A stretch of 64,000 bases of DNA from the NCBI RefSeq assembly GCF_000260115.1, contig NZ_JH651379.1, positions 62,001-126,000 on the forward strand. Reading direction: 5' to 3'. The position numbers were made by a program, and so were the translations under genes. This document shows, in pieces, positions 1-64,000 of the stretch (within the stretch, counting starts at the first letter, position 1; every line of letters starts with the position of its first letter). This DNA comes from Galbibacter orientalis DSM 19592 (lineage in GTDB: Bacteria; Bacteroidota; Bacteroidia; Flavobacteriales; Flavobacteriaceae). The notes beneath the pieces were generated by a model. That model was not told the origin of the DNA. It did no database searches and saw only the letters and a program-made list of their open reading frames with translations.

Positions 1-954
1 AATAAGCACAATAGTTAACATTATGCCTAAAGATTTTTGGGATGCTGCTGCATTGTAAATTGTTACACTATATTCTGGACCTATAGTTGATGGTAATAGA
101 ACTGGATATAACTGAACTGCAACAAGCATTAACAAAAACGCCATTGTTAAAGACGAGAATATCAAGGCATACGCATATTTCTTTTTTGAGGCTAATCTTG
201 GTACGTTTGCAACAGCCAAAAAAGCCAGTACAGGAATCACAAAATATATAGGATGCTCCTTAAATGTATCGGTAACGCCATGTAAAAACACCAATGTATA
301 AAGTGATGTAGCTGCAAAGCTTACAATGAAAAAAATCATTCCTTTTTTTAGTAAAAATGTTAATCTCGCGTGTAAACGACCTTCCGTTTTTAATAACAGA
401 AAAATAGCACCTTGTGTCATAAATAGTGATACCGTGGTTAAGCCAACCATTATAGCATAAGGGTTTAAAAACGAAAAAAACATACCACCTTTATAGCTGT
501 AGTTTTCGGCTAATTCTATTCCCTGTAAAATGTTTGCTAAAACAACCCCCAACAAAAATGATATAAATACATTTGCTGTAAAGTAAATTATGTCCCACGT
601 CTTACGCCACCAAAGCATCCTCTCTGCACTTCTAAATTTTATAGCTGAAGAACGCAGTACCAAAAACATTAGAAAGAGCATAAAAGGCACGTACATTGAA
701 GATAACATCGTGGCATACATTACAGGAAAACCGGCAAATAATGCACCAGCTCCTATAATGAGCCATACTTGATTAGCATCCCACAGTGGTCCAATAGCAT
801 TGATTGCGATACGCCTGCTTAAATCCTTTCTGAAAAATAAGTGCCACATTCCGGCACCATAATCAAACCCTTCTAAAATTGCATAGCCTGAAAATAATAA
901 ACCGACTACTAAATACCAAAGTGTTGGGTAATCAATCCCTAAAAAATATTCCAT
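1..954 (-). CDS. cydB: Cytochrome bd ubiquinol oxidase subunit II (partial, C-terminus off window)
   Basis: This is the second subunit of the cytochrome bd quinol oxidase, a high-affinity inner-membrane terminal oxidase. Reading the minus strand from the ATG at 954 gives an open frame of 318 codons that runs off the left edge. It starts MEYFLGIDYPTLWYLVVG and contains the family's N-terminal GFDYGAGMWH and GPLWDANQVWLI segments, followed by hydrophobic helices. It starts 5 bp after the cydA stop, so the two genes are co-transcribed from the promoter upstream of cydA. The bd type is known to be much less sensitive to sulfide than haem-copper oxidases, which suits the sulfide genes nearby. Confidence 0.95.
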   Translation of the reverse strand, partial: MEYFLGIDYPTLWYLVVGLLFSGYAILEGFDYGAGMWHLFFRKDLSRRIAINAIGPLWDANQVWLIIGAGALFAGFPVMYATMLSSMYVPFMLFLMFLVLRSSAIKFRSAERMLWWRKTWDIIYFTANVFISFLLGVVLANILQGIELAENYSYKGGMFFSFLNPYAIMVGLTTVSLFMTQGAIFLLLKTEGRLHARLTFLLKKGMIFFIVSFAATSLYTLVFLHGVTDTFKEHPIYFVIPVLAFLAVANVPRLASKKKYAYALIFSSLTMAFLLMLVAVQLYPVLLPSTIGPEYSVTIYNAAASQKSLGIMLTIVLI

Positions 955-959
955 AGTTA

Positions 960-2318
960 TTAACTTACGTATTTTAAAAATTCATCCGGGTTTTTAGCTT
1001 CATCGTATGGACCGTGCTTTATCTTTTTATTTACAGAGTAAATGAACAATAAAAAAAGTATGGCGTAAACCACTAGGAACAATATCAGTGAAAACAAAAT
1101 TTGATTCGAAGACACCTCTTGTGAAAAGCCCTCGTTTGTTCTTAAGTGTCCATAAACTATCCAAGGTTGTCTGCCCATTTCTGCTGCAAACCAACCTACT
1201 TGATTTGCTATTTGCGGTAAAAGCACGGAGAATGCAAAAATCTTCAGCAGCCATTTTTTTTCAAATAATCTACCTTTCCACCATAAGTAACTAGCGTACA
1301 ATGTGAGGCCTATTAAAAACATACCTATACTAATCATAATATGATAAAATTGAAAAACCGCATTCACCTGTCCGGGTCTATCTTCCTTTGGAAAGGCATT
1401 TAGTCCCGTAACCGGTGCTTCAAAATCTTGGTCAATCATAAAGGATAGACCACCTGGTATTTTTAGGCCCGTGACTTCTTGGGTTTCATCATTTACCCAA
1501 CCAAACAGATATAAATCGGCCGAACCACTTTCCTCATAATGACCTTCCATTGCGGCAAGTTTAGCAGGTTGGTTTTCGGCAACAACTTCTGCAGAACTAT
1601 GTCCTGAAAGCAATTGAGTTAAAGAAATAACAGTGGCTATACCCAAAGCGATTTTGAATGCTTTTTTTGAAATTTCAACATATCGCTCCTTTAGTAGATA
1701 ATAAGCGTGAACGCTTAATACTAAAAAAGCACCGGCTAAAAATGCGCCTTGCCATACGTGAATAATTCTATCTACACTGGATGGATTAAAAACCATTGCC
1801 CAGAAATCTGTAACCTCTGCCCTTGCATTAAATCCTTCACCTACAATATGATAACCTGCAGGCGTTTGTTGCCAACTATTAGCCACAACAATCCATACCG
1901 CTGAAAACATTGAGCCCAAAAACACCCCTATGGTTGAAATGAAGTGAACTTTCGGCGAGACCCTGTTCCAGCCAAATAGCAGTATCCCTAAAAAAGCACT
2001 TTCCAAGCCAAAGGCAAACAAACCTTCGGCTGCCAAAGCACTGCCAAAAATATCGCCAACATATCTTGAATATACAGCCCAATTTGTGCCAAATTCAAAC
2101 TCCATAATTATACCAGTTGCCACACCTATACCAAAGGTGATGGCGAAGATTTTTAACCAAAAACGGGTTAAAATCTCGTATTGTTTATTACCTGTTTTTA
2201 TGTACATCCCTTCCATAAAAACCATAATCAATCCCAAACCGATACTCAAAGGCGGGTAGATGTAGTGGAAGGCAATGGTAAATGCGAATTGTATTCGAGC
2301 AAGAATTTCTACATCCAT
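960..2318 (-). CDS. cydA: Cytochrome bd ubiquinol oxidase subunit I
   Basis: This is the haem-bearing subunit of cytochrome bd, which oxidises quinol and reduces oxygen to water. At 452 residues it belongs to the short-Q-loop group. Visible landmarks are H18 in AFHYIYPPLS and H187 in IIHVWQG at the positions of the two haem b ligands, E99 and E106 in the EGLFAFGLESAFLG helix, and the GRQPW motif with WIVYGHLRT near residue 375-390. cydB follows 5 bp after the stop. The start ATG at 2318 lies about 16 nt downstream of the transcription start predicted from the -7 element at 2339-2346, which carries the regional Crp-type operator 22 bp upstream. Confidence 0.97.
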   Translation of the reverse strand: MDVEILARIQFAFTIAFHYIYPPLSIGLGLIMVFMEGMYIKTGNKQYEILTRFWLKIFAITFGIGVATGIIMEFEFGTNWAVYSRYVGDIFGSALAAEGLFAFGLESAFLGILLFGWNRVSPKVHFISTIGVFLGSMFSAVWIVVANSWQQTPAGYHIVGEGFNARAEVTDFWAMVFNPSSVDRIIHVWQGAFLAGAFLVLSVHAYYLLKERYVEISKKAFKIALGIATVISLTQLLSGHSSAEVVAENQPAKLAAMEGHYEESGSADLYLFGWVNDETQEVTGLKIPGGLSFMIDQDFEAPVTGLNAFPKEDRPGQVNAVFQFYHIMISIGMFLIGLTLYASYLWWKGRLFEKKWLLKIFAFSVLLPQIANQVGWFAAEMGRQPWIVYGHLRTNEGFSQEVSSNQILFSLILFLVVYAILFLLFIYSVNKKIKHGPYDEAKNPDEFLKYVS

Positions 2319-2338
2319 AATGTGTTAATATTTTGTTA

Positions 2339-2382
2339 CAAAGGTAGAAAAAGGTCTTTCTAAACTGTGTAACATATGTAAC
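2339..2382 (-). promoter_or_regulatory. Crp-type operator and -7 element of cydAB
   Basis: The operator at 2369-2382 reads GTAACATATGTAAC on the plus strand, one base from the regional consensus GTAAC-N4-GTTAC. On the minus strand a perfect TAnnTTTG element (TACCTTTG, 2346 to 2339) begins 22 bp after the operator edge, the same spacing as at nine other operons here. The operator centre would lie near -41.5, overlapping the place of a -33 element, as expected for class II activation by a Crp/Fnr protein. Confidence 0.72.
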
Positions 2383-2425
2383 CTTATTGTGAATTATATC
2401 GATTTGAATATTAAAATGAACTTAA

Positions 2426-2469
2426 GTAACAAAGGTTACAAACGATGCACTTTCTTTCTTATATTTTTG
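2426..2469 (+). promoter_or_regulatory. Crp-type operator and -7 element of the doxX-dsrE-soxB operon
   Basis: A perfect inverted repeat, GTAAC AAAG GTTAC, lies at 2426-2439. A TATTTTTG element matching TAnnTTTG lies at 2462-2469, 22 bp beyond the operator edge. The predicted transcription start is near 2474, so the ATG at 2445 lies upstream of it and cannot be the start used from this promoter. The divergent cydAB operator is about 44 bp away, so two separate sites serve the two directions. Confidence 0.8.
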
Positions 2470-2477
2470 TTCCAATC

Positions 2478-2840
2478 GTGAAAACTAAAACTTACATAGC
2501 AGTGCTGCTCACTTTCATCTTTATGGCAAAATTTCTTGCTATAGATGCCAATGGATTGAATGTTCTATTCAGCGGAAGCGATATCACATTTGTAAAACCT
2601 CATTGCAAGAAGAAAAATTCTGTAAAAAATTTACAGTCAACATCGGCATTTTCTCAAGTTGACAATACAACTTCACAAGTTGTTGATTTAAGCGGTTTTT
2701 GTACATCACAATTTCAGTTGGAATTATTCACTTGGGAAACAAATACCTCCAAGCCTATTGCAGTTTTCAACGAACATTTCAATTCCAACTTGAGTTATCG
2801 CTACTTGGATAATGATTCCCCACCTCCACGTTTGGCTTAA
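2478..2840 (+). CDS. Small exported or membrane-anchored protein, function unknown
   Basis: I do not recognise a named family. The open frame extends back to an ATG at 2445, but that codon touches the operator. I therefore choose the in-frame GTG at 2478, which gives 120 residues beginning MKTKTYIAVLLTFIFMAKFL, a signal peptide or membrane anchor. The transcript would then be almost leaderless. The mature part is polar, with a PHCKKK segment and a second Cys in GFCTSQF, and it ends in a proline-rich SPPPRLA tail. Short proteins with this layout often head flavobacterial metal-efflux or sulfur operons, but that is only my recollection. It is the first gene of the doxX-dsrE-soxB operon. Confidence 0.6.
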   Translation: MKTKTYIAVLLTFIFMAKFLAIDANGLNVLFSGSDITFVKPHCKKKNSVKNLQSTSAFSQVDNTTSQVVDLSGFCTSQFQLELFTWETNTSKPIAVFNEHFNSNLSYRYLDNDSPPPRLA

Positions 2841-2966
2841 ATACGATTACTTTCTTAAAATTTAATGTCGGTGCTTCTTTACAAGTTGTTTGTATGCAAG
2901 ACTTTGTGCTAAATGAATAGTTATGGCCAGACATTAAACAAAATCAATCTTTTTAACTTATTTACA

Positions 2967-3368
2967 ATGACGACAAAAATTTTAATAAGCCGTCGTTCCA
3001 TACAGCTATTGCGCGTAATGGTAAGCGGTATATTCCTCGTAGCAGGTTTTAATCATCTACTCAATGTAGAGAAAACTGCCCAGCGTATAGAGCAGGCAAG
3101 TTTTAAGGGTATCGCACATTTTTTTGGCGAACCCCAGTGGCTAATCATACTTTCGGGTATTGCAATGCTTGTGGCAGGCTTTCTATTTTTAATAGGATAT
3201 AAAACCAAATGGGCGGCAATGGTGCTGATAGCTGTCTTAATTCCCATCACATTAACAGTTCAAGTGGGACAAATAACAACACTTGGACCACTTTTTAAAA
3301 ATATAGCAATTCTCGGTGGACTTCTTTTTTTCATATTGAACGATACCAATAACCTTTTAAATAAATAA
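2967..3368 (+). CDS. DoxX family membrane protein
   Basis: This is a DoxX-type membrane protein of about 133 residues with four hydrophobic helices, including the segments VSGIFLVAGFNHLLN, WLIILSGIAMLVAGFLFLIGY and GLLFFILND. The open frame begins at 2913, but ATG 2967 (MTTKILISRRSIQ) fits the family length and puts a positively charged stretch before helix 1. DoxX proteins are related to the DoxD subunit of archaeal thiosulfate:quinone oxidoreductase, and many bacterial members act with sulfur or redox enzymes. Its place 2 bp upstream of a DsrE-like gene and a SoxB-like gene supports a role in passing electrons from sulfur compounds to quinone, though that is inference. Confidence 0.85.
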   Translation: MTTKILISRRSIQLLRVMVSGIFLVAGFNHLLNVEKTAQRIEQASFKGIAHFFGEPQWLIILSGIAMLVAGFLFLIGYKTKWAAMVLIAVLIPITLTVQVGQITTLGPLFKNIAILGGLLFFILNDTNNLLNK

Positions 3369-3370
3369 AA

Positions 3371-3793
3371 ATGAAAACATACATCTTTAGTTCAGTAATC
3401 TTAATGTTGACCCTGTTCGGAGCCCTTAATACACAGGCACAGCAAATAGACAATGCCAAAAACAATTACGTGGTACTTACCAAAAAAGTGCCACAGTTAC
3501 AGCCAATACTATTGACTGCCGAATCCCTAAAAGCTGAAGACGGCGAAGCTTTTGGGGATTTTCAGGTAATTATTTGCGGAAAGGAAATAGGTGATATCAC
3601 TGATACCGAAAAAATAAGCGACTTCATCATAAAAGCCGAAAAAGCTGGTGTTCAACTAATAGCCTGTGGCTTTTCGCTCAATAAATTCAAAGTAGATAAA
3701 ACCAAAGTCCCAAAAGAAATTGAGGTTGTTGAGAACGGAATTCTGTACAACTTCCAACTCCAGAAAAAAGGGTATAAAAGTATAAGCTTATAA
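3371..3793 (+). CDS. Exported DsrE/F-like sulfur-relay protein
   Basis: This 140-residue protein has a clear signal peptide (cleavage near TQAQQ, about residue 24) followed by a DsrE-like alpha/beta fold. Two cysteines sit at strand ends, in FQVIICGKEI and VQLIACGFSLNKF, where DsrE-family proteins carry persulfide-binding cysteines. DsrE and relatives shuttle protein-bound persulfide sulfur, but cytoplasmic DsrE lacks a signal peptide, so this is a periplasmic version. It lies 2 bp after doxX and 2 bp before the SoxB-like gene, so the three are translationally close and probably work together on periplasmic sulfur. Confidence 0.85.
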   Translation: MKTYIFSSVILMLTLFGALNTQAQQIDNAKNNYVVLTKKVPQLQPILLTAESLKAEDGEAFGDFQVIICGKEIGDITDTEKISDFIIKAEKAGVQLIACGFSLNKFKVDKTKVPKEIEVVENGILYNFQLQKKGYKSISL

Positions 3794-3795
3794 CT

Positions 3796-5454
3796 ATGAC
3801 AGTATTTAAGAGATATCTCCAAACAACTTTAGTATTAATCGGAATATTATTCGGAATGGTTTCTTGTAAAACAGAAAAATCGAACACAATGGAAACTAAT
3901 GATTCAGTTAAAGACACATTGAGTATAACGATATTACAGACAGCGGATATACACGGTCAATTGGACACCCATCCTGAACTATTTTGGGAAAATGAAAAGG
4001 TAGTATTTAAAAACCGTGGCGGTCTCGCTAATATTAAAACCCTTTTTGACCAGGAACGAGTGAAAAACCCAAATAGAACTATTATTGTAGATGGTGGCGA
4101 CCTTATACAAGGTAGTGGTTACACTGCTTTATCTGAAGGAAAAGTGATGCCTGATATTATAAAAAATATGGGCTATGATGTCATCATTCCCGGAAACTGG
4201 GAAGTGGTTTACGGAAAAGATATAATGATGGATGTAATGAAAGGGTACGACACACAGGTCATTGTCCAGAATATGTATCACGATGACAATGAAGAACCCT
4301 TATTTCCAGCCTCTTGGATTAAGGAAATCGAAGGGATTCGCCTAGGATTTATAGGTGTCAATGACCCAGATGTGCCCATTAGACAAAACCCTATTTTTAG
4401 CAAAGGAATTGGCTTTAGTGGACTAGACGAAAATCTAAAGAAAATGGTGGACGACTTTAAGGTCAAGAAAAATATTGATGTTTTGTTTTTAGTAACGCAT
4501 CTTGGAATTTTTAAACAAGTTGAGCTTGCCAATAATTCCATAGCAGAGCACGCAGATTATATATTGGGTAACGATACCCACGAACGTGTGCGTGAACCTA
4601 TACAAGGCAAATATGCAAAAGTGACTGAACCTGGGGCTTTTGGTTCATTTGTAGGTAAGTTGACCTTGAATTTTGTGGATGGCGTGTTAGTGGATGACGA
4701 TTATGAACTCATCGATGTTGACCCAAAAGTCTTTTCAGCCGATGAAAAAATACAGGCACTTGTGGATAAGGCAAAAGCACCTTACAAAGCAAATTTAGAA
4801 ACCATAGTAGGTTATACCAACACACCTATTTATAGATATTTAACGGTAGAAAACCCGATGGACAATATGATAACCGATGCCGCTCGATGGAAAACGGGTG
4901 CAGATATCGCTATTTCAAATGGGTTTCGGTTTGGTAACCCCATTGTGCCCCAAAATGGAAAACCGGCACCGATTACGAGAGCCAATCTGTGGAACTTGCT
5001 CCCGGTAAATGAAAAGGTAAAAACAGGAAAAGCTACTGGAAAACAGATAAAGGACTGGTTGGAAAAAGAAATGCACAATGCCTTTTCTCAAAACCCGACC
5101 GAACGTTTTGGGGGTTGGTTAGTACGCTTTTCAGGAATGAAGGTCAACTTCAATAGCCAAAATGAAAAGCGCAAACGAATCCATAGCATAACCGTAAACG
5201 GCGAGCCAATGCAAGATGACCAGTATTATACCATCTCTGCCTGTGTGCGTCCCGGTGACCCTATCGATAATCTTTGTAGGATGCCCAATGTTAAGGATGT
5301 TGAAGTAAAGGATTATACCATTCACGATGTGGTGGAAGAATATTTAAAAGAAAACTCGCCAGTATCGCCAACATTAGAAGGCAGGGCCTATTGCGAATAT
5401 CTTGGCGAGTATTCCTTTTCTACCGTACCCAAAACCGATTATAAATTTCAATAA
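3796..5454 (+). CDS. SoxB-like / 5'-nucleotidase-family metallophosphatase lipoprotein
   Basis: This 552-residue protein has a lipoprotein signal (lipobox MVSC, Cys24), a dinuclear metallophosphoesterase domain and a C-terminal 5'-nucleotidase domain. Metal-site motifs are D51-H53 in TADIHGQ, GGD at 100-102, PGNWE at 132-136, VTHLG and LGNDTHERV. The usual nucleotidase motif GNHE reads GNWE here. A Trp at this place with a following VVYG segment resembles SoxB, the thiosulfohydrolase that releases sulfate from a carrier-bound sulfane. The operon with DoxX and DsrE, and a thioredoxin gene after the insertion sequence, makes a sulfur hydrolase more likely than a nucleotidase, but soxXAYZ are not in the window. 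A nucleotide or cyclic-nucleotide hydrolase remains possible. Confidence 0.8.
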   Translation: MTVFKRYLQTTLVLIGILFGMVSCKTEKSNTMETNDSVKDTLSITILQTADIHGQLDTHPELFWENEKVVFKNRGGLANIKTLFDQERVKNPNRTIIVDGGDLIQGSGYTALSEGKVMPDIIKNMGYDVIIPGNWEVVYGKDIMMDVMKGYDTQVIVQNMYHDDNEEPLFPASWIKEIEGIRLGFIGVNDPDVPIRQNPIFSKGIGFSGLDENLKKMVDDFKVKKNIDVLFLVTHLGIFKQVELANNSIAEHADYILGNDTHERVREPIQGKYAKVTEPGAFGSFVGKLTLNFVDGVLVDDDYELIDVDPKVFSADEKIQALVDKAKAPYKANLETIVGYTNTPIYRYLTVENPMDNMITDAARWKTGADIAISNGFRFGNPIVPQNGKPAPITRANLWNLLPVNEKVKTGKATGKQIKDWLEKEMHNAFSQNPTERFGGWLVRFSGMKVNFNSQNEKRKRIHSITVNGEPMQDDQYYTISACVRPGDPIDNLCRMPNVKDVEVKDYTIHDVVEEYLKENSPVSPTLEGRAYCEYLGEYSFSTVPKTDYKFQ

Positions 5455-5455
5455 A

Positions 5456-5465
5456 GAATAAAATT
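5456..5465. repeat. Left target-site duplication of the IS4-family element
   Basis: GAATAAAATT lies one base after the soxB-like stop codon and is repeated exactly at 6776-6785 on the other side of the insertion. Joining the flanks at one copy recreates a short 11-bp gap between the soxB stop and the thioredoxin ATG. Confidence 0.9.
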
Positions 5466-6775
5466 CACTAATGGGCACTAAAATATAAATCAAGTTCTTT
5501 TAAATTCTTTGTATATCGAGGTTACGGCGTTTTTTAACACGGTGACGATTTGAATTGGGTTCAGGATTTTTGCTGTTGCAAAATCCACATCCAATGAATC
5601 AAGGTAAATACATTTTTGCTCAGTTGACCGAATTCTTGCCCCGTCGCGTGTTTGACCGCATTGTCAAAAAGCACGATGGGAACAAATATGTCCGAAGCTT
5701 TACCTGCTGGAACCAAATGCTCTGTATGGTATTTGGTCAGCTCACCTCCAGGGAGAGCATGCGGGACCTGATGCTAAGCTTGGAAGCCCATCACTCGAAA
5801 TATTATCATCTGGGTTTCGGAAAATCAATTTCAAGGCGCAACCTGGGCAAGGCCAACGAAAAACGCAGCAGCAAAATCTTTGAGGAGTTTGCCATCGTCC
5901 TGATTGAACAGGCTAGAAAGAGCTATTATCGGAACGATTTTGAGGTTAAGGTTGAAGGCAATGTGTATGCCCTGGACTCCACCACCATAGACCTGTGCTT
6001 GAACGTGTTTTGGTGGGCAGAGTTCAGAAAGGCCAAGGGCGGGATAAAGATCCATACGCTGTATGATGTAAAAACTTCCATCCCGAGTTTCCTTCACATA
6101 TCCAATGCCAGTTTACACGATGTGAACGTTTTGGACATCATCCCTTTTGAACCAGGGGGTTTTTAGGTACTCGACAAAGCCTACATAGACTTTGAACGCT
6201 TGTACAAACTCCACGGTAAAGAAGCCTTTTTCGTTACCCGGGCCAAGGACAATATGCGGTTCAAGCTGATGTACTCCAACCCGACCGATAAAGCAGCAGG
6301 CGTGAAATATGACCAGATAGGCAAACTGGAAGGATATTATTCCCGAAAGGCCTTTCCGGACAAACTGCGCCGGATAAAATATTATGATGAAGAAACACAA
6401 AAAGAGTTTGTTTTCTTGACCAACAACACCGAGCTGGACGCCTTGGAAATCGCCCTGTTGTACAAAAAACGGTGGGAGGTTGAACTGTTTTTCAAGTGGA
6501 TGAAACAACATTTAAAAATCAAATCCTTTTGGGGTACGACCCTAAATGCTGTTAAAATCCAGATTTACTGTGCGATTATTGCTTACTGTTTGGTTGCCAT
6601 CATAGCGAACACCTTGAAAGTGGAGTGGAGAATCTACGAAATTTTACAGATTCTGAGCATATCGCTACTCGATAAAACACCTGTAAGAGAGATACTTACA
6701 AGACACGATTACAAAGGTGTCAATGAACTAAAAAATAAACAACTGAAAATCAATGGGTTTTAAGCGCCCACTAAT
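5466..6775 (+). mobile_element. IS4-family insertion sequence, about 1.31 kb
   Basis: This insertion sequence is bounded by the 10-bp direct repeat GAATAAAATT. The imperfect terminal inverted repeats are near ACTAATGGGCACTAAAA on the left and ATTAGTGGGCGCTTAAAA on the right (read inwards). It carries a single transposase frame in the plus direction that ends 12 bp before the right end. A target duplication of about 10 bp fits the IS4 family. The element sits in the short gap between two genes of one operon, so it probably has polar effects on the thioredoxin gene unless an outward promoter exists. It looks GC-richer than its flanks. Confidence 0.92.
5594..6763 (+). pseudogene. IS4-family DDE transposase interrupted by one in-frame TAG
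   Basis: From ATG 5594 (MNQGKYIFAQLTEFLPRRVF) the same reading frame runs to TAA at 6761-6763, broken only by an amber TAG at 6164-6166. Both halves are in one frame, so this is a nonsense change and not a frameshift. The first half has the N-terminal IS4 domain and the first catalytic Asp in YALDSTTIDL. The second half has the second Asp in VLDKAYIDF and the Glu in the YKKRWEVELFFKWMK version of the Y-(2)-R-(3)-E-(6)-K signature. The stop falls just before VLDKAY, where related transposases often have an aromatic residue such as Tyr, so a single TAC/TAT to TAG change is plausible. The copy is probably immobile by itself. Confidence 0.88.
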
Positions 6776-6785
6776 GAATAAAATT
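6776..6785. repeat. Right target-site duplication of the IS4-family element
   Basis: This is the second copy of GAATAAAATT, ending directly before the ATG at 6786. It identifies that ATG as the original start of the thioredoxin gene and shows that ATG codons at 6774 and earlier come from the insertion junction. Confidence 0.9.
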
Positions 6786-7403
6786 ATGGATAAGAAGAAA
6801 AAGAAAACTTGGATTCAGTATGGCATTTTTGCTGTGGTGGCGATTTTCCTTTACGCAACCGGACTACATACCGAAGTTATTGGTTTTGCACAGCGTGGAC
6901 TATTGGCAACTGGCTTGATGAATCCTGATGTAGCTGAAATAGCGCAAGCAAGAAACAATGAAAACACCGAAGCGATTACTGAAAAGCTAAGCCTTACTGA
7001 AGGAGATTATAATCTAAAATTGACTGACCGGGATGGTAACATACATTCGTTGGAAGAGTTTAAGGGCAAAGTAATATTTTTAAACTTCTGGGCAACTTGG
7101 TGCCCACCTTGCGTAGCCGAAATGCCGAGCATTGATAAGTTACACGAAGAAATGGGTGATGATGTTGCTTTTGTATTATTATCATTTGATGATGATTTTG
7201 AAAAAGCCAAAGCTTTTGATAAACGAAAAGGCTATAATTTACCCATCTATGCTCCTGCGAGCAATCTTCCAGCTATGTTTCAATCATCTGCCTTACCTAC
7301 AACCTATGTAATTGATGCGAAAGGAAACCTTGCTTTAACGCATAAAGGTATGGCTGATTACAGTGACCCGGAATTTAAAAACTTTCTTAATAGTTTAAAG
7401 TAA
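6786..7403 (+). CDS. Membrane-anchored TlpA/ResA-like thioredoxin
   Basis: This is a 205-residue thiol-disulfide oxidoreductase with an N-terminal membrane anchor (WIQYGIFAVVAIFLYATG, residues 9-26) and a periplasmic thioredoxin domain. The active site is FWATWCPPC with C106 and C109, followed by LPTTYVIDAKG with the cis-Pro. The open frame reaches back into the insertion sequence at 6753. I choose ATG 6786 because removing the insertion and one target duplicate places it 11 bp after the soxB-like stop. TlpA-like proteins reduce c-type cytochrome haem sites, Cu sites or sulfur enzymes, and Sox systems have a comparable thioredoxin (SoxW). Here it most likely served the DsrE/SoxB-like proteins. 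Confidence 0.92.
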   Translation: MDKKKKKTWIQYGIFAVVAIFLYATGLHTEVIGFAQRGLLATGLMNPDVAEIAQARNNENTEAITEKLSLTEGDYNLKLTDRDGNIHSLEEFKGKVIFLNFWATWCPPCVAEMPSIDKLHEEMGDDVAFVLLSFDDDFEKAKAFDKRKGYNLPIYAPASNLPAMFQSSALPTTYVIDAKGNLALTHKGMADYSDPEFKNFLNSLK

Positions 7404-7420
7404 ATTTCTACTGCAAAATA

Positions 7421-7457
7421 AAAAACCGCACTGTTTAATTCATACAATGCGGTTTTT
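7421..7457. terminator. Bidirectional rho-independent terminator
   Basis: The arms AAAAACCGCACTGT and ACAATGCGGTTTTT pair over 14 positions with one mismatch around a 9-nt loop, with A-runs and T-runs on either side. It lies between the convergent thioredoxin (plus) and methyltransferase (minus) genes and can end both transcripts. Confidence 0.88.
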
Positions 7458-7478
7458 ATTTATATCAAAGTACACTCT

Positions 7479-8081
7479 CTACTTTATTCCCACAAATCGA
7501 ATCACTTCAGCAATTCCCTGATGATGATTACCTTCGGAAAGCTCAATGGTTCCTTCCTTTAATAATTTAAAGTCGAGTTGCGGGAATTCTGTTTTTATTT
7601 CCTCAATGGAAAATAACATTGCTTCATTTTTTGGACCACCAGAAGCATTTCCCAATTGTGCTTTTGCAAACGCTTCAAAAATCACAATGCCATCAGGTTT
7701 TAAAAATTTCATCAAATGCAGATGAGCTTGGTTGCGTATTTCTGCGGGAAAATGGGCGTAGCAAAAGCCAATGGCATCAAACTGGGCGTCGCTCTGAAAT
7801 TCTAGAATATCCGAAATTTTATAGTGGATAGAAACTTGATTTTCAGCTGCCAAACCCAATGCTTTTTCTTTACCTTTTTCACTTATATCAAAGGCAACCA
7901 CGTCCCAACCTAGTGAAGCGGCATATATTGCATTACGCCCTTCACCTTCGGCAGGCAAGAGGATACTGCCAGGTTTTAACTTGTCAATCTGTTCCTTAAA
8001 GAATTTATTTGGCGCTGTGCCGTAGATATATTCTTGGTGACCGAAGCGTTCGTTCCAAAATTCAGCTGGGTATTGTTTCAT
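7479..8081 (-). CDS. Class I SAM-dependent methyltransferase (TehB-like)
   Basis: This 200-residue protein has a Rossmann methyltransferase fold. Motif I is ILLPAEGEGRNAIYAASLGW, the acidic end of strand 2 is VVAFDISEKGKEKA, and post-I motifs include FDAIGFCYAHFP and LKPDGIVIFEAF. The N-terminus FWNERFGHQEYIYGTAPNKF is typical of TehB/thiopurine-type small-molecule methyltransferases, which detoxify chalcogen or thiol compounds. It is the last gene of the SQR-MBL-Dps-ICMT series, 6 bp after the preceding gene, so a sulfide or thiol substrate is possible but unproven. Confidence 0.85.
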   Translation of the reverse strand: MKQYPAEFWNERFGHQEYIYGTAPNKFFKEQIDKLKPGSILLPAEGEGRNAIYAASLGWDVVAFDISEKGKEKALGLAAENQVSIHYKISDILEFQSDAQFDAIGFCYAHFPAEIRNQAHLHLMKFLKPDGIVIFEAFAKAQLGNASGGPKNEAMLFSIEEIKTEFPQLDFKLLKEGTIELSEGNHHQGIAEVIRFVGIK

Positions 8082-8087
8082 AGTTCC

Positions 8088-8540
8088 CTAAATAAATCGT
8101 CGTGTTTTCTTTTTATAATCTTCATATTCGGAAAATGTTTGGCCAAGCAACTTTTCTTCATATCTTGACTTGTAATAAAATAAGGTAAATAACACCAATG
8201 TAATCAATAGCTTAACTAAAGATTCCTGATATATCGTAAACCCTAGTGCCGAAAAAACCAAAGCTGTGTAAATGGGATGCCTGGAAACTGAAAAGGCTCC
8301 AGTTCTAATTAACTTTCCGTTTGAAACTGGTGTTGGAAAAGGTGATATTTTAGTGTTGAGTTGAAGCAATGCAGTTGTTCCTAAAATTAAGGCCATCCCC
8401 GTAACAACCAATCCCGAATAGCGCAACCATTCGGGAATGCTGATTGATATTATTTTAAAAGGCACAAAATAGGTGGCAAATATCAAAAATTGAAGTGCTA
8501 CGAATAGATAGTCTTGATATGAAAGCTTATTTATTTTCAA
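8088..8540 (-). CDS. Isoprenylcysteine carboxyl methyltransferase-family membrane protein
   Basis: This 150-residue membrane protein has about four hydrophobic helices and the conserved C-terminal ICMT/PEMT-type region: RTGAFSVSRHPIYTALVFS followed by YYKSRYEEKLLGQTFSEYEDY and basic residues at the end. That region binds SAM in the family. Bacterial members methylate lipids, thiols or metals, or have unknown roles. It lies between dps and a soluble methyltransferase, with gaps of 29 and 6 bp, in the sulfide-linked operon. The physiological substrate cannot be read from the sequence. Confidence 0.85.
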   Translation of the reverse strand: MKINKLSYQDYLFVALQFLIFATYFVPFKIISISIPEWLRYSGLVVTGMALILGTTALLQLNTKISPFPTPVSNGKLIRTGAFSVSRHPIYTALVFSALGFTIYQESLVKLLITLVLFTLFYYKSRYEEKLLGQTFSEYEDYKKKTRRFI

Positions 8541-8569
8541 TAGCTTTTAACTAATAAAATGGTTGGTTT

Positions 8570-9049
8570 TTATTCCAAATAGGATGAAAGCATCCAGACC
8601 AATTTTTCTTGCTCAACGATGTAATCACTCATTAAAGCAACAGTACCTTCATCATTTGCTTCGGAAGCCATAGTTAATATCGTTCGTTCTTTTGCCAATA
8701 AGATTTTTAAAGCGTCAAGAATTATATTAATTGCTTCTTCACCAACTTTTATGTTTTCGGCAGCTTTTATTTCGGTAGTATCCAGATATTTTTTGAAGGA
8801 ATGAAATGGCGTTTCACTTAAAGTAAGTATGCGTTCTGCAATTTCATCTACCTTAATCAATGCGTCATTATATAGCTCTTCAAATTTAAGGTGCAATTCA
8901 AAGAATTTTTTCCCCTTGATGTTCCAATGAAACCCTCTCAAGTTCATATAGAACAATTGATAATTTGAAAGTAAATCATTCAGATTTTCAGCTACTTTTT
9001 TTGATTTTTCTATATTTAAACCAATGTTATTATTGTTTTTAGTGTCCAT
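8570..9049 (-). CDS. dps: Dps family DNA-binding/ferritin-like protein
   Basis: This 159-residue four-helix Dps protein has the ferroxidase-site segments FYMNLRGFHWNIKGKKFFEL and HLKFEELYNDALIKVDEIAER, which carry the His and acidic ligands. The rest of the fold and the length fit the Dps family. Dps dodecamers oxidise Fe(II) with peroxide, store iron and protect DNA. It follows the MBL-rhodanese gene by 3 bp, so it is co-expressed with sulfide oxidation. This makes sense if sulfur and oxygen metabolism together raise peroxide and free iron. Confidence 0.95.
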   Translation of the reverse strand: MDTKNNNNIGLNIEKSKKVAENLNDLLSNYQLFYMNLRGFHWNIKGKKFFELHLKFEELYNDALIKVDEIAERILTLSETPFHSFKKYLDTTEIKAAENIKVGEEAINIILDALKILLAKERTILTMASEANDEGTVALMSDYIVEQEKLVWMLSSYLE

Positions 9050-9052
9050 AAT

Positions 9053-10384
9053 TTATTGTTTAAAATCGTTAATATTCTCACTTAAATCGTACACAGTCAC
9101 ACCTTTCAATTTTTTTTGAAGGATGCTACTTCCCGCCGCACTTCTGTATCCACCTGCACAATGTACAACAATAGGTTTATCTGTAGGTATTTGTCCCGCC
9201 GTATCACGCAATTCATTCAATGGATGTGATATCGCATTGTCAAAAAACTTGCCTTCTTCCACTTCGCTGGTATTACGGATGTCCACAATGGTATAGCTGT
9301 CCGGATTTTTTTTGAAATCTGCTAAATCCAGTTTTTCAGTAGTAACCAAATCTTCGTCTGAAATCGTAATCACTTTGTTGAGCAGTTTTTCGTAGCCAAT
9401 TTTTGCCACACGGTGCAACATGGTGTCTTTGTTTTCTTTGCTATCGATAACCAGCGTAAATGTTTCTTCTGGCTTGATGATGGAACCTAGCCAAGTTTCA
9501 AATTTTGCATTTTCAGAAACTGCCTGTATATTGAAACTTCCTTTTAAATGCCCTTTTTTAAACGTTCCTTCATCACGCATATCAACGATAAGACCTTCGG
9601 AAGTTGAACTTTCAGTAAAAGGTATTTTTTCAATGGACGGTTGTAAATTATCAGCTCCGGTTTTGTTCGTATCGACATCAAATCCAAAATAATGAGGAAT
9701 AAAGGGTTGCCCATCAAGAATGGTATCCATATATTCTTTCTTGGATTGCTTTTTGAACGCCCAATTCCCCATTCGCTCATTGCCCAAAGTACTGCTGGCA
9801 GCGTCGCTTAAGTTCTTTCCGCAGAGTGAACCTGCACCGTGAGCCGGATAAACCAATGCATCATCTGGCAAGTCTGTAAATTTATTTTGAATGGTGTTAT
9901 ACATCATTTCAGCCAGTTCTTCGCGTTTGGCTTTCATATTACCCGCCTTTTCACGTAAGTCAGGACGTCCAACATCGCCTATGAATAAGGTGTCGCCAGT
10001 AAATAAAGCTGTTTCATTCCCTTCCTTAGCTATCACGGTAATACTGTCTGGTGAATGCCCTGGTGTGTTAATCGCTTTAAGGGTTACATTTCCTAACTGG
10101 ATACTATCGCCTTCATCAAATGAAGTGTGTGGATAGTCTGCACCCAACTTTTCACTATTGTATATAGTAGCTCCCGTTTTTTTATGTATTTCGAGATGTG
10201 AGCTTACAAAATCTGCGTGTGGGTGCGTTTCGATTACCGCAACAATTTCTGCATTGTTTGCTTTCGCAAAATCATAATACTGCTCGGGATTTCGTTCTGG
10301 GTCTATAACCGCCATCTTGCCATTACTCACAATAGCATAGGAATAATGTGATAGTGGCTTATATTCAAATTGTTTGATATTCAT
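9053..10384 (-). CDS. MBL-fold persulfide dioxygenase-like protein with two rhodanese domains
   Basis: This 443-residue protein has an N-terminal metallo-beta-lactamase domain (THPHADFVSSH with H54, H56 and D58; GHSPDS; TGDTLFIGDVGRPDL) of the ETHE1/persulfide dioxygenase type, then two rhodanese-like domains. The central one (about 250-345) has no Cys at the active loop (LVIDSKENKD). The last one carries the active Cys in VVHCAGGYRSAAG. Fusion proteins of this type oxidise persulfide to sulfite and exchange sulfane sulfur. A second paralogue with the same layout is at 19723-21141. The operator and -7 element lie just upstream, partly within a terminator hairpin. Confidence 0.93.
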   Translation of the reverse strand: MNIKQFEYKPLSHYSYAIVSNGKMAVIDPERNPEQYYDFAKANNAEIVAVIETHPHADFVSSHLEIHKKTGATIYNSEKLGADYPHTSFDEGDSIQLGNVTLKAINTPGHSPDSITVIAKEGNETALFTGDTLFIGDVGRPDLREKAGNMKAKREELAEMMYNTIQNKFTDLPDDALVYPAHGAGSLCGKNLSDAASSTLGNERMGNWAFKKQSKKEYMDTILDGQPFIPHYFGFDVDTNKTGADNLQPSIEKIPFTESSTSEGLIVDMRDEGTFKKGHLKGSFNIQAVSENAKFETWLGSIIKPEETFTLVIDSKENKDTMLHRVAKIGYEKLLNKVITISDEDLVTTEKLDLADFKKNPDSYTIVDIRNTSEVEEGKFFDNAISHPLNELRDTAGQIPTDKPIVVHCAGGYRSAAGSSILQKKLKGVTVYDLSENINDFKQ

Positions 10385-10400
10385 AATTTTAAATTTTATA

Positions 10401-10444
10401 TAAAAATAAAAAAGGTTACAGCAAATAGCTGTAACCTTTGATAC
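10401..10444 (-). promoter_or_regulatory. Crp-type operator and -7 element of the MBL-dps operon
   Basis: The operator at 10431-10444 reads GTAAC CTTT GATAC on the plus strand, one mismatch from GTAAC-N4-GTTAC and with the same CTTT spacer as the SQR operator. On the minus strand the element TATTTTTA (10408 to 10401) begins exactly 22 bp beyond it. It is weaker than the others and overlaps a hairpin, so I hold it at moderate confidence. The spacing match is what supports it. Confidence 0.6.
10411..10439 (-). terminator. Rho-independent terminator after the DUF2892 gene, overlapping an operator
   Basis: Arms of 12 bp (AAAGGTTACAGC and GCTGTAACCTTT) flank a 5-nt loop AAATA, and a T-rich run follows on the minus strand. 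It would end the SQR-DUF2892 transcript. The right arm shares its GTAAC with the operator of the next operon, so one piece of DNA serves as terminator and operator. Confidence 0.75.
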
Positions 10445-10463
10445 ATAAGTTCAATTTATCTAG

Positions 10464-10667
10464 CTATTTTCTTGGACAGGTATTAAGACCCACTAATTTG
10501 TATAATGGACAAAAGCTCACAAAGCTGGTCAACAGGAAAACCGCCGCAACTGCGATTAATACATAAGCCAAGGTTCCTTCTATGATACCCTGCCAGTAGA
10601 GGATACCTATTACAATAGCGATGATAATTCTAATTATGCGGTCTGCACCGCCCATATTTTTTTTCAT
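10464..10667 (-). CDS. DUF2892 small inner-membrane protein
   Basis: This 67-residue protein has two hydrophobic helices (IIRIIIAIVIGILYWQGI and LAYVLIAVAAVFLLTSFVSF) and the conserved ending FCPLYKLVGLNTC. It matches the DUF2892 family, which also forms the membrane domain of the YgaP rhodanese in enterobacteria. Genes for DUF2892 commonly sit next to rhodaneses, SQR or MBL sulfur enzymes, as here. It probably forms a membrane partner for sulfane sulfur transfer, but no activity is known. Confidence 0.9.
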   Translation of the reverse strand: MKKNMGGADRIIRIIIAIVIGILYWQGIIEGTLAYVLIAVAAVFLLTSFVSFCPLYKLVGLNTCPRK

Positions 10668-10672
10668 AATAT

Positions 10673-10768
10673 TTAGTTTAAAAATTCAATAAATAGCACC
10701 ACAGCAGTTATTATAATGATACACAACACACATACTATAAGAAGCTTTTTTGTTTTCTGTTTATCCAA
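10673..10768 (-). CDS. Possible 31-residue single-helix membrane protein
   Basis: A short frame between SQR and DUF2892 starts at TTG 10768, two bases after the SQR stop, and ends at TAA 10673-10675. It encodes a basic N-terminus (MDKQKTKK) followed by one hydrophobic helix (LLIVCVLCIIIITAVVLFI). It fills the gap almost exactly and keeps the tight packing of the operon. It has no ATG start and I know no homologue, so it may be non-coding. Confidence 0.4.
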   Translation of the reverse strand: MDKQKTKKLLIVCVLCIIIITAVVLFIEFLN

Positions 10769-10770
10769 TG

Positions 10771-12018
10771 CTATACATCTTTACCCTTTAACATTTTATT
10801 CCAGTATAGATAGGGAAGGCCGTATTTTTTCAGCATCCACAAACGCCAATGTTCTTTTGAACTATCTGAAATAAACATTTGTTTAAGTTTAGGATCAGGG
10901 GTAAAATTATTGTTATAATCAAATTCTGCCAAAACCATTTTTCCATAATCGGTAACTAATGGGCAAGATGAGTAGCCGTTGTACGATTTATTCCCCATTT
11001 TATCGTGGTTGATAAGCAAGCCAAGGTTATCCACAACCACAGGCACTTGTTTTCTGATCGCTGCTCCGGTTTTAGCAGTGGGCAATCCGGCGACATCGCC
11101 GAGACCAAAAATATTTGCGTACCTATTGTGTTGCATTGTGTGCTTATCTACATCCAACCATCCCGCTTCGTTTACCAAAGTTGATTTACTTACAAAATCT
11201 GGTGCAACACTTGGTGGTGCGGTATGTAGCATATCATAATGAATACCTGTTAAATTCCCGTCTTTTTCAATTTTCACATTCTTATGGTTATATTCTTTTT
11301 CGTGCTCTGCAAATGAATACCAAGCAATTTTATTTGCTCCGTCTATTTTCTTTAGTTGATACCCAAAACGTAAATTGATATCTTTTCTATCTACAACTTC
11401 CATTAAAGTTTTAGCAATTTCCTTTACGCCAAAAATTACTGTTCCGGCGGTGGCAAAAACAACATCAGTTTTTGAACGTGTTTTGCTTTTCGCCCAATGG
11501 CTCTCGGCCAAGTACATAATTTTTTGTGGTGCCCCACCGCATTTAATAGGCGTTGTAGGCTGTGTAAATAATGCAGTACCTCCTTTAAAATTCTTCACAA
11601 CGTCCCACGTGTGCTTTGGGTCTGTATAGTTGCTGCACACCACACCTTTATCAATTGCATCACCCAACCCGGGCACGAGACTAAAATCGTAGGCAAGACC
11701 TGATGCTACCACGAGATAATCATACGTGATATTGCCAGAATTGGCTGTACTTACCAAATTATTTTCTGGGTCGAAAGCTGTAGCTTTATCCTTAATCCAT
11801 TTAGCGCCATTAGGCATTACATCAGCCATTGGCTTTCCTGTTTTTTCATAATCATAGGTTCCAGCACCTACCAGTGTCCAAGCTGGCTGATAATAATGGG
11901 TATCGGCTGGTTCTATAATTGCGATATCTTTGGTTTTCTTTTGCGTTATAAGCTGTGATGCTGTCATTATTCCAGCGGTTCCGCCGCCAATGATAAGCAC
12001 TTGATGATGCGTTGCCAT
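10771..12018 (-). CDS. sqr: Sulfide:quinone oxidoreductase
   Basis: This 415-residue FAD enzyme oxidises sulfide to persulfide/polysulfide and reduces membrane quinone. It has the N-terminal dinucleotide fold LIIGGGTAGIMTASQL, the second motif FGLGDVAGLPTAKTGAA, and cysteines at SQR redox positions: C128 in GVVCSNYTDP, C160 in TPIKCGGAPQK, and one in YSSCPLVTDYGKM near residue 350. The C-terminal KYGLPYLYWNKMLKG stretch fits the membrane-contact helix. It is the first gene of its operon. The persulfide formed is the expected substrate of the two MBL-rhodanese proteins, and electrons would reach cytochrome bd or, through c-type cytochromes, cbb3. Confidence 0.95.
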   Translation of the reverse strand: MATHHQVLIIGGGTAGIMTASQLITQKKTKDIAIIEPADTHYYQPAWTLVGAGTYDYEKTGKPMADVMPNGAKWIKDKATAFDPENNLVSTANSGNITYDYLVVASGLAYDFSLVPGLGDAIDKGVVCSNYTDPKHTWDVVKNFKGGTALFTQPTTPIKCGGAPQKIMYLAESHWAKSKTRSKTDVVFATAGTVIFGVKEIAKTLMEVVDRKDINLRFGYQLKKIDGANKIAWYSFAEHEKEYNHKNVKIEKDGNLTGIHYDMLHTAPPSVAPDFVSKSTLVNEAGWLDVDKHTMQHNRYANIFGLGDVAGLPTAKTGAAIRKQVPVVVDNLGLLINHDKMGNKSYNGYSSCPLVTDYGKMVLAEFDYNNNFTPDPKLKQMFISDSSKEHWRLWMLKKYGLPYLYWNKMLKGKDV

Positions 12019-12040
12019 AGTTGTATAGTTTTTATCCTAA

Positions 12041-12084
12041 TAAAGATATAGGATGAACATTTGAAAGTTTGTAACCTTTGTTAC
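12041..12084 (-). promoter_or_regulatory. Crp-type operator and -7 element of sqr
   Basis: The perfect inverted repeat GTAAC CTTT GTTAC lies at 12071-12084. The -7 element TATCTTTA (12048 to 12041, minus strand) begins 22 bp beyond it. The predicted leader to the sqr ATG is about 18 nt. Confidence 0.82.
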
Positions 12085-12115
12085 ACAAATTAGGATTTAC
12101 TATTCGCTATAATCT

Positions 12116-12826
12116 TTATAGTGTAAACATTACAGAGGTTTCCCAAATATGGTTATTGATAACGATTTCAGTTCTCGGGATATTAATATAATGATATCCT
12201 GATGTGATAGTAATATACTCATTTTCCTGAAAGCGTAAACCGAGAAACATCCAGTTTTGGTCTAGTTTTTTGGGCTGTAGTCTTTTTTTAAAATCAAGAA
12301 ATACTTCATCGTAAGCCAAAACTGAAATTTTGGGCTTTTTAAAAACTGGTACCTCTATAATAAATCGATAACGTAATCTATTGCCATAATTACTGCCTGT
12401 AATTTCAGAGTGGTCCTCTATTGTAGCTATTTTATCTTGAAAGCGCTCTTCAAATCGTAACCTATGAGATAAGGTAAATGAATGAAATGGCTGTTTGATA
12501 AATAATTGCTGCCAAAGATTGTTTTCTTGCGTATCTATGGGTGTTGAAAACTCTGAATAAGAATAATTTTGAATAAATGTATAACCTATGCCAACTGTAA
12601 TAAATGGATTGACCTTGTGCTGAATTGAAGGCCGTAGTACAAACTGTTCCCAATCTTGAAGAAAATTTGTACGTCTAAAATTGAATTCAGATTTTACAAA
12701 CCAATTTTCATTTATAGCTGCCTTAACTGTGAAGGTGTTCCAACTGCTACTGTGCTCAAATTGCTCCTGTTGTGCTCTTGTAGTCCCTACAAAAAACAAG
12801 AGACCTATTAGTAAACTATATCTCAT
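12116..12826 (-). CDS. DUF2490 family outer-membrane protein
   Basis: This 236-residue protein has a signal peptide (MRYSLLIGLLFFVGTTRAQ) and a series of amphipathic beta strands with aromatic ends, closing in IWETSVMFTL. Strand-turn patterns such as QDWEQFVLRPSIQHKVNPFITVGIGY match DUF2490, a predicted outer-membrane beta-barrel family in Bacteroidota. Its function is unknown. It has its own operator and promoter, and is transcribed as a single gene, so it may serve as a pore for sulfur compounds in this regulon, but that is only inference from context. Confidence 0.85.
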   Translation of the reverse strand: MRYSLLIGLLFFVGTTRAQQEQFEHSSSWNTFTVKAAINENWFVKSEFNFRRTNFLQDWEQFVLRPSIQHKVNPFITVGIGYTFIQNYSYSEFSTPIDTQENNLWQQLFIKQPFHSFTLSHRLRFEERFQDKIATIEDHSEITGSNYGNRLRYRFIIEVPVFKKPKISVLAYDEVFLDFKKRLQPKKLDQNWMFLGLRFQENEYITITSGYHYINIPRTEIVINNHIWETSVMFTL

Positions 12827-12845
12827 CTATAAATGTTTGTTTAGC

Positions 12846-12889
12846 CAAAAATATAGTATGCAACGAGAGAAAAAGGTAACCCCTGTTAC
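12846..12889 (-). promoter_or_regulatory. Crp-type operator and -7 element of the DUF2490 gene
   Basis: The perfect repeat GTAAC CCCT GTTAC lies at 12876-12889, with a perfect TATTTTTG element (12853 to 12846, minus strand) 22 bp beyond it. The predicted leader is about 15 nt. Confidence 0.82.
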
Positions 12890-12927
12890 AGAAGTCAACA
12901 TTTCGAAAAAAAAGAAAAAAAGAAAAA

Positions 12928-12950
12928 GGGCAGACCTTAATAGTCTGCCC
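12928..12950 (-). terminator. Rho-independent terminator of the cbb3 operon
   Basis: The arms GGGCAGAC and GTCTGCCC pair perfectly around a 7-nt loop. On the minus strand a long T-rich run follows. It lies 45 bp after the HMA-protein stop and closes the rhodanese-ccoN-ccoO-HMA transcript. Confidence 0.88.
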
Positions 12951-12995
12951 CTTAACCTAACCAACTATTGGCTGGCTCGCATCAAGTGTACTAAT

Positions 12996-13268
12996 TTAAG
13001 CAATGTTCAATTTTCCTGTCGCACAGCTTATAAGAGATTTTGCCTTATTTACGACTGTATTATCAACACCTTCTGGTGGATAGCCCATTTGTGTAAGCAT
13101 TCGTTCTGCTATGGCAAGGTCATTTACGGTTTCATAGCTAAAACTGACCTCTGAAGTCTCATCGCTTACCTGCACGTTATTTATACCTGATAACTTCAGT
13201 AGCCGAACAGCAATGCCATTTGTACAGCCGCCACATTTAATGTTTTGTAATTTAAGTGTTGTTTTCAT
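12996..13268 (-). CDS. Heavy-metal-associated (HMA) domain protein, likely copper chaperone
   Basis: This 90-residue protein has one HMA ferredoxin-like domain. The metal site KCGGC lies in LQNIKCGGCTNGIAVRLLKL, with the two Cys spaced by two residues. The C-terminal extension GVDNTVVNKAKSLISCATGKL holds one more Cys. HMA proteins carry Cu(I) or similar ions. As the last gene of a cbb3 oxidase operon, it would most sensibly deliver or traffic copper for the binuclear centre. A copper P-type ATPase (CcoI) is not in the window. Confidence 0.88.
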   Translation of the reverse strand: MKTTLKLQNIKCGGCTNGIAVRLLKLSGINNVQVSDETSEVSFSYETVNDLAIAERMLTQMGYPPEGVDNTVVNKAKSLISCATGKLNIA

Positions 13269-13319
13269 TTTATTTATTTTCTAGATTTATTAATCGTTCT
13301 TCTATTAGTATAAACTTCT

Positions 13320-13418
13320 TTATGATGGTGATATGTGTTTTGTTGGGTCGATACCTAAAGGGCTATCATTATTATGTACCTCTTTCTCAATTTTATGATA
13401 AACTTCTTTGTCAATCAT
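13320..13418 (-). CDS. Possible 32-residue soluble protein in the cbb3 operon
   Basis: A short ATG-initiated frame lies 8 bp after the Ig-like gene. It encodes a charged N-terminus (MIDKEVYHKIEKEVH) followed by NNDSPLGIDPTKHISPS. It fills part of the 158-bp gap between the Ig-like and HMA genes and is in the operon direction. The composition looks like real protein, with balanced charge and no low-complexity stretch, but I do not recognise a family. Confidence 0.5.
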   Translation of the reverse strand: MIDKEVYHKIEKEVHNNDSPLGIDPTKHISPS

Positions 13419-13426
13419 AGTGTAGT

Positions 13427-13825
13427 TTATAAAGTTAATGAGGTTATCAAGTAGTAAATTGCCCAAGCAGCAAATATGATTATCCCTGCCCACAGCCAAG
13501 AGGGTATGCTTTGTGGAGTTTCGCTTCCCTCAATAAGAAAGTGTTTTTTTCCTCCTTTTCCATAAGCGTTAATCATAACGGGCACTTTACCATCTACAAT
13601 TGCATTTTGTTTTATACCGTCAATATCGATAGCTGGGCCATTACGCACTATAAAATCTACTTTCTTAATACCCTCTTTGCCATAAGGGTCTTTACTGATA
13701 ATTTTTAAAGTATGCTCGCCATCCACCATTTTGGTTGTGTCGAGTTCAAAATTTATAGGCACCTCATATTCTCCAATAGGTATTGGCTCTTCATCCAAAA
13801 ATATTATGACCTTATTGCTTTCCAT
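13427..13825 (-). CDS. Ig-like membrane-anchored protein of the cbb3 operon
   Basis: This protein is about 132 residues from the ATG at 13825 (MESNKVIIFLDEEPIPIG). The frame opens 12 bp earlier, but this start avoids overlap with the gene upstream. The N-terminal part is predicted beta-sandwich (VDGEHTLKIISKDPYGKEGIKKVDFIV), which resembles a bacterial Ig-like fold. A C-terminal membrane helix follows (WLWAGIIIFAAWAIYYLITSL). There is no haem motif. It takes the place where other cbb3 operons have FixH/CcoH-type assembly proteins, so an accessory or assembly role is reasonable, without direct evidence. Confidence 0.7.
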   Translation of the reverse strand: MESNKVIIFLDEEPIPIGEYEVPINFELDTTKMVDGEHTLKIISKDPYGKEGIKKVDFIVRNGPAIDIDGIKQNAIVDGKVPVMINAYGKGGKKHFLIEGSETPQSIPSWLWAGIIIFAAWAIYYLITSLTL

Positions 13826-13829
13826 TGTC

Positions 13830-14090
13830 TTAGTCAAAATTCAATATTTTACGCTTGATGTGCGATGGTTTTGTTTCTCCTGGTTTTATAATCCATTTTA
13901 TGGAATAATAAAGAGATATAAGGACTATAATGGATGTTAGAATTACAATGACGTAATCCCATTGCTGTTGTGGTCCTGCACCGTGTCCAATACCTTTCAA
14001 TATTCCAGGTTGACTGCGTTCACATTCTGGGCAGGCCATAGCGGCTAAAGGCAATAACAATGTCACAATTAAAAAATGTCCTTTTTTCAT
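13830..14090 (-). CDS. Small exported membrane protein with CPEC motif
   Basis: This protein is about 86 residues from the ATG at 14090 (MKKGHFLIVTLLLPLAAMA), which is a signal peptide. Directly after it comes ACPECERSQP, a Cys pair at the mature N-terminus, and then one membrane helix (YVIVILTSIIVLISLYYSI) and a basic tail. The start lies 2 bp after the ccoO stop. A CxxC on the periplasmic side could bind copper or act in thiol exchange during oxidase assembly. I do not recognise the family. Confidence 0.75.
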   Translation of the reverse strand: MKKGHFLIVTLLLPLAAMACPECERSQPGILKGIGHGAGPQQQWDYVIVILTSIIVLISLYYSIKWIIKPGETKPSHIKRKILNFD

Positions 14091-14092
14091 AA

Positions 14093-15112
14093 TCATTGAT
14101 TTTCGTTCTGCTTTTTAAGTTCTTCCAGAATTTTATTGATTTCTTCTAGGCTTACTTCAGGTGCGTCATTGCTCCAACTGGTACGTTCGTGGTTCATCAA
14201 TGCAACCAATTCTTCTAGCGATAGGTCATTAATTTGGCCGATTGCGGGCATTTCGCCGTATTCTTCCCTTGCATTATAGCCATACATTATGATATTGACC
14301 ATAGAGGTTGGGTCTATGCCCTGCACGATGGCACTTCCGTCCAATGGTGGGAACGCACCGCTAACCCCTTTGCCATCGGTTTGGTGGCAACTGGCGCAAT
14401 AATTGGTATATAATTCTGCTCCGTCTAAAGCGGAAGAACCTCCAGATTCGTTAGCTCCATGTTTTTTCTGTTCCCTTTTGTATAAAAATTCTGGGCTAGG
14501 CGTTCCATCTGGAAGTTTAACCTGTTGCAGTGATTTTAAATAGGCGACCAGTGCAATGGCATCTTCGGTGGCGACTACCTTTTTGCTTTTGTCCTTGATG
14601 TATCTAGCTGGTAGATTGACTATTTTGTCCTTTTCCGTAATCTTGATAGAATCCTTAAGTTCAAATAACCAAGGGTAAGGTGCCATAACTGAATTTTCTA
14701 CTACTGCTCTTGGCTGGTAAAGGTGTGTTAAATGCCAATCTTCGCTTGGTTGTCTTTTTCCTATATTGGTCAAGTCGGGACCTGTTCTTTCTGTGCCCAT
14801 TAAGGTGGCCGTATTTACCCAGAAATTAGTCCGTTCTATACCTGCATAATCCGCTGCGACGTTGGGGCGGCTTCCCCAAACCTTATCTATTTCCACATTA
14901 CGCACCTGTTGCGTGTGGCAGGCAACACAGCCATTGCCAATATATACCATTTTACCACGCTGTTCTATTTCGGTCAAGGGTATAGAATCGGGTAAGGGTT
15001 CGTAGCTGTATTGGTTGTTTAAAGCAGGGAAAATAGCCACGAAAACAGTAAGCGTACCGAATAACAGTATCACTAATAGAAAGAGTCTTTTATGATTGCT
15101 GAATATATCCAT
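14093..15112 (-). CDS. ccoO: cbb3 oxidase CcoO fused to a second cytochrome c domain
   Basis: This 339-residue protein has one N-terminal membrane helix (residues 9-30). A CcoO domain follows with haem site C62-V-A-C65-H66 in the diagnostic GCVACHTQQVR. After a linker, a second class I cytochrome c domain has C239-A-S-C242-H243, with Met in EEYGEMPAIGQ as likely sixth ligand. Canonical systems have CcoO (one haem) and a separate dihaem CcoP. Here one chain has two haems in total and no separate ccoP follows. It starts 2 bp after ccoN. Confidence 0.93.
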   Translation of the reverse strand: MDIFSNHKRLFLLVILLFGTLTVFVAIFPALNNQYSYEPLPDSIPLTEIEQRGKMVYIGNGCVACHTQQVRNVEIDKVWGSRPNVAADYAGIERTNFWVNTATLMGTERTGPDLTNIGKRQPSEDWHLTHLYQPRAVVENSVMAPYPWLFELKDSIKITEKDKIVNLPARYIKDKSKKVVATEDAIALVAYLKSLQQVKLPDGTPSPEFLYKREQKKHGANESGGSSALDGAELYTNYCASCHQTDGKGVSGAFPPLDGSAIVQGIDPTSMVNIIMYGYNAREEYGEMPAIGQINDLSLEELVALMNHERTSWSNDAPEVSLEEINKILEELKKQNENQ

Positions 15113-15114
15113 AG

Positions 15115-16953
15115 CTATGTCTTTAGGTCTTCTTCAATTTCACTTTCCTTATTGTCGTTTTGCAATAACTGCAATGTCACTTCATGGATATCAACTTCTT
15201 TTTCCACTCGTACCATTTTATAGAAATTATAGGCAAATACAATATGGGATAACCACATCAATGTCCCGCCTATGGCACGCCATAGCCAATAAGGCTCCAT
15301 CAATACTACAGAGTTTATAAAAGGTTCTCCATCTCCCCAAGAAAGTCCTTTGAGCGTCCCACCTATCATAAGAGGTATTGTATAAAATTGAAGCCCTACC
15401 AAGGCCATCCAGAAGTGTGCTCCTACCCATAGTTGGGTCGGTTCCTTGCCTGTCAATCTTGGTACAATAGCATAGACGCCTGCAAACAGGGTAAATGTTA
15501 TAATCCCATACATTGTGATGTGGGAATGTGCTATGGTAAAATCAGTAAAATGCCATAATAGATTGGTAAACCTAAACGCTTCCGCAGTCCCTTGAAGCGA
15601 GCCTGTGAAATAATAAATAACCCCAACAAGGAAAAAAGGTAGAGAGTAACTACTGGCCACCTTGTTCCAAGAACCTTTGAAAGTCATCAAAAAGTTTATT
15701 GTTCCTGCCGCAACGGGTATCAACATACCCACACTACCCACAATTGCAACGGTTTGCAACCACCAAGGCAGGGAACTAAATACGAAATGGTGCGTGCCAA
15801 TTAGGGTATAGAACAAAATTTGCGTCCAAAATGCCAATATGCCCAAACTATACGAATAAATGGGTTTATTTAATTGCTGGGGAAGAAAATAATATAACAG
15901 CCCCAATACAAACATCATAAACCAAAGCCCTACGGCCTGGTGCATATAATACCCTTGTATAATGGTTTCTCCAAGTCCATCTTGCCAAAAAGGAAGATAC
16001 GATACTACAGCAATGATGTTAATGAAGATAACAGCTGCTATTATATACCAGTTTGATATGTAAATTTCTTTGGTTTTCCTAATGGCTACAGTCTTGTAAT
16101 AATTGAAAAGACTCAACATTAAACCAATAACAAACAACAACATTACCGGCCAGATATATTCGCGATATTCGCCACCACCATTGTTTATTCCTGCCATCAA
16201 CGAAATTGTACCAATGATATGGGATGCGTTTATAAAATAGAGCGAATACCATCCTAATTTTAAACTGGCGATACTCGTGTTACCCACTCGTGGTACTGTA
16301 TAATATCCCAACCCTAACATTGCAAGGGAAGACCATCCCCAAAAGACCAGATTTGTATGTACAGGACGCAAACGCCCAAAACTTAACCAACTTACTGAAT
16401 CCGCATCAGGTACAAGAAATTTAATGCCTAAATATTCACCAACACTCGTTCCCAACAACAACCAGAATATGGCAGAACCCAAAAACCAAAGCACCAGCTT
16501 TGTCAGGTTTTTATCTATTTTAGGACGCTTGGGTGGTTGGCTCTTTCTGGCAAAGAATGAATTAATCAATTCATTGGTAGGGTTCTGTATTAAACCGCGA
16601 ACATCCTTTGCGGGTTGCTTTCCAGAAAGTTCCGCATTTGACAATTTATATTCCAGTCGTCGTTTTTTCTCTGCTATTTGTTCCGGATTTAAGCTGGCCT
16701 TGTTTCTAACAATTTCTTCTGCTAAAATTTTGGCCTGTTTGAGAGTTTCCTTATTTCTAATTTGCTTTGCAATCCTATACGATTTCATCGTAAGAATGAT
16801 AATTCCTAAAATCATAGGAATAGCTATAAGTACTATGGTTATCAATACTCCTGGCGAACTCCATAATGATACTTCATCAGGGGTCTGCTCTTGAGCCAAT
16901 ACCATTGAGGGTATCATTAAAAAGAGAATGCTATAAAATATTGATTTCCTCAC
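15115..16953 (-). CDS. ccoN: cbb3-type cytochrome oxidase catalytic subunit with N-terminal extension
   Basis: This 612-residue protein is the catalytic subunit of a cbb3 oxidase. The core begins near residue 148 and carries H199 in GRLRPVHTN (low-spin haem), H338 in YYMHQAVGLW, H388-H389 in IGTHHFVF (copper site), and H476/H478 in IAHSHITMYG. The first 145 residues are extra: a signal peptide (MRKSIFYSILFLMIPSMVLAQ), a membrane helix at about 35-55, and a charged, coiled-coil-like stretch to about 140. I know of similar extensions only loosely in Bacteroidota. The extension might dock the small CPEC or Ig-like proteins encoded downstream. Confidence 0.95.
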   Translation of the reverse strand: MRKSIFYSILFLMIPSMVLAQEQTPDEVSLWSSPGVLITIVLIAIPMILGIIILTMKSYRIAKQIRNKETLKQAKILAEEIVRNKASLNPEQIAEKKRRLEYKLSNAELSGKQPAKDVRGLIQNPTNELINSFFARKSQPPKRPKIDKNLTKLVLWFLGSAIFWLLLGTSVGEYLGIKFLVPDADSVSWLSFGRLRPVHTNLVFWGWSSLAMLGLGYYTVPRVGNTSIASLKLGWYSLYFINASHIIGTISLMAGINNGGGEYREYIWPVMLLFVIGLMLSLFNYYKTVAIRKTKEIYISNWYIIAAVIFINIIAVVSYLPFWQDGLGETIIQGYYMHQAVGLWFMMFVLGLLYYFLPQQLNKPIYSYSLGILAFWTQILFYTLIGTHHFVFSSLPWWLQTVAIVGSVGMLIPVAAGTINFLMTFKGSWNKVASSYSLPFFLVGVIYYFTGSLQGTAEAFRFTNLLWHFTDFTIAHSHITMYGIITFTLFAGVYAIVPRLTGKEPTQLWVGAHFWMALVGLQFYTIPLMIGGTLKGLSWGDGEPFINSVVLMEPYWLWRAIGGTLMWLSHIVFAYNFYKMVRVEKEVDIHEVTLQLLQNDNKESEIEEDLKT

Positions 16954-16967
16954 GTTAGTAGTTCTTA

Positions 16968-17183
16968 TTATTTCTTATTTAAGGCCTTATTCAAGATGTC
17001 TAATTGCTTGCTGTCCATCTTATCTAAAAAACGGGATATCTTATCTTTTAAATTATGGCTGGAGAGTCTTTTTAGCTCTTCATACTCATCTGCCACTAAT
17101 CGTAATCGATATATATACACGCCCACGAAAGCTAGAACCAAGAAGGCAATTACCAGTGCCCAAATTACAAGTGTATTGTCCAT
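16968..17183 (-). CDS. Small single-helix membrane protein upstream of ccoN
   Basis: This 71-residue protein starts at the ATG at 17183 (MDNTLVIWALVIAFLVLAF); the open frame extends further back but would run into the rhodanese gene. It has one N-terminal membrane helix followed by a charged helical cytoplasmic tail (EYEELKRLSSHNLKDKISRF). The start lies 4 bp after the rhodanese stop and the gene ends 14 bp before ccoN. In size and place it resembles CcoQ/CcoS-type accessory proteins, but without clear sequence similarity that I can see. Confidence 0.72.
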   Translation of the reverse strand: MDNTLVIWALVIAFLVLAFVGVYIYRLRLVADEYEELKRLSSHNLKDKISRFLDKMDSKQLDILNKALNKK

Positions 17184-17187
17184 AATC

Positions 17188-17532
17188 TTATTTTTTAAAT
17201 GGCCAACCCATATAACCTCCCCGTAAATCATAGATTTTTGTAAACCCCATTTCCTGCAACTTTGCAGCGGCTTGTTGGCTTCGATTCCCTGAACGACAGT
17301 AGAGATAGATAGGTTCTTTTTTATCTAACTTGTTGAATTCTTCAGAAAATTTTTCCTGCTGGAAGAAATCTATATTTAAAGCCCCTTTAATTGCACCTTC
17401 TTTATATTCTTGTGCTGTACGCACATCCACCAATTGGATGTTATCATTTGAAATGGCTTCATTAAATTTTGAAGCTGCAAGGATTTTTATAGAATTGTTT
17501 TGTTGCGCTTTTGCGCCGAATAGACTGCTCAT
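17188..17532 (-). CDS. Single-domain rhodanese (sulfurtransferase)
   Basis: This 114-residue protein is one rhodanese domain with the active loop YLYCRSGNRSQQAA (catalytic Cys) and the conserved VDVRTAQEYKEGAIKGALNI. The final GGYMGWP is typical. It transfers sulfane sulfur between thiols. Residues 1-14 (MSSLFGAKAQQNNS) do not form a convincing signal peptide, so I place it in the cytoplasm. It is the first gene of the cbb3 operon, which ties sulfane sulfur handling to oxidase expression. Confidence 0.93.
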   Translation of the reverse strand: MSSLFGAKAQQNNSIKILAASKFNEAISNDNIQLVDVRTAQEYKEGAIKGALNIDFFQQEKFSEEFNKLDKKEPIYLYCRSGNRSQQAAAKLQEMGFTKIYDLRGGYMGWPFKK

Positions 17533-17576
17533 AATTATACTTATTTATACGATTTTTTTCATTGTTTTACGCTCTA

Positions 17577-17620
17577 TAAATTTATGAGTATAGTTATAAG
17601 TTGTTAGTAACTTATGTTAC
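17577..17620 (-). promoter_or_regulatory. Crp-type operator and -7 element of the rhodanese-cbb3 operon
   Basis: The perfect repeat GTAAC TTAT GTTAC lies at 17607-17620. The element TAAATTTA (17584 to 17577, minus strand) begins 22 bp beyond it. The predicted leader is about 40 nt. This site would control eight genes down to the terminator at 12928-12950. Confidence 0.8.
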
Positions 17621-17630
17621 AGTAGTGCAA

Positions 17631-17658
17631 AAAAAGCGACGATTGCTCGTCGCTTTTT
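17631..17658 (-). terminator. Rho-independent terminator of the peroxiredoxin gene
   Basis: The arms AAAAAGCGACGA and TCGTCGCTTTTT form a perfect 12-bp stem around TTGC. A/T runs lie on both sides, so it could work in both directions. It lies 36 bp after the peroxiredoxin stop. Confidence 0.88.
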
Positions 17659-17694
17659 AACTAACCAACCTTAACTAAAAACTAACTTTGTTGA

Positions 17695-18354
17695 TTACAA
17701 TGATTTTTTGGCGAGATAAAAATCTACTTTTTCACAGCCGTCATCTGCAATTCTTGCATTCATTTCATCCAATGTTTTCGGCGGTGGCACGATAACCTTA
17801 TCGCCCTTTTTCCAATCTAATGGCATTGCCACTTTATGTTCATCTGAAACTTGCAAGGCTTCCAGTGCTCTTAAAATCTCATCCATATTTCTACCTACAT
17901 TCAACGGGTAGTACATTATCAAGCGTATTTTCTTTTTTGGGTCTATAAAGAATACAGCCCGTACTGCTGCAGTTTCGCTCTCGTTGGGTTGTAGCATTCC
18001 ATAGAGTTTTGATACCTTCATATCAATATCTGCAATGATTGGGAAATCAAAATAGACACCGGTTTTCTCTCTTACGTTGTTTACCCATCCCAAATGCGAG
18101 TGTATGCTATCTATGCTCAATCCCAATAATTCTGTATTGAGCGCAGTAAATTCATCATTACGAATTGCAAAACCACTCATTTCGGTTGTACATACAGGTG
18201 TAAAATCTGCAGGGTGCGAGAACATCACAATCCATTTATTTTTTGCAAAATCAACCATTTGCATATCCCCTTTAGTTGTTTTCGCTTTAAAATCAGGTGC
18301 TTTATCGCCTATTCTTGGCATTGAATGCACTGTAGTTGTTTCCGTGTTTTCCAT
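17695..18354 (-). CDS. Peroxiredoxin (Prx6 / 1-Cys type)
   Basis: This is a 219-residue peroxiredoxin. Peroxidatic C55 is in HPADFTPVCTTEM, and the C-terminal extension of Prx6-type proteins is present (LPLDWKKGDKVIVPPP). A Cys in DDGCEKVDFYL near residue 207 could act as resolving residue. The frame opens at 18414, but that reaches into the operator. ATG 18354 (MENTETTTVHSMPRIGD) fits the family start and a 19-nt leader. Reduction of peroxides and perhaps of persulfides is the expected role. It is a single-gene unit in the regulon. Confidence 0.95.
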   Translation of the reverse strand: MENTETTTVHSMPRIGDKAPDFKAKTTKGDMQMVDFAKNKWIVMFSHPADFTPVCTTEMSGFAIRNDEFTALNTELLGLSIDSIHSHLGWVNNVREKTGVYFDFPIIADIDMKVSKLYGMLQPNESETAAVRAVFFIDPKKKIRLIMYYPLNVGRNMDEILRALEALQVSDEHKVAMPLDWKKGDKVIVPPPKTLDEMNARIADDGCEKVDFYLAKKSL

Positions 18355-18377
18355 AATATTTTTTTTATTTGTTGGTA

Positions 18378-18421
18378 TAAAATTATTAAGATTACTTACC
18401 GAAAACAGTAACAAGCGTTAC
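18378..18421 (-). promoter_or_regulatory. Crp-type operator and -7 element of the peroxiredoxin gene, possibly shared with the divergent methyltransferase
   Basis: The perfect repeat GTAAC AAGC GTTAC lies at 18408-18421, with TAATTTTA (18385 to 18378, minus strand) 22 bp beyond it. On the plus side the equivalent place (18444-18451) reads TATATTGC, two mismatches from TAnnTTTR, so activation of the divergent methyltransferase gene is possible but weaker. Confidence 0.8.
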
Positions 18422-18474
18422 ACAAACAAGGAATAGTTTCGTTTATATTGCAGAAACGTTAAATCAAATTATAT

Positions 18475-19068
18475 ATGGATTACAATACTACTTTTGACGC
18501 ATTAGGAAACGTTGATATTTATGTCATCGACCAGATATTGAAGGGTCGTTATCTAAATGGCCAATCCATTTTGGATGCTGGTTGTGGTAAAGGACGAAAT
18601 CTGAAGTGGTTTTATAAGAACGATTTTGAAATATTTGGAATAGATGCGGATTCTGAATTTTTAGCAAATGCCAAACAAAATTACCCTAAAGCAGCATCAA
18701 ACTTTAGGGTTGGCACATTGGATAAATTGCCTTACGGCGAAAAAAGTTTTGACCACATTTTATGTTGTGCTGTATTGCATTTTGCACAAAGCGAAACCCA
18801 TTTTACGGCTATGTTTTCAGAATTAATCCGCGTGCTGAAACCTGATGGAATGCTGCTCATTAGGATGGCATCAAATATAGGTTTGGATGGCAATGCCCTA
18901 AAAATCATCTTCAAAGACAATGGAAAAAAAGGCAACTACTATCTCACCCGCGAACGTATTACTGATTTAATAACTGAATTTAATATTGATTTGATAGAAC
19001 CTATTAAAACAACCAATGTTAAAGATGAACGAGCGATGACGACGCTGGTGTTTCAGAAAATGTTTTGA
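18475..19068 (+). CDS. Class I SAM-dependent methyltransferase
   Basis: This 197-residue protein has a Rossmann methyltransferase fold: motif I ILDAGCGKGRNLKWF, strand-2 IFGIDADSEF, motif II region FDHILCCAVLHFAQS and LKPDGMLLIRMAS. It is a small-molecule type, similar in style to the TehB/UbiE group. It is the only gene of this stretch that reads rightwards between the peroxiredoxin and the converging methyltransferase, and its 3' end overlaps that gene by 16 bp. The substrate is unknown; chalcogen or thiol methylation would fit the context. Confidence 0.85.
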   Translation: MDYNTTFDALGNVDIYVIDQILKGRYLNGQSILDAGCGKGRNLKWFYKNDFEIFGIDADSEFLANAKQNYPKAASNFRVGTLDKLPYGEKSFDHILCCAVLHFAQSETHFTAMFSELIRVLKPDGMLLIRMASNIGLDGNALKIIFKDNGKKGNYYLTRERITDLITEFNIDLIEPIKTTNVKDERAMTTLVFQKMF

Positions 19069-19694
19069 TTCATCTTCTTTTTGAAGCTACAAAAAAGAAA
19101 GTTTTGTAACGTTTTAAATGGTGTTATATGATTATTATTTAAGCAAGTGATTTTTTCAAAATCATTGCTAAATAACTCTATAAGCTCTTGCTCACAATAC
19201 TGTTTAATTTTTAGTCCGCTGCATTTTTCAGGCCCATCTTTCGAAAAGGTTCCAATAATTAAGAAATTGGAAACATATTTTTTTGCGATTTGAAAATATT
19301 TATCACGTTCTTGAGCTGTTGTAAGAAAGTGAAAGGTTGCCCTATCGTGCCAAACATCATAAGTTTCTGTAGGTTTAAATTCTGTAATATCGCTGACTAT
19401 CCATTTGATTTGTTTGGATTTATCTCCGAGTCTATACTTTGCTTTTTCCAAAGCTTTGGCTGAAATATCGAGCACGGTAATATTAGTATATCCTTCCTGA
19501 AGTAAATAATCCACTAATTTACTGTCTCCGCCTCCTACATCAATGATCTTAGCATCTTTATCTAACATAAAAGAATCTAAAAAATCCAATGATGTTATAG
19601 GCTTTTCTTGGGTCCAACTTACTTGTTCTGGATTTTTAGTTTCATATACTGATTCCCAATGTTGCTTGCGATTTAGTTCCTTTGCCCTTTTCAT
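19053..19694 (-). CDS. Class I SAM-dependent methyltransferase
   Basis: This 213-residue protein starts MKRAKELNRKQHWESVYETK and has motif I IIDVGGGDSKLVDYLL, VLDISAKALEKAK, and WHDRATFHFLT. The HWESVY...VSWTQE opening resembles a family of small methyltransferases often found next to MBL-rhodanese genes in Bacteroidota. It lies 28 bp after the second MBL-rhodanese gene and is probably co-transcribed. The C-terminus (KKKMNQNIF) overlaps the converging methyltransferase gene by 16 bp. The substrate is unknown. Confidence 0.86.
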   Translation of the reverse strand: MKRAKELNRKQHWESVYETKNPEQVSWTQEKPITSLDFLDSFMLDKDAKIIDVGGGDSKLVDYLLQEGYTNITVLDISAKALEKAKYRLGDKSKQIKWIVSDITEFKPTETYDVWHDRATFHFLTTAQERDKYFQIAKKYVSNFLIIGTFSKDGPEKCSGLKIKQYCEQELIELFSNDFEKITCLNNNHITPFKTLQNFLFCSFKKKMNQNIF

Positions 19695-19722
19695 TAGTGT
19701 GTTTTCTTTGATAAATGGTATT

Positions 19723-21141
19723 TTATTTCAATGTTGATGGACAAACATAATCTGTAGTCTCAACACCAGCTTCTTTTATTGCCTTATATCCGCCTTGCAC
19801 ATCGATTAAATTATGTATGCCACGGCTTTTCAAAATAGAAGTTGCAATCATACTGCGATAGCCACCTTCACAATGGACGTAAAAGGTTTCATTTTTTGGA
19901 TATTCTGCTAGATGTTGGTTTATATTGGATAAAGATGTGTTGTTCGCGTTGAGCACGTGTTCACTTTGAAACTCGGAAGGCTTTCTTACATCAAATACTG
20001 GAACATCATAATTGCTATCATCTTCAATTTGTTTGAATTCGCTAGCGGAAATAGATGTTACCATATCGTATTCCCTTGCCGCTCTTTTCCAAGCTTCAAA
20101 ACCACCATCTAAATAGCCCAATGTATTGTCAAAGCCAACACGCGATAATCGTGTAATTGTTTCTTCAATTCGGTCTTTATCGGCAATCAACAAGATGGGT
20201 TGCTTCACATCTTTTATCAAATCGCCAACCCAAGGTGCAAAGCTTCCGTCAATACCTATAAAAATTGACCCTGGAATATGTCCTTTTGCAAAATCGTTTT
20301 GGTGCCTTACATCCAGCACCACGACTCCTGTTTCGTTGGCTACGGCTTCAAAAGCATCTGGCGCTAGCGCATTTTCGCTTTGAGCGATTACTTCGTCTAT
20401 ATTTTTATAGCCCTCTTTGTTCATTTTTACATTCATAGGGAAATAGGCTGGTGGCGGTAACAAGCCGGCAGTCACTTCCCTTACAAACTCTTCCTTGGTC
20501 ATATCGGCACGTAAGGCATAGTTCATTTCTTTTTGGTGTCCCAAAGTATCGACAGTTTCCTTCATCATATTTTTACCACAGGCTGAACCTGCACCGTGAG
20601 CCGGATATACCATTATATCATCTGCAAGCGGCATAATTTTATTACGAAGGCTATCGTATAGTGTTTCTGCAAGCTGTTCTTGGGTCATATGTGCAGCCTT
20701 TTGTGCCAGATCGGGTCGTCCTACATCACCAAGGAATAATGTATCACCTGTAAACAAGGCTTGGTCTTTTCCATCTTTGCCCTTTAACAAATAGGTGGTG
20801 CTTTCCATTGTGTGCCCCGGTGTGTGTAGTGCTATGAAAGTAAGGTCGCCTAGTTTGAATTCCTGCCCATCCTTTGCAGTAGTGGCTTTAAATGTTGGAT
20901 TTGCATTTGGGCCATAGATGATAGGTGCATCGGTTTTTTCTGAAAGGGTAACGTGACCTGAAACAAAATCAGCGTGAAAGTGGGTTTCAAAAATATATTT
21001 GATTTTTGCACCAGCCGCTTCAGCTTTGTCTATGTAAGGTTGCACTTCGCGCAATGGGTCAATAATAGCCACTTCTCCCTTGCTTTCAATATAATAGGCA
21101 CCTTGTGCCAAACACCCTGTGTAAATCTGTTCTATTTTCAT
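19723..21141 (-). CDS. Second MBL-fold persulfide dioxygenase-like protein with two rhodanese domains
   Basis: This 472-residue protein has the same layout as the one at 9053-10384. The MBL domain has THFHADFVSGH (H54, H56, D58), PGHTMEST and TGDTLFLGDVGRPDL. The central rhodanese-like domain lacks a Cys at its loop (ILLIADKDRIEE). The last rhodanese has the active Cys in YVHCEGGYRSMIA. It is likely to oxidise persulfide to sulfite or to exchange sulfane sulfur. Two such paralogues under the same operator type suggest different acceptors or conditions. The leader is longer here, about 85 nt from the predicted transcription start. Confidence 0.93.
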   Translation of the reverse strand: MKIEQIYTGCLAQGAYYIESKGEVAIIDPLREVQPYIDKAEAAGAKIKYIFETHFHADFVSGHVTLSEKTDAPIIYGPNANPTFKATTAKDGQEFKLGDLTFIALHTPGHTMESTTYLLKGKDGKDQALFTGDTLFLGDVGRPDLAQKAAHMTQEQLAETLYDSLRNKIMPLADDIMVYPAHGAGSACGKNMMKETVDTLGHQKEMNYALRADMTKEEFVREVTAGLLPPPAYFPMNVKMNKEGYKNIDEVIAQSENALAPDAFEAVANETGVVVLDVRHQNDFAKGHIPGSIFIGIDGSFAPWVGDLIKDVKQPILLIADKDRIEETITRLSRVGFDNTLGYLDGGFEAWKRAAREYDMVTSISASEFKQIEDDSNYDVPVFDVRKPSEFQSEHVLNANNTSLSNINQHLAEYPKNETFYVHCEGGYRSMIATSILKSRGIHNLIDVQGGYKAIKEAGVETTDYVCPSTLK

Positions 21142-21230
21142 AATTTTTATGTTTTAAGTTATCGCTATTTTAAATTATGCTTTCGCAATTCAACTGCATT
21201 AAACATAAACTTGAGCGGGAATTATAGATT

Positions 21231-21274
21231 TAAAATTATAAGAGATTTTTCTGTTTGTCAGTAACCATTGTTAC
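21231..21274 (-). promoter_or_regulatory. Crp-type operator and -7 element of the second MBL-rhodanese operon
   Basis: The perfect repeat GTAAC CATT GTTAC lies at 21261-21274, ending 1 bp before the stop codon of the neighbouring hydroxylase gene. TAATTTTA (21238 to 21231, minus strand) begins 22 bp beyond it. Confidence 0.8.
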
Positions 21275-21275
21275 G

Positions 21276-22151
21276 CTACTTATCTTTTTTGAAGGGATAC
21301 TTCATTTGTTTTATAAAAGTATTAGGAAAGTTAGCGTCATCTTCAAACCCCAATTCGATATCACGGCCACTGTCAGGAACGTATGCAGTCCCGAACAGGT
21401 AATCCCAAATACTCAAGGTAAGCCCAAAGTTCATTCCGTAAGGGCGTTCAGCTGGTAATGCTTTGGCGTGATGCCAAATATGCATTCGAGGATTGTTGAA
21501 TATATAACCAAATTTCCCATAGCTCCAGTCGAGATTTGCGTGATTAAGATGCCCAACAAAAACAGTAAACATATGTACAACAAAAAATTGTTCAATACCA
21601 AAACCTATCATTGCCAAAGGAATGTATTGAATGGATTTATATACGATAGTTTCCAAAAAATGAAATCGAAATTGAGCAGCAAAACCCATTTCCTTTACGC
21701 TGTGGTGCACTTTATGGAATTTCCACATCCACGGAACCCGATGCAGCATTCTGTGCACATTCCATTGCACAAAATCTGCTACTATGAACATAATAAAAAG
21801 CTGCATCCATACAGGAAAATCCTGTACTTCTACTGCAACAATATTTTTGATGCCAAATATGCCCAAGCAGTCATTAAATAATTCGACCCCTACATTTGAA
21901 AGAGCGTTGTAACCAATTAATGAAAACAGGAAAAAATTAAAGAGGATGTAAAAAGTATCGAGCCAAAACCCTTTTCTAATGACTGACTGTTTCTTACGCC
22001 AAGGAACGATGATTTCAAATAAAAACACAAGAATAGAAAGACCTAATAACCAATAAAAATAATTAGTCCAAGAGGGATTGGAAATTTCCTTAATTAGGTA
22101 ATTGAAGTAACCTGAAAAAGAACGCTCTATTATGTCAATGTATTTCCCCAT
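21276..22151 (-). CDS. Sterol desaturase / fatty acid hydroxylase superfamily membrane protein
   Basis: This 291-residue polytopic protein has the histidine clusters of the di-iron fatty acid hydroxylase superfamily: HRMLH, HKVHHS, HLNHAN and HIWHH. Membrane helices lie at about 33-50, 75-95 and 118-135. The family uses oxygen to hydroxylate or desaturate lipids. It starts 2 bp before... and downstream of the TauE gene, with which it forms an operon. A close paralogue lies at 47004-47903. Why a lipid-type oxygenase belongs to a sulfur regulon is unclear; membrane adjustment or taurine/sulfonolipid metabolism are possibilities, with no direct evidence. Confidence 0.9.
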   Translation of the reverse strand: MGKYIDIIERSFSGYFNYLIKEISNPSWTNYFYWLLGLSILVFLFEIIVPWRKKQSVIRKGFWLDTFYILFNFFLFSLIGYNALSNVGVELFNDCLGIFGIKNIVAVEVQDFPVWMQLFIMFIVADFVQWNVHRMLHRVPWMWKFHKVHHSVKEMGFAAQFRFHFLETIVYKSIQYIPLAMIGFGIEQFFVVHMFTVFVGHLNHANLDWSYGKFGYIFNNPRMHIWHHAKALPAERPYGMNFGLTLSIWDYLFGTAYVPDSGRDIELGFEDDANFPNTFIKQMKYPFKKDK

Positions 22152-22153
22152 TG

Positions 22154-22960
22154 CTATTGATCGGAAATTTCCTTATATATAATATAAATTCCCATTAGAA
22201 GTACAAACCAGCCAAATGCCTTTTTAAGTTTTTTGCCATCGATAAATTTATTAAGCCAAATACCTATAAATATACCCACTACTGATATTGAAGTAAATAG
22301 CAGCAAAAACAACCAGTCTATATCATAGTTTTGCACATCTCCTAAAAACCCTATCAACGAATTAATAGCAATTATAAAAAGAGAGGTGGCCACCGCTTTT
22401 TTCATCGGCAATTTGGCCAAAAGAACCAATGCCGGAATAATTAAAAACCCACCTCCTGCGCCAACCATTCCAGTTACAATTCCAATGAAAAAGCCCTGCA
22501 CCACCAACAAGAGGTGATTAGATTTTTTTTCAACTATTTCTGTATTAAGTTGCCGATTTCCATTGCGAATCATAGTAATGGATGCCAAAAGCATTACAAT
22601 GGCAAAAAATAGCATAATGGCCAAATTTTTTGTGACCATAAAATCATTAACTTCAAAAAATCGTTCTGGAATTACAGGGATTAAATAAGCTCTTGTTAAA
22701 TATACAGCTGTAAAAGCGGGAACGGCAAAAATAAGGGCCGTTTTAAAATCTACCTTACCCTTCATCATATTTTTAAGTGCTCCTACAAGTGAAGTTGTAC
22801 CCACTACAAATAATGAATATGCTGTAGCAATTACTGGATTAAATGATAAGGCATAAACCAAAATGGGTACAGTTAAAATTGAACCACCACCACCTATCAA
22901 TCCTAACACAATTCCAATAAATAGCGCACCTGCATAACCAAAAATTTCTATAATGTCCAT
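22154..22960 (-). CDS. TauE/SafE-family sulfite/sulfonate exporter
   Basis: This 268-residue protein has about eight membrane helices arranged in two related halves, each with a glycine-rich loop: LGLIGGGGSILTVPILVY in the first and GMVGAGGGFLIIPALVLL in the second. These repeats define the TauE/SafE family, which exports sulfite or related anions. In this regulon it is the natural outlet for sulfite formed by the persulfide dioxygenase-like enzymes. The hydroxylase gene follows by 2 bp. A second TauE/SafE copy sits in the molybdenum cofactor operon. Confidence 0.92.
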   Translation of the reverse strand: MDIIEIFGYAGALFIGIVLGLIGGGGSILTVPILVYALSFNPVIATAYSLFVVGTTSLVGALKNMMKGKVDFKTALIFAVPAFTAVYLTRAYLIPVIPERFFEVNDFMVTKNLAIMLFFAIVMLLASITMIRNGNRQLNTEIVEKKSNHLLLVVQGFFIGIVTGMVGAGGGFLIIPALVLLAKLPMKKAVATSLFIIAINSLIGFLGDVQNYDIDWLFLLLFTSISVVGIFIGIWLNKFIDGKKLKKAFGWFVLLMGIYIIYKEISDQ

Positions 22961-22984
22961 TTATCTATCTACCTAATGATAGAA

Positions 22985-23028
22985 CAAATGTAAAGGGCAT
23001 ATTAAACAAGTTTGGTAACTGATGTTAC
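22985..23028 (-). promoter_or_regulatory. Crp-type operator and -7 element of the tauE-hydroxylase operon
   Basis: The perfect repeat GTAAC TGAT GTTAC lies at 23015-23028 and overlaps the last codons of the regulator gene. A perfect TACATTTG element (22992 to 22985, minus strand) begins 22 bp beyond it. The predicted leader is about 20 nt. Confidence 0.82.
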
Positions 23029-23651
23029 AAGACTTCAATAAAACTACGGTGTAATTTTATTTTTTTATTGATTTCCATTTTTTTGAGTAGTCTGGAAACC
23101 ACCACACGGCTAGTATGTAAATCTGAAGCAATTTCCTTATGGGTTGTATAGATATGCTTACTGTTAATTAGGATAATTCTATTTTGGATATAGTTTTCCA
23201 AACGTTCATCCATATTATTGAATGCAATATTGTCAATACTTTCAAGCATTTCCATCATTCGCGCGTGATAGCTAGAAAATACAAAGTTTCGCCAAGATTT
23301 GTATTTTCGGGACCATTCTTCCATCATTCCTACGGGAACCATCAGAAGTTTAATGTCCGTTTCAGATACAGCGTGTATTTCACTTTTGGAATCTCCGATG
23401 CAGCAACTCATTGTCATTGCACAGGTGTCACCTTTTTCAATATGATAAAGCAACAATTCATCGCCATCGCCATCAGGACGCATAATTTTGATACTGCCAG
23501 ACAACAGTAACGGTATTGATTTTATATATTGACCAGGTTTCATTAAATCTTGTCCTTCCGGAACTTCCATAAAAGTCCCAACTTGGTTGATTTCTTCCAA
23601 AAGTGCAAGTTCAAATTGTGAGCCATAATATTTTTTAAGTTCTTGAATCAT
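23025..23651 (-). CDS. Crp/Fnr-family transcription regulator, probable master of the sulfur regulon
   Basis: This 208-residue protein has an N-terminal cyclic-nucleotide-binding-like beta-barrel (about 20-110), a dimer helix (about 112-140) and a C-terminal winged helix (about 150-208) with THKEIASDLHTSRVVVSRLL as the helix-turn-helix. There is no FNR-type N-terminal Cys cluster. Three cysteines, C77, C83 and C84 in GDTCAMTMSCCIG, sit in the ligand-facing part of the barrel, which could sense persulfide or another electrophile. The gene overlaps the DUF983 gene by 17 bp and lies behind an operator of the same type it is expected to bind. I infer it binds GTAAC-N4-GTTAC. Confidence 0.92.
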   Translation of the reverse strand: MIQELKKYYGSQFELALLEEINQVGTFMEVPEGQDLMKPGQYIKSIPLLLSGSIKIMRPDGDGDELLLYHIEKGDTCAMTMSCCIGDSKSEIHAVSETDIKLLMVPVGMMEEWSRKYKSWRNFVFSSYHARMMEMLESIDNIAFNNMDERLENYIQNRIILINSKHIYTTHKEIASDLHTSRVVVSRLLKKMEINKKIKLHRSFIEVL

Positions 23652-24033
23652 TGCTTACTTTTTTAGCGATTTCAGGATTGTATTTTAAAAAGAAATGTGC
23701 CCAAATGGATTTTGAAACTGCTCCTATATAGGACATTGTAATAAGCAACGCGGCGACAATACTTAGCATTATTCCTGTTGGACCGAAATCCAAACCAAAT
23801 ATGAGCGTAAGCACATAAGCTGCCACAGCCACCGCAATACCAACGCCATAAGAAACATACATAGACCCTGTATAAAAGCTTGGTTCTATATGATATTTTA
23901 ACTTACATTTTGGACAGTATTCCCTTACTTTATTCATATTTGAAATTCTATAAGGATGTCCCTCCAGAAATTCCCCTTGACGGCACTGTGGGCATTTTAA
24001 GAATAAGATGCTGTATAATTTTGTCTTTTTCAA
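23635..24033 (-). CDS. DUF983 membrane protein
   Basis: This 132-residue protein starts with TTG (24033); I see no ATG nearby. It has an N-terminal zinc-ribbon-like part with two Cys pairs (LKCPQCRQG and YCPKCKLKY), then two membrane helices (VSYGVGIAVAVAAYVLTLIF and ALLITMSYIGAVSKSI). This matches DUF983, whose members often lie near haem-copper oxidase genes. Its function is unknown. Its stop lies inside the regulator gene, so the two are translationally coupled. Confidence 0.88.
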   Translation of the reverse strand: MKKTKLYSILFLKCPQCRQGEFLEGHPYRISNMNKVREYCPKCKLKYHIEPSFYTGSMYVSYGVGIAVAVAAYVLTLIFGLDFGPTGIMLSIVAALLITMSYIGAVSKSIWAHFFLKYNPEIAKKVSNDSRT

Positions 24034-24057
24034 TTTTAAGTCTACCTAAATTTTAGG

Positions 24058-24101
24058 TAAAAATACAAGGAATTGATTTAATTTTCGGTAACAGATGTTA
24101 C
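24058..24101 (-). promoter_or_regulatory. Crp-type operator and -7 element of the DUF983-regulator operon (autoregulation)
   Basis: The perfect repeat GTAAC AGAT GTTAC lies at 24088-24101. TATTTTTA (24065 to 24058, minus strand) begins 22 bp beyond it, and the predicted leader is about 20 nt. It puts the regulator under its own presumed binding site. The stretch from 24102 to 24322 shows nothing I can identify. Confidence 0.82.
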
Positions 24102-24322
24102 ATAAAATCAAATGAGAAATATAATATTCTGATTATTTGGATTTTTAAATATCTACTTGTGGTCTTTTTAAGTTATTAAAGGATCAATGATATTTCTTTT
24201 TAAATTTGAAATATAATATGGAATGATATTAAATGCCTTCATATTCTAAAAAAAATATTTGGGCAGCAAAAATATCAAAATGTTGTACTCGACCCTTTTT
24301 TAGGGTGGATTTAGAACAAAAA

Positions 24323-24346
24323 AAGCCGAAGATTTCTCTTCGACTT
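24323..24346 (-). terminator. Rho-independent terminator after tRNA-Leu
   Basis: On the minus strand, AGTCGAAGA and TCTTCGGCT pair (one G-U) around GAAA and are followed by seven T. It starts a few bases after the tRNA 3' end. Confidence 0.85.
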
Positions 24347-24349
24347 TTG

Positions 24350-24430
24350 TACGGGCGGGGGACTCGAACTCCCACATCTCGCGGCACCAGATTCTAAGTC
24401 TGGCGTGTCTACCAATTCCTCCACCCCCGC
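24350..24430 (-). tRNA. tRNA-Leu (anticodon UAG), structurally irregular
   Basis: The minus strand has a class II tRNA layout: 5' GCGGGGG, the D-loop sequence AATTGGTAGACA, an anticodon arm CCAGA-CTTAGAA-TCTGG with anticodon TAG, a long variable arm, and TTCGAGT as T-loop. Some pairs fail. The D-stem GAG/CAC has an A-A. The T-stem GGGAG faces CCCCC. The acceptor 3' strand is 1-5 nt short of what GCGGGGG and the T-stem need. Position 37 is A, where tRNA-Leu(UAG) normally has G. It may be a divergent or decaying copy, or the 3' end may have been altered by recombination. Confidence 0.75.
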
Positions 24431-24576
24431 ATTTAATATTTTTATAAGCTTTTTCTTGCTTAATTCCCATGTTTTGCTATTGAACATATAGATAAGTAGA
24501 GTTTTACTGTTAAGTATACATATTGACTTATTGAATGCGCCTATTTATATTTTTTTGCACCTAAATTTTATTATAT

Positions 24577-26142
24577 ATGTCTTGTAGCGCTCATTTTTCA
24601 TTTCTTGCACCCGTTTTTAATGGTATCTCTCTTCCTGATGAAGGATTTATTTCAGGTTATGCAGCGATTATTCATGGTTTACAGTTGCCAGTTCCTTTAC
24701 CAATTCCATTTACAGTGGTAAGTTTGAAAACAGTACGTGTCCAAAATGATAACTTCACTTACTTGCCCAAAAGTTATAAAGTGGATGATTCACTTGAATA
24801 TACAGAAATACAGGCACTCTATAAACATTTAGTGTTTGCCTTAAAATATGAAGGGGTGAATCTTTTAGTATTTAGTGCCTTAGTAAAACATTATAGTGAA
24901 GAGGAGCTGATTCAATTGGTCAGTATTGAGCCTACAGGTCAATATTCAAGAAGAATTTGGTTTTTAATAGAATGGTTACTCGGATCGGAACTTACGGGTA
25001 TTTCCAGCATTAGTAAAAAAAGCTATGTTGACGTAATTGACACCCAATTACAATATGGTATAAAAGCAATACGGTCACCCCGTCAAATGGTCAATAACAA
25101 TTTACCCGGAACCGTTGACTTCTGCCCACTGGTTCGTAAAACAGCTTTTTTGGAGCATCATATTCAGGAAAATTTATCAGCCAGAAACAAAATCTATCTA
25201 AAGGGTATACGAAAAAGTATTTTACAAAGAGCTGCTTCCTTTTTATTATTAAAAGATTCCAAGGCTTCTTTTACCATTGAAGGGGAAAGCCCCAAAAGCA
25301 AACGTACCGCACGTTGGGGATAAGCCATAGGGCAAGCAGGCATGAAAGACCTAAGCCATGAGGAATTTGAACGCCTACAGCAACTCGTCATAGAAAATTC
25401 CCGTTTTATTGATATGGGCTACCGTAAAAAGGGAGGTTTTATAGGGTAACGGGATAAGGATACTTTTTCTCCCATCCCAGACCACATTTCCGCAAAACAT
25501 GAAGATATTCCGATACTGATGATGGGGTTGTTGGAAACTAATAGTAAACTATTGGACGATGAGATAGATGCTGTACTTTCCGCAACCATTATTGCGTTTG
25601 GGTTTGTAAACATTCACCCTTTTGTAGATGGAAATGGACGTATTCATCGCTATTTGGTTCATCATATATTAGCTAAAAAAAGTTTTTCGGAGCAAGGAAT
25701 TATTTTCCCTGTTTCCGCCTGTATCCTTAATCATATTGGAGATTATCAAAAAGTACTGGAAAGTTATTCCACCTCTTTATTGGATTTTATTGAATGGAAG
25801 GAGACAACTGACCACAATGTTGAAGTCATCAATGAAACTATAGATTATTATCGTTATTTTGATGCAACTGCACACGCAGAGTTTTTATATGGTTGTGTCA
25901 AGGATACCATTGAAAATATCATTCCTCAAGAAGTTGATTATTTGACCAAATACGAAGAGTTTAAGTATTATATTGACAACACATATGCAATGCCTGATGA
26001 TATGGTGTCATTATTAGTACGCTTTTTGGAGCAAAACAATGGTAAATTCTCTAAACGGGCAAAAGCGAAAGAATTCTCAATGCTTACTAAAAGAGAAATT
26101 GAAGATATTCAATCCCAATATAATTTGATTTTTACCTCCTGA
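24577..26142 (+). pseudogene. Class II Fic-domain protein inactivated by two in-frame TAA codons
   Basis: One reading frame runs from ATG 24577 to TGA 26142 (522 codons) and is broken only by TAA at 25321-25323 and 25447-25449. Both breaks are consistent with CAA (Gln) to TAA changes. Before the first stop, SFTIEGE matches the [S/T]xxxE[G/N] inhibitory helix motif of class II Fic proteins. After the second stop comes the complete active site HPFVDGNGRIHRYL, preceded by PIPDHISAKHEDI. Fic enzymes AMPylate target proteins and are common in mobile elements. The downstream half alone (from about 25519) has the active loop but no inhibitory helix; whether it is made is not visible. Confidence 0.88.
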
Positions 26143-26158
26143 AAAAGAATAAAGAGAA

Positions 26159-27364
26159 CTAAAAATCAACAACTTTATCCAAAGCAGCATCAGCCTCTTT
26201 TTTCATAAAGTTTGCTTGGTAATTTATAGTAGTCGTCACGGAAGAATGACGGTATAATTTCTGCAGCATTTGAATAGGAATTTTATCCCCGGAGATATTA
26301 CCAAAAGTATGGCGGGCAATATGCATACTCAATTTTTTATTAATATTGAGTTTATCGGCTACTCGCTGAAGTTTTCGATTGACATTTCTGTTTACCGATT
26401 GTGTTCTTGAAAGGAGGGATTTTTTATCATTTAAATCGATTTCTCCCAAATCCGGAAATACTAGGTTATTTTTGTTAGAGAATTGTCTATAGAATTCCAA
26501 TATGGCTTTAGCTTTTTCCGGAACTTTTAAAGAATCATGTTTTTGATTTTTGCTCATTCTGTAATAAAGCCTGTCATCCTTAAAGTCTGACCATTTTAGA
26601 AGTAATAAATCTCCAACCCGTATGCCGGCAAAGTAAAAACTGAACAACCACAAATTAACGGCATGTTTCTGTGGAGGGGTTAAGTTTGGTGCGTTTTCCA
26701 ATAACCTGACTTCTTCAATACTCAACCCGATCTTTTCAGACTGCGGAAACTTGATTTGAATTTTCCCCTTTCCAAAGGGATAGCTGTCTTTACTAGCCAA
26801 TGAATCGGAAATAGCCCTGTTATACACTGTACGAATAACCATCAAATAGTTTACCACAGTTCTTGGAGCCTTTTTGTCTTGATGTAACAAATAGGTTTCA
26901 AATTTTCTCAAAAGAAAAACAGTGATTTCCCGAAAGGCTAATTCCTGTTTACCTACAAAATTTTTAAACTTTTGGATTCTGTTCTTTTGTGTTTTGTACT
27001 GACGGTATTTTTCACTTTTCAAAAGATTGTCTAAGTAGCGTTCGGCAACGAGAAAAAAATCAGCTTTTTTCTTTTCAACGATTTTCTTCTTGATAGTTGA
27101 AATAGATTCATAATCATCTTTTGCTTCAGATTCCAATAGTTGACCATTTGCTTCAGAAAGTTTTTTGAGGATTAGTTGGTTGAGTCTTGTAGCATTTGGG
27201 TGAGATGATTTTACAAGTCTATTACCTTCATCCCAAAATTTAGGAGCAACATATTGACCAGTATACAAATAGGTAGATCTTCTATTTTTTGTAATTCTGA
27301 TAACAATAGGATGCTCTTTATCAGCTTTTTTTTTCTTCCATAAAATTGCTCTAATTGATGCCAT
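26159..27364 (-). CDS. Tyrosine recombinase/integrase
   Basis: This protein is about 401 residues from the ATG at 27364 (MASIRAILWKKKKADKEHP); the open frame continues upstream, but this is the usual start of the family. It has the N-terminal Arm-like domain, a SAM-like core-binding domain (about 110-200) and a C-terminal catalytic domain with Arg in YFAGIRVGDLLLLKWSDF, HIARHTFGN and LYRHSSVTTTINYQ (active Tyr). This is the common Bacteroidota phage/ICE-type integrase. The start lies about 160 bp from an initiator-tRNA 3' half, the expected arrangement of an integrase beside its attachment site. It converges on the Fic pseudogene. Confidence 0.93.
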   Translation of the reverse strand: MASIRAILWKKKKADKEHPIVIRITKNRRSTYLYTGQYVAPKFWDEGNRLVKSSHPNATRLNQLILKKLSEANGQLLESEAKDDYESISTIKKKIVEKKKADFFLVAERYLDNLLKSEKYRQYKTQKNRIQKFKNFVGKQELAFREITVFLLRKFETYLLHQDKKAPRTVVNYLMVIRTVYNRAISDSLASKDSYPFGKGKIQIKFPQSEKIGLSIEEVRLLENAPNLTPPQKHAVNLWLFSFYFAGIRVGDLLLLKWSDFKDDRLYYRMSKNQKHDSLKVPEKAKAILEFYRQFSNKNNLVFPDLGEIDLNDKKSLLSRTQSVNRNVNRKLQRVADKLNINKKLSMHIARHTFGNISGDKIPIQMLQKLYRHSSVTTTINYQANFMKKEADAALDKVVDF

Positions 27365-27525
27365 AAATGATATCTTTAATATAAAGATACAACATCTCAG
27401 GTAAAACATAGGTAAAACATTTTACCATTTTTCTTATATTTATTTGGTATTTTTTAACATTCAAAAATATTTAACTAATTGATTACCAGTTAAATTGCAT
27501 TTTATTGATTTGGACAGGTAATTTT

Positions 27526-27567
27526 CTCATAACCCGAAGGTCACTGGTTCGAGTCCAGTTCCCGCTA
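27526..27567 (+). other. 3' half of initiator tRNA-fMet, probable attachment site (att)
   Basis: The sequence begins CTCATAACCCGAAGG, the anticodon loop (CAU) and the CCC half of the three G-C pairs that mark initiator tRNAs. It continues through the T-arm ACTGG-TTCGAGT-CCAGT and the acceptor strand TCCCGCT plus A. Upstream there is no matching anticodon 5' stem, D-arm or acceptor strand, so only the 3' half is present. The region from 27410 to 27525 shows nothing else I can identify. A terminator follows at once, suggesting this is the native downstream end of the tRNA gene. Confidence 0.85.
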
Positions 27568-27578
27568 CTAGGAATGAC

Positions 27579-27608
27579 AAGGCTTCACAGAAATGTGAAG
27601 CCTTTTTT
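27579..27608 (+). terminator. Rho-independent terminator after the tRNA-fMet fragment
   Basis: The arms AAGGCTTCACA and TGTGAAGCCTT pair perfectly around GAAA and are followed by a run of T. It probably ended the original initiator tRNA transcript. Confidence 0.88.
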
Positions 27609-27732
27609 TATTTCACTTAGTACAGAATTTTGGATCCTGGATCATTCCCAATTGTTATAAAATTAATTATCCCCCATCCAACTCCTATTGGGATTAAATT
27701 TATAAAACCTGTAAATTTGAAGAAAAAGTACT

Positions 27733-28359
27733 ATGAAGAAAAAACATATGGGATTTGGGGGGCTTATACTCATTCTTGGATTGTTTGTACTTAAACCTTT
27801 GCTCACCAACAGTATTAAAAAATATAGGTATGAGAATGAAATTCTTCCTATCCGAAAAGGAATAAAAGAGCGTATAAAGCGAGAACAACAAAGTTTCCCT
27901 GGCACTAAGGGAATTATTTATTCCCTCTCTACTTTTCCTAATCCTGAGATTGCTTATGTAACAGGCTATCATGAAGAAAAAAATAGCGCGCTCCCCTATT
28001 TTGATTTGACAGTTGAAACTCCTTTAGGACATAGAACTTTTTCAAGAGATACTACCATTGGACAAGTGATAGGAATTTTAATAAACCATCATGACTCTAT
28101 CCCTGATGAAGATAAAAACCGCATTTTTAATATTTATTACAAACTTGGTACTGATTTAATTGATAAAGAAATAAATCGTTCCGTAAGTATAATGAGAGTA
28201 TATTTAAAGGATTCTTTATATGATGCCGTATTTATTGCTAATACCTTCACTAAGAATTTCAATAGTAAATCTAATGAATTAGCCAGAAAGCGACTCAAAC
28301 GTATTGAGAAAGAATTAGGCACAATCAAGACTCAATATTATCAGCAGACCATTAAATAA
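27733..28359 (+). CDS. Hypothetical protein with N-terminal membrane anchor
   Basis: I do not recognise this 208-residue protein. It has a basic N-terminus and one membrane helix (GFGGLILILGLFVLKPLL, residues 7-24). A long helical, highly charged region with many Lys and Arg follows, along with a small mixed part around TPLGHRTFSRDTTIGQ. It stands alone in the plus direction just after the tRNA terminator. The composition looks like a real protein, with no shadow gene opposite. Confidence 0.65.
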   Translation: MKKKHMGFGGLILILGLFVLKPLLTNSIKKYRYENEILPIRKGIKERIKREQQSFPGTKGIIYSLSTFPNPEIAYVTGYHEEKNSALPYFDLTVETPLGHRTFSRDTTIGQVIGILINHHDSIPDEDKNRIFNIYYKLGTDLIDKEINRSVSIMRVYLKDSLYDAVFIANTFTKNFNSKSNELARKRLKRIEKELGTIKTQYYQQTIK

Positions 28360-28386
28360 TCTCCCTATAAATTCTTTCTAAGACTT

Positions 28387-29034
28387 TTAATTCAAGCTAA
28401 AAACAACCCCTCCTCCAAGACTAAATTGATAAAATGTAGAGTATGTTACTACGGTTGCTTGGGGTCCATATCCATCAAAATAAAATCCACCACCAGCTCC
28501 CTGAACTGCTGAGAGCAATTGCGCTTGCATCCGAATTCCAAAATAGTCGTTCATCCAAAAAATCCCTCCTAATTTAGCTCCCCAACTAAATTTTGTTGCA
28601 TCAGAGCTTCTTCCATTATCTGGATTGTCTAAGTTTGCTATTACCATTCCCGCCATTAATCCTCCATATCCTTGAAATTGAGAACTAGGTCTCGAAAAAT
28701 AACGATTTGCACCCAACATTAAGTAATTTATCCCTAAATCAAAATTGGTATATTGCTCTCTTATTGTATTGTAAGTTTGATACCAAGTTGGTGAATTTGT
28801 GTCTTGACGTAAATAAGTAAATTCAAACCCCATATACGGACTCGGTTTATATTCCAGTCCTCCACCCCATTGAAAGCCTCCTTTTATTTTTCCTTCGTAA
28901 TAAGCTTGATAATCGTAATACGAATCGAAACTATCATCAAAAGCATAACTTCCATAAAAGTTAACATAAATATCTTGAGCTTGAGCGCTACCAATTCCTA
29001 AAAACAAAACCAATAGATAAAAGAATTTTTTCAT
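28387..29034 (-). CDS. Outer-membrane beta-barrel protein
   Basis: This 215-residue protein has a signal peptide (MKKFFYLLVLFLGIGSAQAQ) and alternating amphipathic strands rich in Tyr, Phe and Gly. It ends in FYQFSLGGGVVFSLN, a typical C-terminal beta strand. Segments such as GGGLEYKPSPYMGFEFTYLR and YFGIRMQAQLLS fit the OmpW/OmpA-like small barrels of Bacteroidota. The specific function is unknown. It is followed, in the same direction upstream, by another probable outer-membrane protein. Confidence 0.8.
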   Translation of the reverse strand: MKKFFYLLVLFLGIGSAQAQDIYVNFYGSYAFDDSFDSYYDYQAYYEGKIKGGFQWGGGLEYKPSPYMGFEFTYLRQDTNSPTWYQTYNTIREQYTNFDLGINYLMLGANRYFSRPSSQFQGYGGLMAGMVIANLDNPDNGRSSDATKFSWGAKLGGIFWMNDYFGIRMQAQLLSAVQGAGGGFYFDGYGPQATVVTYSTFYQFSLGGGVVFSLN

Positions 29035-29073
29035 TATTATTTTTTTTAATTACACCCTATTATATAATTCAAT

Positions 29074-30129
29074 TTACTTTTTCTTTATTCCGAAGCGATA
29101 ATTTGCCGATAGCATAATTTGGTTTCTCCCTCTTCCAACCCCAGTTTCAAGACGATACCACCAACGTTTTCCATGGTTATACTGAACCCCTAATTGTAAA
29201 GACACATGCCCTAAAGGTTCTTTCTCAAACTGATAGCCCAATGTTCTATCTCCGGGCGTTCTTCCTTCCAGCCAGTCGTCAATTTCTTTTACAATTTGAT
29301 TTACAACTACCTTTTGAGCTGGTTTCAAACCATCATACCAATTATTTGCTGTATCTGAAATATCATTTTTTATTTCTTGGATTTTCCCTTTATCAACCTT
29401 AGAAAACATATCACTTATGCGAAGCTCGCCAGATGAATCTCTTGCCAAATATTGATGTTGAGCTCCTATACTAAAATTAATATTATGAAACCGTTTATGA
29501 AATCCGAAACTACGGCCTACACGAAAAGAAGTAACTGTTCCGAATACCTTATCGTCTAAAGAACTTACATCCGACCAAGTTGCATTGAAATTCAAAATAG
29601 CAAAATAATTTCCTGCTCCATATGCCAAAACAGTTCCCAATCCATAAGTATCTGCAGTGGGATTAGTTGGGATATCTAATTCGAAAGGGTTTGTTAACTT
29701 TATGGCGTTATTGCTTTCTGAATGCGCATATAAGCCATATACATTTAAGAAGGGAAACAACCAAGCTTCTAATCGTACGTTTACAACATTTGCAGTATTT
29801 TCAAAAGTTTCAAACTCCAAAAAATCCATATCTACAAATTCGGAGTCGTCCAATCTCAACGCTATATTATCAATATTTAATTTAGTGTCTTGAGCAATAT
29901 AATTTACCATTATCCCAAAAGGAAGTGGTAAATCATGACCTGTTTTCTGGACTCTGTCTCCATAAATAGGTAAAACATAAGGGTAATCATGACTCATCAA
30001 ACTGTCTCTATAAGCTTGATCTATCTTCCGAATAGCTAAATCTTGCCCAAAAACATCATTACAATTTACTATTGCAACAATCAATAGTAACCCTATCTTA
30101 AAAAAAAAGTCTTTTTTGATATACCTCAT
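29074..30129 (-). CDS. Putative outer-membrane protein, function unknown
   Basis: This 351-residue protein has an N-terminal signal sequence (about 1-29, FFFKIGLLLIVAIVNCNDVFGQ) and a beta-rich body with porin-like strands (VRLEAWLFPFLNVYGLYAH, WWYRLETGVGRGRNQIMLS, closing in LSANYRFGI). A helical, charged insertion lies at about 235-290. It may be a barrel with a plug-like or periplasmic insertion. I do not recognise a family. The neighbouring genes suggest an envelope cluster. Confidence 0.75.
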   Translation of the reverse strand: MRYIKKDFFFKIGLLLIVAIVNCNDVFGQDLAIRKIDQAYRDSLMSHDYPYVLPIYGDRVQKTGHDLPLPFGIMVNYIAQDTKLNIDNIALRLDDSEFVDMDFLEFETFENTANVVNVRLEAWLFPFLNVYGLYAHSESNNAIKLTNPFELDIPTNPTADTYGLGTVLAYGAGNYFAILNFNATWSDVSSLDDKVFGTVTSFRVGRSFGFHKRFHNINFSIGAQHQYLARDSSGELRISDMFSKVDKGKIQEIKNDISDTANNWYDGLKPAQKVVVNQIVKEIDDWLEGRTPGDRTLGYQFEKEPLGHVSLQLGVQYNHGKRWWYRLETGVGRGRNQIMLSANYRFGIKKK

Positions 30130-30305
30130 ATATTATATTTTCACAGGAAAAATAACAGAACCAGTAATCTATTGTATAAAACCTCTCCTATAATAATATC
30201 TCCGTTTAAACAAAACTGAGAAAAATTTAAAATGAATATTTATCCTTTATTTCAAACTTAAAATATTATACTTACTCTTCCTTACTCTTCTAAAGCATTA
30301 ATTTC

Positions 30306-30923
30306 TTACGCCTTATTATTCTCTTTATGTATGGCATCAATCATATACTTTTCCAAAGTACCATCTCTCCCAAAGCTGTTTAAAGAATTCATTGCATCTT
30401 TCATAGAAATAGGGATAAACTCTATATCTACCTTGGCTATAAAACGTATTTCTCCTGCATCCATTCTGGGAGCATCTGGAACATAAACACTAAAAAAACC
30501 ATCTTTATAACTAGTAATAAAAGCTATTCGGTAGAAGATATCTTCTTTTAAAAGAATGGATTTCCAATTATCATCATCTTTTTTTGCTGGCTTATCTCCA
30601 AGCAATCTATACTTCAACATTTGCAAACTTGGAAAAAGTAAAAACAATTTATCCTCAACTTTTTGCCCCCAATCATTCACAAGTCCTTTCTGCACTAGAT
30701 ATCCACTTAGATAGCAAATAAAAACTAAAATTGCTACTGTAAATATGGTTACTGTAGCAGCTCCAAAAACAGAATGAATATTAAAAATATCAACCAATTT
30801 TCTACCTAAAGGTGTAGCAAGCTTGATAGCATGTGTAATTAGAACAATAAAAATGAGTAAGGGAATTAGAAAAAATATCCCTCCTAATATTACAGCATTA
30901 GTAGATTTATTAAATATTTTCAT
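30306..30923 (-). CDS. DUF502 family membrane protein
   Basis: This 205-residue protein has two N-terminal membrane helices (VILGGIFFLIPLLIFIVLI and TVTIFTVAILVFICYLSGYL) and a soluble C-terminal domain with FITSYKDGFFSVYVPDAPRMDAG. The arrangement matches DUF502 proteins of bacteria and plants, whose role is not established. It lies between two outer-membrane protein genes. The 176-bp gap downstream (30130-30305) holds no gene I can see. Confidence 0.78.
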   Translation of the reverse strand: MKIFNKSTNAVILGGIFFLIPLLIFIVLITHAIKLATPLGRKLVDIFNIHSVFGAATVTIFTVAILVFICYLSGYLVQKGLVNDWGQKVEDKLFLLFPSLQMLKYRLLGDKPAKKDDDNWKSILLKEDIFYRIAFITSYKDGFFSVYVPDAPRMDAGEIRFIAKVDIEFIPISMKDAMNSLNSFGRDGTLEKYMIDAIHKENNKA

Positions 30924-30971
30924 AGTGTTTCAAGCTAAGTGATTATTTACCTTTCTAATACATCCAAAAAT

Positions 30972-31763
30972 CTACATAAACTGTAAATTAATCCCCGTAA
31001 ATACTTGAAAAATTGGCTGAGTTCCTGCTGTTAGCATAGAATATTGCGGTTCTATAAAACAATTAATCATTGTATCATTAAGTTTAATAACTTTTCCTAT
31101 CCCCAACGCTATTGGCACACTGTACGCATCATTTTTAATATCGAAATACCAAATTGGAGCTCCTCTTAAATACAACCCTTTACCTAATTGCCAAAAGTAA
31201 AAAGGTTGGAATGCTGCATTATTAGTGCTTTCTCTATCACTTTGTCCAGCAAATGAGGTTTGCCAAGTAACTAAAGCTCCATATTGGAAAATTGGAGATT
31301 TAGCAAAGAAAGCAACAAAGGCAAAACCTGCTTGCCATTTCCCTGTACCTAAGGCTTGATTAGTTGAAGTTGGTGCTGTTATTAAAGGCCCTGCACCCAT
31401 AGTAGTTGTAGGGTTTGAAACAAAATTATAGGACATAAATGCATTCATATCTCCTAAACCATTTAATGTTTTTACATTTCCATTTACTTCGGGTAATCCA
31501 ATAGTACTTATAGGAGTGGATACTCTTAGTAATAATTTTCCACCAGAAAGCGGTTTAGCAAAGCGTACCCATGCAGTATTCATATATGCATCGTCTGGAG
31601 CATTTGACAATTTCGGCATGTAATAATCGTGAAAGTTCAGCGCAGTCATATTTGCAAGCGGATTGTTTGCTTGCGCCGCATTCCCCTCTGCTTCTTGAGA
31701 AAAAACTGAAATGCTTATTAAAAAGCACATAAATAAGCACACTCTTGTTCTTAATGTTTTCAT
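30972..31763 (-). CDS. Putative outer-membrane channel protein
   Basis: This 263-residue protein has a signal peptide (about 1-22, LFMCFLISISVFSQE) and a beta-rich body with LRVSTPIST, MGAGPLITAPTSTNQALGTGKWQAG and YLRGAPIWYFDIKNDAYSVPIALGIG. It ends in QVFTGINLQFM. The pattern PLITAPT-x-GTGKWQ-G resembles bacterial proteins annotated as neuromedin U-like or MetA-like transporters. These are predicted outer-membrane channels. The substrate is unknown. Confidence 0.78.
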   Translation of the reverse strand: MKTLRTRVCLFMCFLISISVFSQEAEGNAAQANNPLANMTALNFHDYYMPKLSNAPDDAYMNTAWVRFAKPLSGGKLLLRVSTPISTIGLPEVNGNVKTLNGLGDMNAFMSYNFVSNPTTTMGAGPLITAPTSTNQALGTGKWQAGFAFVAFFAKSPIFQYGALVTWQTSFAGQSDRESTNNAAFQPFYFWQLGKGLYLRGAPIWYFDIKNDAYSVPIALGIGKVIKLNDTMINCFIEPQYSMLTAGTQPIFQVFTGINLQFM

Positions 31764-31874
31764 AACGAATTTAGATTAAGTAAAATTAACTGAAGGATTT
31801 ATAGGGGGGATAATCTATATCAAAAATACAATAATATTTCTATAAAAATGATTTAGATGAAAAATAGATTTATT

Positions 31875-32165
31875 TTATTCATACAATTGTAATCTGTTTC
31901 TTAAATATTGAAGCTCTTCATTCATGTTTTCTACCCGATTTAACAAGTGGGAAATAGCTTCCAAGCCTTCTAAGTTTATTCCTAAATCTTGATGCAGACG
32001 CACCATTTTTTCTAGTTTAAGGAAATGATGTTCTGTAATCAAATTCCTACCTCCTTCTTTTTTAATTTGAATGATTTTTGCCTCAATAAAATGCGATACA
32101 AAAACTTCATCTACTTGATAATTCTTACAAAAATCGTGAATACTAATTCTATATTTGGTCTCCAT
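31875..32165 (-). CDS. cbpM: CbpM-like chaperone modulator (MerR-type helix)
   Basis: This 96-residue helical protein has the CbpM pattern: an N-terminal MerR-like winged part (RISIHDFCKNYQVDEVFVSHFIEA) and a C-terminal LHQDLGINLEGLEAISHLLNRVENM segment ending in a short coiled coil. CbpM binds and inhibits the J-domain protein CbpA. The cbpA-like gene lies 11 bp upstream in the same direction, as in other bacteria. Confidence 0.9.
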   Translation of the reverse strand: METKYRISIHDFCKNYQVDEVFVSHFIEAKIIQIKKEGGRNLITEHHFLKLEKMVRLHQDLGINLEGLEAISHLLNRVENMNEELQYLRNRLQLYE

Positions 32166-32176
32166 AACTTACCACA

Positions 32177-33079
32177 TTAAAGATTTGTCTTTTTCAATTC
32201 CTCAAAAAGTTCCCTTTGTTTTTCGGTAAGATTTGAAGGTAAATCTATCTGATAGGTAATATATAAATCTCCAAAACTCCCCTCCTTTTTATACTCAGGG
32301 AAACCCTTTCCTTTCAATTTAACTTGTTGTCCGTTTTGAACTCCGGGTGCTACTTTTAATTTAACTTTTCCATCAAAGGTTTCTGCTGTAATTTCTCCTC
32401 CTAAAACGGCAGTTGTTAAGTTTATTAGAACTGTTTTATAAAGATTTGCTTTCTCTCTCTTAAAAGGAGTATTATTTATAATTGAAAATGTAATATATAG
32501 GTCGCCATTTGGACCGCCATTACTTCCAGTAGCTCCATGCCCTTTTATTTTTATTGTCTGTCCGTTTTCAATCCCCGCAGGTATTGTTATTCGGATTTTC
32601 TTATTGTTAACGGTTAAAGTTTGTTTTTGAGAGGTATACACATCTCGTAGTTGCAATTGTAGTTCAGCATTAAAATCTTGACCACGAAAGGCTGTTTGCC
32701 TTCGCTGATTTCTAAAACCTCCTCCTCCAAACATCGATTCAAAAAAATCTGAAAAGTCTTCATCAGTAGCGCCTCCACTATAAGAATATGAATCTCCAGA
32801 GGCATATTGTTGACTACTTTGCTGTTGAGTCTTCGCTTTTTCAAATTCTTCAGCATGCTGCCAATCTTTTCCGTACTCGTCGTATTTTTTACGCTTTTCT
32901 GGGTCGCTTAAAACCTCATTAGCTTCATTGAGTCTTTTAAATTTTAACTCCGCTTCTTTATTATTAGGATTTAAATCTGGATGGTATTTCCTTGCTTGTT
33001 TTCTATATGCCTTTTTTATTTCGGCTGTAGTAGCACTTTTATCAATTTCTAAAATTTTGTAATAATCAATAAATTCCAT
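32177..33079 (-). CDS. cbpA: CbpA-type DnaJ co-chaperone
   Basis: This 300-residue protein has an N-terminal J domain (about 4-70) with the HPD motif in [20 protein letters not shown], a Gly/Ser-rich linker (about 85-125) and two DnaJ C-terminal beta domains (about 130-295), but no zinc-finger Cys motifs. This is the CbpA class that partners DnaK. The downstream cbpM-like gene supports the assignment. Confidence 0.94.
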
Positions 33080-33159
33080 ACTTCCGAGAAGATTAATTTT
33101 GAAATTACGCTAAATGTGTAACTTAAATTTACGGATTTATTTTGAATCTAGAAATCCTA

Positions 33160-33756
33160 TTAATCAGTATTGAATTTAATTTTGTATGCCCGCTTATATG
33201 TTTCAACAGTATCAATATCTATTACCAAATCATCAGCTTGAAAGGTTTCTACATCTTGAAAGTGAGCTTTTATAATATGTTTTGCGCCAGTATCTGTATC
33301 CAACTTCTTTAAATCCTCAAAATATTCAGCAGAAAAAATTGCAGGCACTCCTACACTTCCAGCAAAGCGAGAAGCAATAATATTTTTTTCTCCTGAATTA
33401 AAACTATTTATTAATTCTTTTAAATAATAAGAAGTTACAAAAGGCTGATCTGCCAACATAATTAATACCCCATCAAAATCTAATTTTTGAAGCGTTCTCA
33501 CCCCAAAAGCAATAGAACTTCCAAGGCCTTGCTCCCAATCTTTATGGTATAAAGCTTCCGCATTCAAAGTTATTTTTTGCTGAATTAACTCGGCATTAGC
33601 TCCCAAAACCACAAATAATGATGTATTTTCCACATTTACAGCTGTAGAAACTGCATTTTCTAATAATGTTTCTTCGCCCCATTTCAAGAGTTGCTTAGGA
33701 GTTCCCATTCTTTTGGAAGCCCCTGCACTTAGAATTAAAATAGCTACTTTTTTCAT
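33160..33756 (-). CDS. MobA-like NTP transferase (MocA-type molybdopterin cytidylyltransferase)
   Basis: This 198-residue protein has the nucleotidyltransferase signature LILSAGASKRMGTPKQLLKW at the N-terminus and LIMLADQPFVTSYYL in the middle. This fits the MocA branch, which adds CMP to molybdopterin for xanthine dehydrogenase-type enzymes. It is the last gene of the molybdenum cofactor operon, 16 bp after xdhC. Together with XdhC it points to a xanthine dehydrogenase-family target, but no such enzyme is in the window. Confidence 0.88.
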   Translation of the reverse strand: MKKVAILILSAGASKRMGTPKQLLKWGEETLLENAVSTAVNVENTSLFVVLGANAELIQQKITLNAEALYHKDWEQGLGSSIAFGVRTLQKLDFDGVLIMLADQPFVTSYYLKELINSFNSGEKNIIASRFAGSVGVPAIFSAEYFEDLKKLDTDTGAKHIIKAHFQDVETFQADDLVIDIDTVETYKRAYKIKFNTD

Positions 33757-33772
33757 TGAAAAGCTTTAAAAC

Positions 33773-34810
33773 CTATATTTCTTTTTCTTCAGAATGTATT
33801 CTTCCTTTTTTGTCTTTCAACAAATAAACTTCCTCTTTTCTTACTACAGCTAATATTTCTGCAATAATAGAAACTGCTATTTCCTGAGGGGTTTCTGCTC
33901 CAATATTAATTCCTGCTGGCGCATGGATCTTTTCAAAAAATAATGAATCTATAGCTGGATTATGCTCTAATATTTCTTGAAAAAGCTTTTCTCTACGTCT
34001 AGCTGGCCCTAAAATTCCGAGATATTTTAAATTTAAATCTGTTAACCTTAAAAGGTATTGTAAATCTTTGGAATAACTATGCGTCATTAAAACAACCGCA
34101 GTTTCCTTATCTATTATATTTTGGTTGAATGTTTGCGGACTCACATTTTCTATATGCTTTGCTCCAGGGAAATTTAATAAAGTTTTTGGGTCGCTCTCAG
34201 GGGCAACTATAGTTACTTCCCAACCATTTAATGACGCTAGAACACCTAATTGAACCGCATCATGCTCGGCGCCAATAAGTACTAATTTTAAGGACGGTTT
34301 TAATTTTTGATTAAAAACTTCTAAACCTTCCTTAACCTTATTGTCTTTATTATCCTCATTTAAATAAAACTGATTTTTATCATCAAAAACAACACAAGAA
34401 CCAAAATTTACATTCTCCTCATCTGTCATTTTAAAATATGAAGTAATGTAAAATGCTTGTCTATTATCCAATACTTTTTCAAAAGCTTGTAAGAAATGTT
34501 TTTGTAATGATAAAGGTTCTATTAATATATATAAAATCCCTTCACAACCTAATCGGTAACGCCCATCATACGTCATTATTTTAGGAATTCGGGTAGTAAA
34601 AACCGACTGACTCTGACGAAGAATTTCTTTTTCAACACATCCACCACTAACTGCGCCTGTCATTTTACCATCTTCTCGAATAAGCATTCTAACGCCAGGC
34701 CTCCTATACGACGAGCCTTCCATAGCTACTACAGTTGCTAAAACCGACTTTAAGTTTTTCGATTTCGCCTTTAAATAACTTTCTATTATTTGCTTAAATT
34801 CATGCGTCAT
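33773..34810 (-). CDS. XdhC/CoxI-family molybdenum cofactor insertion protein
   Basis: This 345-residue protein has the N-terminal XdhC domain (AMEGSSYRRPGVRMLIREDG followed by GAVSGGCVEKEIL) and a C-terminal Rossmann-like domain (LKLVLIGAEHDAVQLGVLAS and LKYLGILGPARRREKLF). XdhC/CoxI proteins bind, sulfurate and insert the cofactor into xanthine dehydrogenase-family enzymes. It lies 6 bp after moeA. Confidence 0.92.
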   Translation of the reverse strand: MTHEFKQIIESYLKAKSKNLKSVLATVVAMEGSSYRRPGVRMLIREDGKMTGAVSGGCVEKEILRQSQSVFTTRIPKIMTYDGRYRLGCEGILYILIEPLSLQKHFLQAFEKVLDNRQAFYITSYFKMTDEENVNFGSCVVFDDKNQFYLNEDNKDNKVKEGLEVFNQKLKPSLKLVLIGAEHDAVQLGVLASLNGWEVTIVAPESDPKTLLNFPGAKHIENVSPQTFNQNIIDKETAVVLMTHSYSKDLQYLLRLTDLNLKYLGILGPARRREKLFQEILEHNPAIDSLFFEKIHAPAGINIGAETPQEIAVSIIAEILAVVRKEEVYLLKDKKGRIHSEEKEI

Positions 34811-34816
34811 AACACA

Positions 34817-36007
34817 TTATCTGGTTGCTATAAATGGAGCCACTTCTTCTTTTTTATACAATTCTTTATTTGGAGAAAGTGCTATAAATCCATCTGTATG
34901 TGCTAAGCTCATTAAATCTCCAGAACCATTCTCTTTTATTGGAAAAGCATACGTAATTCCATTTTTACTTTCAATTTTTACTCTAACAAAAAGGGTTAAT
35001 TTTGTAGGGTTAAAAAAATCTTCTCCTAGAACAATATTTTCTTTTTTATTTTCTATTCTAAGCGACTCATAAAGCCAATCTTTAAAGTACACATAATAAT
35101 TAGCAAAGGTAGAAACAGGGTTGCCAGGAAATGAAAAAACAACGGTGTTTGTTTCTTTATGGATTCCAAACCAAAAAGGTTTTCCTGGCCTTTGGGCAAC
35201 CCGATGAAATATTTTTTCTACCCCCAACTCTTCAAAAGCTTCGGGGATAAAATCAAATTTCCCTTTAGACACTCCACCACTCAACATTAAAACATTATTG
35301 GTGCGCAATAATTCATTTAAACCATTTTTTATTTCCTCCTTATCATCATTTAAATGTACATGCGTTGCTAGTATATTTTCTTCCTCTAACAAAGCATGCA
35401 GCGAAAGCATGTTTGAGTTTCTAATTTGATGTGGTTTGGGAGTTTCATGTACTGCCACTAACTCATTTCCTGTGGAAATTAAAGCAATTTTTGGTAACTT
35501 TTTAACCTTTACCTCTACTTTTCCTACGGAAGCTAAAATCCCAATCTCAGCAGCTGTAATTTTTGTATTCTTCTTAATTACAACAGCGCCTTGCTCAACA
35601 TCGGTTCCTTGCCTGTGGATATTTTGTCCTTTTTTTATTTCTGAATTAACAATTGCACTTCCATTTTCAATAGTAATATCTTCATACATTACAACGGTAT
35701 CTGCATTTTCTGGAAGCACCGCTCCCGTCATTATTTCCAAACAGTCATTAGTATTATTTAATTTTACTTTTGGAGTACCAGCTGCAATAATTCCCTGAAT
35801 TTTAAATTGTTTTTTAGTGTTCTCTCCCGCTCCATAATTAATTGCAATTCCGTCTTTTGTAGCACGATGAAACGGAGGAAAATCTCGATCGGCTAAAATA
35901 TCTTCAGCTAAAATTCTTCCTAAACTATTGGTGAAAAAAACATTCTCTTCTTCAAAAGAAAGTAGTTTTTCCATCACTTTTTTATGTGCTTCTTCAAAAG
36001 AAATCAT
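34817..36007 (-). CDS. moeA: Molybdopterin molybdotransferase MoeA
   Basis: This 396-residue protein inserts molybdate into adenylylated molybdopterin. Family landmarks are the N-terminal DRDFPPFHRATKDGIAI, IMTGAVLPENADTVVMYED, and the C-terminal catalytic region PKIALISTGNEL and LMLSGGVSKGKFDF with RPGKPFWFG and FSFPGNPVSTFANYY. It sits between tauE and xdhC in the cofactor operon, with gaps of 11 and 6 bp. Confidence 0.95.
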   Translation of the reverse strand: MISFEEAHKKVMEKLLSFEEENVFFTNSLGRILAEDILADRDFPPFHRATKDGIAINYGAGENTKKQFKIQGIIAAGTPKVKLNNTNDCLEIMTGAVLPENADTVVMYEDITIENGSAIVNSEIKKGQNIHRQGTDVEQGAVVIKKNTKITAAEIGILASVGKVEVKVKKLPKIALISTGNELVAVHETPKPHQIRNSNMLSLHALLEEENILATHVHLNDDKEEIKNGLNELLRTNNVLMLSGGVSKGKFDFIPEAFEELGVEKIFHRVAQRPGKPFWFGIHKETNTVVFSFPGNPVSTFANYYVYFKDWLYESLRIENKKENIVLGEDFFNPTKLTLFVRVKIESKNGITYAFPIKENGSGDLMSLAHTDGFIALSPNKELYKKEEVAPFIATR

Positions 36008-36018
36008 ACCTTTTTTAT

Positions 36019-36807
36019 TTAAAAATCAATTAATCCAAGTCCGTTATTTAATAAAACACGGACTCCTACAATAAACACTAAAATAGCTGTGAGTAATTTT
36101 ATTCCACGACCACTTAATTTATTTAAACTAATTCGGATTCCTATTTGTCCTCCTATAAAAACCACTGCCAAAAGCACCAACCCTTCCTTCCACGGAAAAA
36201 CAAACATTCCATTAGAAACTAAGCCTGCAACTCCAGAGATAGAATTTACCAAAATGAAAAAACTAGCTAAAGCTGCTATTTTGATAGACGATTCCCATCG
36301 CATGTGGTTTAAAATTGGGGCTAAAAATATTCCCCCTCCAATACCTACAAGTCCTGATAAAAATCCGATTCCAGCTCCCAAAATATAAGTTACCCAAATT
36401 GGATACTTCTTTGCTGTAAGCCTTGTTTTTCGTTGTCGTTCCTTTATACTTTGTGTAACTAATAAAATTGCAGAAGTCATTAAAGCCACTCCTAAAATGA
36501 TAAAAAACACATATTCTTTAAGCCGAAAAGATGCCCCTATAAATGCTAGAGGAATACTAGTAGCCACAAACGGAATAAACTTTTTGACATCAAAATGTCC
36601 ATTTTTGTAATACAGATAAGTACTCCCAGAAACCACAATTAAATTACACACAAGCGCTACGGAACGGATTACAAAAAAACTTGCAAAAAACAGGGTCAAT
36701 AATGCTAAATAACTACTTCCCCCACCAAATCCTACCGAAGAATATAGCACTGCAATTATAAAAAAACATAAGGCTAAAATACTAAGAGATTCAGGTGTTA
36801 ACTGCAT
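36019..36807 (-). CDS. TauE/SafE-family membrane transporter in the molybdenum cofactor operon
   Basis: This 262-residue protein has about eight membrane helices in two halves with glycine-rich loops: SVGFGGGSSYLALLTLFF and GLVGIGGGIFLAPILNHM. The family exports sulfite, sulfonates or related oxyanions. It starts within the end of the moeB-like gene (17-bp overlap), so it belongs to the operon. Its task there could be export of sulfite or uptake/efflux of another anion. Confidence 0.9.
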   Translation of the reverse strand: MQLTPESLSILALCFFIIAVLYSSVGFGGGSSYLALLTLFFASFFVIRSVALVCNLIVVSGSTYLYYKNGHFDVKKFIPFVATSIPLAFIGASFRLKEYVFFIILGVALMTSAILLVTQSIKERQRKTRLTAKKYPIWVTYILGAGIGFLSGLVGIGGGIFLAPILNHMRWESSIKIAALASFFILVNSISGVAGLVSNGMFVFPWKEGLVLLAVVFIGGQIGIRISLNKLSGRGIKLLTAILVFIVGVRVLLNNGLGLIDF

Positions 36808-37864
36808 GTTTTAAATAATTATTTAAACCACCCTCTAATTCAAGGAAAGTGGTGTTTATTTTATCTTTTAATTGCACTAAGGCTTTTCCACTTCTAACGC
36901 CAGATTGACAAACTAAATACACAGGTTTAGAGCTATCAATTTCTGAAATTCTCTCGGAGAGTTCCTGCAAAGGGATGTTCTTCGAAGTATCAAAATGAAA
37001 ATCTTCAAACTCTAAAGGGGTTCTTACATCTATAATTTGAAGAGGCTTTTTCTGATTTAATAAAGTCGAAAAATCTTCCGCAGAAATTACAGCATCAACA
37101 TCACAAGAAACATTTTCATAAGTTGCTTCTAGCGCTGTTCGTTTTAAATTTTCTTGTTGAGCGTCAAAAGTTATTTTTTGATATTGTTGACTTAATCCAT
37201 CAAAAATAAGTAAGGTTCCCGACAATGGCTTTCCTATTCCAGTAATCACTTTTACTGCTTCTAAAGCTTGTAAATTTCCTATAATTCCGGGTACTATTCC
37301 CAAAACTCCATTTTCATTGCAATCTGGCATTTCTCCTTTGCTTGGCATGGTTGGAAATAAACAACGATATGTAGGCCCACTTTTGTAATTAAAAACACTT
37401 ACCTGACCTTCAAACTCGTGTAAAGCCCCATAAACAAAAGGCTTATTTAACAACACACAAGCATCGTTAATTAAATACCGCGTTGGAAAATTATCGGTTG
37501 CATCTATAACAAGATCGTAATTTTTTATAATTTCTAATGCATTGTCCTTATGTAAAAAAGTATCGTATGCATTGATTTTAGTTTCAGAATTCTGAGCCTC
37601 TAGTTTTTGCTTTATAACAGCTAACTTTGAGAGTCCAACATCTCCTTCTCCGTATATAACTTGTCTTTGTAAATTGGAAAGGTCTATGGTATCGCTTTCC
37701 ACAATCCCTAAAACTCCAACTCCCATAGCATTAAGGTATTGCAGTACAGGAACTCCTAATCCACCAGCACCAACCACTAAAACTTTGGCTTGTTTTAGTT
37801 TCTCTTGAGCTTTAACACCAAAACCCTTCAATAAAGTTTGTCTTATGTATCTATTAGCATTCAA
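36791..37864 (-). CDS. moeB: MoeB/ThiF-type adenylyltransferase with C-terminal rhodanese domain
   Basis: This 357-residue protein has an E1-like ATP-binding domain (LVVGAGGLGVPVLQYLNAMG, DNFPTRYLINDACV) and a C-terminal rhodanese domain (about 265-355) with the active Cys in YLVCQSGVRSGKAL. It would adenylate the C-terminal Gly of MoaD and supply sulfur for thiocarboxylate formation, like eukaryotic MOCS3. The two Zn-binding CxxC pairs of E. coli MoeB are not obvious here. It overlaps tauE by 17 bp and begins 4 bp after mobA ends. Confidence 0.93.
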   Translation of the reverse strand: MNANRYIRQTLLKGFGVKAQEKLKQAKVLVVGAGGLGVPVLQYLNAMGVGVLGIVESDTIDLSNLQRQVIYGEGDVGLSKLAVIKQKLEAQNSETKINAYDTFLHKDNALEIIKNYDLVIDATDNFPTRYLINDACVLLNKPFVYGALHEFEGQVSVFNYKSGPTYRCLFPTMPSKGEMPDCNENGVLGIVPGIIGNLQALEAVKVITGIGKPLSGTLLIFDGLSQQYQKITFDAQQENLKRTALEATYENVSCDVDAVISAEDFSTLLNQKKPLQIIDVRTPLEFEDFHFDTSKNIPLQELSERISEIDSSKPVYLVCQSGVRSGKALVQLKDKINTTFLELEGGLNNYLKHAVNT

Positions 37865-37868
37865 TTTC

Positions 37869-38465
37869 TTACTTATTTTTCAGTTTTTTCACAACTTCTA
37901 TACGTTGTTTTTCTTCATTTACATTTAAAAGTACGTCATCTTGAAGTGGTTTCACAATTTTGACATTACTATTCCTCAAAAACTTTATTGGAGCGAACGA
38001 TTTTTGCGCTGCAATAAAAACCTCAGCTTGCTTTAAACCCTCGGCCTCCCAAATAGCACACAGAGGCTCGGGCATTTCTTTAGTGGAAGTAGTAAAAACC
38101 GTTGCAATACTATTTACGTCTCTTTCTACAATTAATTGCTTTATGGCACGCTTATTTATTAAAGGCAAATCGCAGGCAATGATAAGCCAAGCACTATTTT
38201 TATCAAAATGATGCGCACTTAAAATCCCGTTAAAAGGACCTTTATACACATCTTCATCTATTATTAATTTTTCTTCGGAAGTAAATTCGTTTTCTTGCTC
38301 TTTACGGATGCTAATATAGGCTTCATCACAAACCTCTTTTAGCAATTTATAAAGGTATGTACGTTGAGGAACTCCGTGGTATGCAATCAAGCCTTTATCT
38401 GTTTTCATTCGGGTACTCAATCCCCCCGCCAATACCAATCCATATAATTTACCTGTTGAAGTCAC
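37869..38465 (-). CDS. mobA: Molybdenum cofactor guanylyltransferase MobA
   Basis: This protein has the nucleotidyltransferase signature LVLAGGLSTRMKTDKGLIAYHG, followed by LIIACDLPLI and DVLLNVN. It links GMP to molybdopterin. I choose GTG 38465 (giving MTSTGKLYGLVLAGG, about 198 residues) instead of the TTG at 38504. A strong GGGAGG sequence lies a few bases before that GTG, and the overlap with moaC falls to 17 bp. A Shine-Dalgarno this strong is uncommon in Bacteroidota. Confidence 0.9.
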   Translation of the reverse strand: MTSTGKLYGLVLAGGLSTRMKTDKGLIAYHGVPQRTYLYKLLKEVCDEAYISIRKEQENEFTSEEKLIIDEDVYKGPFNGILSAHHFDKNSAWLIIACDLPLINKRAIKQLIVERDVNSIATVFTTSTKEMPEPLCAIWEAEGLKQAEVFIAAQKSFAPIKFLRNSNVKIVKPLQDDVLLNVNEEKQRIEVVKKLKNK

Positions 38466-38919
38466 TTTTTCCTCCCGATTTTTTCTCAAGCTGAATATTG
38501 GCAATTTTTATATCGTGAGAAAGCGCCTTACACATATCATAAATTGTAAGTGCACTCACCGAAACACCTGTTAACGCCTCCATTTCTACCCCTGTACGCT
38601 CCGTACATTTTACAGTACAATTAATAATAAACGAAGTTTTTTTAGGTTTAATATCAATCTGAATTTTAGACAAAGCTAACTGATGGCAAAGCGGAATTAA
38701 ATCGGCCGTTTTTTTTACCGCTTGAATTCCTGCAATTACTGCTGTCTGAATTATGCTTCCTTTTTTATTTGAAAACTGATTTTTCTCTAATTCTGAAAAA
38801 ACCTCAGCAGGAAAAATAACTTCTCCAGAAGCAGTTGCTACTCTTGCTGTTACTTCTTTAGTAGAAACATCCACCATAGTTGCCTCTCCAGCTTCATTTA
38901 TATGTGATAATTTACCCAT
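38449..38919 (-). CDS. moaC: Cyclic pyranopterin monophosphate synthase MoaC
   Basis: This 156-residue protein has the MoaC sequence throughout: KLSHINEAGEATMVDVSTK, GSIIQTAVIAGIQAVKKTADLIPLCHQL (catalytic Lys and His region), and TGVEMEALTGVSVSALTIYDMCKA. With MoaA it converts GTP to cyclic pyranopterin monophosphate. Its 3' end carries the ribosome-binding site of mobA. Confidence 0.97.
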   Translation of the reverse strand: MGKLSHINEAGEATMVDVSTKEVTARVATASGEVIFPAEVFSELEKNQFSNKKGSIIQTAVIAGIQAVKKTADLIPLCHQLALSKIQIDIKPKKTSFIINCTVKCTERTGVEMEALTGVSVSALTIYDMCKALSHDIKIANIQLEKKSGGKSDFNR

Positions 38920-38934
38920 TTTTTGTTTTTAGCA

Positions 38935-39075
38935 GGTAGTATAAAGTATCAAGTACGAAGTATTAAGATTCTAGACTTTACTTGTCTTTGCTCTATATTA
39001 TTCATTCTAAATACTTGATAATTAATACTTTATTCTAAATACTTTTATCTCTTTGCTCTTTACTCTAAATACCTT
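38935..39075. repeat. AT-rich intergenic stretch with diverged short repeats
   Basis: The 168-bp gap between moaC and moaA holds several related pieces: ATTCTAAATACTT occurs nearly intact at least three times, and the inverse AAGTATCAAG/AAGTATTAAG occurs at the moaC side. The pieces could fold back on each other. I see no gene. The gap separates two halves of one operon. Confidence 0.55.
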
Positions 39076-39087
39076 GCACTTCAAAAA

Positions 39088-40092
39088 CTACCCTCCAATT
39101 GAGGTCATCGAATTATTAAAAACACCTTTGTATTTTTCTTGTTCTTCAAAGCCTGTTTTAGAACGACTCCCTATGGTTGCTAGAATATGTTGTTTTATTT
39201 TTTCTTCTGAATTTTCACTTCTTAATAGGGTTCTAATATTCATCCTTGGTTTTCCATACAGGCAAGTAATAACATCTCCAGTAGCAGAAATCCGTAGGCG
39301 ATTGCAACTTCCGCAAAATGTTCTCGAAAAAGACGGGATAAGCCCAAAAGTTCCTTTATAATCTTTGATTTTATAATTTATAGAGGTAGATGTTTTTTCT
39401 GAAACTAATTTTTCAATCGCATCAAAACGCTTGGCAATATGCTCATAAATAGCTTTATAATCCCATTTTATAGTATTGAAGCTTTTTGAACCTCCATTAA
39501 AAGGCATTTCTTCCAAAAACCGAACTGAAACATTGTAATATTTTGTGAGTTCTACTAATGGAATAATCTCTTCAATATTCTGCCCCTCTAAGGCAATACA
39601 ATTAATCCGCACATTAAAACCTTCCGAAATCAATTTTATAAGGTTCTCATAAACCGTTTCATACTGATTTCTTCTGGTTATTCTCTCAAAAACATCTTTA
39701 TTTATAGCGTCTAAACTTACATTGATGTTTTTTATTCCTAAGGACTTTAATTCGTTTATATAGGGTCCAATTAAAGTAGCATTGGTAGTAACAGAAATAT
39801 CGTCTAAACCTTCTAAAGAAGCTAAATGACGAAATAAAACCATTAAATCTTTTCTAACAAAAGGCTCCCCGCCTGTTAATCTAATTTTATTAATTCCTTG
39901 AGAAACCATTATACTACTCAACCTACAAAGCTCCTCCATTGAAAATAAATCTTTGCGCTTTGCAAAATCAATCCCTTCTTCTGGCATACAATAATTGCAA
40001 CGTAAATTGCAACGGTCTGTAACCGCCAATCTTAAATAATTTATAACTCTATTATGGTTGTCTATTAACATATAATTTTTTAATAGCTTCAT
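39088..40092 (-). CDS. moaA: GTP 3',8-cyclase MoaA (radical SAM)
   Basis: This radical SAM enzyme begins molybdopterin synthesis from GTP. It has the N-terminal cluster motif RCNLRCNYC, the C-terminal cluster SRTFCGSCNRLRISATGD, and the conserved Gly-Gly at the very C-terminus (TSIGG). The longest frame starts at a GTG (40107) overlapping moaD. I choose ATG 40092 (MKLLKNYMLIDNHNRVINYL), while ATG 40071 is also possible because the conserved region begins at LIDNHNR. It follows moaD directly. Confidence 0.95.
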   Translation of the reverse strand: MKLLKNYMLIDNHNRVINYLRLAVTDRCNLRCNYCMPEEGIDFAKRKDLFSMEELCRLSSIMVSQGINKIRLTGGEPFVRKDLMVLFRHLASLEGLDDISVTTNATLIGPYINELKSLGIKNINVSLDAINKDVFERITRRNQYETVYENLIKLISEGFNVRINCIALEGQNIEEIIPLVELTKYYNVSVRFLEEMPFNGGSKSFNTIKWDYKAIYEHIAKRFDAIEKLVSEKTSTSINYKIKDYKGTFGLIPSFSRTFCGSCNRLRISATGDVITCLYGKPRMNIRTLLRSENSEEKIKQHILATIGSRSKTGFEEQEKYKGVFNNSMTSIGG

Positions 40093-40096
40093 AAAA

Positions 40097-40345
40097 TCAT
40101 CCGCCACTAACTGGAGGAATCAGTGCAATTTCATCATCAATTGTGATATTATCTTCTTCTTGCGCATACTTATTATTTACAGCAATTGCCAACGAAGAAA
40201 GTTTTTTGAGTGCTGGATACTGCTCCATCAGAAAAAGCCTAAGCTGCTGTACAGTTTTTATTTTTTCTTCCGCAGAAATATATAAAGAAGCATCTCCAAC
40301 TATCTCTCTTGTGATCCCAAAAAGTAAAATATTCATAATTGACAC
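40097..40345 (-). CDS. moaD: Molybdopterin synthase small subunit MoaD
   Basis: This 82-residue ubiquitin-like protein ends in ALIPPVSGG, the Gly-Gly tail that is thiocarboxylated by the MoeB-like protein. Family features also include the LFGITREIVGD start and VNNKYAQEEDNITIDDEIAL. It is the first gene of the cofactor operon. The usual partner MoaE is not in the window. Confidence 0.95.
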   Translation of the reverse strand: MSIMNILLFGITREIVGDASLYISAEEKIKTVQQLRLFLMEQYPALKKLSSLAIAVNNKYAQEEDNITIDDEIALIPPVSGG

Positions 40346-40412
40346 TTCGTTTTCTTATTGACTCGGCAATTGGTATTTAATACATCAAGGCAATTTACAC
40401 CTCCAATAATAA

Positions 40413-40427
40413 TGGTTAAGTTAACCA
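40413..40427. promoter_or_regulatory. 15-bp palindrome upstream of the moaD operon, possible operator
   Basis: TGGTTAAGTTAACCA is a perfect palindrome with 7-bp arms around one base, about 70 bp upstream of the moaD start in the only gap before the cofactor operon. It could be an operator. It does not match the GTAAC-N4-GTTAC motif of the left region. The remainder of the 202-bp gap shows nothing definite. Confidence 0.35.
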
Positions 40428-40547
40428 AAAACAAAAGATTAGATTAAATTTTTCAGCTTATTTAACACTAAAAATGTACTTCTTTAAATTTATAAATGCT
40501 TTTTGCTCGATAATCAAAGTTTAACGCTCCAATACTTACATAACATT

Positions 40548-41879
40548 TTACTTTTTCAAAAGTGATTTCGACAAATCCTCAAGAGATTTTCCCTTTGTTT
40601 CTGGCATTAAAAAGATTACAAATAACAATTGTAAAATCATCATTCCAGCAAAGAAATAGAATATTGGCGCTGGCCCTACAACTTCTGTAAAGTAAGGGAA
40701 AAAGTTTGTTATCAATGCTGCAAAAATCCAATGTGTAGAACTTCCTAAAGACATTCCGTAAGCTCTTACTTTATTTGGGAATATTTCAGAAATAAAAACC
40801 CAAATTACAGCTCCTTGACCAATAGCATGAGATGCAATAAATATAAATGATAATATAGGCACTATGCTCCCTTCAGTATTTCCTGTATCAAAAGCTCTTC
40901 CTATAAAAAATAACGAAATAATATACCCGATAGAACCAATATACATAAGCTTTTTTCGTCCGCTTCTATCTATTAGATACATTCCAACAAGGGTAAATAT
41001 TAAATTTATAATCCCAATTCCTACCGTAGAAAACATTGAAGATTCACTCCCCAGCCCAGCATCTCTAAATATTCTTGGTGCATAATAAATTACAGAGTTA
41101 ATTCCTGAAAGCTGATTAAAAAATGCAAATAAGAATGCCAAGAGAATAACAAAACTATATTTCTTAGATAAAAACCTTTCTTTAAGTGATGTTTTAGTTG
41201 CATCCATTGCTGCGGAGGCTTTTATTTCTTGTAATTCCTCTTCATAATTATCATTATTAATTAATTTTAAAGTCTGTAGTGCTTCTTCTTCGGCATTGTG
41301 TTTTAACAACACCCACCTTGGGCTTCTTGGGAGTTTTCTTACTAAAAGTGCAAAAGCTAAAGCTGGAATTGCTTCTACTCCCAACATCCATCTCCAAGCA
41401 TTTTCTAAATTTAGTAAACTAATAACATAATTAGACACATAAGCCATTAAAATACCTAAAACTAGATTTAATTGAAAAGACGCTACTAATTTCCCTCTAT
41501 TTTGCGCTTGAGAAATTTCTGAAATATAAATAGGCGCTGTTACAGAGGATGCTCCAACAGCAATTCCTCCAATAAATCTAAAGATTACAAAGGAGTATAT
41601 ATCTAATGCTAAAGCTGAACCTATGGCCGATATGAGAAACAAAATTGCAATCCAAAAAAGGGTTTTTCTTCTTCCATATTTATCCGAAGGAAATCCTCCA
41701 AAAATTGCTCCTATTAATGTACCGTAAAGCGCAACTGCAATTGCAAAACCATGCATCAAGTCGCTTAAACCCCATGTTTGCTGTATTGATTGTTCTGCTC
41801 CAGAAATTACTGCGGTATCAAAACCAAATAAAAAACCACCAAGCGAGATGATGATGGCCCATTGTAATACTTTACTCAT
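40548..41879 (-). CDS. MFS sugar porter
   Basis: This 443-residue protein has twelve predicted membrane helices. Sugar porter family motifs are FGFDTAVISGAEQSI, GGFPSDKYGRRKTLF, RFIGGIAVGASSVTAPIYISE, PRSPRW, NQLSGINSVIYYAPRIFRDA, YLIDRSGRKKLM and PETKGKSLEDL. It imports a monosaccharide, with proton or sodium coupling in relatives. It is close to XylE/GlcP-type transporters. No sugar-metabolism gene lies next to it. Confidence 0.93.
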   Translation of the reverse strand: MSKVLQWAIIISLGGFLFGFDTAVISGAEQSIQQTWGLSDLMHGFAIAVALYGTLIGAIFGGFPSDKYGRRKTLFWIAILFLISAIGSALALDIYSFVIFRFIGGIAVGASSVTAPIYISEISQAQNRGKLVASFQLNLVLGILMAYVSNYVISLLNLENAWRWMLGVEAIPALAFALLVRKLPRSPRWVLLKHNAEEEALQTLKLINNDNYEEELQEIKASAAMDATKTSLKERFLSKKYSFVILLAFLFAFFNQLSGINSVIYYAPRIFRDAGLGSESSMFSTVGIGIINLIFTLVGMYLIDRSGRKKLMYIGSIGYIISLFFIGRAFDTGNTEGSIVPILSFIFIASHAIGQGAVIWVFISEIFPNKVRAYGMSLGSSTHWIFAALITNFFPYFTEVVGPAPIFYFFAGMMILQLLFVIFLMPETKGKSLEDLSKSLLKK

Positions 41880-41958
41880 TCTAAGTTTTCATTTTGAAGC
41901 ATACTATTCCTTCCGAAACAGAAATGCTTCTGGTTGACTGGTTTTAAAGGTAAGAATT

Positions 41959-42738
41959 CTATTGAAGTTCCAAAGCCTTTTTTAAATCTAGCTCCGCAAC
42001 AGAATTTATTATCAAATCTGGTTTAAACGCATAATCGTTTAAATCGTTTTCTTTAGAAACTCCAGAAAGCGTCAAAATAGTAGTATATCCTAATTGGACA
42101 CCTCCTAAAATATCGGTATCCATTGTATCTCCAATTATAATAGTTTCTCGGGCTTCTAAACCTAGATACTTTCTTGCAGAACGCATCATTACGGGGCTCG
42201 GTTTCCCTACAGAAAAAGCTTTTTTTCCAGTAGCTTCTTCAATCATGGCAACAATAGCTTTTATTCCTAAATTAGACCACCCCTTTTTCATAGGAGATGG
42301 ATCTAAATTAGTAGCTATTAATTTTGCTCCTGAGAGAATCATATCTACTGCATTGTTTACCATTTCTAAAGTGAAGTTTCTTCCTTCTCCAACCACCACA
42401 AAATCTGGATTTTGATTTACTAATGTATATCCGTGTTGATGTAAACTGCTTATTAATCCACCTTCACCTAAAACATAAGCTGTTCCGTTTGAGTTCATAA
42501 AAGATAAAAAATAAGCCGTAGCCATTGCGCTTGTATAGACGTTTTCTTCTTTTATTTTTATCCCCATCCTCGCCACTTTATTTACTGTGTCTAAAGGGGT
42601 ACGCTGACTATTATTGGTCATAAACAAAAAAGGGATATTCTCTTTTTGCAATGTTTTTATAAATTTATCAGCGCCAGGAATTAAGGTGTCATTACCATAA
42701 ATTACACCATCCATATCAATTAAAAATCCTTTCTTCAT
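41959..42738 (-). CDS. HAD-superfamily IIA phosphatase (NagD-like)
   Basis: This 259-residue phosphatase has HAD motif I in FLIDMDGVIYGND, motif II in PFLFMTNNSQRTP, and motif III/IV in VGKPSPVMMRSARKYLG and IIIGDTMDTDILGG. The size and the C2a-type cap match NagD/class IIA enzymes acting on nucleotide or sugar phosphates. It lies 79 bp downstream of the MFS gene start in the same direction and may be independent. Confidence 0.92.
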   Translation of the reverse strand: MKKGFLIDMDGVIYGNDTLIPGADKFIKTLQKENIPFLFMTNNSQRTPLDTVNKVARMGIKIKEENVYTSAMATAYFLSFMNSNGTAYVLGEGGLISSLHQHGYTLVNQNPDFVVVGEGRNFTLEMVNNAVDMILSGAKLIATNLDPSPMKKGWSNLGIKAIVAMIEEATGKKAFSVGKPSPVMMRSARKYLGLEARETIIIGDTMDTDILGGVQLGYTTILTLSGVSKENDLNDYAFKPDLIINSVAELDLKKALELQ

Positions 42739-42877
42739 CTTAGAATCTCTTTATTTCTTTTACTTTTACTTATGCAACTAAATTACAATTTAATATTTTT
42801 CTCTTGTAAGAAATAGCAATAAAAACGTCCAATACTACTAGGATTTCACAAAATCAATATTTATACTCAATTAAACT

Positions 42878-43213
42878 ATGGAAAAGACATATTACGACCC
42901 AGCAGATTTGAAAAAATTCCCTAAAATAACAGAATGGAGTGAGGAGTTAGGAGAGAAATTTTTTGATTACTACGGAAAAGTTTTTGAAGAAGGAGCTCTT
43001 ACAGCTAGAGAGAAATCTTTAATTGCATTAGCAGTATCTCATGTTGTAAAATGCCCATATTGCATAGATGCATATACAAAAGACGGTCTCCAAAGAGGGA
43101 TTACTAAAGAAGAAATGATGGAAGCCGTGCATGCTGGAGCTGCTATTGAGAGTGGCGCTACTTTGGTTCATGGGGTTCAAATGATGAAGAAATACGATAA
43201 GTTGTCCATGTAA
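42878..43213 (+). CDS. AhpD/carboxymuconolactone decarboxylase-like protein of the arsenosugar cluster
   Basis: This 111-residue protein has the AhpD-type active site HVVKCPYCIDAYTKDGLQRG with the CxxC, and GITKEEMMEAVHAGAAIESGA. It matches the peroxidase-like family found with arsenosugar synthesis genes. Its exact step is unknown. It heads the row of five genes towards arsM, separated from arsS by a 195-bp gap (43214-43408) that holds tandem TGTAAC-like pieces but no gene. Confidence 0.9.
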   Translation: MEKTYYDPADLKKFPKITEWSEELGEKFFDYYGKVFEEGALTAREKSLIALAVSHVVKCPYCIDAYTKDGLQRGITKEEMMEAVHAGAAIESGATLVHGVQMMKKYDKLSM

Positions 43214-43408
43214 TTGTAAAATATGGATTGTTAGTTGTTATTACGGAATTAAGGGTTATATTTTTCAAAAATATGAATCTGCCACAACTTCTCTAGCAGC
43301 AGCTGTAACTGTGTAACAACGTAACTTCATAACTTTACAACTCTAAAATGTAAGGCTTATTTCCTTTACAGGACAATTTTAAAAGACATTATACGCTAAC
43401 ATATCAAC

Positions 43409-44464
43409 ATGCTAAAAAAATCGTTACATAAACGAGCAAACCAACTTTCTCAATCGAAAAAGCAATTAGAAATACTTTCTAATGGAATTTTTGCGAATGG
43501 AGAACTACCTACTTTTAAAGACAAAATTGCAGAGACAAATCAGTTTCCGCTTCGTCCAAATAAAACAGAAATCCTTCAAATTAATGTGGGATATATGTGC
43601 AACCAAGTATGCTCCCATTGCCATGTAGATGCAGGTCCCGACCGTAAGGAAATAATGACAAAGGAAACCATGCAACAATGTCTAGATATTATAAAAAATA
43701 CGGGGGCTCATACGCTAGATTTAACTGGAGGAGCTCCAGAAATGAATCCTAATTTCCGATGGTTTGTAGAGGAGGCTTCCAAAATTGGAGTGGAAGATTT
43801 TATTGTACGAAGCAACCTTACCATTATTGAAGCGAACAAAAAATACAACGACCTTCCAGATTTTTTTAAAAAACACAATATCCATGTAATTTCTTCCATG
43901 CCACATTGGACCAAAGAAAAGACCGATAAACAACGCGGACAGGGAGTTTTTAACAAATCAATAGAAGCTTTAAAAAAATTAAATGCTGTTGGCTACGGAA
44001 TGCCGAATAGCAATTTAAAACTGGATTTGGTTTACAATCCTGCTGGCGCTTTCTTACCTACCAATCAAGCCTCCATGGAAAAGGATTTCAAAAAAGCATT
44101 AATAGACGATTTCGGAATTCAGTTTCACAATCTGTTTGCTATTACTAATCTTCCTATTTCTAGATTTTTGGAATACCTCATCGCTTCAGAAAACTACGAA
44201 GATTATATGTATTCCCTAGTAGAAGCTTTTAACCCTTCCGCAGTAAAAAATGTAATGTGCACTAATACTATTTCCATTAGTTGGGATGGTTGGCTTTATG
44301 ATTGCGACTTCAACCAAATGCTCGACCTCAAAGTAGATAGTAAAGTAAAACATGTTAGTGAGTACAATGAAGATATTTTAAACAATAGAGATATTATTAT
44401 CTCTCAACATTGCTATGGTTGTACTGCTGGCGCAGGAAGTAGCTGCCAAGGAACAGTAGTCTAA
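43409..44464 (+). CDS. arsS: Radical SAM protein ArsS (arsenosugar synthesis)
   Basis: This 351-residue radical SAM protein has the cluster motif NVGYMCNQVCSHCHVDAGPDR and LDLTGGAPEMNPNFRWFV. Its C-terminal Cys cluster is HCYGCTAGAGSSCQGTVV, with DCDFNQML before it. The family ArsS transfers a 5'-deoxyadenosyl group to dimethylarsinous acid. In some organisms the C-terminal Cys is selenocysteine; here it is Cys. ArsM is encoded three genes downstream. Confidence 0.94.
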   Translation: MLKKSLHKRANQLSQSKKQLEILSNGIFANGELPTFKDKIAETNQFPLRPNKTEILQINVGYMCNQVCSHCHVDAGPDRKEIMTKETMQQCLDIIKNTGAHTLDLTGGAPEMNPNFRWFVEEASKIGVEDFIVRSNLTIIEANKKYNDLPDFFKKHNIHVISSMPHWTKEKTDKQRGQGVFNKSIEALKKLNAVGYGMPNSNLKLDLVYNPAGAFLPTNQASMEKDFKKALIDDFGIQFHNLFAITNLPISRFLEYLIASENYEDYMYSLVEAFNPSAVKNVMCTNTISISWDGWLYDCDFNQMLDLKVDSKVKHVSEYNEDILNNRDIIISQHCYGCTAGAGSSCQGTVV

Positions 44465-44480
44465 AATAATGTGCTTTTAA

Positions 44481-45089
44481 ATGAAAGAAAAAAATATTTT
44501 AATCATATTTATCCGTAATCCAGAATTAGGAAAAGTAAAAACTAGACTTGCTAAAGATATAGGTGATAAAAAGGCCCTTGAGATATACATTTTTTTACTC
44601 GAACACAACGCCAAAGTTGCCAAAAGGGTTAACAGTAATAAAGTTGTATATTATTCTGAAGAAATTCCGAAAAAAGATTTGTGGAATCTAGAACATTTTG
44701 AAAAAAAACTGCAATGTAGTAGTGACCTCGGAGAACGAATGATGCATGCTTTTGACGAAAGTTTCAAAGAAGGTTACCAAAATGTAATAATTATTGGTAG
44801 TGATATATACGATATTACTGAAAAACACATTGAAGAAGCCTTCCAAAAACTCAATAATTATGATGCGGTAATTGGACCGGCTACAGATGGAGGTTATTAC
44901 CTTCTAGGTTTAAAAAGAATGTATCCTAAAATATTTCAACAAAAAAAATGGGGCACAGATACTGTTTTAAGAGAGACTTTAGAAGATTTAAAAACCATTA
45001 ATGTAGCTTTGTTAGAAGAACTTAATGATGTGGATGTGTATGAAGATATTGAGGAACATCCTGCATTTCAAAAATTTTTAAAAGATTAA
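44481..45089 (+). CDS. Glycosyltransferase-like protein of arsenosugar clusters (DUF2064 type)
   Basis: This 202-residue protein has a GT-A nucleotidyltransferase-like fold: IIFIRNPELGKVKTRLAKDIG at the N-terminus, VIIIGSDIYDITEKHIEEAF and VIGPATDGGYYLLGLKRM. This matches the DUF2064 family that is regularly encoded with ArsS. It may glycosylate the arsenical or transfer a ribose-linked group. It lies between arsS and the PNP gene with gaps of 16 and 3 bp. Confidence 0.88.
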   Translation: MKEKNILIIFIRNPELGKVKTRLAKDIGDKKALEIYIFLLEHNAKVAKRVNSNKVVYYSEEIPKKDLWNLEHFEKKLQCSSDLGERMMHAFDESFKEGYQNVIIIGSDIYDITEKHIEEAFQKLNNYDAVIGPATDGGYYLLGLKRMYPKIFQQKKWGTDTVLRETLEDLKTINVALLEELNDVDVYEDIEEHPAFQKFLKD

Positions 45090-45092
45090 ATT

Positions 45093-45908
45093 ATGACCAA
45101 AAACGAATTACTAGAAACAACAGCATATTTAAAAAGTAAGGGCTTTGAAGCTCCAGAAGTTGGGATTGTTTTAGGAACTGGACTAGGGAAATTGGTAGAT
45201 GAAATTGAAAATCCAATTGTAGCTCATTACAATCATATTCCATTTTTTCCTTTGGCTACCGTAGAATTCCACAGCGGAAAATTAATTTATGGTGAAATTG
45301 AAGGTAAAAAAGTAGTGGTTATGCAAGGCCGTTTTCACCTGTATGAAGGTTACGATTTTATTGATATTACTTATCCAATTCGTGCTATGCATGAACTCGG
45401 AATTAAAAAACTACTTATTTCTAATGCTGCAGGCTCTATAAATTTAGATTATAAAAAAGGAGATTTAATGCTTCTTGAAGACCATATTAATTTACAAGGT
45501 GGTTCTCCACTAGCATTTAAAGGAGTTAGCGAATTTGGAGAACGATTTGTGGATATGAGTCAGCCCTACGACGTTGACATGAGAAATACAATTATCAACA
45601 CAGCAAAACAAGAAAATATTTCCCTCCAAAAAGGGGTGTATGTTTCGGTAGTTGGTCCGCAATTAGAAACAAAAGCGGAATACAGATACCTTAAAATTAT
45701 TGGCGCCGATGCTGTAGGAATGAGCACTGTTCCAGAAGTTATTGTTGCCAACCATTTAAAACTGCCAGTTGCCGCTATTTCTGTAATTACAGATGAAGGA
45801 GATCCAGATAATTTAGAACCTGTAGATATTAATGAAATTATTAGAATTGCCGGGGAAGCAGAACCAAAAATGATTACACTCTTCAAAAAACTAATTAAGC
45901 AGCTATGA
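45093..45908 (+). CDS. Purine-nucleoside phosphorylase
   Basis: This 271-residue trimeric-type PNP has IVLGTGLGKLVDEI, FPLATVEFHSGKLIYGEIEGK, VVVMQGRFHLYEGYD, LLISNAAGSIN and VGMSTVPEVIVANHL. It phosphorolyses purine nucleosides. In the arsenosugar setting it could remove adenine from 5'-deoxy-5'-dimethylarsinoyl-adenosine, leaving a ribose phosphate for glycosylation. The stop overlaps the arsM start by 4 bp. Confidence 0.94.
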   Translation: MTKNELLETTAYLKSKGFEAPEVGIVLGTGLGKLVDEIENPIVAHYNHIPFFPLATVEFHSGKLIYGEIEGKKVVVMQGRFHLYEGYDFIDITYPIRAMHELGIKKLLISNAAGSINLDYKKGDLMLLEDHINLQGGSPLAFKGVSEFGERFVDMSQPYDVDMRNTIINTAKQENISLQKGVYVSVVGPQLETKAEYRYLKIIGADAVGMSTVPEVIVANHLKLPVAAISVITDEGDPDNLEPVDINEIIRIAGEAEPKMITLFKKLIKQL

Positions 45909-46873
45909 GTTATTTAGAAACTACAAAAGACGTATATAAAAATGCTGCTTTAACTCCAGATGTTGGACTTTGTTGCACCACAAATCCTATTTGGGAATTA
46001 CCGGGATTAAAAATTCCGAAAATAATGCAAGAGATGAACTATGGTTGCGGGAGCACTGTACACCCAAGAGATTTGGTTAACAATCCAAAAATTCTATATG
46101 TTGGTGTTGGCGGAGGCATGGAACTTTTACAGTTTGCTTATTTTTCTCGTCAAAAAAATGGGGTTATTGGTGTAGATGTTGTAGATGAAATGTTAGAAGC
46201 TTCTCGTAAAAATTTTAAAGAAGCCGAAACCCAAAACAATTGGTTTAAAAGTGATTTTATAGACTTAAAAAAAGGCGATGCTTTACACCTTCCTGTTGAA
46301 GATAATAGTATTGATGTGGCAGCGCAAAATTGTTTGTTTAATATTTTTAAAACTGAAGAATTAAAAAAGGCTATTTCAGAAATGTATCGGGTTTTAAAAC
46401 CACATGGGCGACTTGTAATGAGTGATCCCACTTGCGAGCAACCAATGAGCGAGGAACTTCGAAACAACGATAAGCTTAGAGCATTGTGTTTAAGTGGAAG
46501 CCTCCCTATAAAAGAATATGTAAAAATGCTTACCGATGCTGGTTTTGGAACCATCGAAATAAGAGCTAGAAAACCATATAGAATTCTAGATCCATTGCAC
46601 TACAATACAGAAGAATTAATTTACATTGAATCCATTGAAGTGGCTGCCATAAAAGATCCAATGCCGAAAGACGGCCCTTGTGTTTTTACTGGAAAAGCTG
46701 CCATTTATTACGGTAAAGAGGATTATTTTGATGATAAAAACGGACATGTTCTATTACAAAACCAACCCCTTGCTGTTTGTGATAAAACTGCTAACACCTT
46801 GAAAAATTTAGAGAGAAATGATATTTTTATTTCTGAATCTACTTGGCATTACGACGGCGGTGGATGTTGTTAA
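45905..46873 (+). CDS. arsM: Arsenite S-adenosylmethyltransferase ArsM
   Basis: This 322-residue methyltransferase has an N-terminal Cys pair in DVGLCCTTNPIWELPGLKIP, a further Cys in EMNYGCGSTVH, motif I LYVGVGGGMELLQFAY, LHLPVEDNSIDVAAQNCLFN, and Cys in SDPTCEQP. It ends in the unusual DGGGCC tail. These conserved thiols bind As(III) in the family. It methylates arsenite to dimethylated forms, the substrate of ArsS. It is the last gene of the cluster. Confidence 0.94.
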   Translation: MSYLETTKDVYKNAALTPDVGLCCTTNPIWELPGLKIPKIMQEMNYGCGSTVHPRDLVNNPKILYVGVGGGMELLQFAYFSRQKNGVIGVDVVDEMLEASRKNFKEAETQNNWFKSDFIDLKKGDALHLPVEDNSIDVAAQNCLFNIFKTEELKKAISEMYRVLKPHGRLVMSDPTCEQPMSEELRNNDKLRALCLSGSLPIKEYVKMLTDAGFGTIEIRARKPYRILDPLHYNTEELIYIESIEVAAIKDPMPKDGPCVFTGKAAIYYGKEDYFDDKNGHVLLQNQPLAVCDKTANTLKNLERNDIFISESTWHYDGGGCC

Positions 46874-47003
46874 ACTATAACTTAACAGTAAAATCTAACC
46901 AATAACATATGTTTTAAAAAGTAAGTTATTGAATAATATTCCGACTTTATTATGGAAAATCCTTATCATAAAAATAGATTTTAAAAGCTAAGAAGAGCAT
47001 CCT

Positions 47004-47903
47004 TTGGAAAAGTATTTCGACATTATAAAAAATTCGTATTCAGGGTATTTTAATTACCTGATTTCTGAAATTACCAGCTTCCATTGGGAGAATTACTTTT
47101 ATGGACTACTCATTATTTCTCTCACCATTTGGGGGCTCGAAATTTTATTTCCTTGGCGAAAAAATCAGAAAATTTTTAGAGAAGATTTTTGGTTAGATAC
47201 CTTCTATCTCTTCTTTAATTTTTTCTTATTAAATCTTATTGCATTAATTGCACTATCCAATACCGCAGCCGAGATTTTTAATGATTTCCTAAATGTTTTC
47301 GGAGCTTCACTTTCTAATTTTCAACTTTTTGATGCTTCAAAACTACCTTGGTTATTAGGCCTATTTATCTTTTTTATAGTAGCCGATTTTATTCAATGGG
47401 GAACACATATTTTATTACACAGGATTCCATTTCTTTGGAATTTTCATAAAACACATCATTCCGTAAAAGAAATGGGATTTGCAGCTCACTTTCGCTATCA
47501 TTGGATGGAACCAGTGGTTTATAAATCTATTTTATACATTCCTATTGCTATTATTGGAGGTTATAACATCGAAGCAGTGGCTATTGTTCATTTTTTTAAT
47601 ATTACTATTGGACATCTAAACCATGCAAATATTGGTTGGGATTATGGTCCGTTTAAATACATTTTAAACAATCCTAAAATGCATATTTGGCATCATAGTA
47701 AAGAAATGCCAAATAAATATGGGGTTAACTTCGGAATTACATTGAGTATATGGGACTATATATTCAAAACTAATTACATTCCTTACAGCGGAAGGGATAT
47801 TGAATTAGGTTTTCATGATGACGATGAATATCCGAAGAAATTTATAAATCAGGAATTATATCCATGGAGTTCTAAAGAGAATTCAATAAACAAAAAAAAG
47901 TAA
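47004..47903 (+). CDS. Sterol desaturase / fatty acid hydroxylase superfamily protein, paralogue of 21276-22151
   Basis: This 299-residue protein starts with TTG (MEKYFDIIKNSYSGYFNYL). It carries the di-iron His clusters HILLH, HKTHHS, HLNHAN and HIWHH. Long stretches are the same as or close to the protein at 21276-22151, for example HHSVKEMGFAA, GHLNHAN and YSGRDIELGF/DSGRDIELGF. It lies 130 bp after arsM in the same direction, so read-through is possible, but a lipid substrate is more likely than arsenic. Two paralogues 25 kb apart, on opposite sides of the presumed island boundary, suggest duplication or separate acquisition. Confidence 0.88.
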   Translation: MEKYFDIIKNSYSGYFNYLISEITSFHWENYFYGLLIISLTIWGLEILFPWRKNQKIFREDFWLDTFYLFFNFFLLNLIALIALSNTAAEIFNDFLNVFGASLSNFQLFDASKLPWLLGLFIFFIVADFIQWGTHILLHRIPFLWNFHKTHHSVKEMGFAAHFRYHWMEPVVYKSILYIPIAIIGGYNIEAVAIVHFFNITIGHLNHANIGWDYGPFKYILNNPKMHIWHHSKEMPNKYGVNFGITLSIWDYIFKTNYIPYSGRDIELGFHDDDEYPKKFINQELYPWSSKENSINKKK

Positions 47904-47904
47904 A

Positions 47905-48135
47905 CTCCTTGCGGAAAAACTGCAAGGCATTAAGAGGGATAATCAACTACCTCGGGGCAAGCCCACGAGGTATTCAAAGGAAACAAATTTAACTCATTTC
48001 GACGCAGAGCGTCGGGGAATTAGACCCTCTATGAGGGATTAAAAATATTTAACCCTAAGCTCTTGGCAAACTCAGCACAGACTTTAGGGCATTAAAATCT
48101 TAAATAGTGAGTAAAAGCACTATTTTTCGCTCAAA
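47905..48135. repeat. Tandem hairpin-module repeat region, copy A
   Basis: This gap between the hydroxylase and clpP genes holds consecutive short hairpins with different arms, each followed by an ATTAAA-like tail. Examples are CCTTGC..GCAAGG-CATTAA, CCTCG..CGAGG-TATTCAAA, CGACGC-AGA-GCGTCG-GGGAATTAGA, CCCTC-TAT-GAGGG-ATTAAAA, and a CCTAA..TTAGG unit ending GCATTAAAA. Related backbones recur at 51885-51945, 58595-58685 and 63575-63745. No gene is seen. Confidence 0.7.
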
Positions 48136-48186
48136 CTTAAAAAGTAAAGATGAGTTCAGTATATTTGAACTATAAATAATAAAAAT

Positions 48187-48729
48187 ATGGCAACTAATAA
48201 GATTCAAGATAAAATAGATGCAGCGCTTTTAGAAGAAAGAAAAGTTTTTCTTTGGGGCCAAGTAGATGATAAATCAGCAAAACATGTTATAGACAGATTG
48301 TTGTATTTAGATTCTATAAATAATGAAGAAATTAAATTAATAATAAATAGTCCAGGAGGGTATGTTACTTCTGGTTTTGCTATTCATGATACCATGAAGT
48401 CTTTAAAAAGTCCTGTTTCTACAATTTGTACAGGTTTAGCAGCTTCTATGGGTTCTATATTACTTTCAGCAGGAGAAAAAGGAAGACGTTTTGTTTACCC
48501 ATATGCAAGAGTAATGATTCACCAGCCAAGTGGAGGTGCACAAGGACAAGCTTCTAACATTGAAATTCAGGCAAAAGAAATTATTAAAACAAAAGAAATT
48601 GGTGCAAGAATTTTAGCCGATAACTGCGGACAAGATTTCGATAAAATAATGAAAGATTTTAATCGTGATTATTGGATGGATGCCAAAGAATCTTTAGAAT
48701 ATGGTATTATTGATGGGGTTTTAGAATAA
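48187..48729 (+). CDS. ClpP-family serine protease subunit (probable second ClpP paralogue)
   Basis: This 180-residue protein has the ClpP catalytic triad S87 (GLAASMGSILLSAGEKGRR), H112 (RVMIHQPSGGAQG) and D161 (FNRDYWMDA). It is shorter than typical ClpP1 (about 195-230 residues) and lacks a long N-terminal propeptide. No ClpX gene lies beside it. It may form mixed or separate rings with the main ClpP. Confidence 0.93.
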   Translation: MATNKIQDKIDAALLEERKVFLWGQVDDKSAKHVIDRLLYLDSINNEEIKLIINSPGGYVTSGFAIHDTMKSLKSPVSTICTGLAASMGSILLSAGEKGRRFVYPYARVMIHQPSGGAQGQASNIEIQAKEIIKTKEIGARILADNCGQDFDKIMKDFNRDYWMDAKESLEYGIIDGVLE

Positions 48730-48752
48730 AGAACCATTTATTTATATAACTA

Positions 48753-48787
48753 AAAGGATGTTTTACATGGTAGAACATCCTTTTTTT
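48753..48787 (+). terminator. Rho-independent terminator after clpP
   Basis: The arms AAAGGATGTT and AACATCCTTT pair perfectly around an 11-nt loop and are followed by more T. It lies 24 bp after the clpP stop and ends its transcript before the sulfatase gene. Confidence 0.88.
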
Positions 48788-48842
48788 ATGTTTTTTAAGT
48801 ATCTTTCTTCATTGTTGTACAACTATCCAAAATGTAACGTTA

Positions 48843-50474
48843 ATGATGTATCTAAAAAGATTACTACTCCTCTCTCTTCTATTAATTGGAGTTTCGTGTA
48901 AAAATACTTCAGAAGAAAAAGAAAACGCAACACTAGAACGTCCCAATATAATTTTTATCATGTCAGACGATCATGCTTACCAAGCCATAAGTGCCTATTC
49001 TGATAAACTGATAAAAACTCCAAATATAGATAGGATTGCAAAACAAGGAATGCTTTTTACCAATGCCTCTGTTACCAATTCTATTTGCGCTCCTTCCAGA
49101 GCAGTAATCTTAACAGGAAAACATAGCCATATCAACGGAAAAATAGACAATAATTTCCCTTTTGACACTACCAATGTTACGTTTCCTAAACTTTTTCAGC
49201 AAGCGGGCTATCAAACCGCGATGTTTGGAAAGCTTCACTTTGGCAACAATCCAAAAGGAGTAGACGAGTTTAAAATATTACCAGGACAAGGAAATTATAT
49301 TAATCCCAAATTTATTACCAAAGAAGGCGACACTACTATTACTGGGTATGTAACCAATATTATTACCGATCTAACTTTAAACTGGTTAGACAACGAAAGA
49401 GATGAAGAAAAACCTTTTATGTTGATGTATCTCCATAAAGCGCCACACCGACCTTGGTGGCCAAGTCCTGAAAAATTCAAAGAATATACACAAAAAACAT
49501 TTCCAGAACCTGAAACATTATTTGACGATTATAAAAATAGAGGCACTGCTGCCAAAACTGCCGAGATGAATATACTTTACCATATGAGATATGGTCACGA
49601 CAGTAAAATAAGACCAGAAACTTTAAAAAGAATGGGGAAGGTAACTCCAGAAATGGAACCTATTCCTGGTGGTTTTACGTATCCATATAGCAGAATGAAT
49701 GAGAAGCAAAAAGCATTATATGACCCCATTATAGACAGTATTAATAATGATTTTGAAGAGCATTGGCCAAATATGACCGATGAAGAAAAAATGAAGTGGA
49801 AATACCAACGCTATATGCAAGATTATCTAGGCACCATTGCTTCTGTTGATGATAATGTAGGAAGAGTATTGGATTATCTGGAGGAAACAGGACTTGCCGA
49901 AAACACTATTGTTGTTTACACCTCCGATCAAGGTTTTTACCTTGGAGAGCACGGTTGGTTTGACAAACGTTTTATCTATGAAGAGTCTTTTAAAACTCCC
50001 TTAATAATAAAATGGCCAGATGTTATCAAACCTGGAAGTAAAAACAACGATATGGTTCAAAATCTAGATTTTGCTCCTACTTTTTTGGATGCTGCTGGAA
50101 TAAAAATACCAGAAGATATGCAAGGAGAAAGTATGTTACCAATTTTAAAAGGTAAAGACACTGCATGGACTAGAGATGCCGCATATTATCATTATTATGA
50201 ATACCCAGGGGTACATATGGCAAAGCGTCACTATGGCATTGTGACCAAAGAATACAAGCTGATCCATTTTTATTATGATGTAGATGAATGGGAATTATAC
50301 GATAGATTAAAAGATCCACATGAATTGAATAATGTGTATAACGACCAAAATTACCAAGAGGTAGTTAAAAAACTGAAAGAAAAACTCAAAACATTACGAG
50401 AAAAATATAAAGATTCCGAAGAGCTAGATCAGCATTACATTAATATGTATAAACAAAAAAATATAACTAAATAG
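48843..50474 (+). CDS. Lipoprotein sulfatase (Cys-type)
   Basis: This 543-residue sulfatase has a lipobox (IGVSC, Cys19) and the catalytic motif C82-A-P-S-R in NSICAPSRAVILTGKH, where the Cys becomes formylglycine. Metal ligands are in IIFIMSDDHAYQAI (D42, D43) and VVYTSDQGFYLGEHGWFDK. The C-terminal KEYKLIHFYYDVDEWELYD is typical of S1_11-like carbohydrate sulfatases. It likely removes sulfate from algal or animal polysaccharide at the cell surface. A maturase is not in the window. Confidence 0.95.
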   Translation: MMYLKRLLLLSLLLIGVSCKNTSEEKENATLERPNIIFIMSDDHAYQAISAYSDKLIKTPNIDRIAKQGMLFTNASVTNSICAPSRAVILTGKHSHINGKIDNNFPFDTTNVTFPKLFQQAGYQTAMFGKLHFGNNPKGVDEFKILPGQGNYINPKFITKEGDTTITGYVTNIITDLTLNWLDNERDEEKPFMLMYLHKAPHRPWWPSPEKFKEYTQKTFPEPETLFDDYKNRGTAAKTAEMNILYHMRYGHDSKIRPETLKRMGKVTPEMEPIPGGFTYPYSRMNEKQKALYDPIIDSINNDFEEHWPNMTDEEKMKWKYQRYMQDYLGTIASVDDNVGRVLDYLEETGLAENTIVVYTSDQGFYLGEHGWFDKRFIYEESFKTPLIIKWPDVIKPGSKNNDMVQNLDFAPTFLDAAGIKIPEDMQGESMLPILKGKDTAWTRDAAYYHYYEYPGVHMAKRHYGIVTKEYKLIHFYYDVDEWELYDRLKDPHELNNVYNDQNYQEVVKKLKEKLKTLREKYKDSEELDQHYINMYKQKNITK

Positions 50475-50494
50475 GATAGCATCTTTATTGGAGC

Positions 50495-51532
50495 TTATTT
50501 TTTCATAACCTCATTATTTCTTTGCTCAAAAAAACGTTCCAAAACAGTTTGGGATGGTTTTTCTTGTATGGTAAACCTATTTTGCTCACTTATATGGTTG
50601 CCTCCTTGCGGGAACCACTTCCATAAAAAACCTCCAGCAAACCATGGTTCATCCCATATGTTTTGATAAAGTGATAATAAGCAATTGGTTTGTGCTTCAT
50701 AATTGGCAAGTAACTTTGACCGGTCATGTTTCCATGGTTCTTTGCCAGAAAAATCTATACTTCGATAGCCATACTCTGTAAAAACAACTTGTTTTCTTTT
50801 CTTGGCTGCAAAGTTTTTCATTGCTTCTTTATGAACTTCCCAACCAGACTTTAAATCGGTTAAAGAAGGTGTTTTATTCTCAGAAAGCGGGAAATAAGCA
50901 TCAATTCCAATATAATCTAATTCATTCCAAAAAGGAACCTCTTGATATACATCCCAATTTTCTGCATACGTCAATTTTCCATGATATATAGTTCTAATCT
51001 TTTTTATAAGACGCTTAAAGAAGTCAGGCCTATTAACTACAAATTGATGTAACTCGGTTCCAATACAAAAAATAGCTATATTTAATTGAGAAGCTAGCGA
51101 TGCAAAATCTAGAATATAATTTTCATATTGTTGCTCCAACGCTATCCAATCTGCTTCGTTAGTCATAACTATATCTCCAGTAAATAAACCATTCCAAACC
51201 CAAAGTTGTGGTTTCAACATCACCTGAATATGGAGCGAATCTAAAAGCTCTTTATGCTGACTTATCCCTACTGATGTTTCTCCAAACCACTGTTTTTCCT
51301 GATTATAAATGATTTTTGGATGATTAATATCTTTCATAAATGCAAAAGGCATTAATGAAACATAATTAGCATGTACTTTTATTATTTCTTTAACCTCCGT
51401 TATAGCCAAAGAGTCTTTTGAAGCTACTAAACTAACGCCATGAATTTTTTTTTCATGAGAAACATCATCAGATTTGCAACCTAAAAAAAATAAAGTAATA
51501 CCTGTAATGAGTAATAAAAGTCTATTCATCAA
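50495..51532 (-). CDS. Lipoprotein glycoside hydrolase, GH113-like TIM barrel
   Basis: This 345-residue protein has a lipobox (FFLGC, Cys19) followed by a TIM-barrel domain. Probable catalytic acids are the Glu in CIGTELHQF and the Glu in VVFTEYGYRS, on strands 4 and 7. LDYIGIDAYFPLSENK and WFAGGFLWKWFPQGG fit the GH113 beta-mannanase-like family. It is convergent with the sulfatase, only 20 bp away, and could act on the same glycan. The exact substrate is not known. Confidence 0.82.
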   Translation of the reverse strand: MMNRLLLLITGITLFFLGCKSDDVSHEKKIHGVSLVASKDSLAITEVKEIIKVHANYVSLMPFAFMKDINHPKIIYNQEKQWFGETSVGISQHKELLDSLHIQVMLKPQLWVWNGLFTGDIVMTNEADWIALEQQYENYILDFASLASQLNIAIFCIGTELHQFVVNRPDFFKRLIKKIRTIYHGKLTYAENWDVYQEVPFWNELDYIGIDAYFPLSENKTPSLTDLKSGWEVHKEAMKNFAAKKRKQVVFTEYGYRSIDFSGKEPWKHDRSKLLANYEAQTNCLLSLYQNIWDEPWFAGGFLWKWFPQGGNHISEQNRFTIQEKPSQTVLERFFEQRNNEVMKK

Positions 51533-51690
51533 TACAATATATAATGAACTTTTTATTTTGCGTAGCGCATGCTATGTCTTTCAAAAAGTGTCTCATCTAA
51601 ACAAATTTCAGTTTATTTTCGGTTAAAAACAAAAAGTTTAAACCAGTTCAATATAAAAATCGGCAATTAGTTTTTCTAAATTAAATTATT

Positions 51691-51945
51691 ATTGTGCTAT
51701 AAAAGTTTACAGAATTTATTGAACTCCACTTATACCAAGGTTCAAATGGGTTTTCAAAATAGGCTCCTTGCTTTTAATAAAAATAAATAAAAAAGGAATT
51801 TAGTAATGTCGCTTCTTTAAACTACTTATTTTATGATGATTCGCACTTAGTCTTTATTCTTTTTTCTTATAGCGAAGCGGTCTTTTATTTTTACTCAGAA
51901 CAGGCTCTGGGGAATCCCCTCAGTGAGGGATTTAATAGAAACTGA
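51691..51945. repeat. Dispersed intergenic repeat (copy 1) plus hairpin module (copy B)
   Basis: The 560-bp gap 51533-52092 has no gene that I can find. 51691-51860 begins ATTGTGCTATAAAAGTTTAC and matches 59632-59800 with small differences. A second shared part (TTAGTCTTTATTC...TATAGCGAAGCGG) follows at 51848-51900. 51895-51945 holds a CTCAGAACAGGCTCTGGGGAAT unit and a CCCTCAGTGAGGG hairpin followed by ATTTAA. Confidence 0.7.
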
Positions 51946-52092
51946 AATATTTTTTAAAAATGAAAGTATTCATACAAGCCTCATTTAAACAAACCCTTCT
52001 TTCACAATACAATTTAAAATTCTTCTAAATTAAAAATTATATATAAGTTCTTATCTTGTATAACGACATATATTCTATAGCTAAATTAATAC

Positions 52093-53400
52093 ATGAAACA
52101 TATTGCAATAATTGGAAATGGAATTGCAGGAATTACTGCGGCAAGACATATCCGAAAACTAAGTAATTATAAAATAACCATTATTTCTGCGGAATCTAAA
52201 TACTTTTTTTCAAGAACTGCATTGATGTATGTGTATATGGGGCATATGAAATTTGAACATACGCAACCTTATGAGAATTGGTTTTGGGAGAAAAATAACA
52301 TAGCGCTTAAAGAAGGGTTTGTTACAAAAGTGGATACCGATAAAAATACACTTGTTTTTAAAGATGGCTCCACCCTAAGTTATGACAATTTAATTATTGC
52401 TTCAGGCTCTAAGCCTAATAAATTTGGATGGCCTGGTCAAGATTTAAAGGGAGTTCAAGGTCTTTACTCCAAACAAGATTTAGAACTTTTAGAAGTTAAT
52501 GCTCCTAATAATAAAGCTTGTAAAAAGGCTATTATTGTTGGTGGCGGACTTATAGGTATTGAACTTGCAGAAATGCTTCGTACCCGAGAAATTCCTGTTA
52601 CATTTTTAGTGCGCGATAAAGATTTCTGGGGAAGTGTACTTCCTTCTGGCGATGCTAATTTGATAAGCAAACATATTAAAACTCACCATATCGATTTACG
52701 ATTAGAAACAGAACTTAAAGAAATTATCGGAGACGAAAATGGTCGTGTAAAATCGGTTATTACTTCAAAGGGAGAGGAAATTGAATGCAATTTGGTAGGA
52801 CTTACTGCTGGTGTTTCGCCTGCTGTAGCCTTTTTAAAAAATAGTTCTATTGAAACTGGAAAAGGCGTAAAAGTTAATAAGTATTTAGAAACTAATATTC
52901 CAAACGTTTATGCCATTGGCGATTGTGCACAACAACTTGAACCCACAGGCTTACGAAATCCTGTTGAAGCTGTTTGGTACACTGGCCGTATGATGGGCGA
53001 AGTAGTAGCACAAACTATCTGCGGAAATAAAACAGCATACAACCCTGGAGTTTGGTTTAACTCGGCTAAATTTTTTGATATTGAATACCAAACCTATGGT
53101 TGGGTGTGGGCAAAACCTAAAGATTATGAAGCCCATTTTTCATGGGAAGTTCCCAATGGAGAAAAGCGTATTACCTTGGCGTATCATAAAAACACCAATG
53201 CTATTCTTGGAGTAAACACTTTCGGAATTCGTTTAAATCATAAAACTTTTGATTCTTGGATTTCAGAAGAAAAAAATATTGATTACGTAATAGAACATTT
53301 AGAGAAGGCTAATTTTGATCCAGAATTTTACCATTCTCATTTTTCAGCCATCAAAAAAGCATTCAAAGAACAGTTAAAAACTGATAAAAATTGCATATGA
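52093..53400 (+). CDS. FAD/NAD(P)-dependent oxidoreductase (pyridine nucleotide-disulfide type)
   Basis: This 435-residue flavoprotein has the FAD-binding IAIIGNGIAGITAARHIRKL, NAD-binding AIIVGGGLIGIELAEML and the second FAD motif NVYAIGDCAQQL. It resembles rubredoxin/ferredoxin reductases and NirB-type N-terminal domains. The stop overlaps the start of the Fe-S membrane protein by 4 bp (ATGA), so the two are probably translated together and pass electrons between NAD(P)H and the Fe-S protein. Confidence 0.92.
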   Translation: MKHIAIIGNGIAGITAARHIRKLSNYKITIISAESKYFFSRTALMYVYMGHMKFEHTQPYENWFWEKNNIALKEGFVTKVDTDKNTLVFKDGSTLSYDNLIIASGSKPNKFGWPGQDLKGVQGLYSKQDLELLEVNAPNNKACKKAIIVGGGLIGIELAEMLRTREIPVTFLVRDKDFWGSVLPSGDANLISKHIKTHHIDLRLETELKEIIGDENGRVKSVITSKGEEIECNLVGLTAGVSPAVAFLKNSSIETGKGVKVNKYLETNIPNVYAIGDCAQQLEPTGLRNPVEAVWYTGRMMGEVVAQTICGNKTAYNPGVWFNSAKFFDIEYQTYGWVWAKPKDYEAHFSWEVPNGEKRITLAYHKNTNAILGVNTFGIRLNHKTFDSWISEEKNIDYVIEHLEKANFDPEFYHSHFSAIKKAFKEQLKTDKNCI

Positions 53401-54995
53401 ATACCACAGTACAAAGAAACATGTCTTTAGCAGGAGAGCCTCCAGTAGCGCTTAATTTTCTTCAAAAACTAGCTGTTATTGTAGGAATGTTTGGTCTAGG
53501 AGTTTTACTGCTAGCTATTTTTAATGTAAACTTTCCTAATAAAACCTTGTGGTTAACGCTATCTCTTAGCTCCTTAATATTTGGAGTGCTACTATTTTCC
53601 TACGGAGCCTACAATAACAAACACGCTGGAATTAAAAACGATGCTGTGTGGTTTAAATCCATTTCTTCAAGAGGCTTTTTAGCTTGGCTTTTAGGGATTG
53701 CCCTTACTGGCTTTTACATTGTTTTATACTTTTACCCACAATATCTAGGATTACGAACAGAAGGAAGTAATGTAGGACTTATAGGATTATTTGATCCCTT
53801 AAGTACACTTTTAAGTGGTAATCCTGCCAGTCAATGGTTTGTATATGGAACGCTGTATACCGTTGCTATTCTAGCTTTCGGAATTAAATTTTTGTGGAAA
53901 TATCGCCATAATCGCTATGAAGTATTACGAACAATTAGTGTGATGTTTTTTCAATTATCCTTTGCGTTTATCATTCCAGAATTAATGGCACGTTTAAATA
54001 ATTCTGAAGCTTATAATATTCCGTATTACGATTTAAAAAATATTTGGCCACTAAGCTATTACAATTTTGACCAATATAGAGTTGATGGTTTTATAAGCTC
54101 TGGAGATATAGGTCTTGCTTTGCTTATATTTGGAATTGTTTCTATTTTAATTATTACTCCTATTTTAACTTATTTCTACGGAAAACGTTGGTATTGTTCT
54201 TGGGTTTGTGGTTGTGGCGGACTAGCTGAAACTTCTGGAGATTCTTTTAGACACTTGTCCGATAAAAGTTTAAAAGCATGGAAAATAGAACGTTGGTTGG
54301 TGCACAGTGTTTTGGTGTTTTCTGTATTGATGACCGTGGCTGTAGTGCATAGCTACCTCAATTATGACGCTAGTAAATACTGGCTTAATAAAGATGCTTT
54401 TTTAATAAGCGTAGCTGTTTTTCTAGGGGTATTATTTGCAGTAATCTGGTACTTTAAAAGAGACGAATTACAAAAAGATGCTCAATATGGAGCAATTGGA
54501 TACTTAGGTATTATTCTCGGACTCATTGCTATTCATTATTTCAGCGGGAGTAATATCTTTATTTTCAATCCTGAAACTCTTCGTAAAACCTATTCATTTT
54601 TTATAGGTTCTATTTTTTCGGGAGTAATAGGCACTGGTTTTTATCCCATTTTAGGAAATCGAGTTTGGTGTCGTTTTGGTTGTCCTATGGCAGCAATTCT
54701 GGGACTGCAACAACGTTTATTCTCAAAATTTAGAATTACAACCAATGGTGGGCAATGTATTTCTTGCGGAAACTGCTCTACTTATTGTGAAATGGGTATT
54801 GATGTTCGTGCATATGCACAAAAAGGAGAGAACATTATTAGAGCATCTTGTGTTGGCTGCGGAATATGCTCTGCCGTTTGTCCACGAGGAGTCCTTAAAT
54901 TAGAAAATGAAAGTCCCAAAGGACGTATCAATAGTGATGCAGTTTTACTAGGAAACGATGTGGATTTACTCGACTTAATTAAACAAAATAAATAA
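53397..54995 (+). CDS. Membrane-bound 4Fe-4S protein (NapH/NosR C-terminal-like)
   Basis: This protein is about 532 residues from ATG 53397 (MNTTVQRNMSLAGEPPVAL); the longer frame begins with a TTG six bases earlier. It has roughly nine membrane helices. The CxxxCxC-type stretch RWYCSWVCGCGGLAE and WCRFGCPMAAILG are the conserved Cys motifs of NapH/NosR-type proteins. Two 4Fe-4S sites follow in QCISCGNCSTYCEMGID and SCVGCGICSAVCPRG. It would carry electrons across or along the membrane, paired with the flavoprotein encoded before it. Confidence 0.92.
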   Translation: MNTTVQRNMSLAGEPPVALNFLQKLAVIVGMFGLGVLLLAIFNVNFPNKTLWLTLSLSSLIFGVLLFSYGAYNNKHAGIKNDAVWFKSISSRGFLAWLLGIALTGFYIVLYFYPQYLGLRTEGSNVGLIGLFDPLSTLLSGNPASQWFVYGTLYTVAILAFGIKFLWKYRHNRYEVLRTISVMFFQLSFAFIIPELMARLNNSEAYNIPYYDLKNIWPLSYYNFDQYRVDGFISSGDIGLALLIFGIVSILIITPILTYFYGKRWYCSWVCGCGGLAETSGDSFRHLSDKSLKAWKIERWLVHSVLVFSVLMTVAVVHSYLNYDASKYWLNKDAFLISVAVFLGVLFAVIWYFKRDELQKDAQYGAIGYLGIILGLIAIHYFSGSNIFIFNPETLRKTYSFFIGSIFSGVIGTGFYPILGNRVWCRFGCPMAAILGLQQRLFSKFRITTNGGQCISCGNCSTYCEMGIDVRAYAQKGENIIRASCVGCGICSAVCPRGVLKLENESPKGRINSDAVLLGNDVDLLDLIKQNK

Positions 54996-55060
54996 TACTA
55001 TAATTTCTGTGCGACTCAACATTAGATAGTATTTTTGCAACCTAATTTAGGCGATTGTAA

Positions 55061-55750
55061 ATGAAGCTCATTAAAGTTATTATTCCTGCTTATAACGAAG
55101 AAAAATCTATTGCTCATGTTATAAATGAAATTCCTGAAGTTGTTGAGGAAGTTATTGTTGTAAATAATAACTCTACCGACACTACAGAATTTGTTGCTAA
55201 AAAAGCAGGAGCTACTGTCCTTACTGAAAATAAAAAAGGATATGGGTATGCTTGTTTGAAAGGCATGGATTACATTGCAAAACAAAAAAAGCAACCTGAT
55301 ATTATTGTTTTTCTTGATGGTGATTATTCCGATTACCCAGAAGAACTTACCAAAATTGTTGCCCCCATTATTGAAAATGATATTGATTTTGTTATTGGCG
55401 CTCGTGTTGAAGAACTCCGCGCAAAAAACTCAATGACTCCACAACAAATTTTTGGAAATTGGCTAGCTACAACCCTTATGAGGATATTTTTTAATGCTAA
55501 GTTTACCGATTTAGGTCCGTTTAGAGCTATTAAATACAATAAGCTAATTGCATTAAACATGGAAGATAAAACCTATGGTTGGACAGTAGAAATGCAATTA
55601 AAAGCAATAAAAAAGAACTACTCGTATGTAGAAATTCCAGTACGTTACAAAAACCGAATCGGAGTTTCTAAAGTATCTGGCACTGTAAAAGGAAGCGTTA
55701 TGGCAGGTATCAAAATATTAGGTTGGATTTTTAAATATAGTTTTAAATGA
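55061..55750 (+). CDS. Family 2 glycosyltransferase (polyprenyl-phosphate sugar synthase-like)
   Basis: This 229-residue GT2 enzyme has VIIPAYNEEKSIAHVINEI, VNNNSTDTTEFVAKKAGA, VFLDGDYSDYPEEL, and FTDLGPFRAIKY with YGWTVEMQLKAIK. It lacks long membrane segments. This is the dolichol/undecaprenyl-phosphate mannose or glucose synthase type. It overlaps the next GT2 gene by 4 bp and would make the lipid-linked sugar donor for the polytopic protein two genes on. Confidence 0.93.
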   Translation: MKLIKVIIPAYNEEKSIAHVINEIPEVVEEVIVVNNNSTDTTEFVAKKAGATVLTENKKGYGYACLKGMDYIAKQKKQPDIIVFLDGDYSDYPEELTKIVAPIIENDIDFVIGARVEELRAKNSMTPQQIFGNWLATTLMRIFFNAKFTDLGPFRAIKYNKLIALNMEDKTYGWTVEMQLKAIKKNYSYVEIPVRYKNRIGVSKVSGTVKGSVMAGIKILGWIFKYSFK

Positions 55751-57234
55751 TTTTAGAAATTGTTTCCTATACTATTTTAGTCATCTACGTTACTTCTTTG
55801 CTGCTTATTCTTTTTTATAGTTTAACACAATTGAATTTATTGATAAACTATTTAACCTATAAAAAAGCCACGGAAAACGAACCGAAATTTAATTTAACAC
55901 AACCCGAAGAAGTTCCAAAAGTTACCATTCAACTTCCAATATACAATGAAGAATATGTAGTAGATAGATTACTTAAAAACATTATAAAACTAAAATATCC
56001 TTCTGATAAATTAGAAATTCAGGTGCTGGATGATTCTACAGATGAATCTATTACAAAAACTTCAGAAATAATAAATAAATTTCAGCAAGAAGGAGTTGAT
56101 ATAAAACATATCACTAGAAAAAATCGTGTTGGATTTAAAGCTGGGGCTTTGAAAGAAGGTTTAGAGATAGCTTCGGGAGAATTCATAGCTATTTTTGATG
56201 CCGATTTTCTTCCAGCTCCTCATTGGCTTCAAAAAACTGTCCCCTATTTTAAAGACCCTGAAATTGGAGTAGTACAAACCCGCTGGGGACATCTTAATCG
56301 AAATTATTCTTTGCTTACCAAAATTCAAGCTTTTGCGTTAGATATGCATTTTACTATTGAGCAAGTTGGAAGAAGTGCTAAAGGTCACTTTATCAATTTT
56401 AATGGAACAGCTGGTATTTGGAGAAAAGCATGTATTCTAGACGCAGGGAATTGGGAAGGAGATACACTTACCGAAGATTTAGACCTGAGCTACCGAGCGC
56501 AAATAAAACACTGGAAGTTTAAATATTTAGAAGATGTAGAAACCCCCGCCGAACTTCCTGTTATTATTAGTGCGGCACGTACACAACAATTTAGATGGAA
56601 TAAAGGAGGTGCTGAGAATTTCAGAAAAACAGTTCGTAATTTATTAGCTTCCAAAAACATTTCTAACAAAACAAAGTTCCACGGATTCATACACTTACTC
56701 AATAGTTCTATGTTTTTGTGTGCATTTCTCATTTCGGTTTTAAGTGTTCCTATTCTCTTTATAAAACAACAAGATTTTATTCCAAATTGGATTTTCAACC
56801 TTACTGGAATTTTTATTTTAAGCACCTTAATTCTTTATGTTTGTTATTGGTTTACTTATAAAAATATCCAAGGAAAGAGTTGGAAAAATATCCTTAGCTA
56901 CACCAAAACATTCCTTACTTTTTTTACTGTTATTTTAGGTTTTACGCTTCATAACAGTTTTGCAGTTATAGAAGGCCACCGAGGAAAACGAAGTGAATTT
57001 GTACGTACTCCTAAATTTAATATCAAAAATATATCAGATTCATGGAGGGGAAATAAATATATTTCTAAATCAATTTCTAGAAATATTATTTTAGAAGCCC
57101 TGCTAGTTCTCTACTTTGCTTTTGGGATATTTAGTGCCTTTAAATTGAATGATTTTAGCCTATTTCCTTTTCACTTAATGCTGGTTATTGGTTTTGGTTT
57201 TGTATTTTTCCATTCAATTAGGTCAAGAATATAA
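55747..57234 (+). CDS. Membrane family 2 glycosyltransferase (cellulose synthase/mannan synthase-like)
   Basis: This 495-residue protein has an N-terminal membrane helix, a GT2 domain and three to four C-terminal helices. Catalytic motifs are VTIQLPIYNEEYVVDRL, VLDDSTDESI, FDADFLPAPHWL, TEDLDLSYRAQ and QQFRWNKGG (the QxxRW-type motif of processive enzymes). It would polymerise or extend a beta-glycan, or glycosylate a lipid carrier, at the cytoplasmic face. It abuts the next gene directly. Confidence 0.92.
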   Translation: MILEIVSYTILVIYVTSLLLILFYSLTQLNLLINYLTYKKATENEPKFNLTQPEEVPKVTIQLPIYNEEYVVDRLLKNIIKLKYPSDKLEIQVLDDSTDESITKTSEIINKFQQEGVDIKHITRKNRVGFKAGALKEGLEIASGEFIAIFDADFLPAPHWLQKTVPYFKDPEIGVVQTRWGHLNRNYSLLTKIQAFALDMHFTIEQVGRSAKGHFINFNGTAGIWRKACILDAGNWEGDTLTEDLDLSYRAQIKHWKFKYLEDVETPAELPVIISAARTQQFRWNKGGAENFRKTVRNLLASKNISNKTKFHGFIHLLNSSMFLCAFLISVLSVPILFIKQQDFIPNWIFNLTGIFILSTLILYVCYWFTYKNIQGKSWKNILSYTKTFLTFFTVILGFTLHNSFAVIEGHRGKRSEFVRTPKFNIKNISDSWRGNKYISKSISRNIILEALLVLYFAFGIFSAFKLNDFSLFPFHLMLVIGFGFVFFHSIRSRI

Positions 57235-58590
57235 ATGTTAGATTATTGGAAGGCACATAAATTTCCGTTGTTATTTGTACTTGCATCCCTTCTATTTTAT
57301 GCAAGCTTTGCGTACGATTTACAACGTGCAGACACTACAAAACTTTTAGGCTTATACATAGGCCTTTTTTTCTTTTTCTATAAAATAATTCAATTTGAGA
57401 AAAATAACTTTAGGTTTCTCTTGCTATTTGGAATTGCCTCTCGATTTGTATTTTTTGCAGCAACGCCCAATTTGTCACAAGACTTTTATCGGTTTATTTG
57501 GGATGGTAAATTACTTCTAGATGGAATAAATCCCTTTCAATATACCGTTGAGCAATTACTAGCTTCCGATTTTTTTCCTGCGGAAAATTATAAAGGCTTA
57601 CAAGAAGGTATGGGAAACCTCAACGCATCTCATTACAGCAATTACCCTCCTATTAATCAATTGTTTTTTTATTTAAGTGCACTGCTTGGTGGAAAAACAA
57701 TTTTAGGAAATATTATCGTTTTACGAAGTTTCATCATTTTATCCGACATTGGGATTTTATATTTTGGGCGTAAGATTTTACAATTATTACAGCTCCCAAA
57801 ACATCAAATATTTTGGTATTTTTTAAATCCGTTTATAATTATAGAACTTACCGGAAATCTTCATTTTGAAGGCATTATGTTATTCTTCTTTGTAGTTTCC
57901 TTATACTTCCTTCTTCAGCAAAAATGGATCATAGCCGCACTATTTTTGTCTATATCTATTTCAACTAAGTTAGTGCCACTGCTCTTCTTACCACTTTTTT
58001 TACGTTGGTTTTTAAAAGATTTTCAGCAAATAAAAGGAAATGCATTTCAGCTCATCGGGTTTTATTCAATCACTATTTTAGGCTTTATTGCTTCATTTCT
58101 CCCCTTTCTCTCCTCAGAATTAATAACTAATTATACGGAAACAATTGGACTCTGGTTTCAAAAATTTGAGTTCAATGCAAGTATCTATTATATCGTTCGA
58201 GAAATAGGATTTTACAGAAAAGGTTATAATATTATCGAAACAGCAGGAACACGAATGGCCATTGGAGTATTTATTTTTATATGGCTTTTAGCATTCTTAA
58301 GAAAAAACAATCAGCCAAAAACATTGTTTATTTCCATGCTTTTGGCTGTTAGTTTTTACCTTTTTATGAGTACCACAATACACCCTTGGTATATTGCTAC
58401 GCCTCTATTATTGGGTGTTTTTACTAGCTATAAATATCCAATTATATGGTCTGCGGCTACTGTGTTAAGCTACCATGCCTACGCTCATCCAGTTTTTCAA
58501 GAAAATTTATGGATTGTAACGCTTGAATATTTAATAATTTATAGCTGTTTTATATACGAAGTGTTTTTTAACAAACGCCTAATCAAGTAA
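57235..58590 (+). CDS. Polytopic mannosyltransferase-like membrane protein (GT87/GT-C type)
   Basis: This 451-residue protein has about eleven membrane helices and the GT-C features FAATPNLSQDFYRFIWDGKLLLDGINPF (external acidic loop), HYSNYPPINQLFFYL and STKLVPLLFLPLFLRW. Such enzymes use polyprenyl-phosphate sugars on the outer face of the inner membrane. It begins one base after the previous stop, completing a set: donor synthase, GT2 and GT-C. The product glycan is unknown. Confidence 0.88.
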   Translation: MLDYWKAHKFPLLFVLASLLFYASFAYDLQRADTTKLLGLYIGLFFFFYKIIQFEKNNFRFLLLFGIASRFVFFAATPNLSQDFYRFIWDGKLLLDGINPFQYTVEQLLASDFFPAENYKGLQEGMGNLNASHYSNYPPINQLFFYLSALLGGKTILGNIIVLRSFIILSDIGILYFGRKILQLLQLPKHQIFWYFLNPFIIIELTGNLHFEGIMLFFFVVSLYFLLQQKWIIAALFLSISISTKLVPLLFLPLFLRWFLKDFQQIKGNAFQLIGFYSITILGFIASFLPFLSSELITNYTETIGLWFQKFEFNASIYYIVREIGFYRKGYNIIETAGTRMAIGVFIFIWLLAFLRKNNQPKTLFISMLLAVSFYLFMSTTIHPWYIATPLLLGVFTSYKYPIIWSAATVLSYHAYAHPVFQENLWIVTLEYLIIYSCFIYEVFFNKRLIK

Positions 58591-58594
58591 CTCG

Positions 58595-58685
58595 GAATAA
58601 GCTACAAGGTATTCAAACAAAATAAATTTAACTCATTCCAACACAGAGTCCTTAGGCAAACTCAGGACAGGCTTTGGGGAATTAA
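58595..58685. repeat. Hairpin-module repeat, copy C
   Basis: This stretch directly after the GT gene has the backbone CTCGG.AATAAGC..AGGTATTCAAA, then ATTTAACTCATT and CTTAGGCAAACTCAGGACAGG ending GGGGAATTAAAG. The same words, in the same order, are in copy A (47905-48135). Hairpin arms are partly decayed. It reaches the end of the pseudouridine synthase gene. Confidence 0.65.
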
Positions 58686-59554
58686 AGCATTTTTAAATTG
58701 ATAACTTCTTGTTTTGTAAGATGTCTCCAAGTTCCTCTAGGCAAGTCTTTCTTTGTAAGTCCGCCATAAGCAACTCTATCTATTTTCAATATTTCATAGT
58801 CTAAATGCTTGAAAATACGAGTAACTATCTTATTTCTATTACTGAAGATTTTAATTCCTACCTCATTTTTATTTCCTCCTTCAATAAAAGTAATCTCTTC
58901 TACTTTTACCTCTTTTTCATCAATAACCAACCCTTCTCTCACTTTATGAAGGTCTTCATGACGGAAACTTTTATCTAGGGTGACATGATAAATTTTTCTA
59001 AATCCTTGTCCTTGTGTAAGACGTTTAGAAAGCTCTATATCATTAGTAAACAATATTAATCCTGTGGAGTTTCTCTCCAACATTCCTACAGTTGCAATTC
59101 TACTTTTTGTGGAGTTTCTTACCAAATCCATTACAGTACGTTTTCCTTTTTCTTCGGAATTTCCAGTAATAAATCCTTTTGGCTTATTCAATAAAACATA
59201 CGCTTTCTTCTCTGGAGTAATGTTCTGTCCATCAAATTTTACTTCATCAGACAACTTTACCTTATAACCCATTTCGGTTATAACTTCTCCATTTACAGTT
59301 ACATTACCAGATGCAATATAAATATCTGCATCTCTACGAGAGCAAACACCGCTATTAGCTATGTATTTATTCAATCGAATTTCATCTGGAGATAACTGAC
59401 TTTTCTTCTGTGTAGGAGTATTTTTTACTGGAGCATTTCCTCTAGCAAAACTCTTACTCTTCATATTCCCACCTTGTCTTCCTGAGAACTTTTTACTACC
59501 ACCACCTTGCCTACTAGAACTCTTTCCTTTTCTGGATTTATCCTCTCTACTCAT
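58682..59554 (-). CDS. RluB/RsuA-family pseudouridine synthase with altered catalytic motif
   Basis: This 290-residue protein has a low-complexity basic N-terminus (about 1-50, rich in Ser, Arg, Gly, Lys), an S4 domain (about 58-105, IRLNKYIANSGVCSRRDADI) and the RsuA-type catalytic domain. The family catalytic motif G-R-L-D-x-x-[TS]-x-G reads GMLERNSTGLILFTND here, so the catalytic Asp is Glu160 and the preceding Arg is Met. The bases are unambiguous in the sequence. It may modify 23S rRNA poorly or not at all, or function as an RNA-binding protein. Confidence 0.9.
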   Translation of the reverse strand: MSREDKSRKGKSSSRQGGGSKKFSGRQGGNMKSKSFARGNAPVKNTPTQKKSQLSPDEIRLNKYIANSGVCSRRDADIYIASGNVTVNGEVITEMGYKVKLSDEVKFDGQNITPEKKAYVLLNKPKGFITGNSEEKGKRTVMDLVRNSTKSRIATVGMLERNSTGLILFTNDIELSKRLTQGQGFRKIYHVTLDKSFRHEDLHKVREGLVIDEKEVKVEEITFIEGGNKNEVGIKIFSNRNKIVTRIFKHLDYEILKIDRVAYGGLTKKDLPRGTWRHLTKQEVINLKML

Positions 59555-59631
59555 AAACTTATTTTTTGCAAAGATATGGTAATCAAAATCAAATAATAAA
59601 AGATTGTCAAAAGATAATTATTATTGGAAAC

Positions 59632-60125
59632 ATTGTTGTGCTATAAAAGTTAACGGAATTTATTGGACTCCACTTATATCAAGGTTTAAATGGAATTTTC
59701 AAAATAGACCTATTGCTATTAATAAAAATGAATAAAAAGAGGATTTTAGTTATGTTTTTTCTTTAAACTACTTATTTTAGGGTAGTTAGAATTTAGTCTG
59801 GCTCTAGTCTAGAATTGTGTTGATTATTTGTTAGCTCTAATTCCAATCCAAATACCAATGACTTCATGCTTTTCATTTCTTTTGCTCGCCCAAAAGAAAC
59901 GAAACAAAGAAAAAGGCGCCTTAACCAATGAATTTGTTCGACAACGAGGTCGAAAAAACGTAACCTAAACTCTGTGTTGCTGTACTCCTGATCTCAGAGC
60001 TTTCGATCACTATTCTACGGATAAGGATTTTAGCTGCGCTAGCCATCAACGCTGTTTTTAACTAGAGCATTTAGTCTTTGCTCTTTTTTATAGCGAAACA
60101 GACTTGAGTTTTTACTCGGACATTA
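59632..60125. repeat. Dispersed intergenic repeat (copy 2) with an inserted 250-bp stretch
   Basis: The 743-bp gap 59555-60298 has no gene that I can find. 59632-59800 (starting ATTGTTGTGCTATAAAAGTT) matches copy 1 at 51691-51860. The shared second part (TTTAGTCTTTGCTC...TATAGCGAAACAG) appears only at 60068-60110. The intervening 250 bp includes TTTGCTCGCCCAAAAGAAACGAAACAAAG, a kind of sequence common between Bacteroidota genes. Confidence 0.68.
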
Positions 60126-60298
60126 GAATTGGAAACTAAACCACTCTGTACCCATAGGTATAGAGGTTAATAACAGGCTGGAACTCTATTTCCCACAAAT
60201 ACACAAATGCTTCTTTTATTCCCAATAAACGTCCTCCGAAAAAAGAGAATAATATAGCTGTGGATATGTAACTGAAATTTACAGAGCCTCATAAAAAA

Positions 60299-61204
60299 TT
60301 ACATAATTCTATTTAATACCAAGTCAATATCTATTAATAAAATACTTAGCACCCCAGAAACAATGATAAACTTTAAAATATTGTGCAGTACCAAATAGTG
60401 AATTTTTGTTGTGGAGCGCCACAGAAAAAATATAAATACAACCATAAGCAACATACAGGCATAAAAGAAAATATACATATATCCAACTGCAAAAGTTGTA
60501 ACTAAAAGATAAGCCGGAATTAAAGTTAATAAACTCAAACAACTTATCAATATTTTTGACATCCGCTCTCCATAAACAACTGGTATTGTTTGATAATTAT
60601 GTGCAATATCTCCTTTTATATTTTCTAAATCTTTTACCATTTCTCTTATCAGAATAATAAGAAATAAGAAAATTGCGTGTACGAAAATTACATGTTGGAA
60701 GTTTTTATAATAGACAAAAACTGCAAAAAATGGAGTAATTGCTAGCGTTGCAGAAACGAAATTCCCAATAAAAGGAATTTTCTTCAGTTTATGTGAATAT
60801 AACCATATCCCAAAAATGTAAAGTGAGAAAAAAACTACTGCTCGGAACGACACATAGCTAGCAAAAATAACCGATATAAAATTCAGTATAAAATAAGTTG
60901 ATAATTTGAATCGCTGACTTACCAATCTATCTAACATTGTTTTTGTAGGACGATTAATTAAATCTTTCTCAACATCATAAAAACTATTAATTATATATCC
61001 TGAGGCAATTGCAATAGCTGAAGCAACTACAATAGCGAATAAATTGGGATCGAATAAAATTTTCCGAACAGGAATATTAGGCGCCAAAATATAAATAGAA
61101 GTAAGGTATTGTGCAATAACAATAACCAACACATTATAGCCACGCACTACCGAAAAGAGGCTCAATAACTTTAAAAATAATAGCTTTTGCCCCCGATTAA
61201 ACAT
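60299..61204 (-). CDS. UbiA-family prenyltransferase (geranylgeranylglyceryl-phosphate geranylgeranyltransferase-like)
   Basis: This 301-residue protein has eight to nine membrane helices and two Asp-rich motifs: INSFYDVEKDLINRPTK and REMVKDLENIKGDIAHN. These bind prenyl diphosphate through magnesium. Flavobacterial members are annotated as DGGGP synthase, the archaeal-type ether-lipid enzyme, next to mevalonate genes as here. The actual substrate in bacteria is uncertain. Confidence 0.88.
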   Translation of the reverse strand: MFNRGQKLLFLKLLSLFSVVRGYNVLVIVIAQYLTSIYILAPNIPVRKILFDPNLFAIVVASAIAIASGYIINSFYDVEKDLINRPTKTMLDRLVSQRFKLSTYFILNFISVIFASYVSFRAVVFFSLYIFGIWLYSHKLKKIPFIGNFVSATLAITPFFAVFVYYKNFQHVIFVHAIFLFLIILIREMVKDLENIKGDIAHNYQTIPVVYGERMSKILISCLSLLTLIPAYLLVTTFAVGYMYIFFYACMLLMVVFIFFLWRSTTKIHYLVLHNILKFIIVSGVLSILLIDIDLVLNRIM

Positions 61205-61217
61205 AAGGAATGAGTTT

Positions 61218-62156
61218 TTAGAAGTTATAAACTACCTCCAATTTATGTCCTGCTAAAGCTTTCCTTGCTTTTTCAATATCTTGAGTGAATCCTAAAATGT
61301 ACCCACCACCACCAGAACCGCAAAGTTTAAGATAATAATCGTTGGTATCTATTCCTTGCTTCCAAAGCTTATGAAATTGAGCAGGAATCATTGGTTTAAA
61401 ATTATTCAAAACAGTATTAGAAAGGTTTTTAAGATTTCCAAAAAGCGATTTTACATCTCCCTTTAAGAAGTCGTCCACACAAGCATCTGTTTGCTTGATA
61501 AACTGGTCTTTCAACATATTTCTAAAACCTTCCTGCTTCATGTTCTCCATAAATATTTGCACCATAGGAGCAGTTTCCCCAGTAGTTCCACTATCCAATA
61601 AAAACACAGCTCCTTTTCCATCAATTGTTTGGGAAGGAATGCCAGTTGGTTCTATATTATCTTTAGAATTAATTAAAATTGGCAGACTCAAATAGCTGTT
61701 TAAGGGATCTAAACCAGAAGATTTTCCATGGAAGAAAGACTCCATCTCACCAAAAATCTTTTTAAGTTTTAATAATTTATCTCTAGTTAAATTCTCTAAT
61801 ACAGTAATCTTATTTGTAGCATATTTATCGTAAATAGCAGCTACCAATGCTCCACTACTTCCTACCCCATAACCCTGTGGAATGCTACTATCAAAATACA
61901 TTCCGCCAGCAACATCTTTATTTAATTTCTCTAAATCAAAAGTTACCAATTCAGGTTGTGAAGCCTCAAGCTCTGCTAAATAAATCGAAAATCGTTGAAG
62001 ACTTTCATTAGATTTTTTTGCTTCCGCAGATAAATCATCACTTACTTTTAGTGCTCCATTATAGAAATTGTATGGTATAGACAACCCTTTGGAGTCTTTA
62101 ATGATTCCATATTCTCCAAAGAGGAGTATTTTCGAGTAAAATAAAGGTCCTTTCAT
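61218..62156 (-). CDS. GHMP kinase, probable mevalonate kinase
   Basis: This 312-residue kinase has the GHMP ATP-binding motif IPQGYGVGSSGALVAAI, the N-terminal KILLFGEYGIIKDSKGLSIP (lysine and glutamate of mevalonate kinases), and the C-terminal LKLCGSGGGGYILGFT. It would phosphorylate mevalonate. It lies between the UbiA gene (13 bp) and the diphosphomevalonate decarboxylase gene, all in one direction. Confidence 0.88.
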   Translation of the reverse strand: MKGPLFYSKILLFGEYGIIKDSKGLSIPYNFYNGALKVSDDLSAEAKKSNESLQRFSIYLAELEASQPELVTFDLEKLNKDVAGGMYFDSSIPQGYGVGSSGALVAAIYDKYATNKITVLENLTRDKLLKLKKIFGEMESFFHGKSSGLDPLNSYLSLPILINSKDNIEPTGIPSQTIDGKGAVFLLDSGTTGETAPMVQIFMENMKQEGFRNMLKDQFIKQTDACVDDFLKGDVKSLFGNLKNLSNTVLNNFKPMIPAQFHKLWKQGIDTNDYYLKLCGSGGGGYILGFTQDIEKARKALAGHKLEVVYNF

Positions 62157-62217
62157 GTGTTTATTTTTTACCGTTTTTTAACGGTCACATGGAACATCCA
62201 AATAATCCTTTTACTAT

Positions 62218-62235
62218 ATGTCTAAAATTAGACAT
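62218..62235. promoter_or_regulatory. Inverted repeat in the mevalonate gene gap, possible operator
   Basis: ATGTCTAA and TTAGACAT are perfect 8-bp inverted arms with two bases between them, in the 217-bp gap upstream of the mevalonate kinase gene. No T-run follows, so it is not a terminator. A second short hairpin (ACCGTT-TTTT-AACGGT) lies at about 62169-62184. Function unknown. Confidence 0.35.
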
Positions 62236-62373
62236 GGATGTTTCATATTCTAATACTAATGGATACTAATTAATAATTTCAATATTTTCTCCGCCAAGTA
62301 TTTATAAATATAAACAATTTCAGCGGTAAAGGCAAAGTTCATTTATTATATAATGTGCTGCTTCAATAAATTA

Positions 62374-63465
62374 TCAACTATCAATCGAGTAAGCTCCAAA
62401 ACCAATTTGGTCGCAAATATACTGCTCGTTTTTACAATATGCAACGAGTTCATTTTTAATAAACTTCAAAACCTCCTCTTTTTCACTTTCTGGATATAAC
62501 ACATGTACATTTGCTCCTGCATCCAGCGTAAAACACACATTGGATCCAGTTGCTTTTCGAAACTCCCATATTTTATCAATAATTGCCAAGGTGTTTGGTT
62601 TCATCAAAATAAAATAAGGAATAGAGGTCATCATCATAGCATGGAGGGTTAAAGCCTCACTCTCCACTACTTCTATAAACCCTTTTATATTGCCCGTTTT
62701 AAATATTTCTATAAGCTTTGAAATATTTTTATGTGCTTGCTCAAAACGACGCTCTGCAAACGGATGACCCTCCATCAAGCTATGTCCTACGGTACTACTA
62801 ACCTTTTTTTCTCCTACATCTACTAATAAAATAGTGTCTTGATAATTATTGAAAACATTGGCTACGTCTCCATCATACTTTACTCCAAATAAATCGGTGC
62901 TATTTGTTATTTGTTGATGCGCACCCCAGCCAACTAAAGGCCCTTCTATACTTCTACAAGCACTTCCTGAACCTAAGCGTGCCAAAAAAGACGCCTTTTC
63001 AGTAAAAAATGTAGTTGTAGTTTCAGGAACCAATTGCTTCTCCATACTCATTAAACACAAGGCTATTGCACTCATTCCACTTGCAGAAGATGCAATCCCA
63101 CTACTATGAGGAAAAGAATTATGTGTTTCTATTTTAAAATGATAATCGGTTAAAAAAGGTAGATATTTCTCTATTCGCTTAAAGAAAGTTTCTATTTTAG
63201 GCGCAAAATCCAATTTTAATTCTCCATCTAAATACACCTCAAAACTAAAAGTATCTGTACTATTATTAGCTCTTTTTGTGTAGGACAACGTTGTCTTTGT
63301 ATGGCAATTATTAAGCGTAAAACTGATAGAAGGATTTGCAGGAATTTGATGTTCCAACTTCCCCCAGTATTTTACTAAAGCTATATTACTAGGCGATTGC
63401 CAAGTAAAGCTCCCAGTTTCTAATTTGCTTTTATATGGAGATGGAATAAAACTAGCTACCGTCAT
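62374..63465 (-). CDS. mvaD: Diphosphomevalonate decarboxylase
   Basis: This 363-residue enzyme converts mevalonate diphosphate to isopentenyl diphosphate. Family motifs are WQSPSNIALVKYWGKLEHQIPANPSISF at the N-terminus, FPHSSGIASSASGMSAIALCL as ATP loop, and GSACRSIEGPLVGWG. FTLDAGANVHVLYP lies near the C-terminus with the conserved Asp of the active-site region. It supports use of the mevalonate route, as in other Flavobacteriia. Confidence 0.95.
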   Translation of the reverse strand: MTVASFIPSPYKSKLETGSFTWQSPSNIALVKYWGKLEHQIPANPSISFTLNNCHTKTTLSYTKRANNSTDTFSFEVYLDGELKLDFAPKIETFFKRIEKYLPFLTDYHFKIETHNSFPHSSGIASSASGMSAIALCLMSMEKQLVPETTTTFFTEKASFLARLGSGSACRSIEGPLVGWGAHQQITNSTDLFGVKYDGDVANVFNNYQDTILLVDVGEKKVSSTVGHSLMEGHPFAERRFEQAHKNISKLIEIFKTGNIKGFIEVVESEALTLHAMMMTSIPYFILMKPNTLAIIDKIWEFRKATGSNVCFTLDAGANVHVLYPESEKEEVLKFIKNELVAYCKNEQYICDQIGFGAYSIDS

Positions 63466-63574
63466 TTAAAAAAAAGTTTAGGCAAATATAACTCAAAGAA
63501 ATATCCACCCCTAATTTTTATCGTTCCTATAAAACTAAAGACCATAAAATAGGCTATCAATTGCAAGTCAACTC

Positions 63575-63745
63575 CCTCAAGACAAAACGTGAGGCAATAA
63601 GAGAAAAATCAAAAAAAAAAAACAAGCGTTAAAAACTGAAACCTCCCTTAATAAGTAAACTACCTCGGAATAAGCTCACGAGGCATTAGAAGAAAAAACT
63701 AAAAAAACATTTCGAAGCAAGCTTCGGAGCATTCAAATCTCGATT
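63575..63745. repeat. Hairpin-module repeat, copy D
   Basis: The 505-bp gap 63466-63971 has no gene, but it carries hairpin modules like copy A. These are CCTCA..TGAGG-CAATAA, CCTCGGAATAAGCTCACGAGG-CATTAGA, CGAAGC-AA-GCTTCG-GAGCATTCAAA and CTCGA-TTA-TCGAG. Arms differ from unit to unit, yet the tail after each hairpin is alike. Confidence 0.7.
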
Positions 63746-63971
63746 ATCGAGTAAATTACTTTGCACTAAAAATCAATTTGACACGAAATCAAAAATAAAT
63801 CTTTTATTCCATGCCTAACGGAACTCTTCTATGTTGTGAGAAAGATATATCTGTAAATTATGACAAAAAATTGCGTGAAATAATATAAAAAATAAGTTCA
63901 TAACAATACTTATAAAACAAATATGAAATTTGAAAAATAAATTGTTATTTTAGTGCATATTTACGAGTGCT

Positions 63972-64000
63972 ATGTCAAAAAAACTTACCAGAATATTAAT
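63972..64000 (+). CDS. Start of an unknown gene (partial, cut by window end)
   Basis: An ATG at 63972 opens the frame MSKKLTRIL and runs off the right edge. An AT-rich leader with a TATTTTAG sequence about 20 bp before the ATG could be a -7-like element. Nine codons are not enough to name it. Confidence 0.4.

Follow-up and report, generated by a model that had tools for sequence, protein, structure and literature searches.

A Crp/Fnr-family protein as the likely class II activator of a sulfide-response regulon in Galbibacter orientalis

Flavobacteria are widespread marine heterotrophs. Concerning how they sense sulfide, a limited search of the open-licence literature found nothing. The window analysed here, a 64-kb stretch of the Galbibacter orientalis genome, carries a block of about 25 kb with sulfide-handling and respiration genes, an arrangement found again in many of its relatives. 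A sequence-only reading had proposed that ten operons of this block share a palindrome, GTAAC-N4-GTTAC, at a fixed 22-bp distance from a Bacteroidota -7 element. Which protein acts on these promoters, in what manner, and in response to which signal? We consider it likely that the protein encoded at 23025-23651 is a class II activator of a sulfide-response regulon, acting through GTAAC-N4-GTTAC.

Operators, -7 elements and the genes they face

All ten operators were found again, eight of them perfect and two (2369 and 10431) with one mismatch, and in 10/10 cases TAnnTTT(A/G) begins exactly 22 bp past the gene-side edge. When up to one mismatch was allowed, the whole window gave 12 matches against 0.98 expected and a maximum of 4 in 100 shuffles; the two further matches, at 30739 and 34203, have one mismatch each and lie within listed ORFs. 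Exact composites of palindrome and spaced -7 element in the window were the eight perfect sites at 22 bp, and one extra composite on the plus strand at 23-bp spacing (expected 0). The plus-strand match at 23015 is an antisense reading within the coding end of the regulator, and probably owes its presence to conservation of the protein. The ten sites stand, but the count proved incomplete: an eleventh operator (G000:C1:61692-61705, window position -308) is situated some 300 bp beyond the window's left end and faces both ways, with an exact -7 element on the plus strand and one with a single mismatch on the minus strand.

The minus-strand operator at 2369-2382 (-7 element at 2346-2339) faces cydA/cydB, with cytochrome bd oxidase subunit I at 960-2318 on the minus strand and subunit II next, from 954 down past the window start. 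The operator at 2426-2439, on the plus strand (-7 at 2462-2469), faces an ORF of no known sulfur role, a DoxX gene, and DsrE-like and SoxB-like genes that both score below cut-off. The remaining operators are all on the minus strand. That at 10431-10444 (-7 at 10408-10401) faces an MBL-rhodanese, persulfide dioxygenase-like gene (9053-10384) and a ferritin-like gene, that at 12071-12084 (-7 at 12048-12041) an SQR-like oxidoreductase (10771-12018), and that at 12876-12889 (-7 at 12853-12846) a DUF2490 gene (12116-12826). A rhodanese gene (17188-17532) and cbb3-type oxidase genes (CcoN-like, 15115-16953; CcoO/P-like, 14093-15112) are faced by the operator at 17607-17620 (-7 at 17584-17577). The operator at 18408-18421 (-7 at 18385-18378) faces a peroxiredoxin with a 1-Cys-type C-terminal domain; on its plus-strand side a degraded -7-like element points towards a methyltransferase gene (18475-19068). 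A second MBL-rhodanese (19723-21141) and a methyltransferase follow the operator at 21261-21274 (-7 at 21238-21231), and a TauE/SafE gene (22154-22960) and a fatty-acid hydroxylase family gene (21276-22151) that at 23015-23028 (-7 at 22992-22985). Finally, the operator at 24088-24101 (-7 at 24065-24058) faces a DUF983 gene (23635-24033) and the regulator itself, and its place ahead of the regulator's operon makes autoactivation likely.

To the right of this operator, a 35-bp direct repeat at 24318-24352, with an exact copy at C1:60566 to the left of the window, probably marks where an island ends, at the 3' end of a tRNA-Leu gene (24349-24431, minus strand), the probable integration target. 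The repeat at tRNA-Leu suggests a genomic island, which probably accounts for the compactness of the block. The repeat was ruled out as a common terminator because no more than three copies of its 29-bp core occur genome-wide when up to three mismatches are allowed, and the one outside the two repeats (one mismatch) adjoins another tRNA-Leu-like sequence. Among seven genomes of the genus, its own included, the left-flank gene was present in two, and no clean empty site was found.

Specificity in the genome and conservation in relatives

The 4.5-Mb genome contains 14 perfect palindromes, against 8 for a reversed control; with the spaced -7 element the numbers are 10 and 0. The four perfect palindromes that lack this element all lie within ORFs of at least 396 codons. 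Nine of the ten composites fall within C1:61692-86101, and the remaining one, at C1:2452922, lies beside a paralogous regulator. The description of one compact regulon is therefore too narrow, since this second locus, at 2.45 Mb, carries an exact copy of the promoter with genes much like those of the block downstream of it, namely two for sulfur transport, TauE and an MBL-rhodanese fusion. The paralogue is 48% identical to the island regulator, clears both the PF00027 and PF13545 cut-offs, and shares the core of the recognition helix, SRVVVSRLL; it may bind the same sites.

In order to examine related genomes, 54 loci were fetched by the regulator protein alone and all 5-N-5 palindromes in them were counted without bias. 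GTAAC-N4-GTTAC ranked top, with 118 copies in 48/54 loci. The 114 unique sites give 228 oriented flanks, of which 94 carry TAnnTTT(A/G) at exactly 22 bp and 16 at 23 bp, whereas any other of the 60 offsets tested accounted for three or fewer. Among the 17 listed cases with 23-bp spacing, 14 come from reading the 3' end of the regulator gene itself in antisense, and for the most part this class therefore does not represent another kind of promoter; the other three face TauE or PDO genes. The scan of own and related genomes that had been suggested as a check showed that the motif tracks the regulator. Across 198 genomes, its own included, the composite occurred 258 times against 3 control matches, with sites in 63/64 family genomes with a strong regulator orthologue and in 0/55 genomes without a homologue. 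Of the 31 family genomes whose homologue scored in an intermediate range, 14 had no exact site, and neither did all but 3 of the 38 homologue-bearing genomes in the wider order. In some relatives the sites are dispersed rather than clustered.

We assigned genes to 97 promoters with 22-bp spacing in the relatives, using a script that favoured ORFs resembling those of the window. They face TauE (26), DUF983 (14), PDO-rhodanese (14), rhodanese (8), Prx (6), SQR (6), the regulator (5), ORFs like 2445-2840 (5), DUF2490 (3) and YeeE (2), with 6 others and 2 without an assigned gene. With the preference removed, still only 6 of the 97 faced genes unlike the window's, and 2 none. The proposal that all promoters serve sulfur, oxidase or redox genes was borne out in related genomes, with two exceptions: no sulfur role is known for DUF2490 or for the ORF that opens the 2426 operon.

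Promoter mapping in F. psychrophilum places TAnnTTTG at -12 to -5 (PMC9723704, available in part), and the operator would therefore be centred at -41.5. This position, together with the fixed 22-bp spacing in relatives, agrees with the class II arrangement originally suggested, and the GTA-N8-TAC geometry likened to NtcA, with a fixed gap to a -10 type element, was also confirmed. A -33 TTTG box at spacers of 14-25 gave just 3 matches in 94 promoters. Judged from these predicted elements, the layout is that of class II promoters, in which the activator replaces the upstream promoter box.

The regulator and its cysteines

The 23025-23651 gene (minus strand; 208 aa; recognition helix SRVVVSRLL) ends with a TAA stop inside the operator at 23015-23028. 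Its assignment to the Crp/Fnr superfamily was corroborated by PF00027 (30.3 bits, cut-off 27.5) and by a predicted fold like that of CRP and NtcA; PF13545 scored 23.6 bits, under its cut-off of 27. The model resembles 3DV8, the best structural match, NtcA and CRP with TM of about 0.5-0.6 and an rmsd, over the whole chain, of mostly 12-15 Å. The protein did not group with CRP itself (NF008732, 33 bits versus 266; operator GTAAC-N4-GTTAC and not TGTGA-N6-TCACA) or with NtcA (TIGR03697, 37.4 bits versus a cut-off of 244.95). FNR is characterized by N-terminal cysteines for a [4Fe-4S] cluster, and these are missing here, the only cysteines being 77, 83 and 84.

These three residues are placed where CRP has its cyclic-nucleotide (cAMP) cassette, in a loop that the model predicts with the lowest confidence (pLDDT <50 at residues 80-82). 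Persulfide sensors of the SqrR, CstR and FisR type use a reactive cysteine pair that forms sulfur bridges. Cys77 was kept in 160/160 homologues examined and C83 in 123/160. C77 was also present in 61/61 homologues that had at most one of five sulfur families in their vicinity, and therefore need not be a sulfur-specific sensor. In a related clade (A181, V183, Cys motif CIMSFLGG), the same sulfur genes adjoin in 7/17 loci and a perfect palindrome occurs in only 3/17; C83/C84 are absent, so a double-cysteine model is not universal.

The position equivalent to CRP E181 is Val183, invariant in 31 aligned sequences. Regulators of the V183 type had 115 sites with two GTAAC halves versus 13 in which one half carried a G and 7 that fitted neither class, while those of the E183 type had 7 sites with a GTGAC half versus 0. 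At the level of loci, sites with a G half predominate in 5 of the 67 V-type loci that have such sites, and a site was present in only 7/40 E-type loci. The shift follows the direction that CRP chemistry predicts; since the tree holds a single independent contrast, the pooled p of 5.6e-7 overstates this covariation, which is consistent with the proposal and not proof of it. For the A181-V183 clade and the E-type sulfur loci, unbiased palindrome counts gave no clear winner.

Taking these features into account, we infer that the protein would bind GTAAC-N4-GTTAC as a dimer centred at -41.5, stand in for the missing -33 box and recruit RNA polymerase to TAnnTTT(G/A). It would thereby turn on the SQR-like enzyme, the persulfide-dioxygenase-like/rhodanese fusions, the TauE and YeeE/YedE-type transporters, the peroxiredoxin, the bd and cbb3-type oxidases, and itself. 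The signal would most likely be persulfide or another reactive sulfur species, with C77 and C83/C84 as the residues that it modifies. In proteobacterial homologues of about 27-32% identity, YgaP/DUF2892 or YeeE lies directly downstream in 9/9 annotated plasmid loci read, and a look for an operator in the initial loci from Paracoccus, Ruegeria and Thiothrix yielded nothing convincing. More tentatively, and with somewhat less than even confidence, we suggest an undescribed Crp/Fnr branch whose cAMP cassette has turned into a persulfide cysteine sensor (invariant C77, usually C83 or C84) and which would provide the main sulfide-response activator of Flavobacteriaceae; distant homologues (Rhodobacterales, Azospirillum, Thiothrix), encoded immediately ahead of YgaP-type, YeeE and often MBL-fold genes, might do the same job with shifted operators.

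Alternative explanations and known systems

The same regulator and operators might instead respond to nitric oxide, oxygen or general redox state, sensed via heme, iron or thiols, with sulfur genes forming only part of the response; HcpR and PgRsp, which like CooA are heme sensors, would be the precedents. The HcpR2 consensus GTAACnnnnGTTAC is identical (PMC1274295, in part), oxidases, a peroxiredoxin and a ferritin-like gene belong to the regulon, and P. gingivalis HcpR and PgRsp bind heme (PMC12750200, PMC12040651 and PMC6955866, in part). Nevertheless, hcp or denitrification genes were assigned to none of the relatives' 97 promoters (2/97 had no assigned gene), the E181-equivalent residue is Val and not the Pro of HcpR2, and the gene set resembles FisR and BigR operons (PMC7315123, in part); we regard this explanation as unlikely. 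It appears quite improbable that activation of the island promoters falls mainly or jointly to the 2.45-Mb paralogue: its shared helix core and own promoter copy with sulfur genes would permit this, but the island regulator sits within the cluster with an operator ahead of its operon, and it is this protein's strong orthologues that are accompanied by sites in nearly every genome.

A repressor, with sulfide lifting the block, would resemble the known sulfide regulators SqrR, BigR and CstR (PMC9774590, in part), and is very doubtful here: the fixed -41.5 position and the near-absence of the -33 box fit activation, and NtcA class II promoters share the layout (PMC3898017, in part). We give hardly any weight to binding by a protein of another family with the Crp gene merely adjoining, as the sites track the regulator across 198 genomes and the operator base changes with helix residue 183. 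The dyad spacing, which we take to be that of CRP sites, also argues against it. Activation by the 23025-23651 protein thus remains our preferred reading.

The regulator, its exact operator, a promoter layout of fixed spacing and a list of genes would then be available for tests in a laboratory flavobacterium, as would about 100 natural class II-type promoters for the study of activation with the Bacteroidota -7 element. This reading would also unite sulfide detoxification and bd oxidase, described as refractory to sulfide (PMC7315123, in part), in one regulon. The available part of a review of sulfide regulators (PMC9774590) names CstR, SqrR/BigR, PigS/PigP and FisR and no Crp/Fnr protein. 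Our search found no report of a Crp/Fnr sulfide regulator of Bacteroidota, which is weak evidence because it covered open-licence papers and the spelling "Crp/Fnr" went unmatched.

The motif itself is not new, as it is NtcA-like and was published in 2005 for HcpR2, a protein of the same family from anaerobes (Rodionov 2005, PMC1274295, in part), which has Pro at CRP position 181 and is tied to hcp and nitrosative stress. Cyanobacterial NtcA (PMC3898017, in part) shares the GTA-N8-TAC dyad, a class II centre at about -41.5, 22 or 23 nt to TAN3T in three spaced examples, and Val at the CRP-181 position, but serves a nitrogen regulon with 2-oxoglutarate as effector. PgRsp of P. gingivalis, another Bacteroidota Crp/Fnr protein, was modelled by its authors on 3DV8, also the best structural match of the present model; its role is in heme binding and oxidative stress (PMC6955866, in part). 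FisR also activates SQR, PDO and TauE genes upon sulfide, by the different mechanism of an AAA+/sigma-54 protein (PMC7315123, in part). SqrR/BigR (ArsR) and CstR (CsoR), repressors of other families, use dithiol persulfide chemistry like that proposed here, and BigR controls yeeE-yedE-pdo2, gene types like those found here.

Promoter architecture in the window

An initial sequence-only reading had proposed ten GTAAC-N4-GTTAC operators in the window, each followed by a Bacteroidota -7 element, TAnnTTT(A/G). Scanning with up to one mismatch, we recovered all ten at the same positions. Altogether, 12 matches were found versus 0.98 expected, and the two additional ones, at 30739 and 34203, both lay within ORFs. 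The -7 element started exactly 22 bp from the gene-side edge at 10/10 operators, and the eight perfect operators matched the exact composite of palindrome, spacing and element. A further perfect operator was present just left of the window (C1:61692 on the contig). It separates a YeeE/YedE-type gene pair (PF04143/DUF6691, sulfur transport) from a small ORF; one of its flanks carries an exact -7 element and the opposite flank one with a single mismatch. The whole genome contained 10 exact composites, against 0 matches for the reversed-motif control. The tenth, at 2.45 Mb, was located 3' of a paralogous regulator (48% identical to that of the window) and 5' of two PF04143 genes, TauE and an MBL-rhodanese fusion; this locus (L019, 4324-8692; C1:2452223-2456591), with its own exact promoter copy, also includes a YgaP-like gene. 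The other four perfect palindromes of the genome were all within ORFs. The original observation is thus confirmed, and the main interpretation given to it, a proposed sulfur/redox regulon under a class II activator, stands.

As for promoter position, start mapping reported for Flavobacterium psychrophilum places TAnnTTTG at -12 to -5 (PMC9723704). Combined with the 22-bp gap, this would put the operator centre at -41.5, the class II position that had been proposed. An upstream TTTG box was nearly missing: when spacers of 14 to 25 were allowed, 3 matches turned up across the 94 promoters.

The promoters precede both subunits of a bd oxidase, an unknown ORF followed by a DoxX/DsrE-like/SoxB-like group, two persulfide dioxygenase-type MBL-rhodanese fusions, a rhodanese with cbb3-type oxidase subunits, and DUF983 with the regulator's own gene; an SQR-like protein, DUF2490, a peroxiredoxin and TauE have separate promoters. 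Exact functions are provisional because the DsrE-like (Pfam) and the SoxB-like, SQR-like, CcoN-like and persulfide-dioxygenase-like (NCBIfam) assignments scored below curated cut-offs. The regulator gene ends within the operator of the following TauE operon (23015-23028), which contains its TAA stop; relatives show the same overlap (operator at 0-based locus position 10623, end of the regulator at 10627). At 5555-6763, between the SoxB-like and TlpA-like genes, a transposase gene (DUF4372 and DDE domains) was observed broken into two ORFs.

The regulon is likely carried on a genomic island of about 25.8 kb. An exact 35-bp direct repeat flanks it entirely (C1:60566-60600 and window 24318-24352). 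The right copy lies at the 3' end of a tRNA-Leu (24349-24431), the left abuts what by eye is a partial tRNA-like sequence where ARAGORN predicted no tRNA, and a third copy with one mismatch lies beside another tRNA-Leu-like sequence. No integrase was found in the subset of ORFs scanned between the repeats, and one is present outside them at 26159-27409. Our search of genomes of the same genus showed no empty island site.

Conservation among relatives

We selected 54 loci in named genomes by regulator protein sequence alone, the nearest being that of Aequorivita echinoideorum (93%). When every perfect 5-N-5 palindrome with gaps of 0 to 12 was counted without bias, GTAAC-N4-GTTAC came out on top, with 118 copies spread over 48 of 54 loci; the runners-up were strings composed of A/T alone, none of which reached more than 31 loci. 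Flanks of the 114 unique operator sites were scored in both orientations at offsets 0 to 59, and the -7 element occurred at 22 bp in 94 flanks and at 23 bp in 16, with no other offset exceeding 3. The scan of own and related genomes that had been suggested revealed that the composite co-occurs with regulator homologues, with 258 exact copies in 198 genomes (own included) versus 3 control matches. Within the family, sites were present in 63/64 genomes with a strong orthologue, 17/31 with an intermediate homologue score and 2/10 with a weak one; homologue-bearing genomes in the rest of the order had sites in 3/38 cases, and no site occurred in any of the 55 genomes (15 family, 40 order) that lack a homologue.

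The 97 promoters in the 54 loci mostly served sulfur, redox and regulator genes. The assignment script favoured ORFs similar to those of the window; a rerun without this preference gave the same two counts, 2/97 promoters lacking a gene and 6/97 facing genes unlike the window's. Two of the six encode SulP sulfate permeases, two encode outer-membrane efflux proteins, and the other two a PF03601 membrane protein and a YgaP-like protein. The PF03601, SulP and efflux targets (L052 14751, L086 12062, L103 12034, L059 17046 and L067 10999) may extend the regulon in relatives. The compactness ascribed to the regulon held in part: judged by eye in ten hand-picked genomes, most sites lay near a regulator in G020, G034, G079, G080, G088, G092 and G096, and mostly did not in G045, G103 and G116. 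These sequence comparisons indicate that the predicted activator is conserved together with the operator and the gene set as one regulon.

The regulator and its predicted operator specificity

Assignment of the regulator (23025-23651, minus strand) to the Crp/Fnr family was supported by sequence and predicted fold. Its recognition helix, SRVVVSRLL, has Val183 at the position of CRP Glu181. Residue numbering for this Glu follows PMC1274295. NtcA likewise has Val at this position in our alignment. We examined 160 loci (54 named genomes, six plasmid loci and 100 hand-chosen stretches), taking one best regulator from each. Residue 183 was Val in 118, Glu in 40, Ile in one and Ala in one. Among the sites accompanying V183 proteins, 115 had two GTAAC halves, 13 had a G half and 7 fell into other classes; with E183, sites had at least one GTGAC half (7 versus 0) and were present in only 7/40 loci. 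The direction of this shift agrees with CRP. Since the contrast represents a single independent comparison on the tree, and five V-type loci bear mostly G-half sites, the covariation supports binding by the regulator, short of proof.

The only cysteines of the window regulator, Cys77, Cys83 and Cys84, lie in a loop of low confidence in the predicted structure, at the place of the CRP cyclic-nucleotide cassette. Cys77 was present in 160/160 regulators and Cys83 in 123/160. At 99/160 loci, the fetched stretch contained two or more of the five sulfur families considered (PDO, TauE, YeeE, SQR, rhodanese). A sister clade of 17 loci (L202, L213, L219, L231-L233, L242 and others), with helix ARVVVSRLL and Cys motif CIMSFLGG, is partly beside the same sulfur genes, and the GTAAC operator is mostly missing there.

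Homologues also occur on plasmids, with 31 records matching. In Spirosoma and Pontibacter the gene is upstream of TauE or DUF81, MBL-fold and YeeE genes; one Persicobacter plasmid lacks this arrangement downstream, and a second Persicobacter record is unannotated. Among nine proteobacterial records inspected (about 27-32% identity), YgaP/DUF2892 or YeeE genes were directly downstream in 9/9 and MBL-fold genes nearby in 7/9; operator scans of three of these loci found none. In the proteobacterial plasmid loci L168-L170 and L285-L290, these distant homologues are directly 5' of YgaP-type/YeeE genes, often with MBL-fold and SulP genes and sometimes with CydAB and peroxiredoxin.

Comparison with known systems

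The operator motif and specificity rule are already known, as both are given in PMC1274295. That 2005 study assigned the consensus GTAACnnnnGTTAC to HcpR2, which has Pro at position 181 and targets hcp, and also set out the 180/181 rule. Our limited literature searches turned up no account of this group of regulators, of its sulfide regulon or of the cysteine motif in a sensing role. At NtcA promoters, GTAN8TAC lies at about -41.5 in a class II activator-dependent arrangement, and in three spaced examples the distance to the TAN3T box is 22 nt in two and 23 nt in one (PMC3898017). Our best guess for the signal is sulfide or persulfide. Acinetobacter FisR and BigR are reported to control similar genes, and the increase of cydAB with sulfide in that organism supports a sulfide reading of the oxidase genes (PMC7315123).
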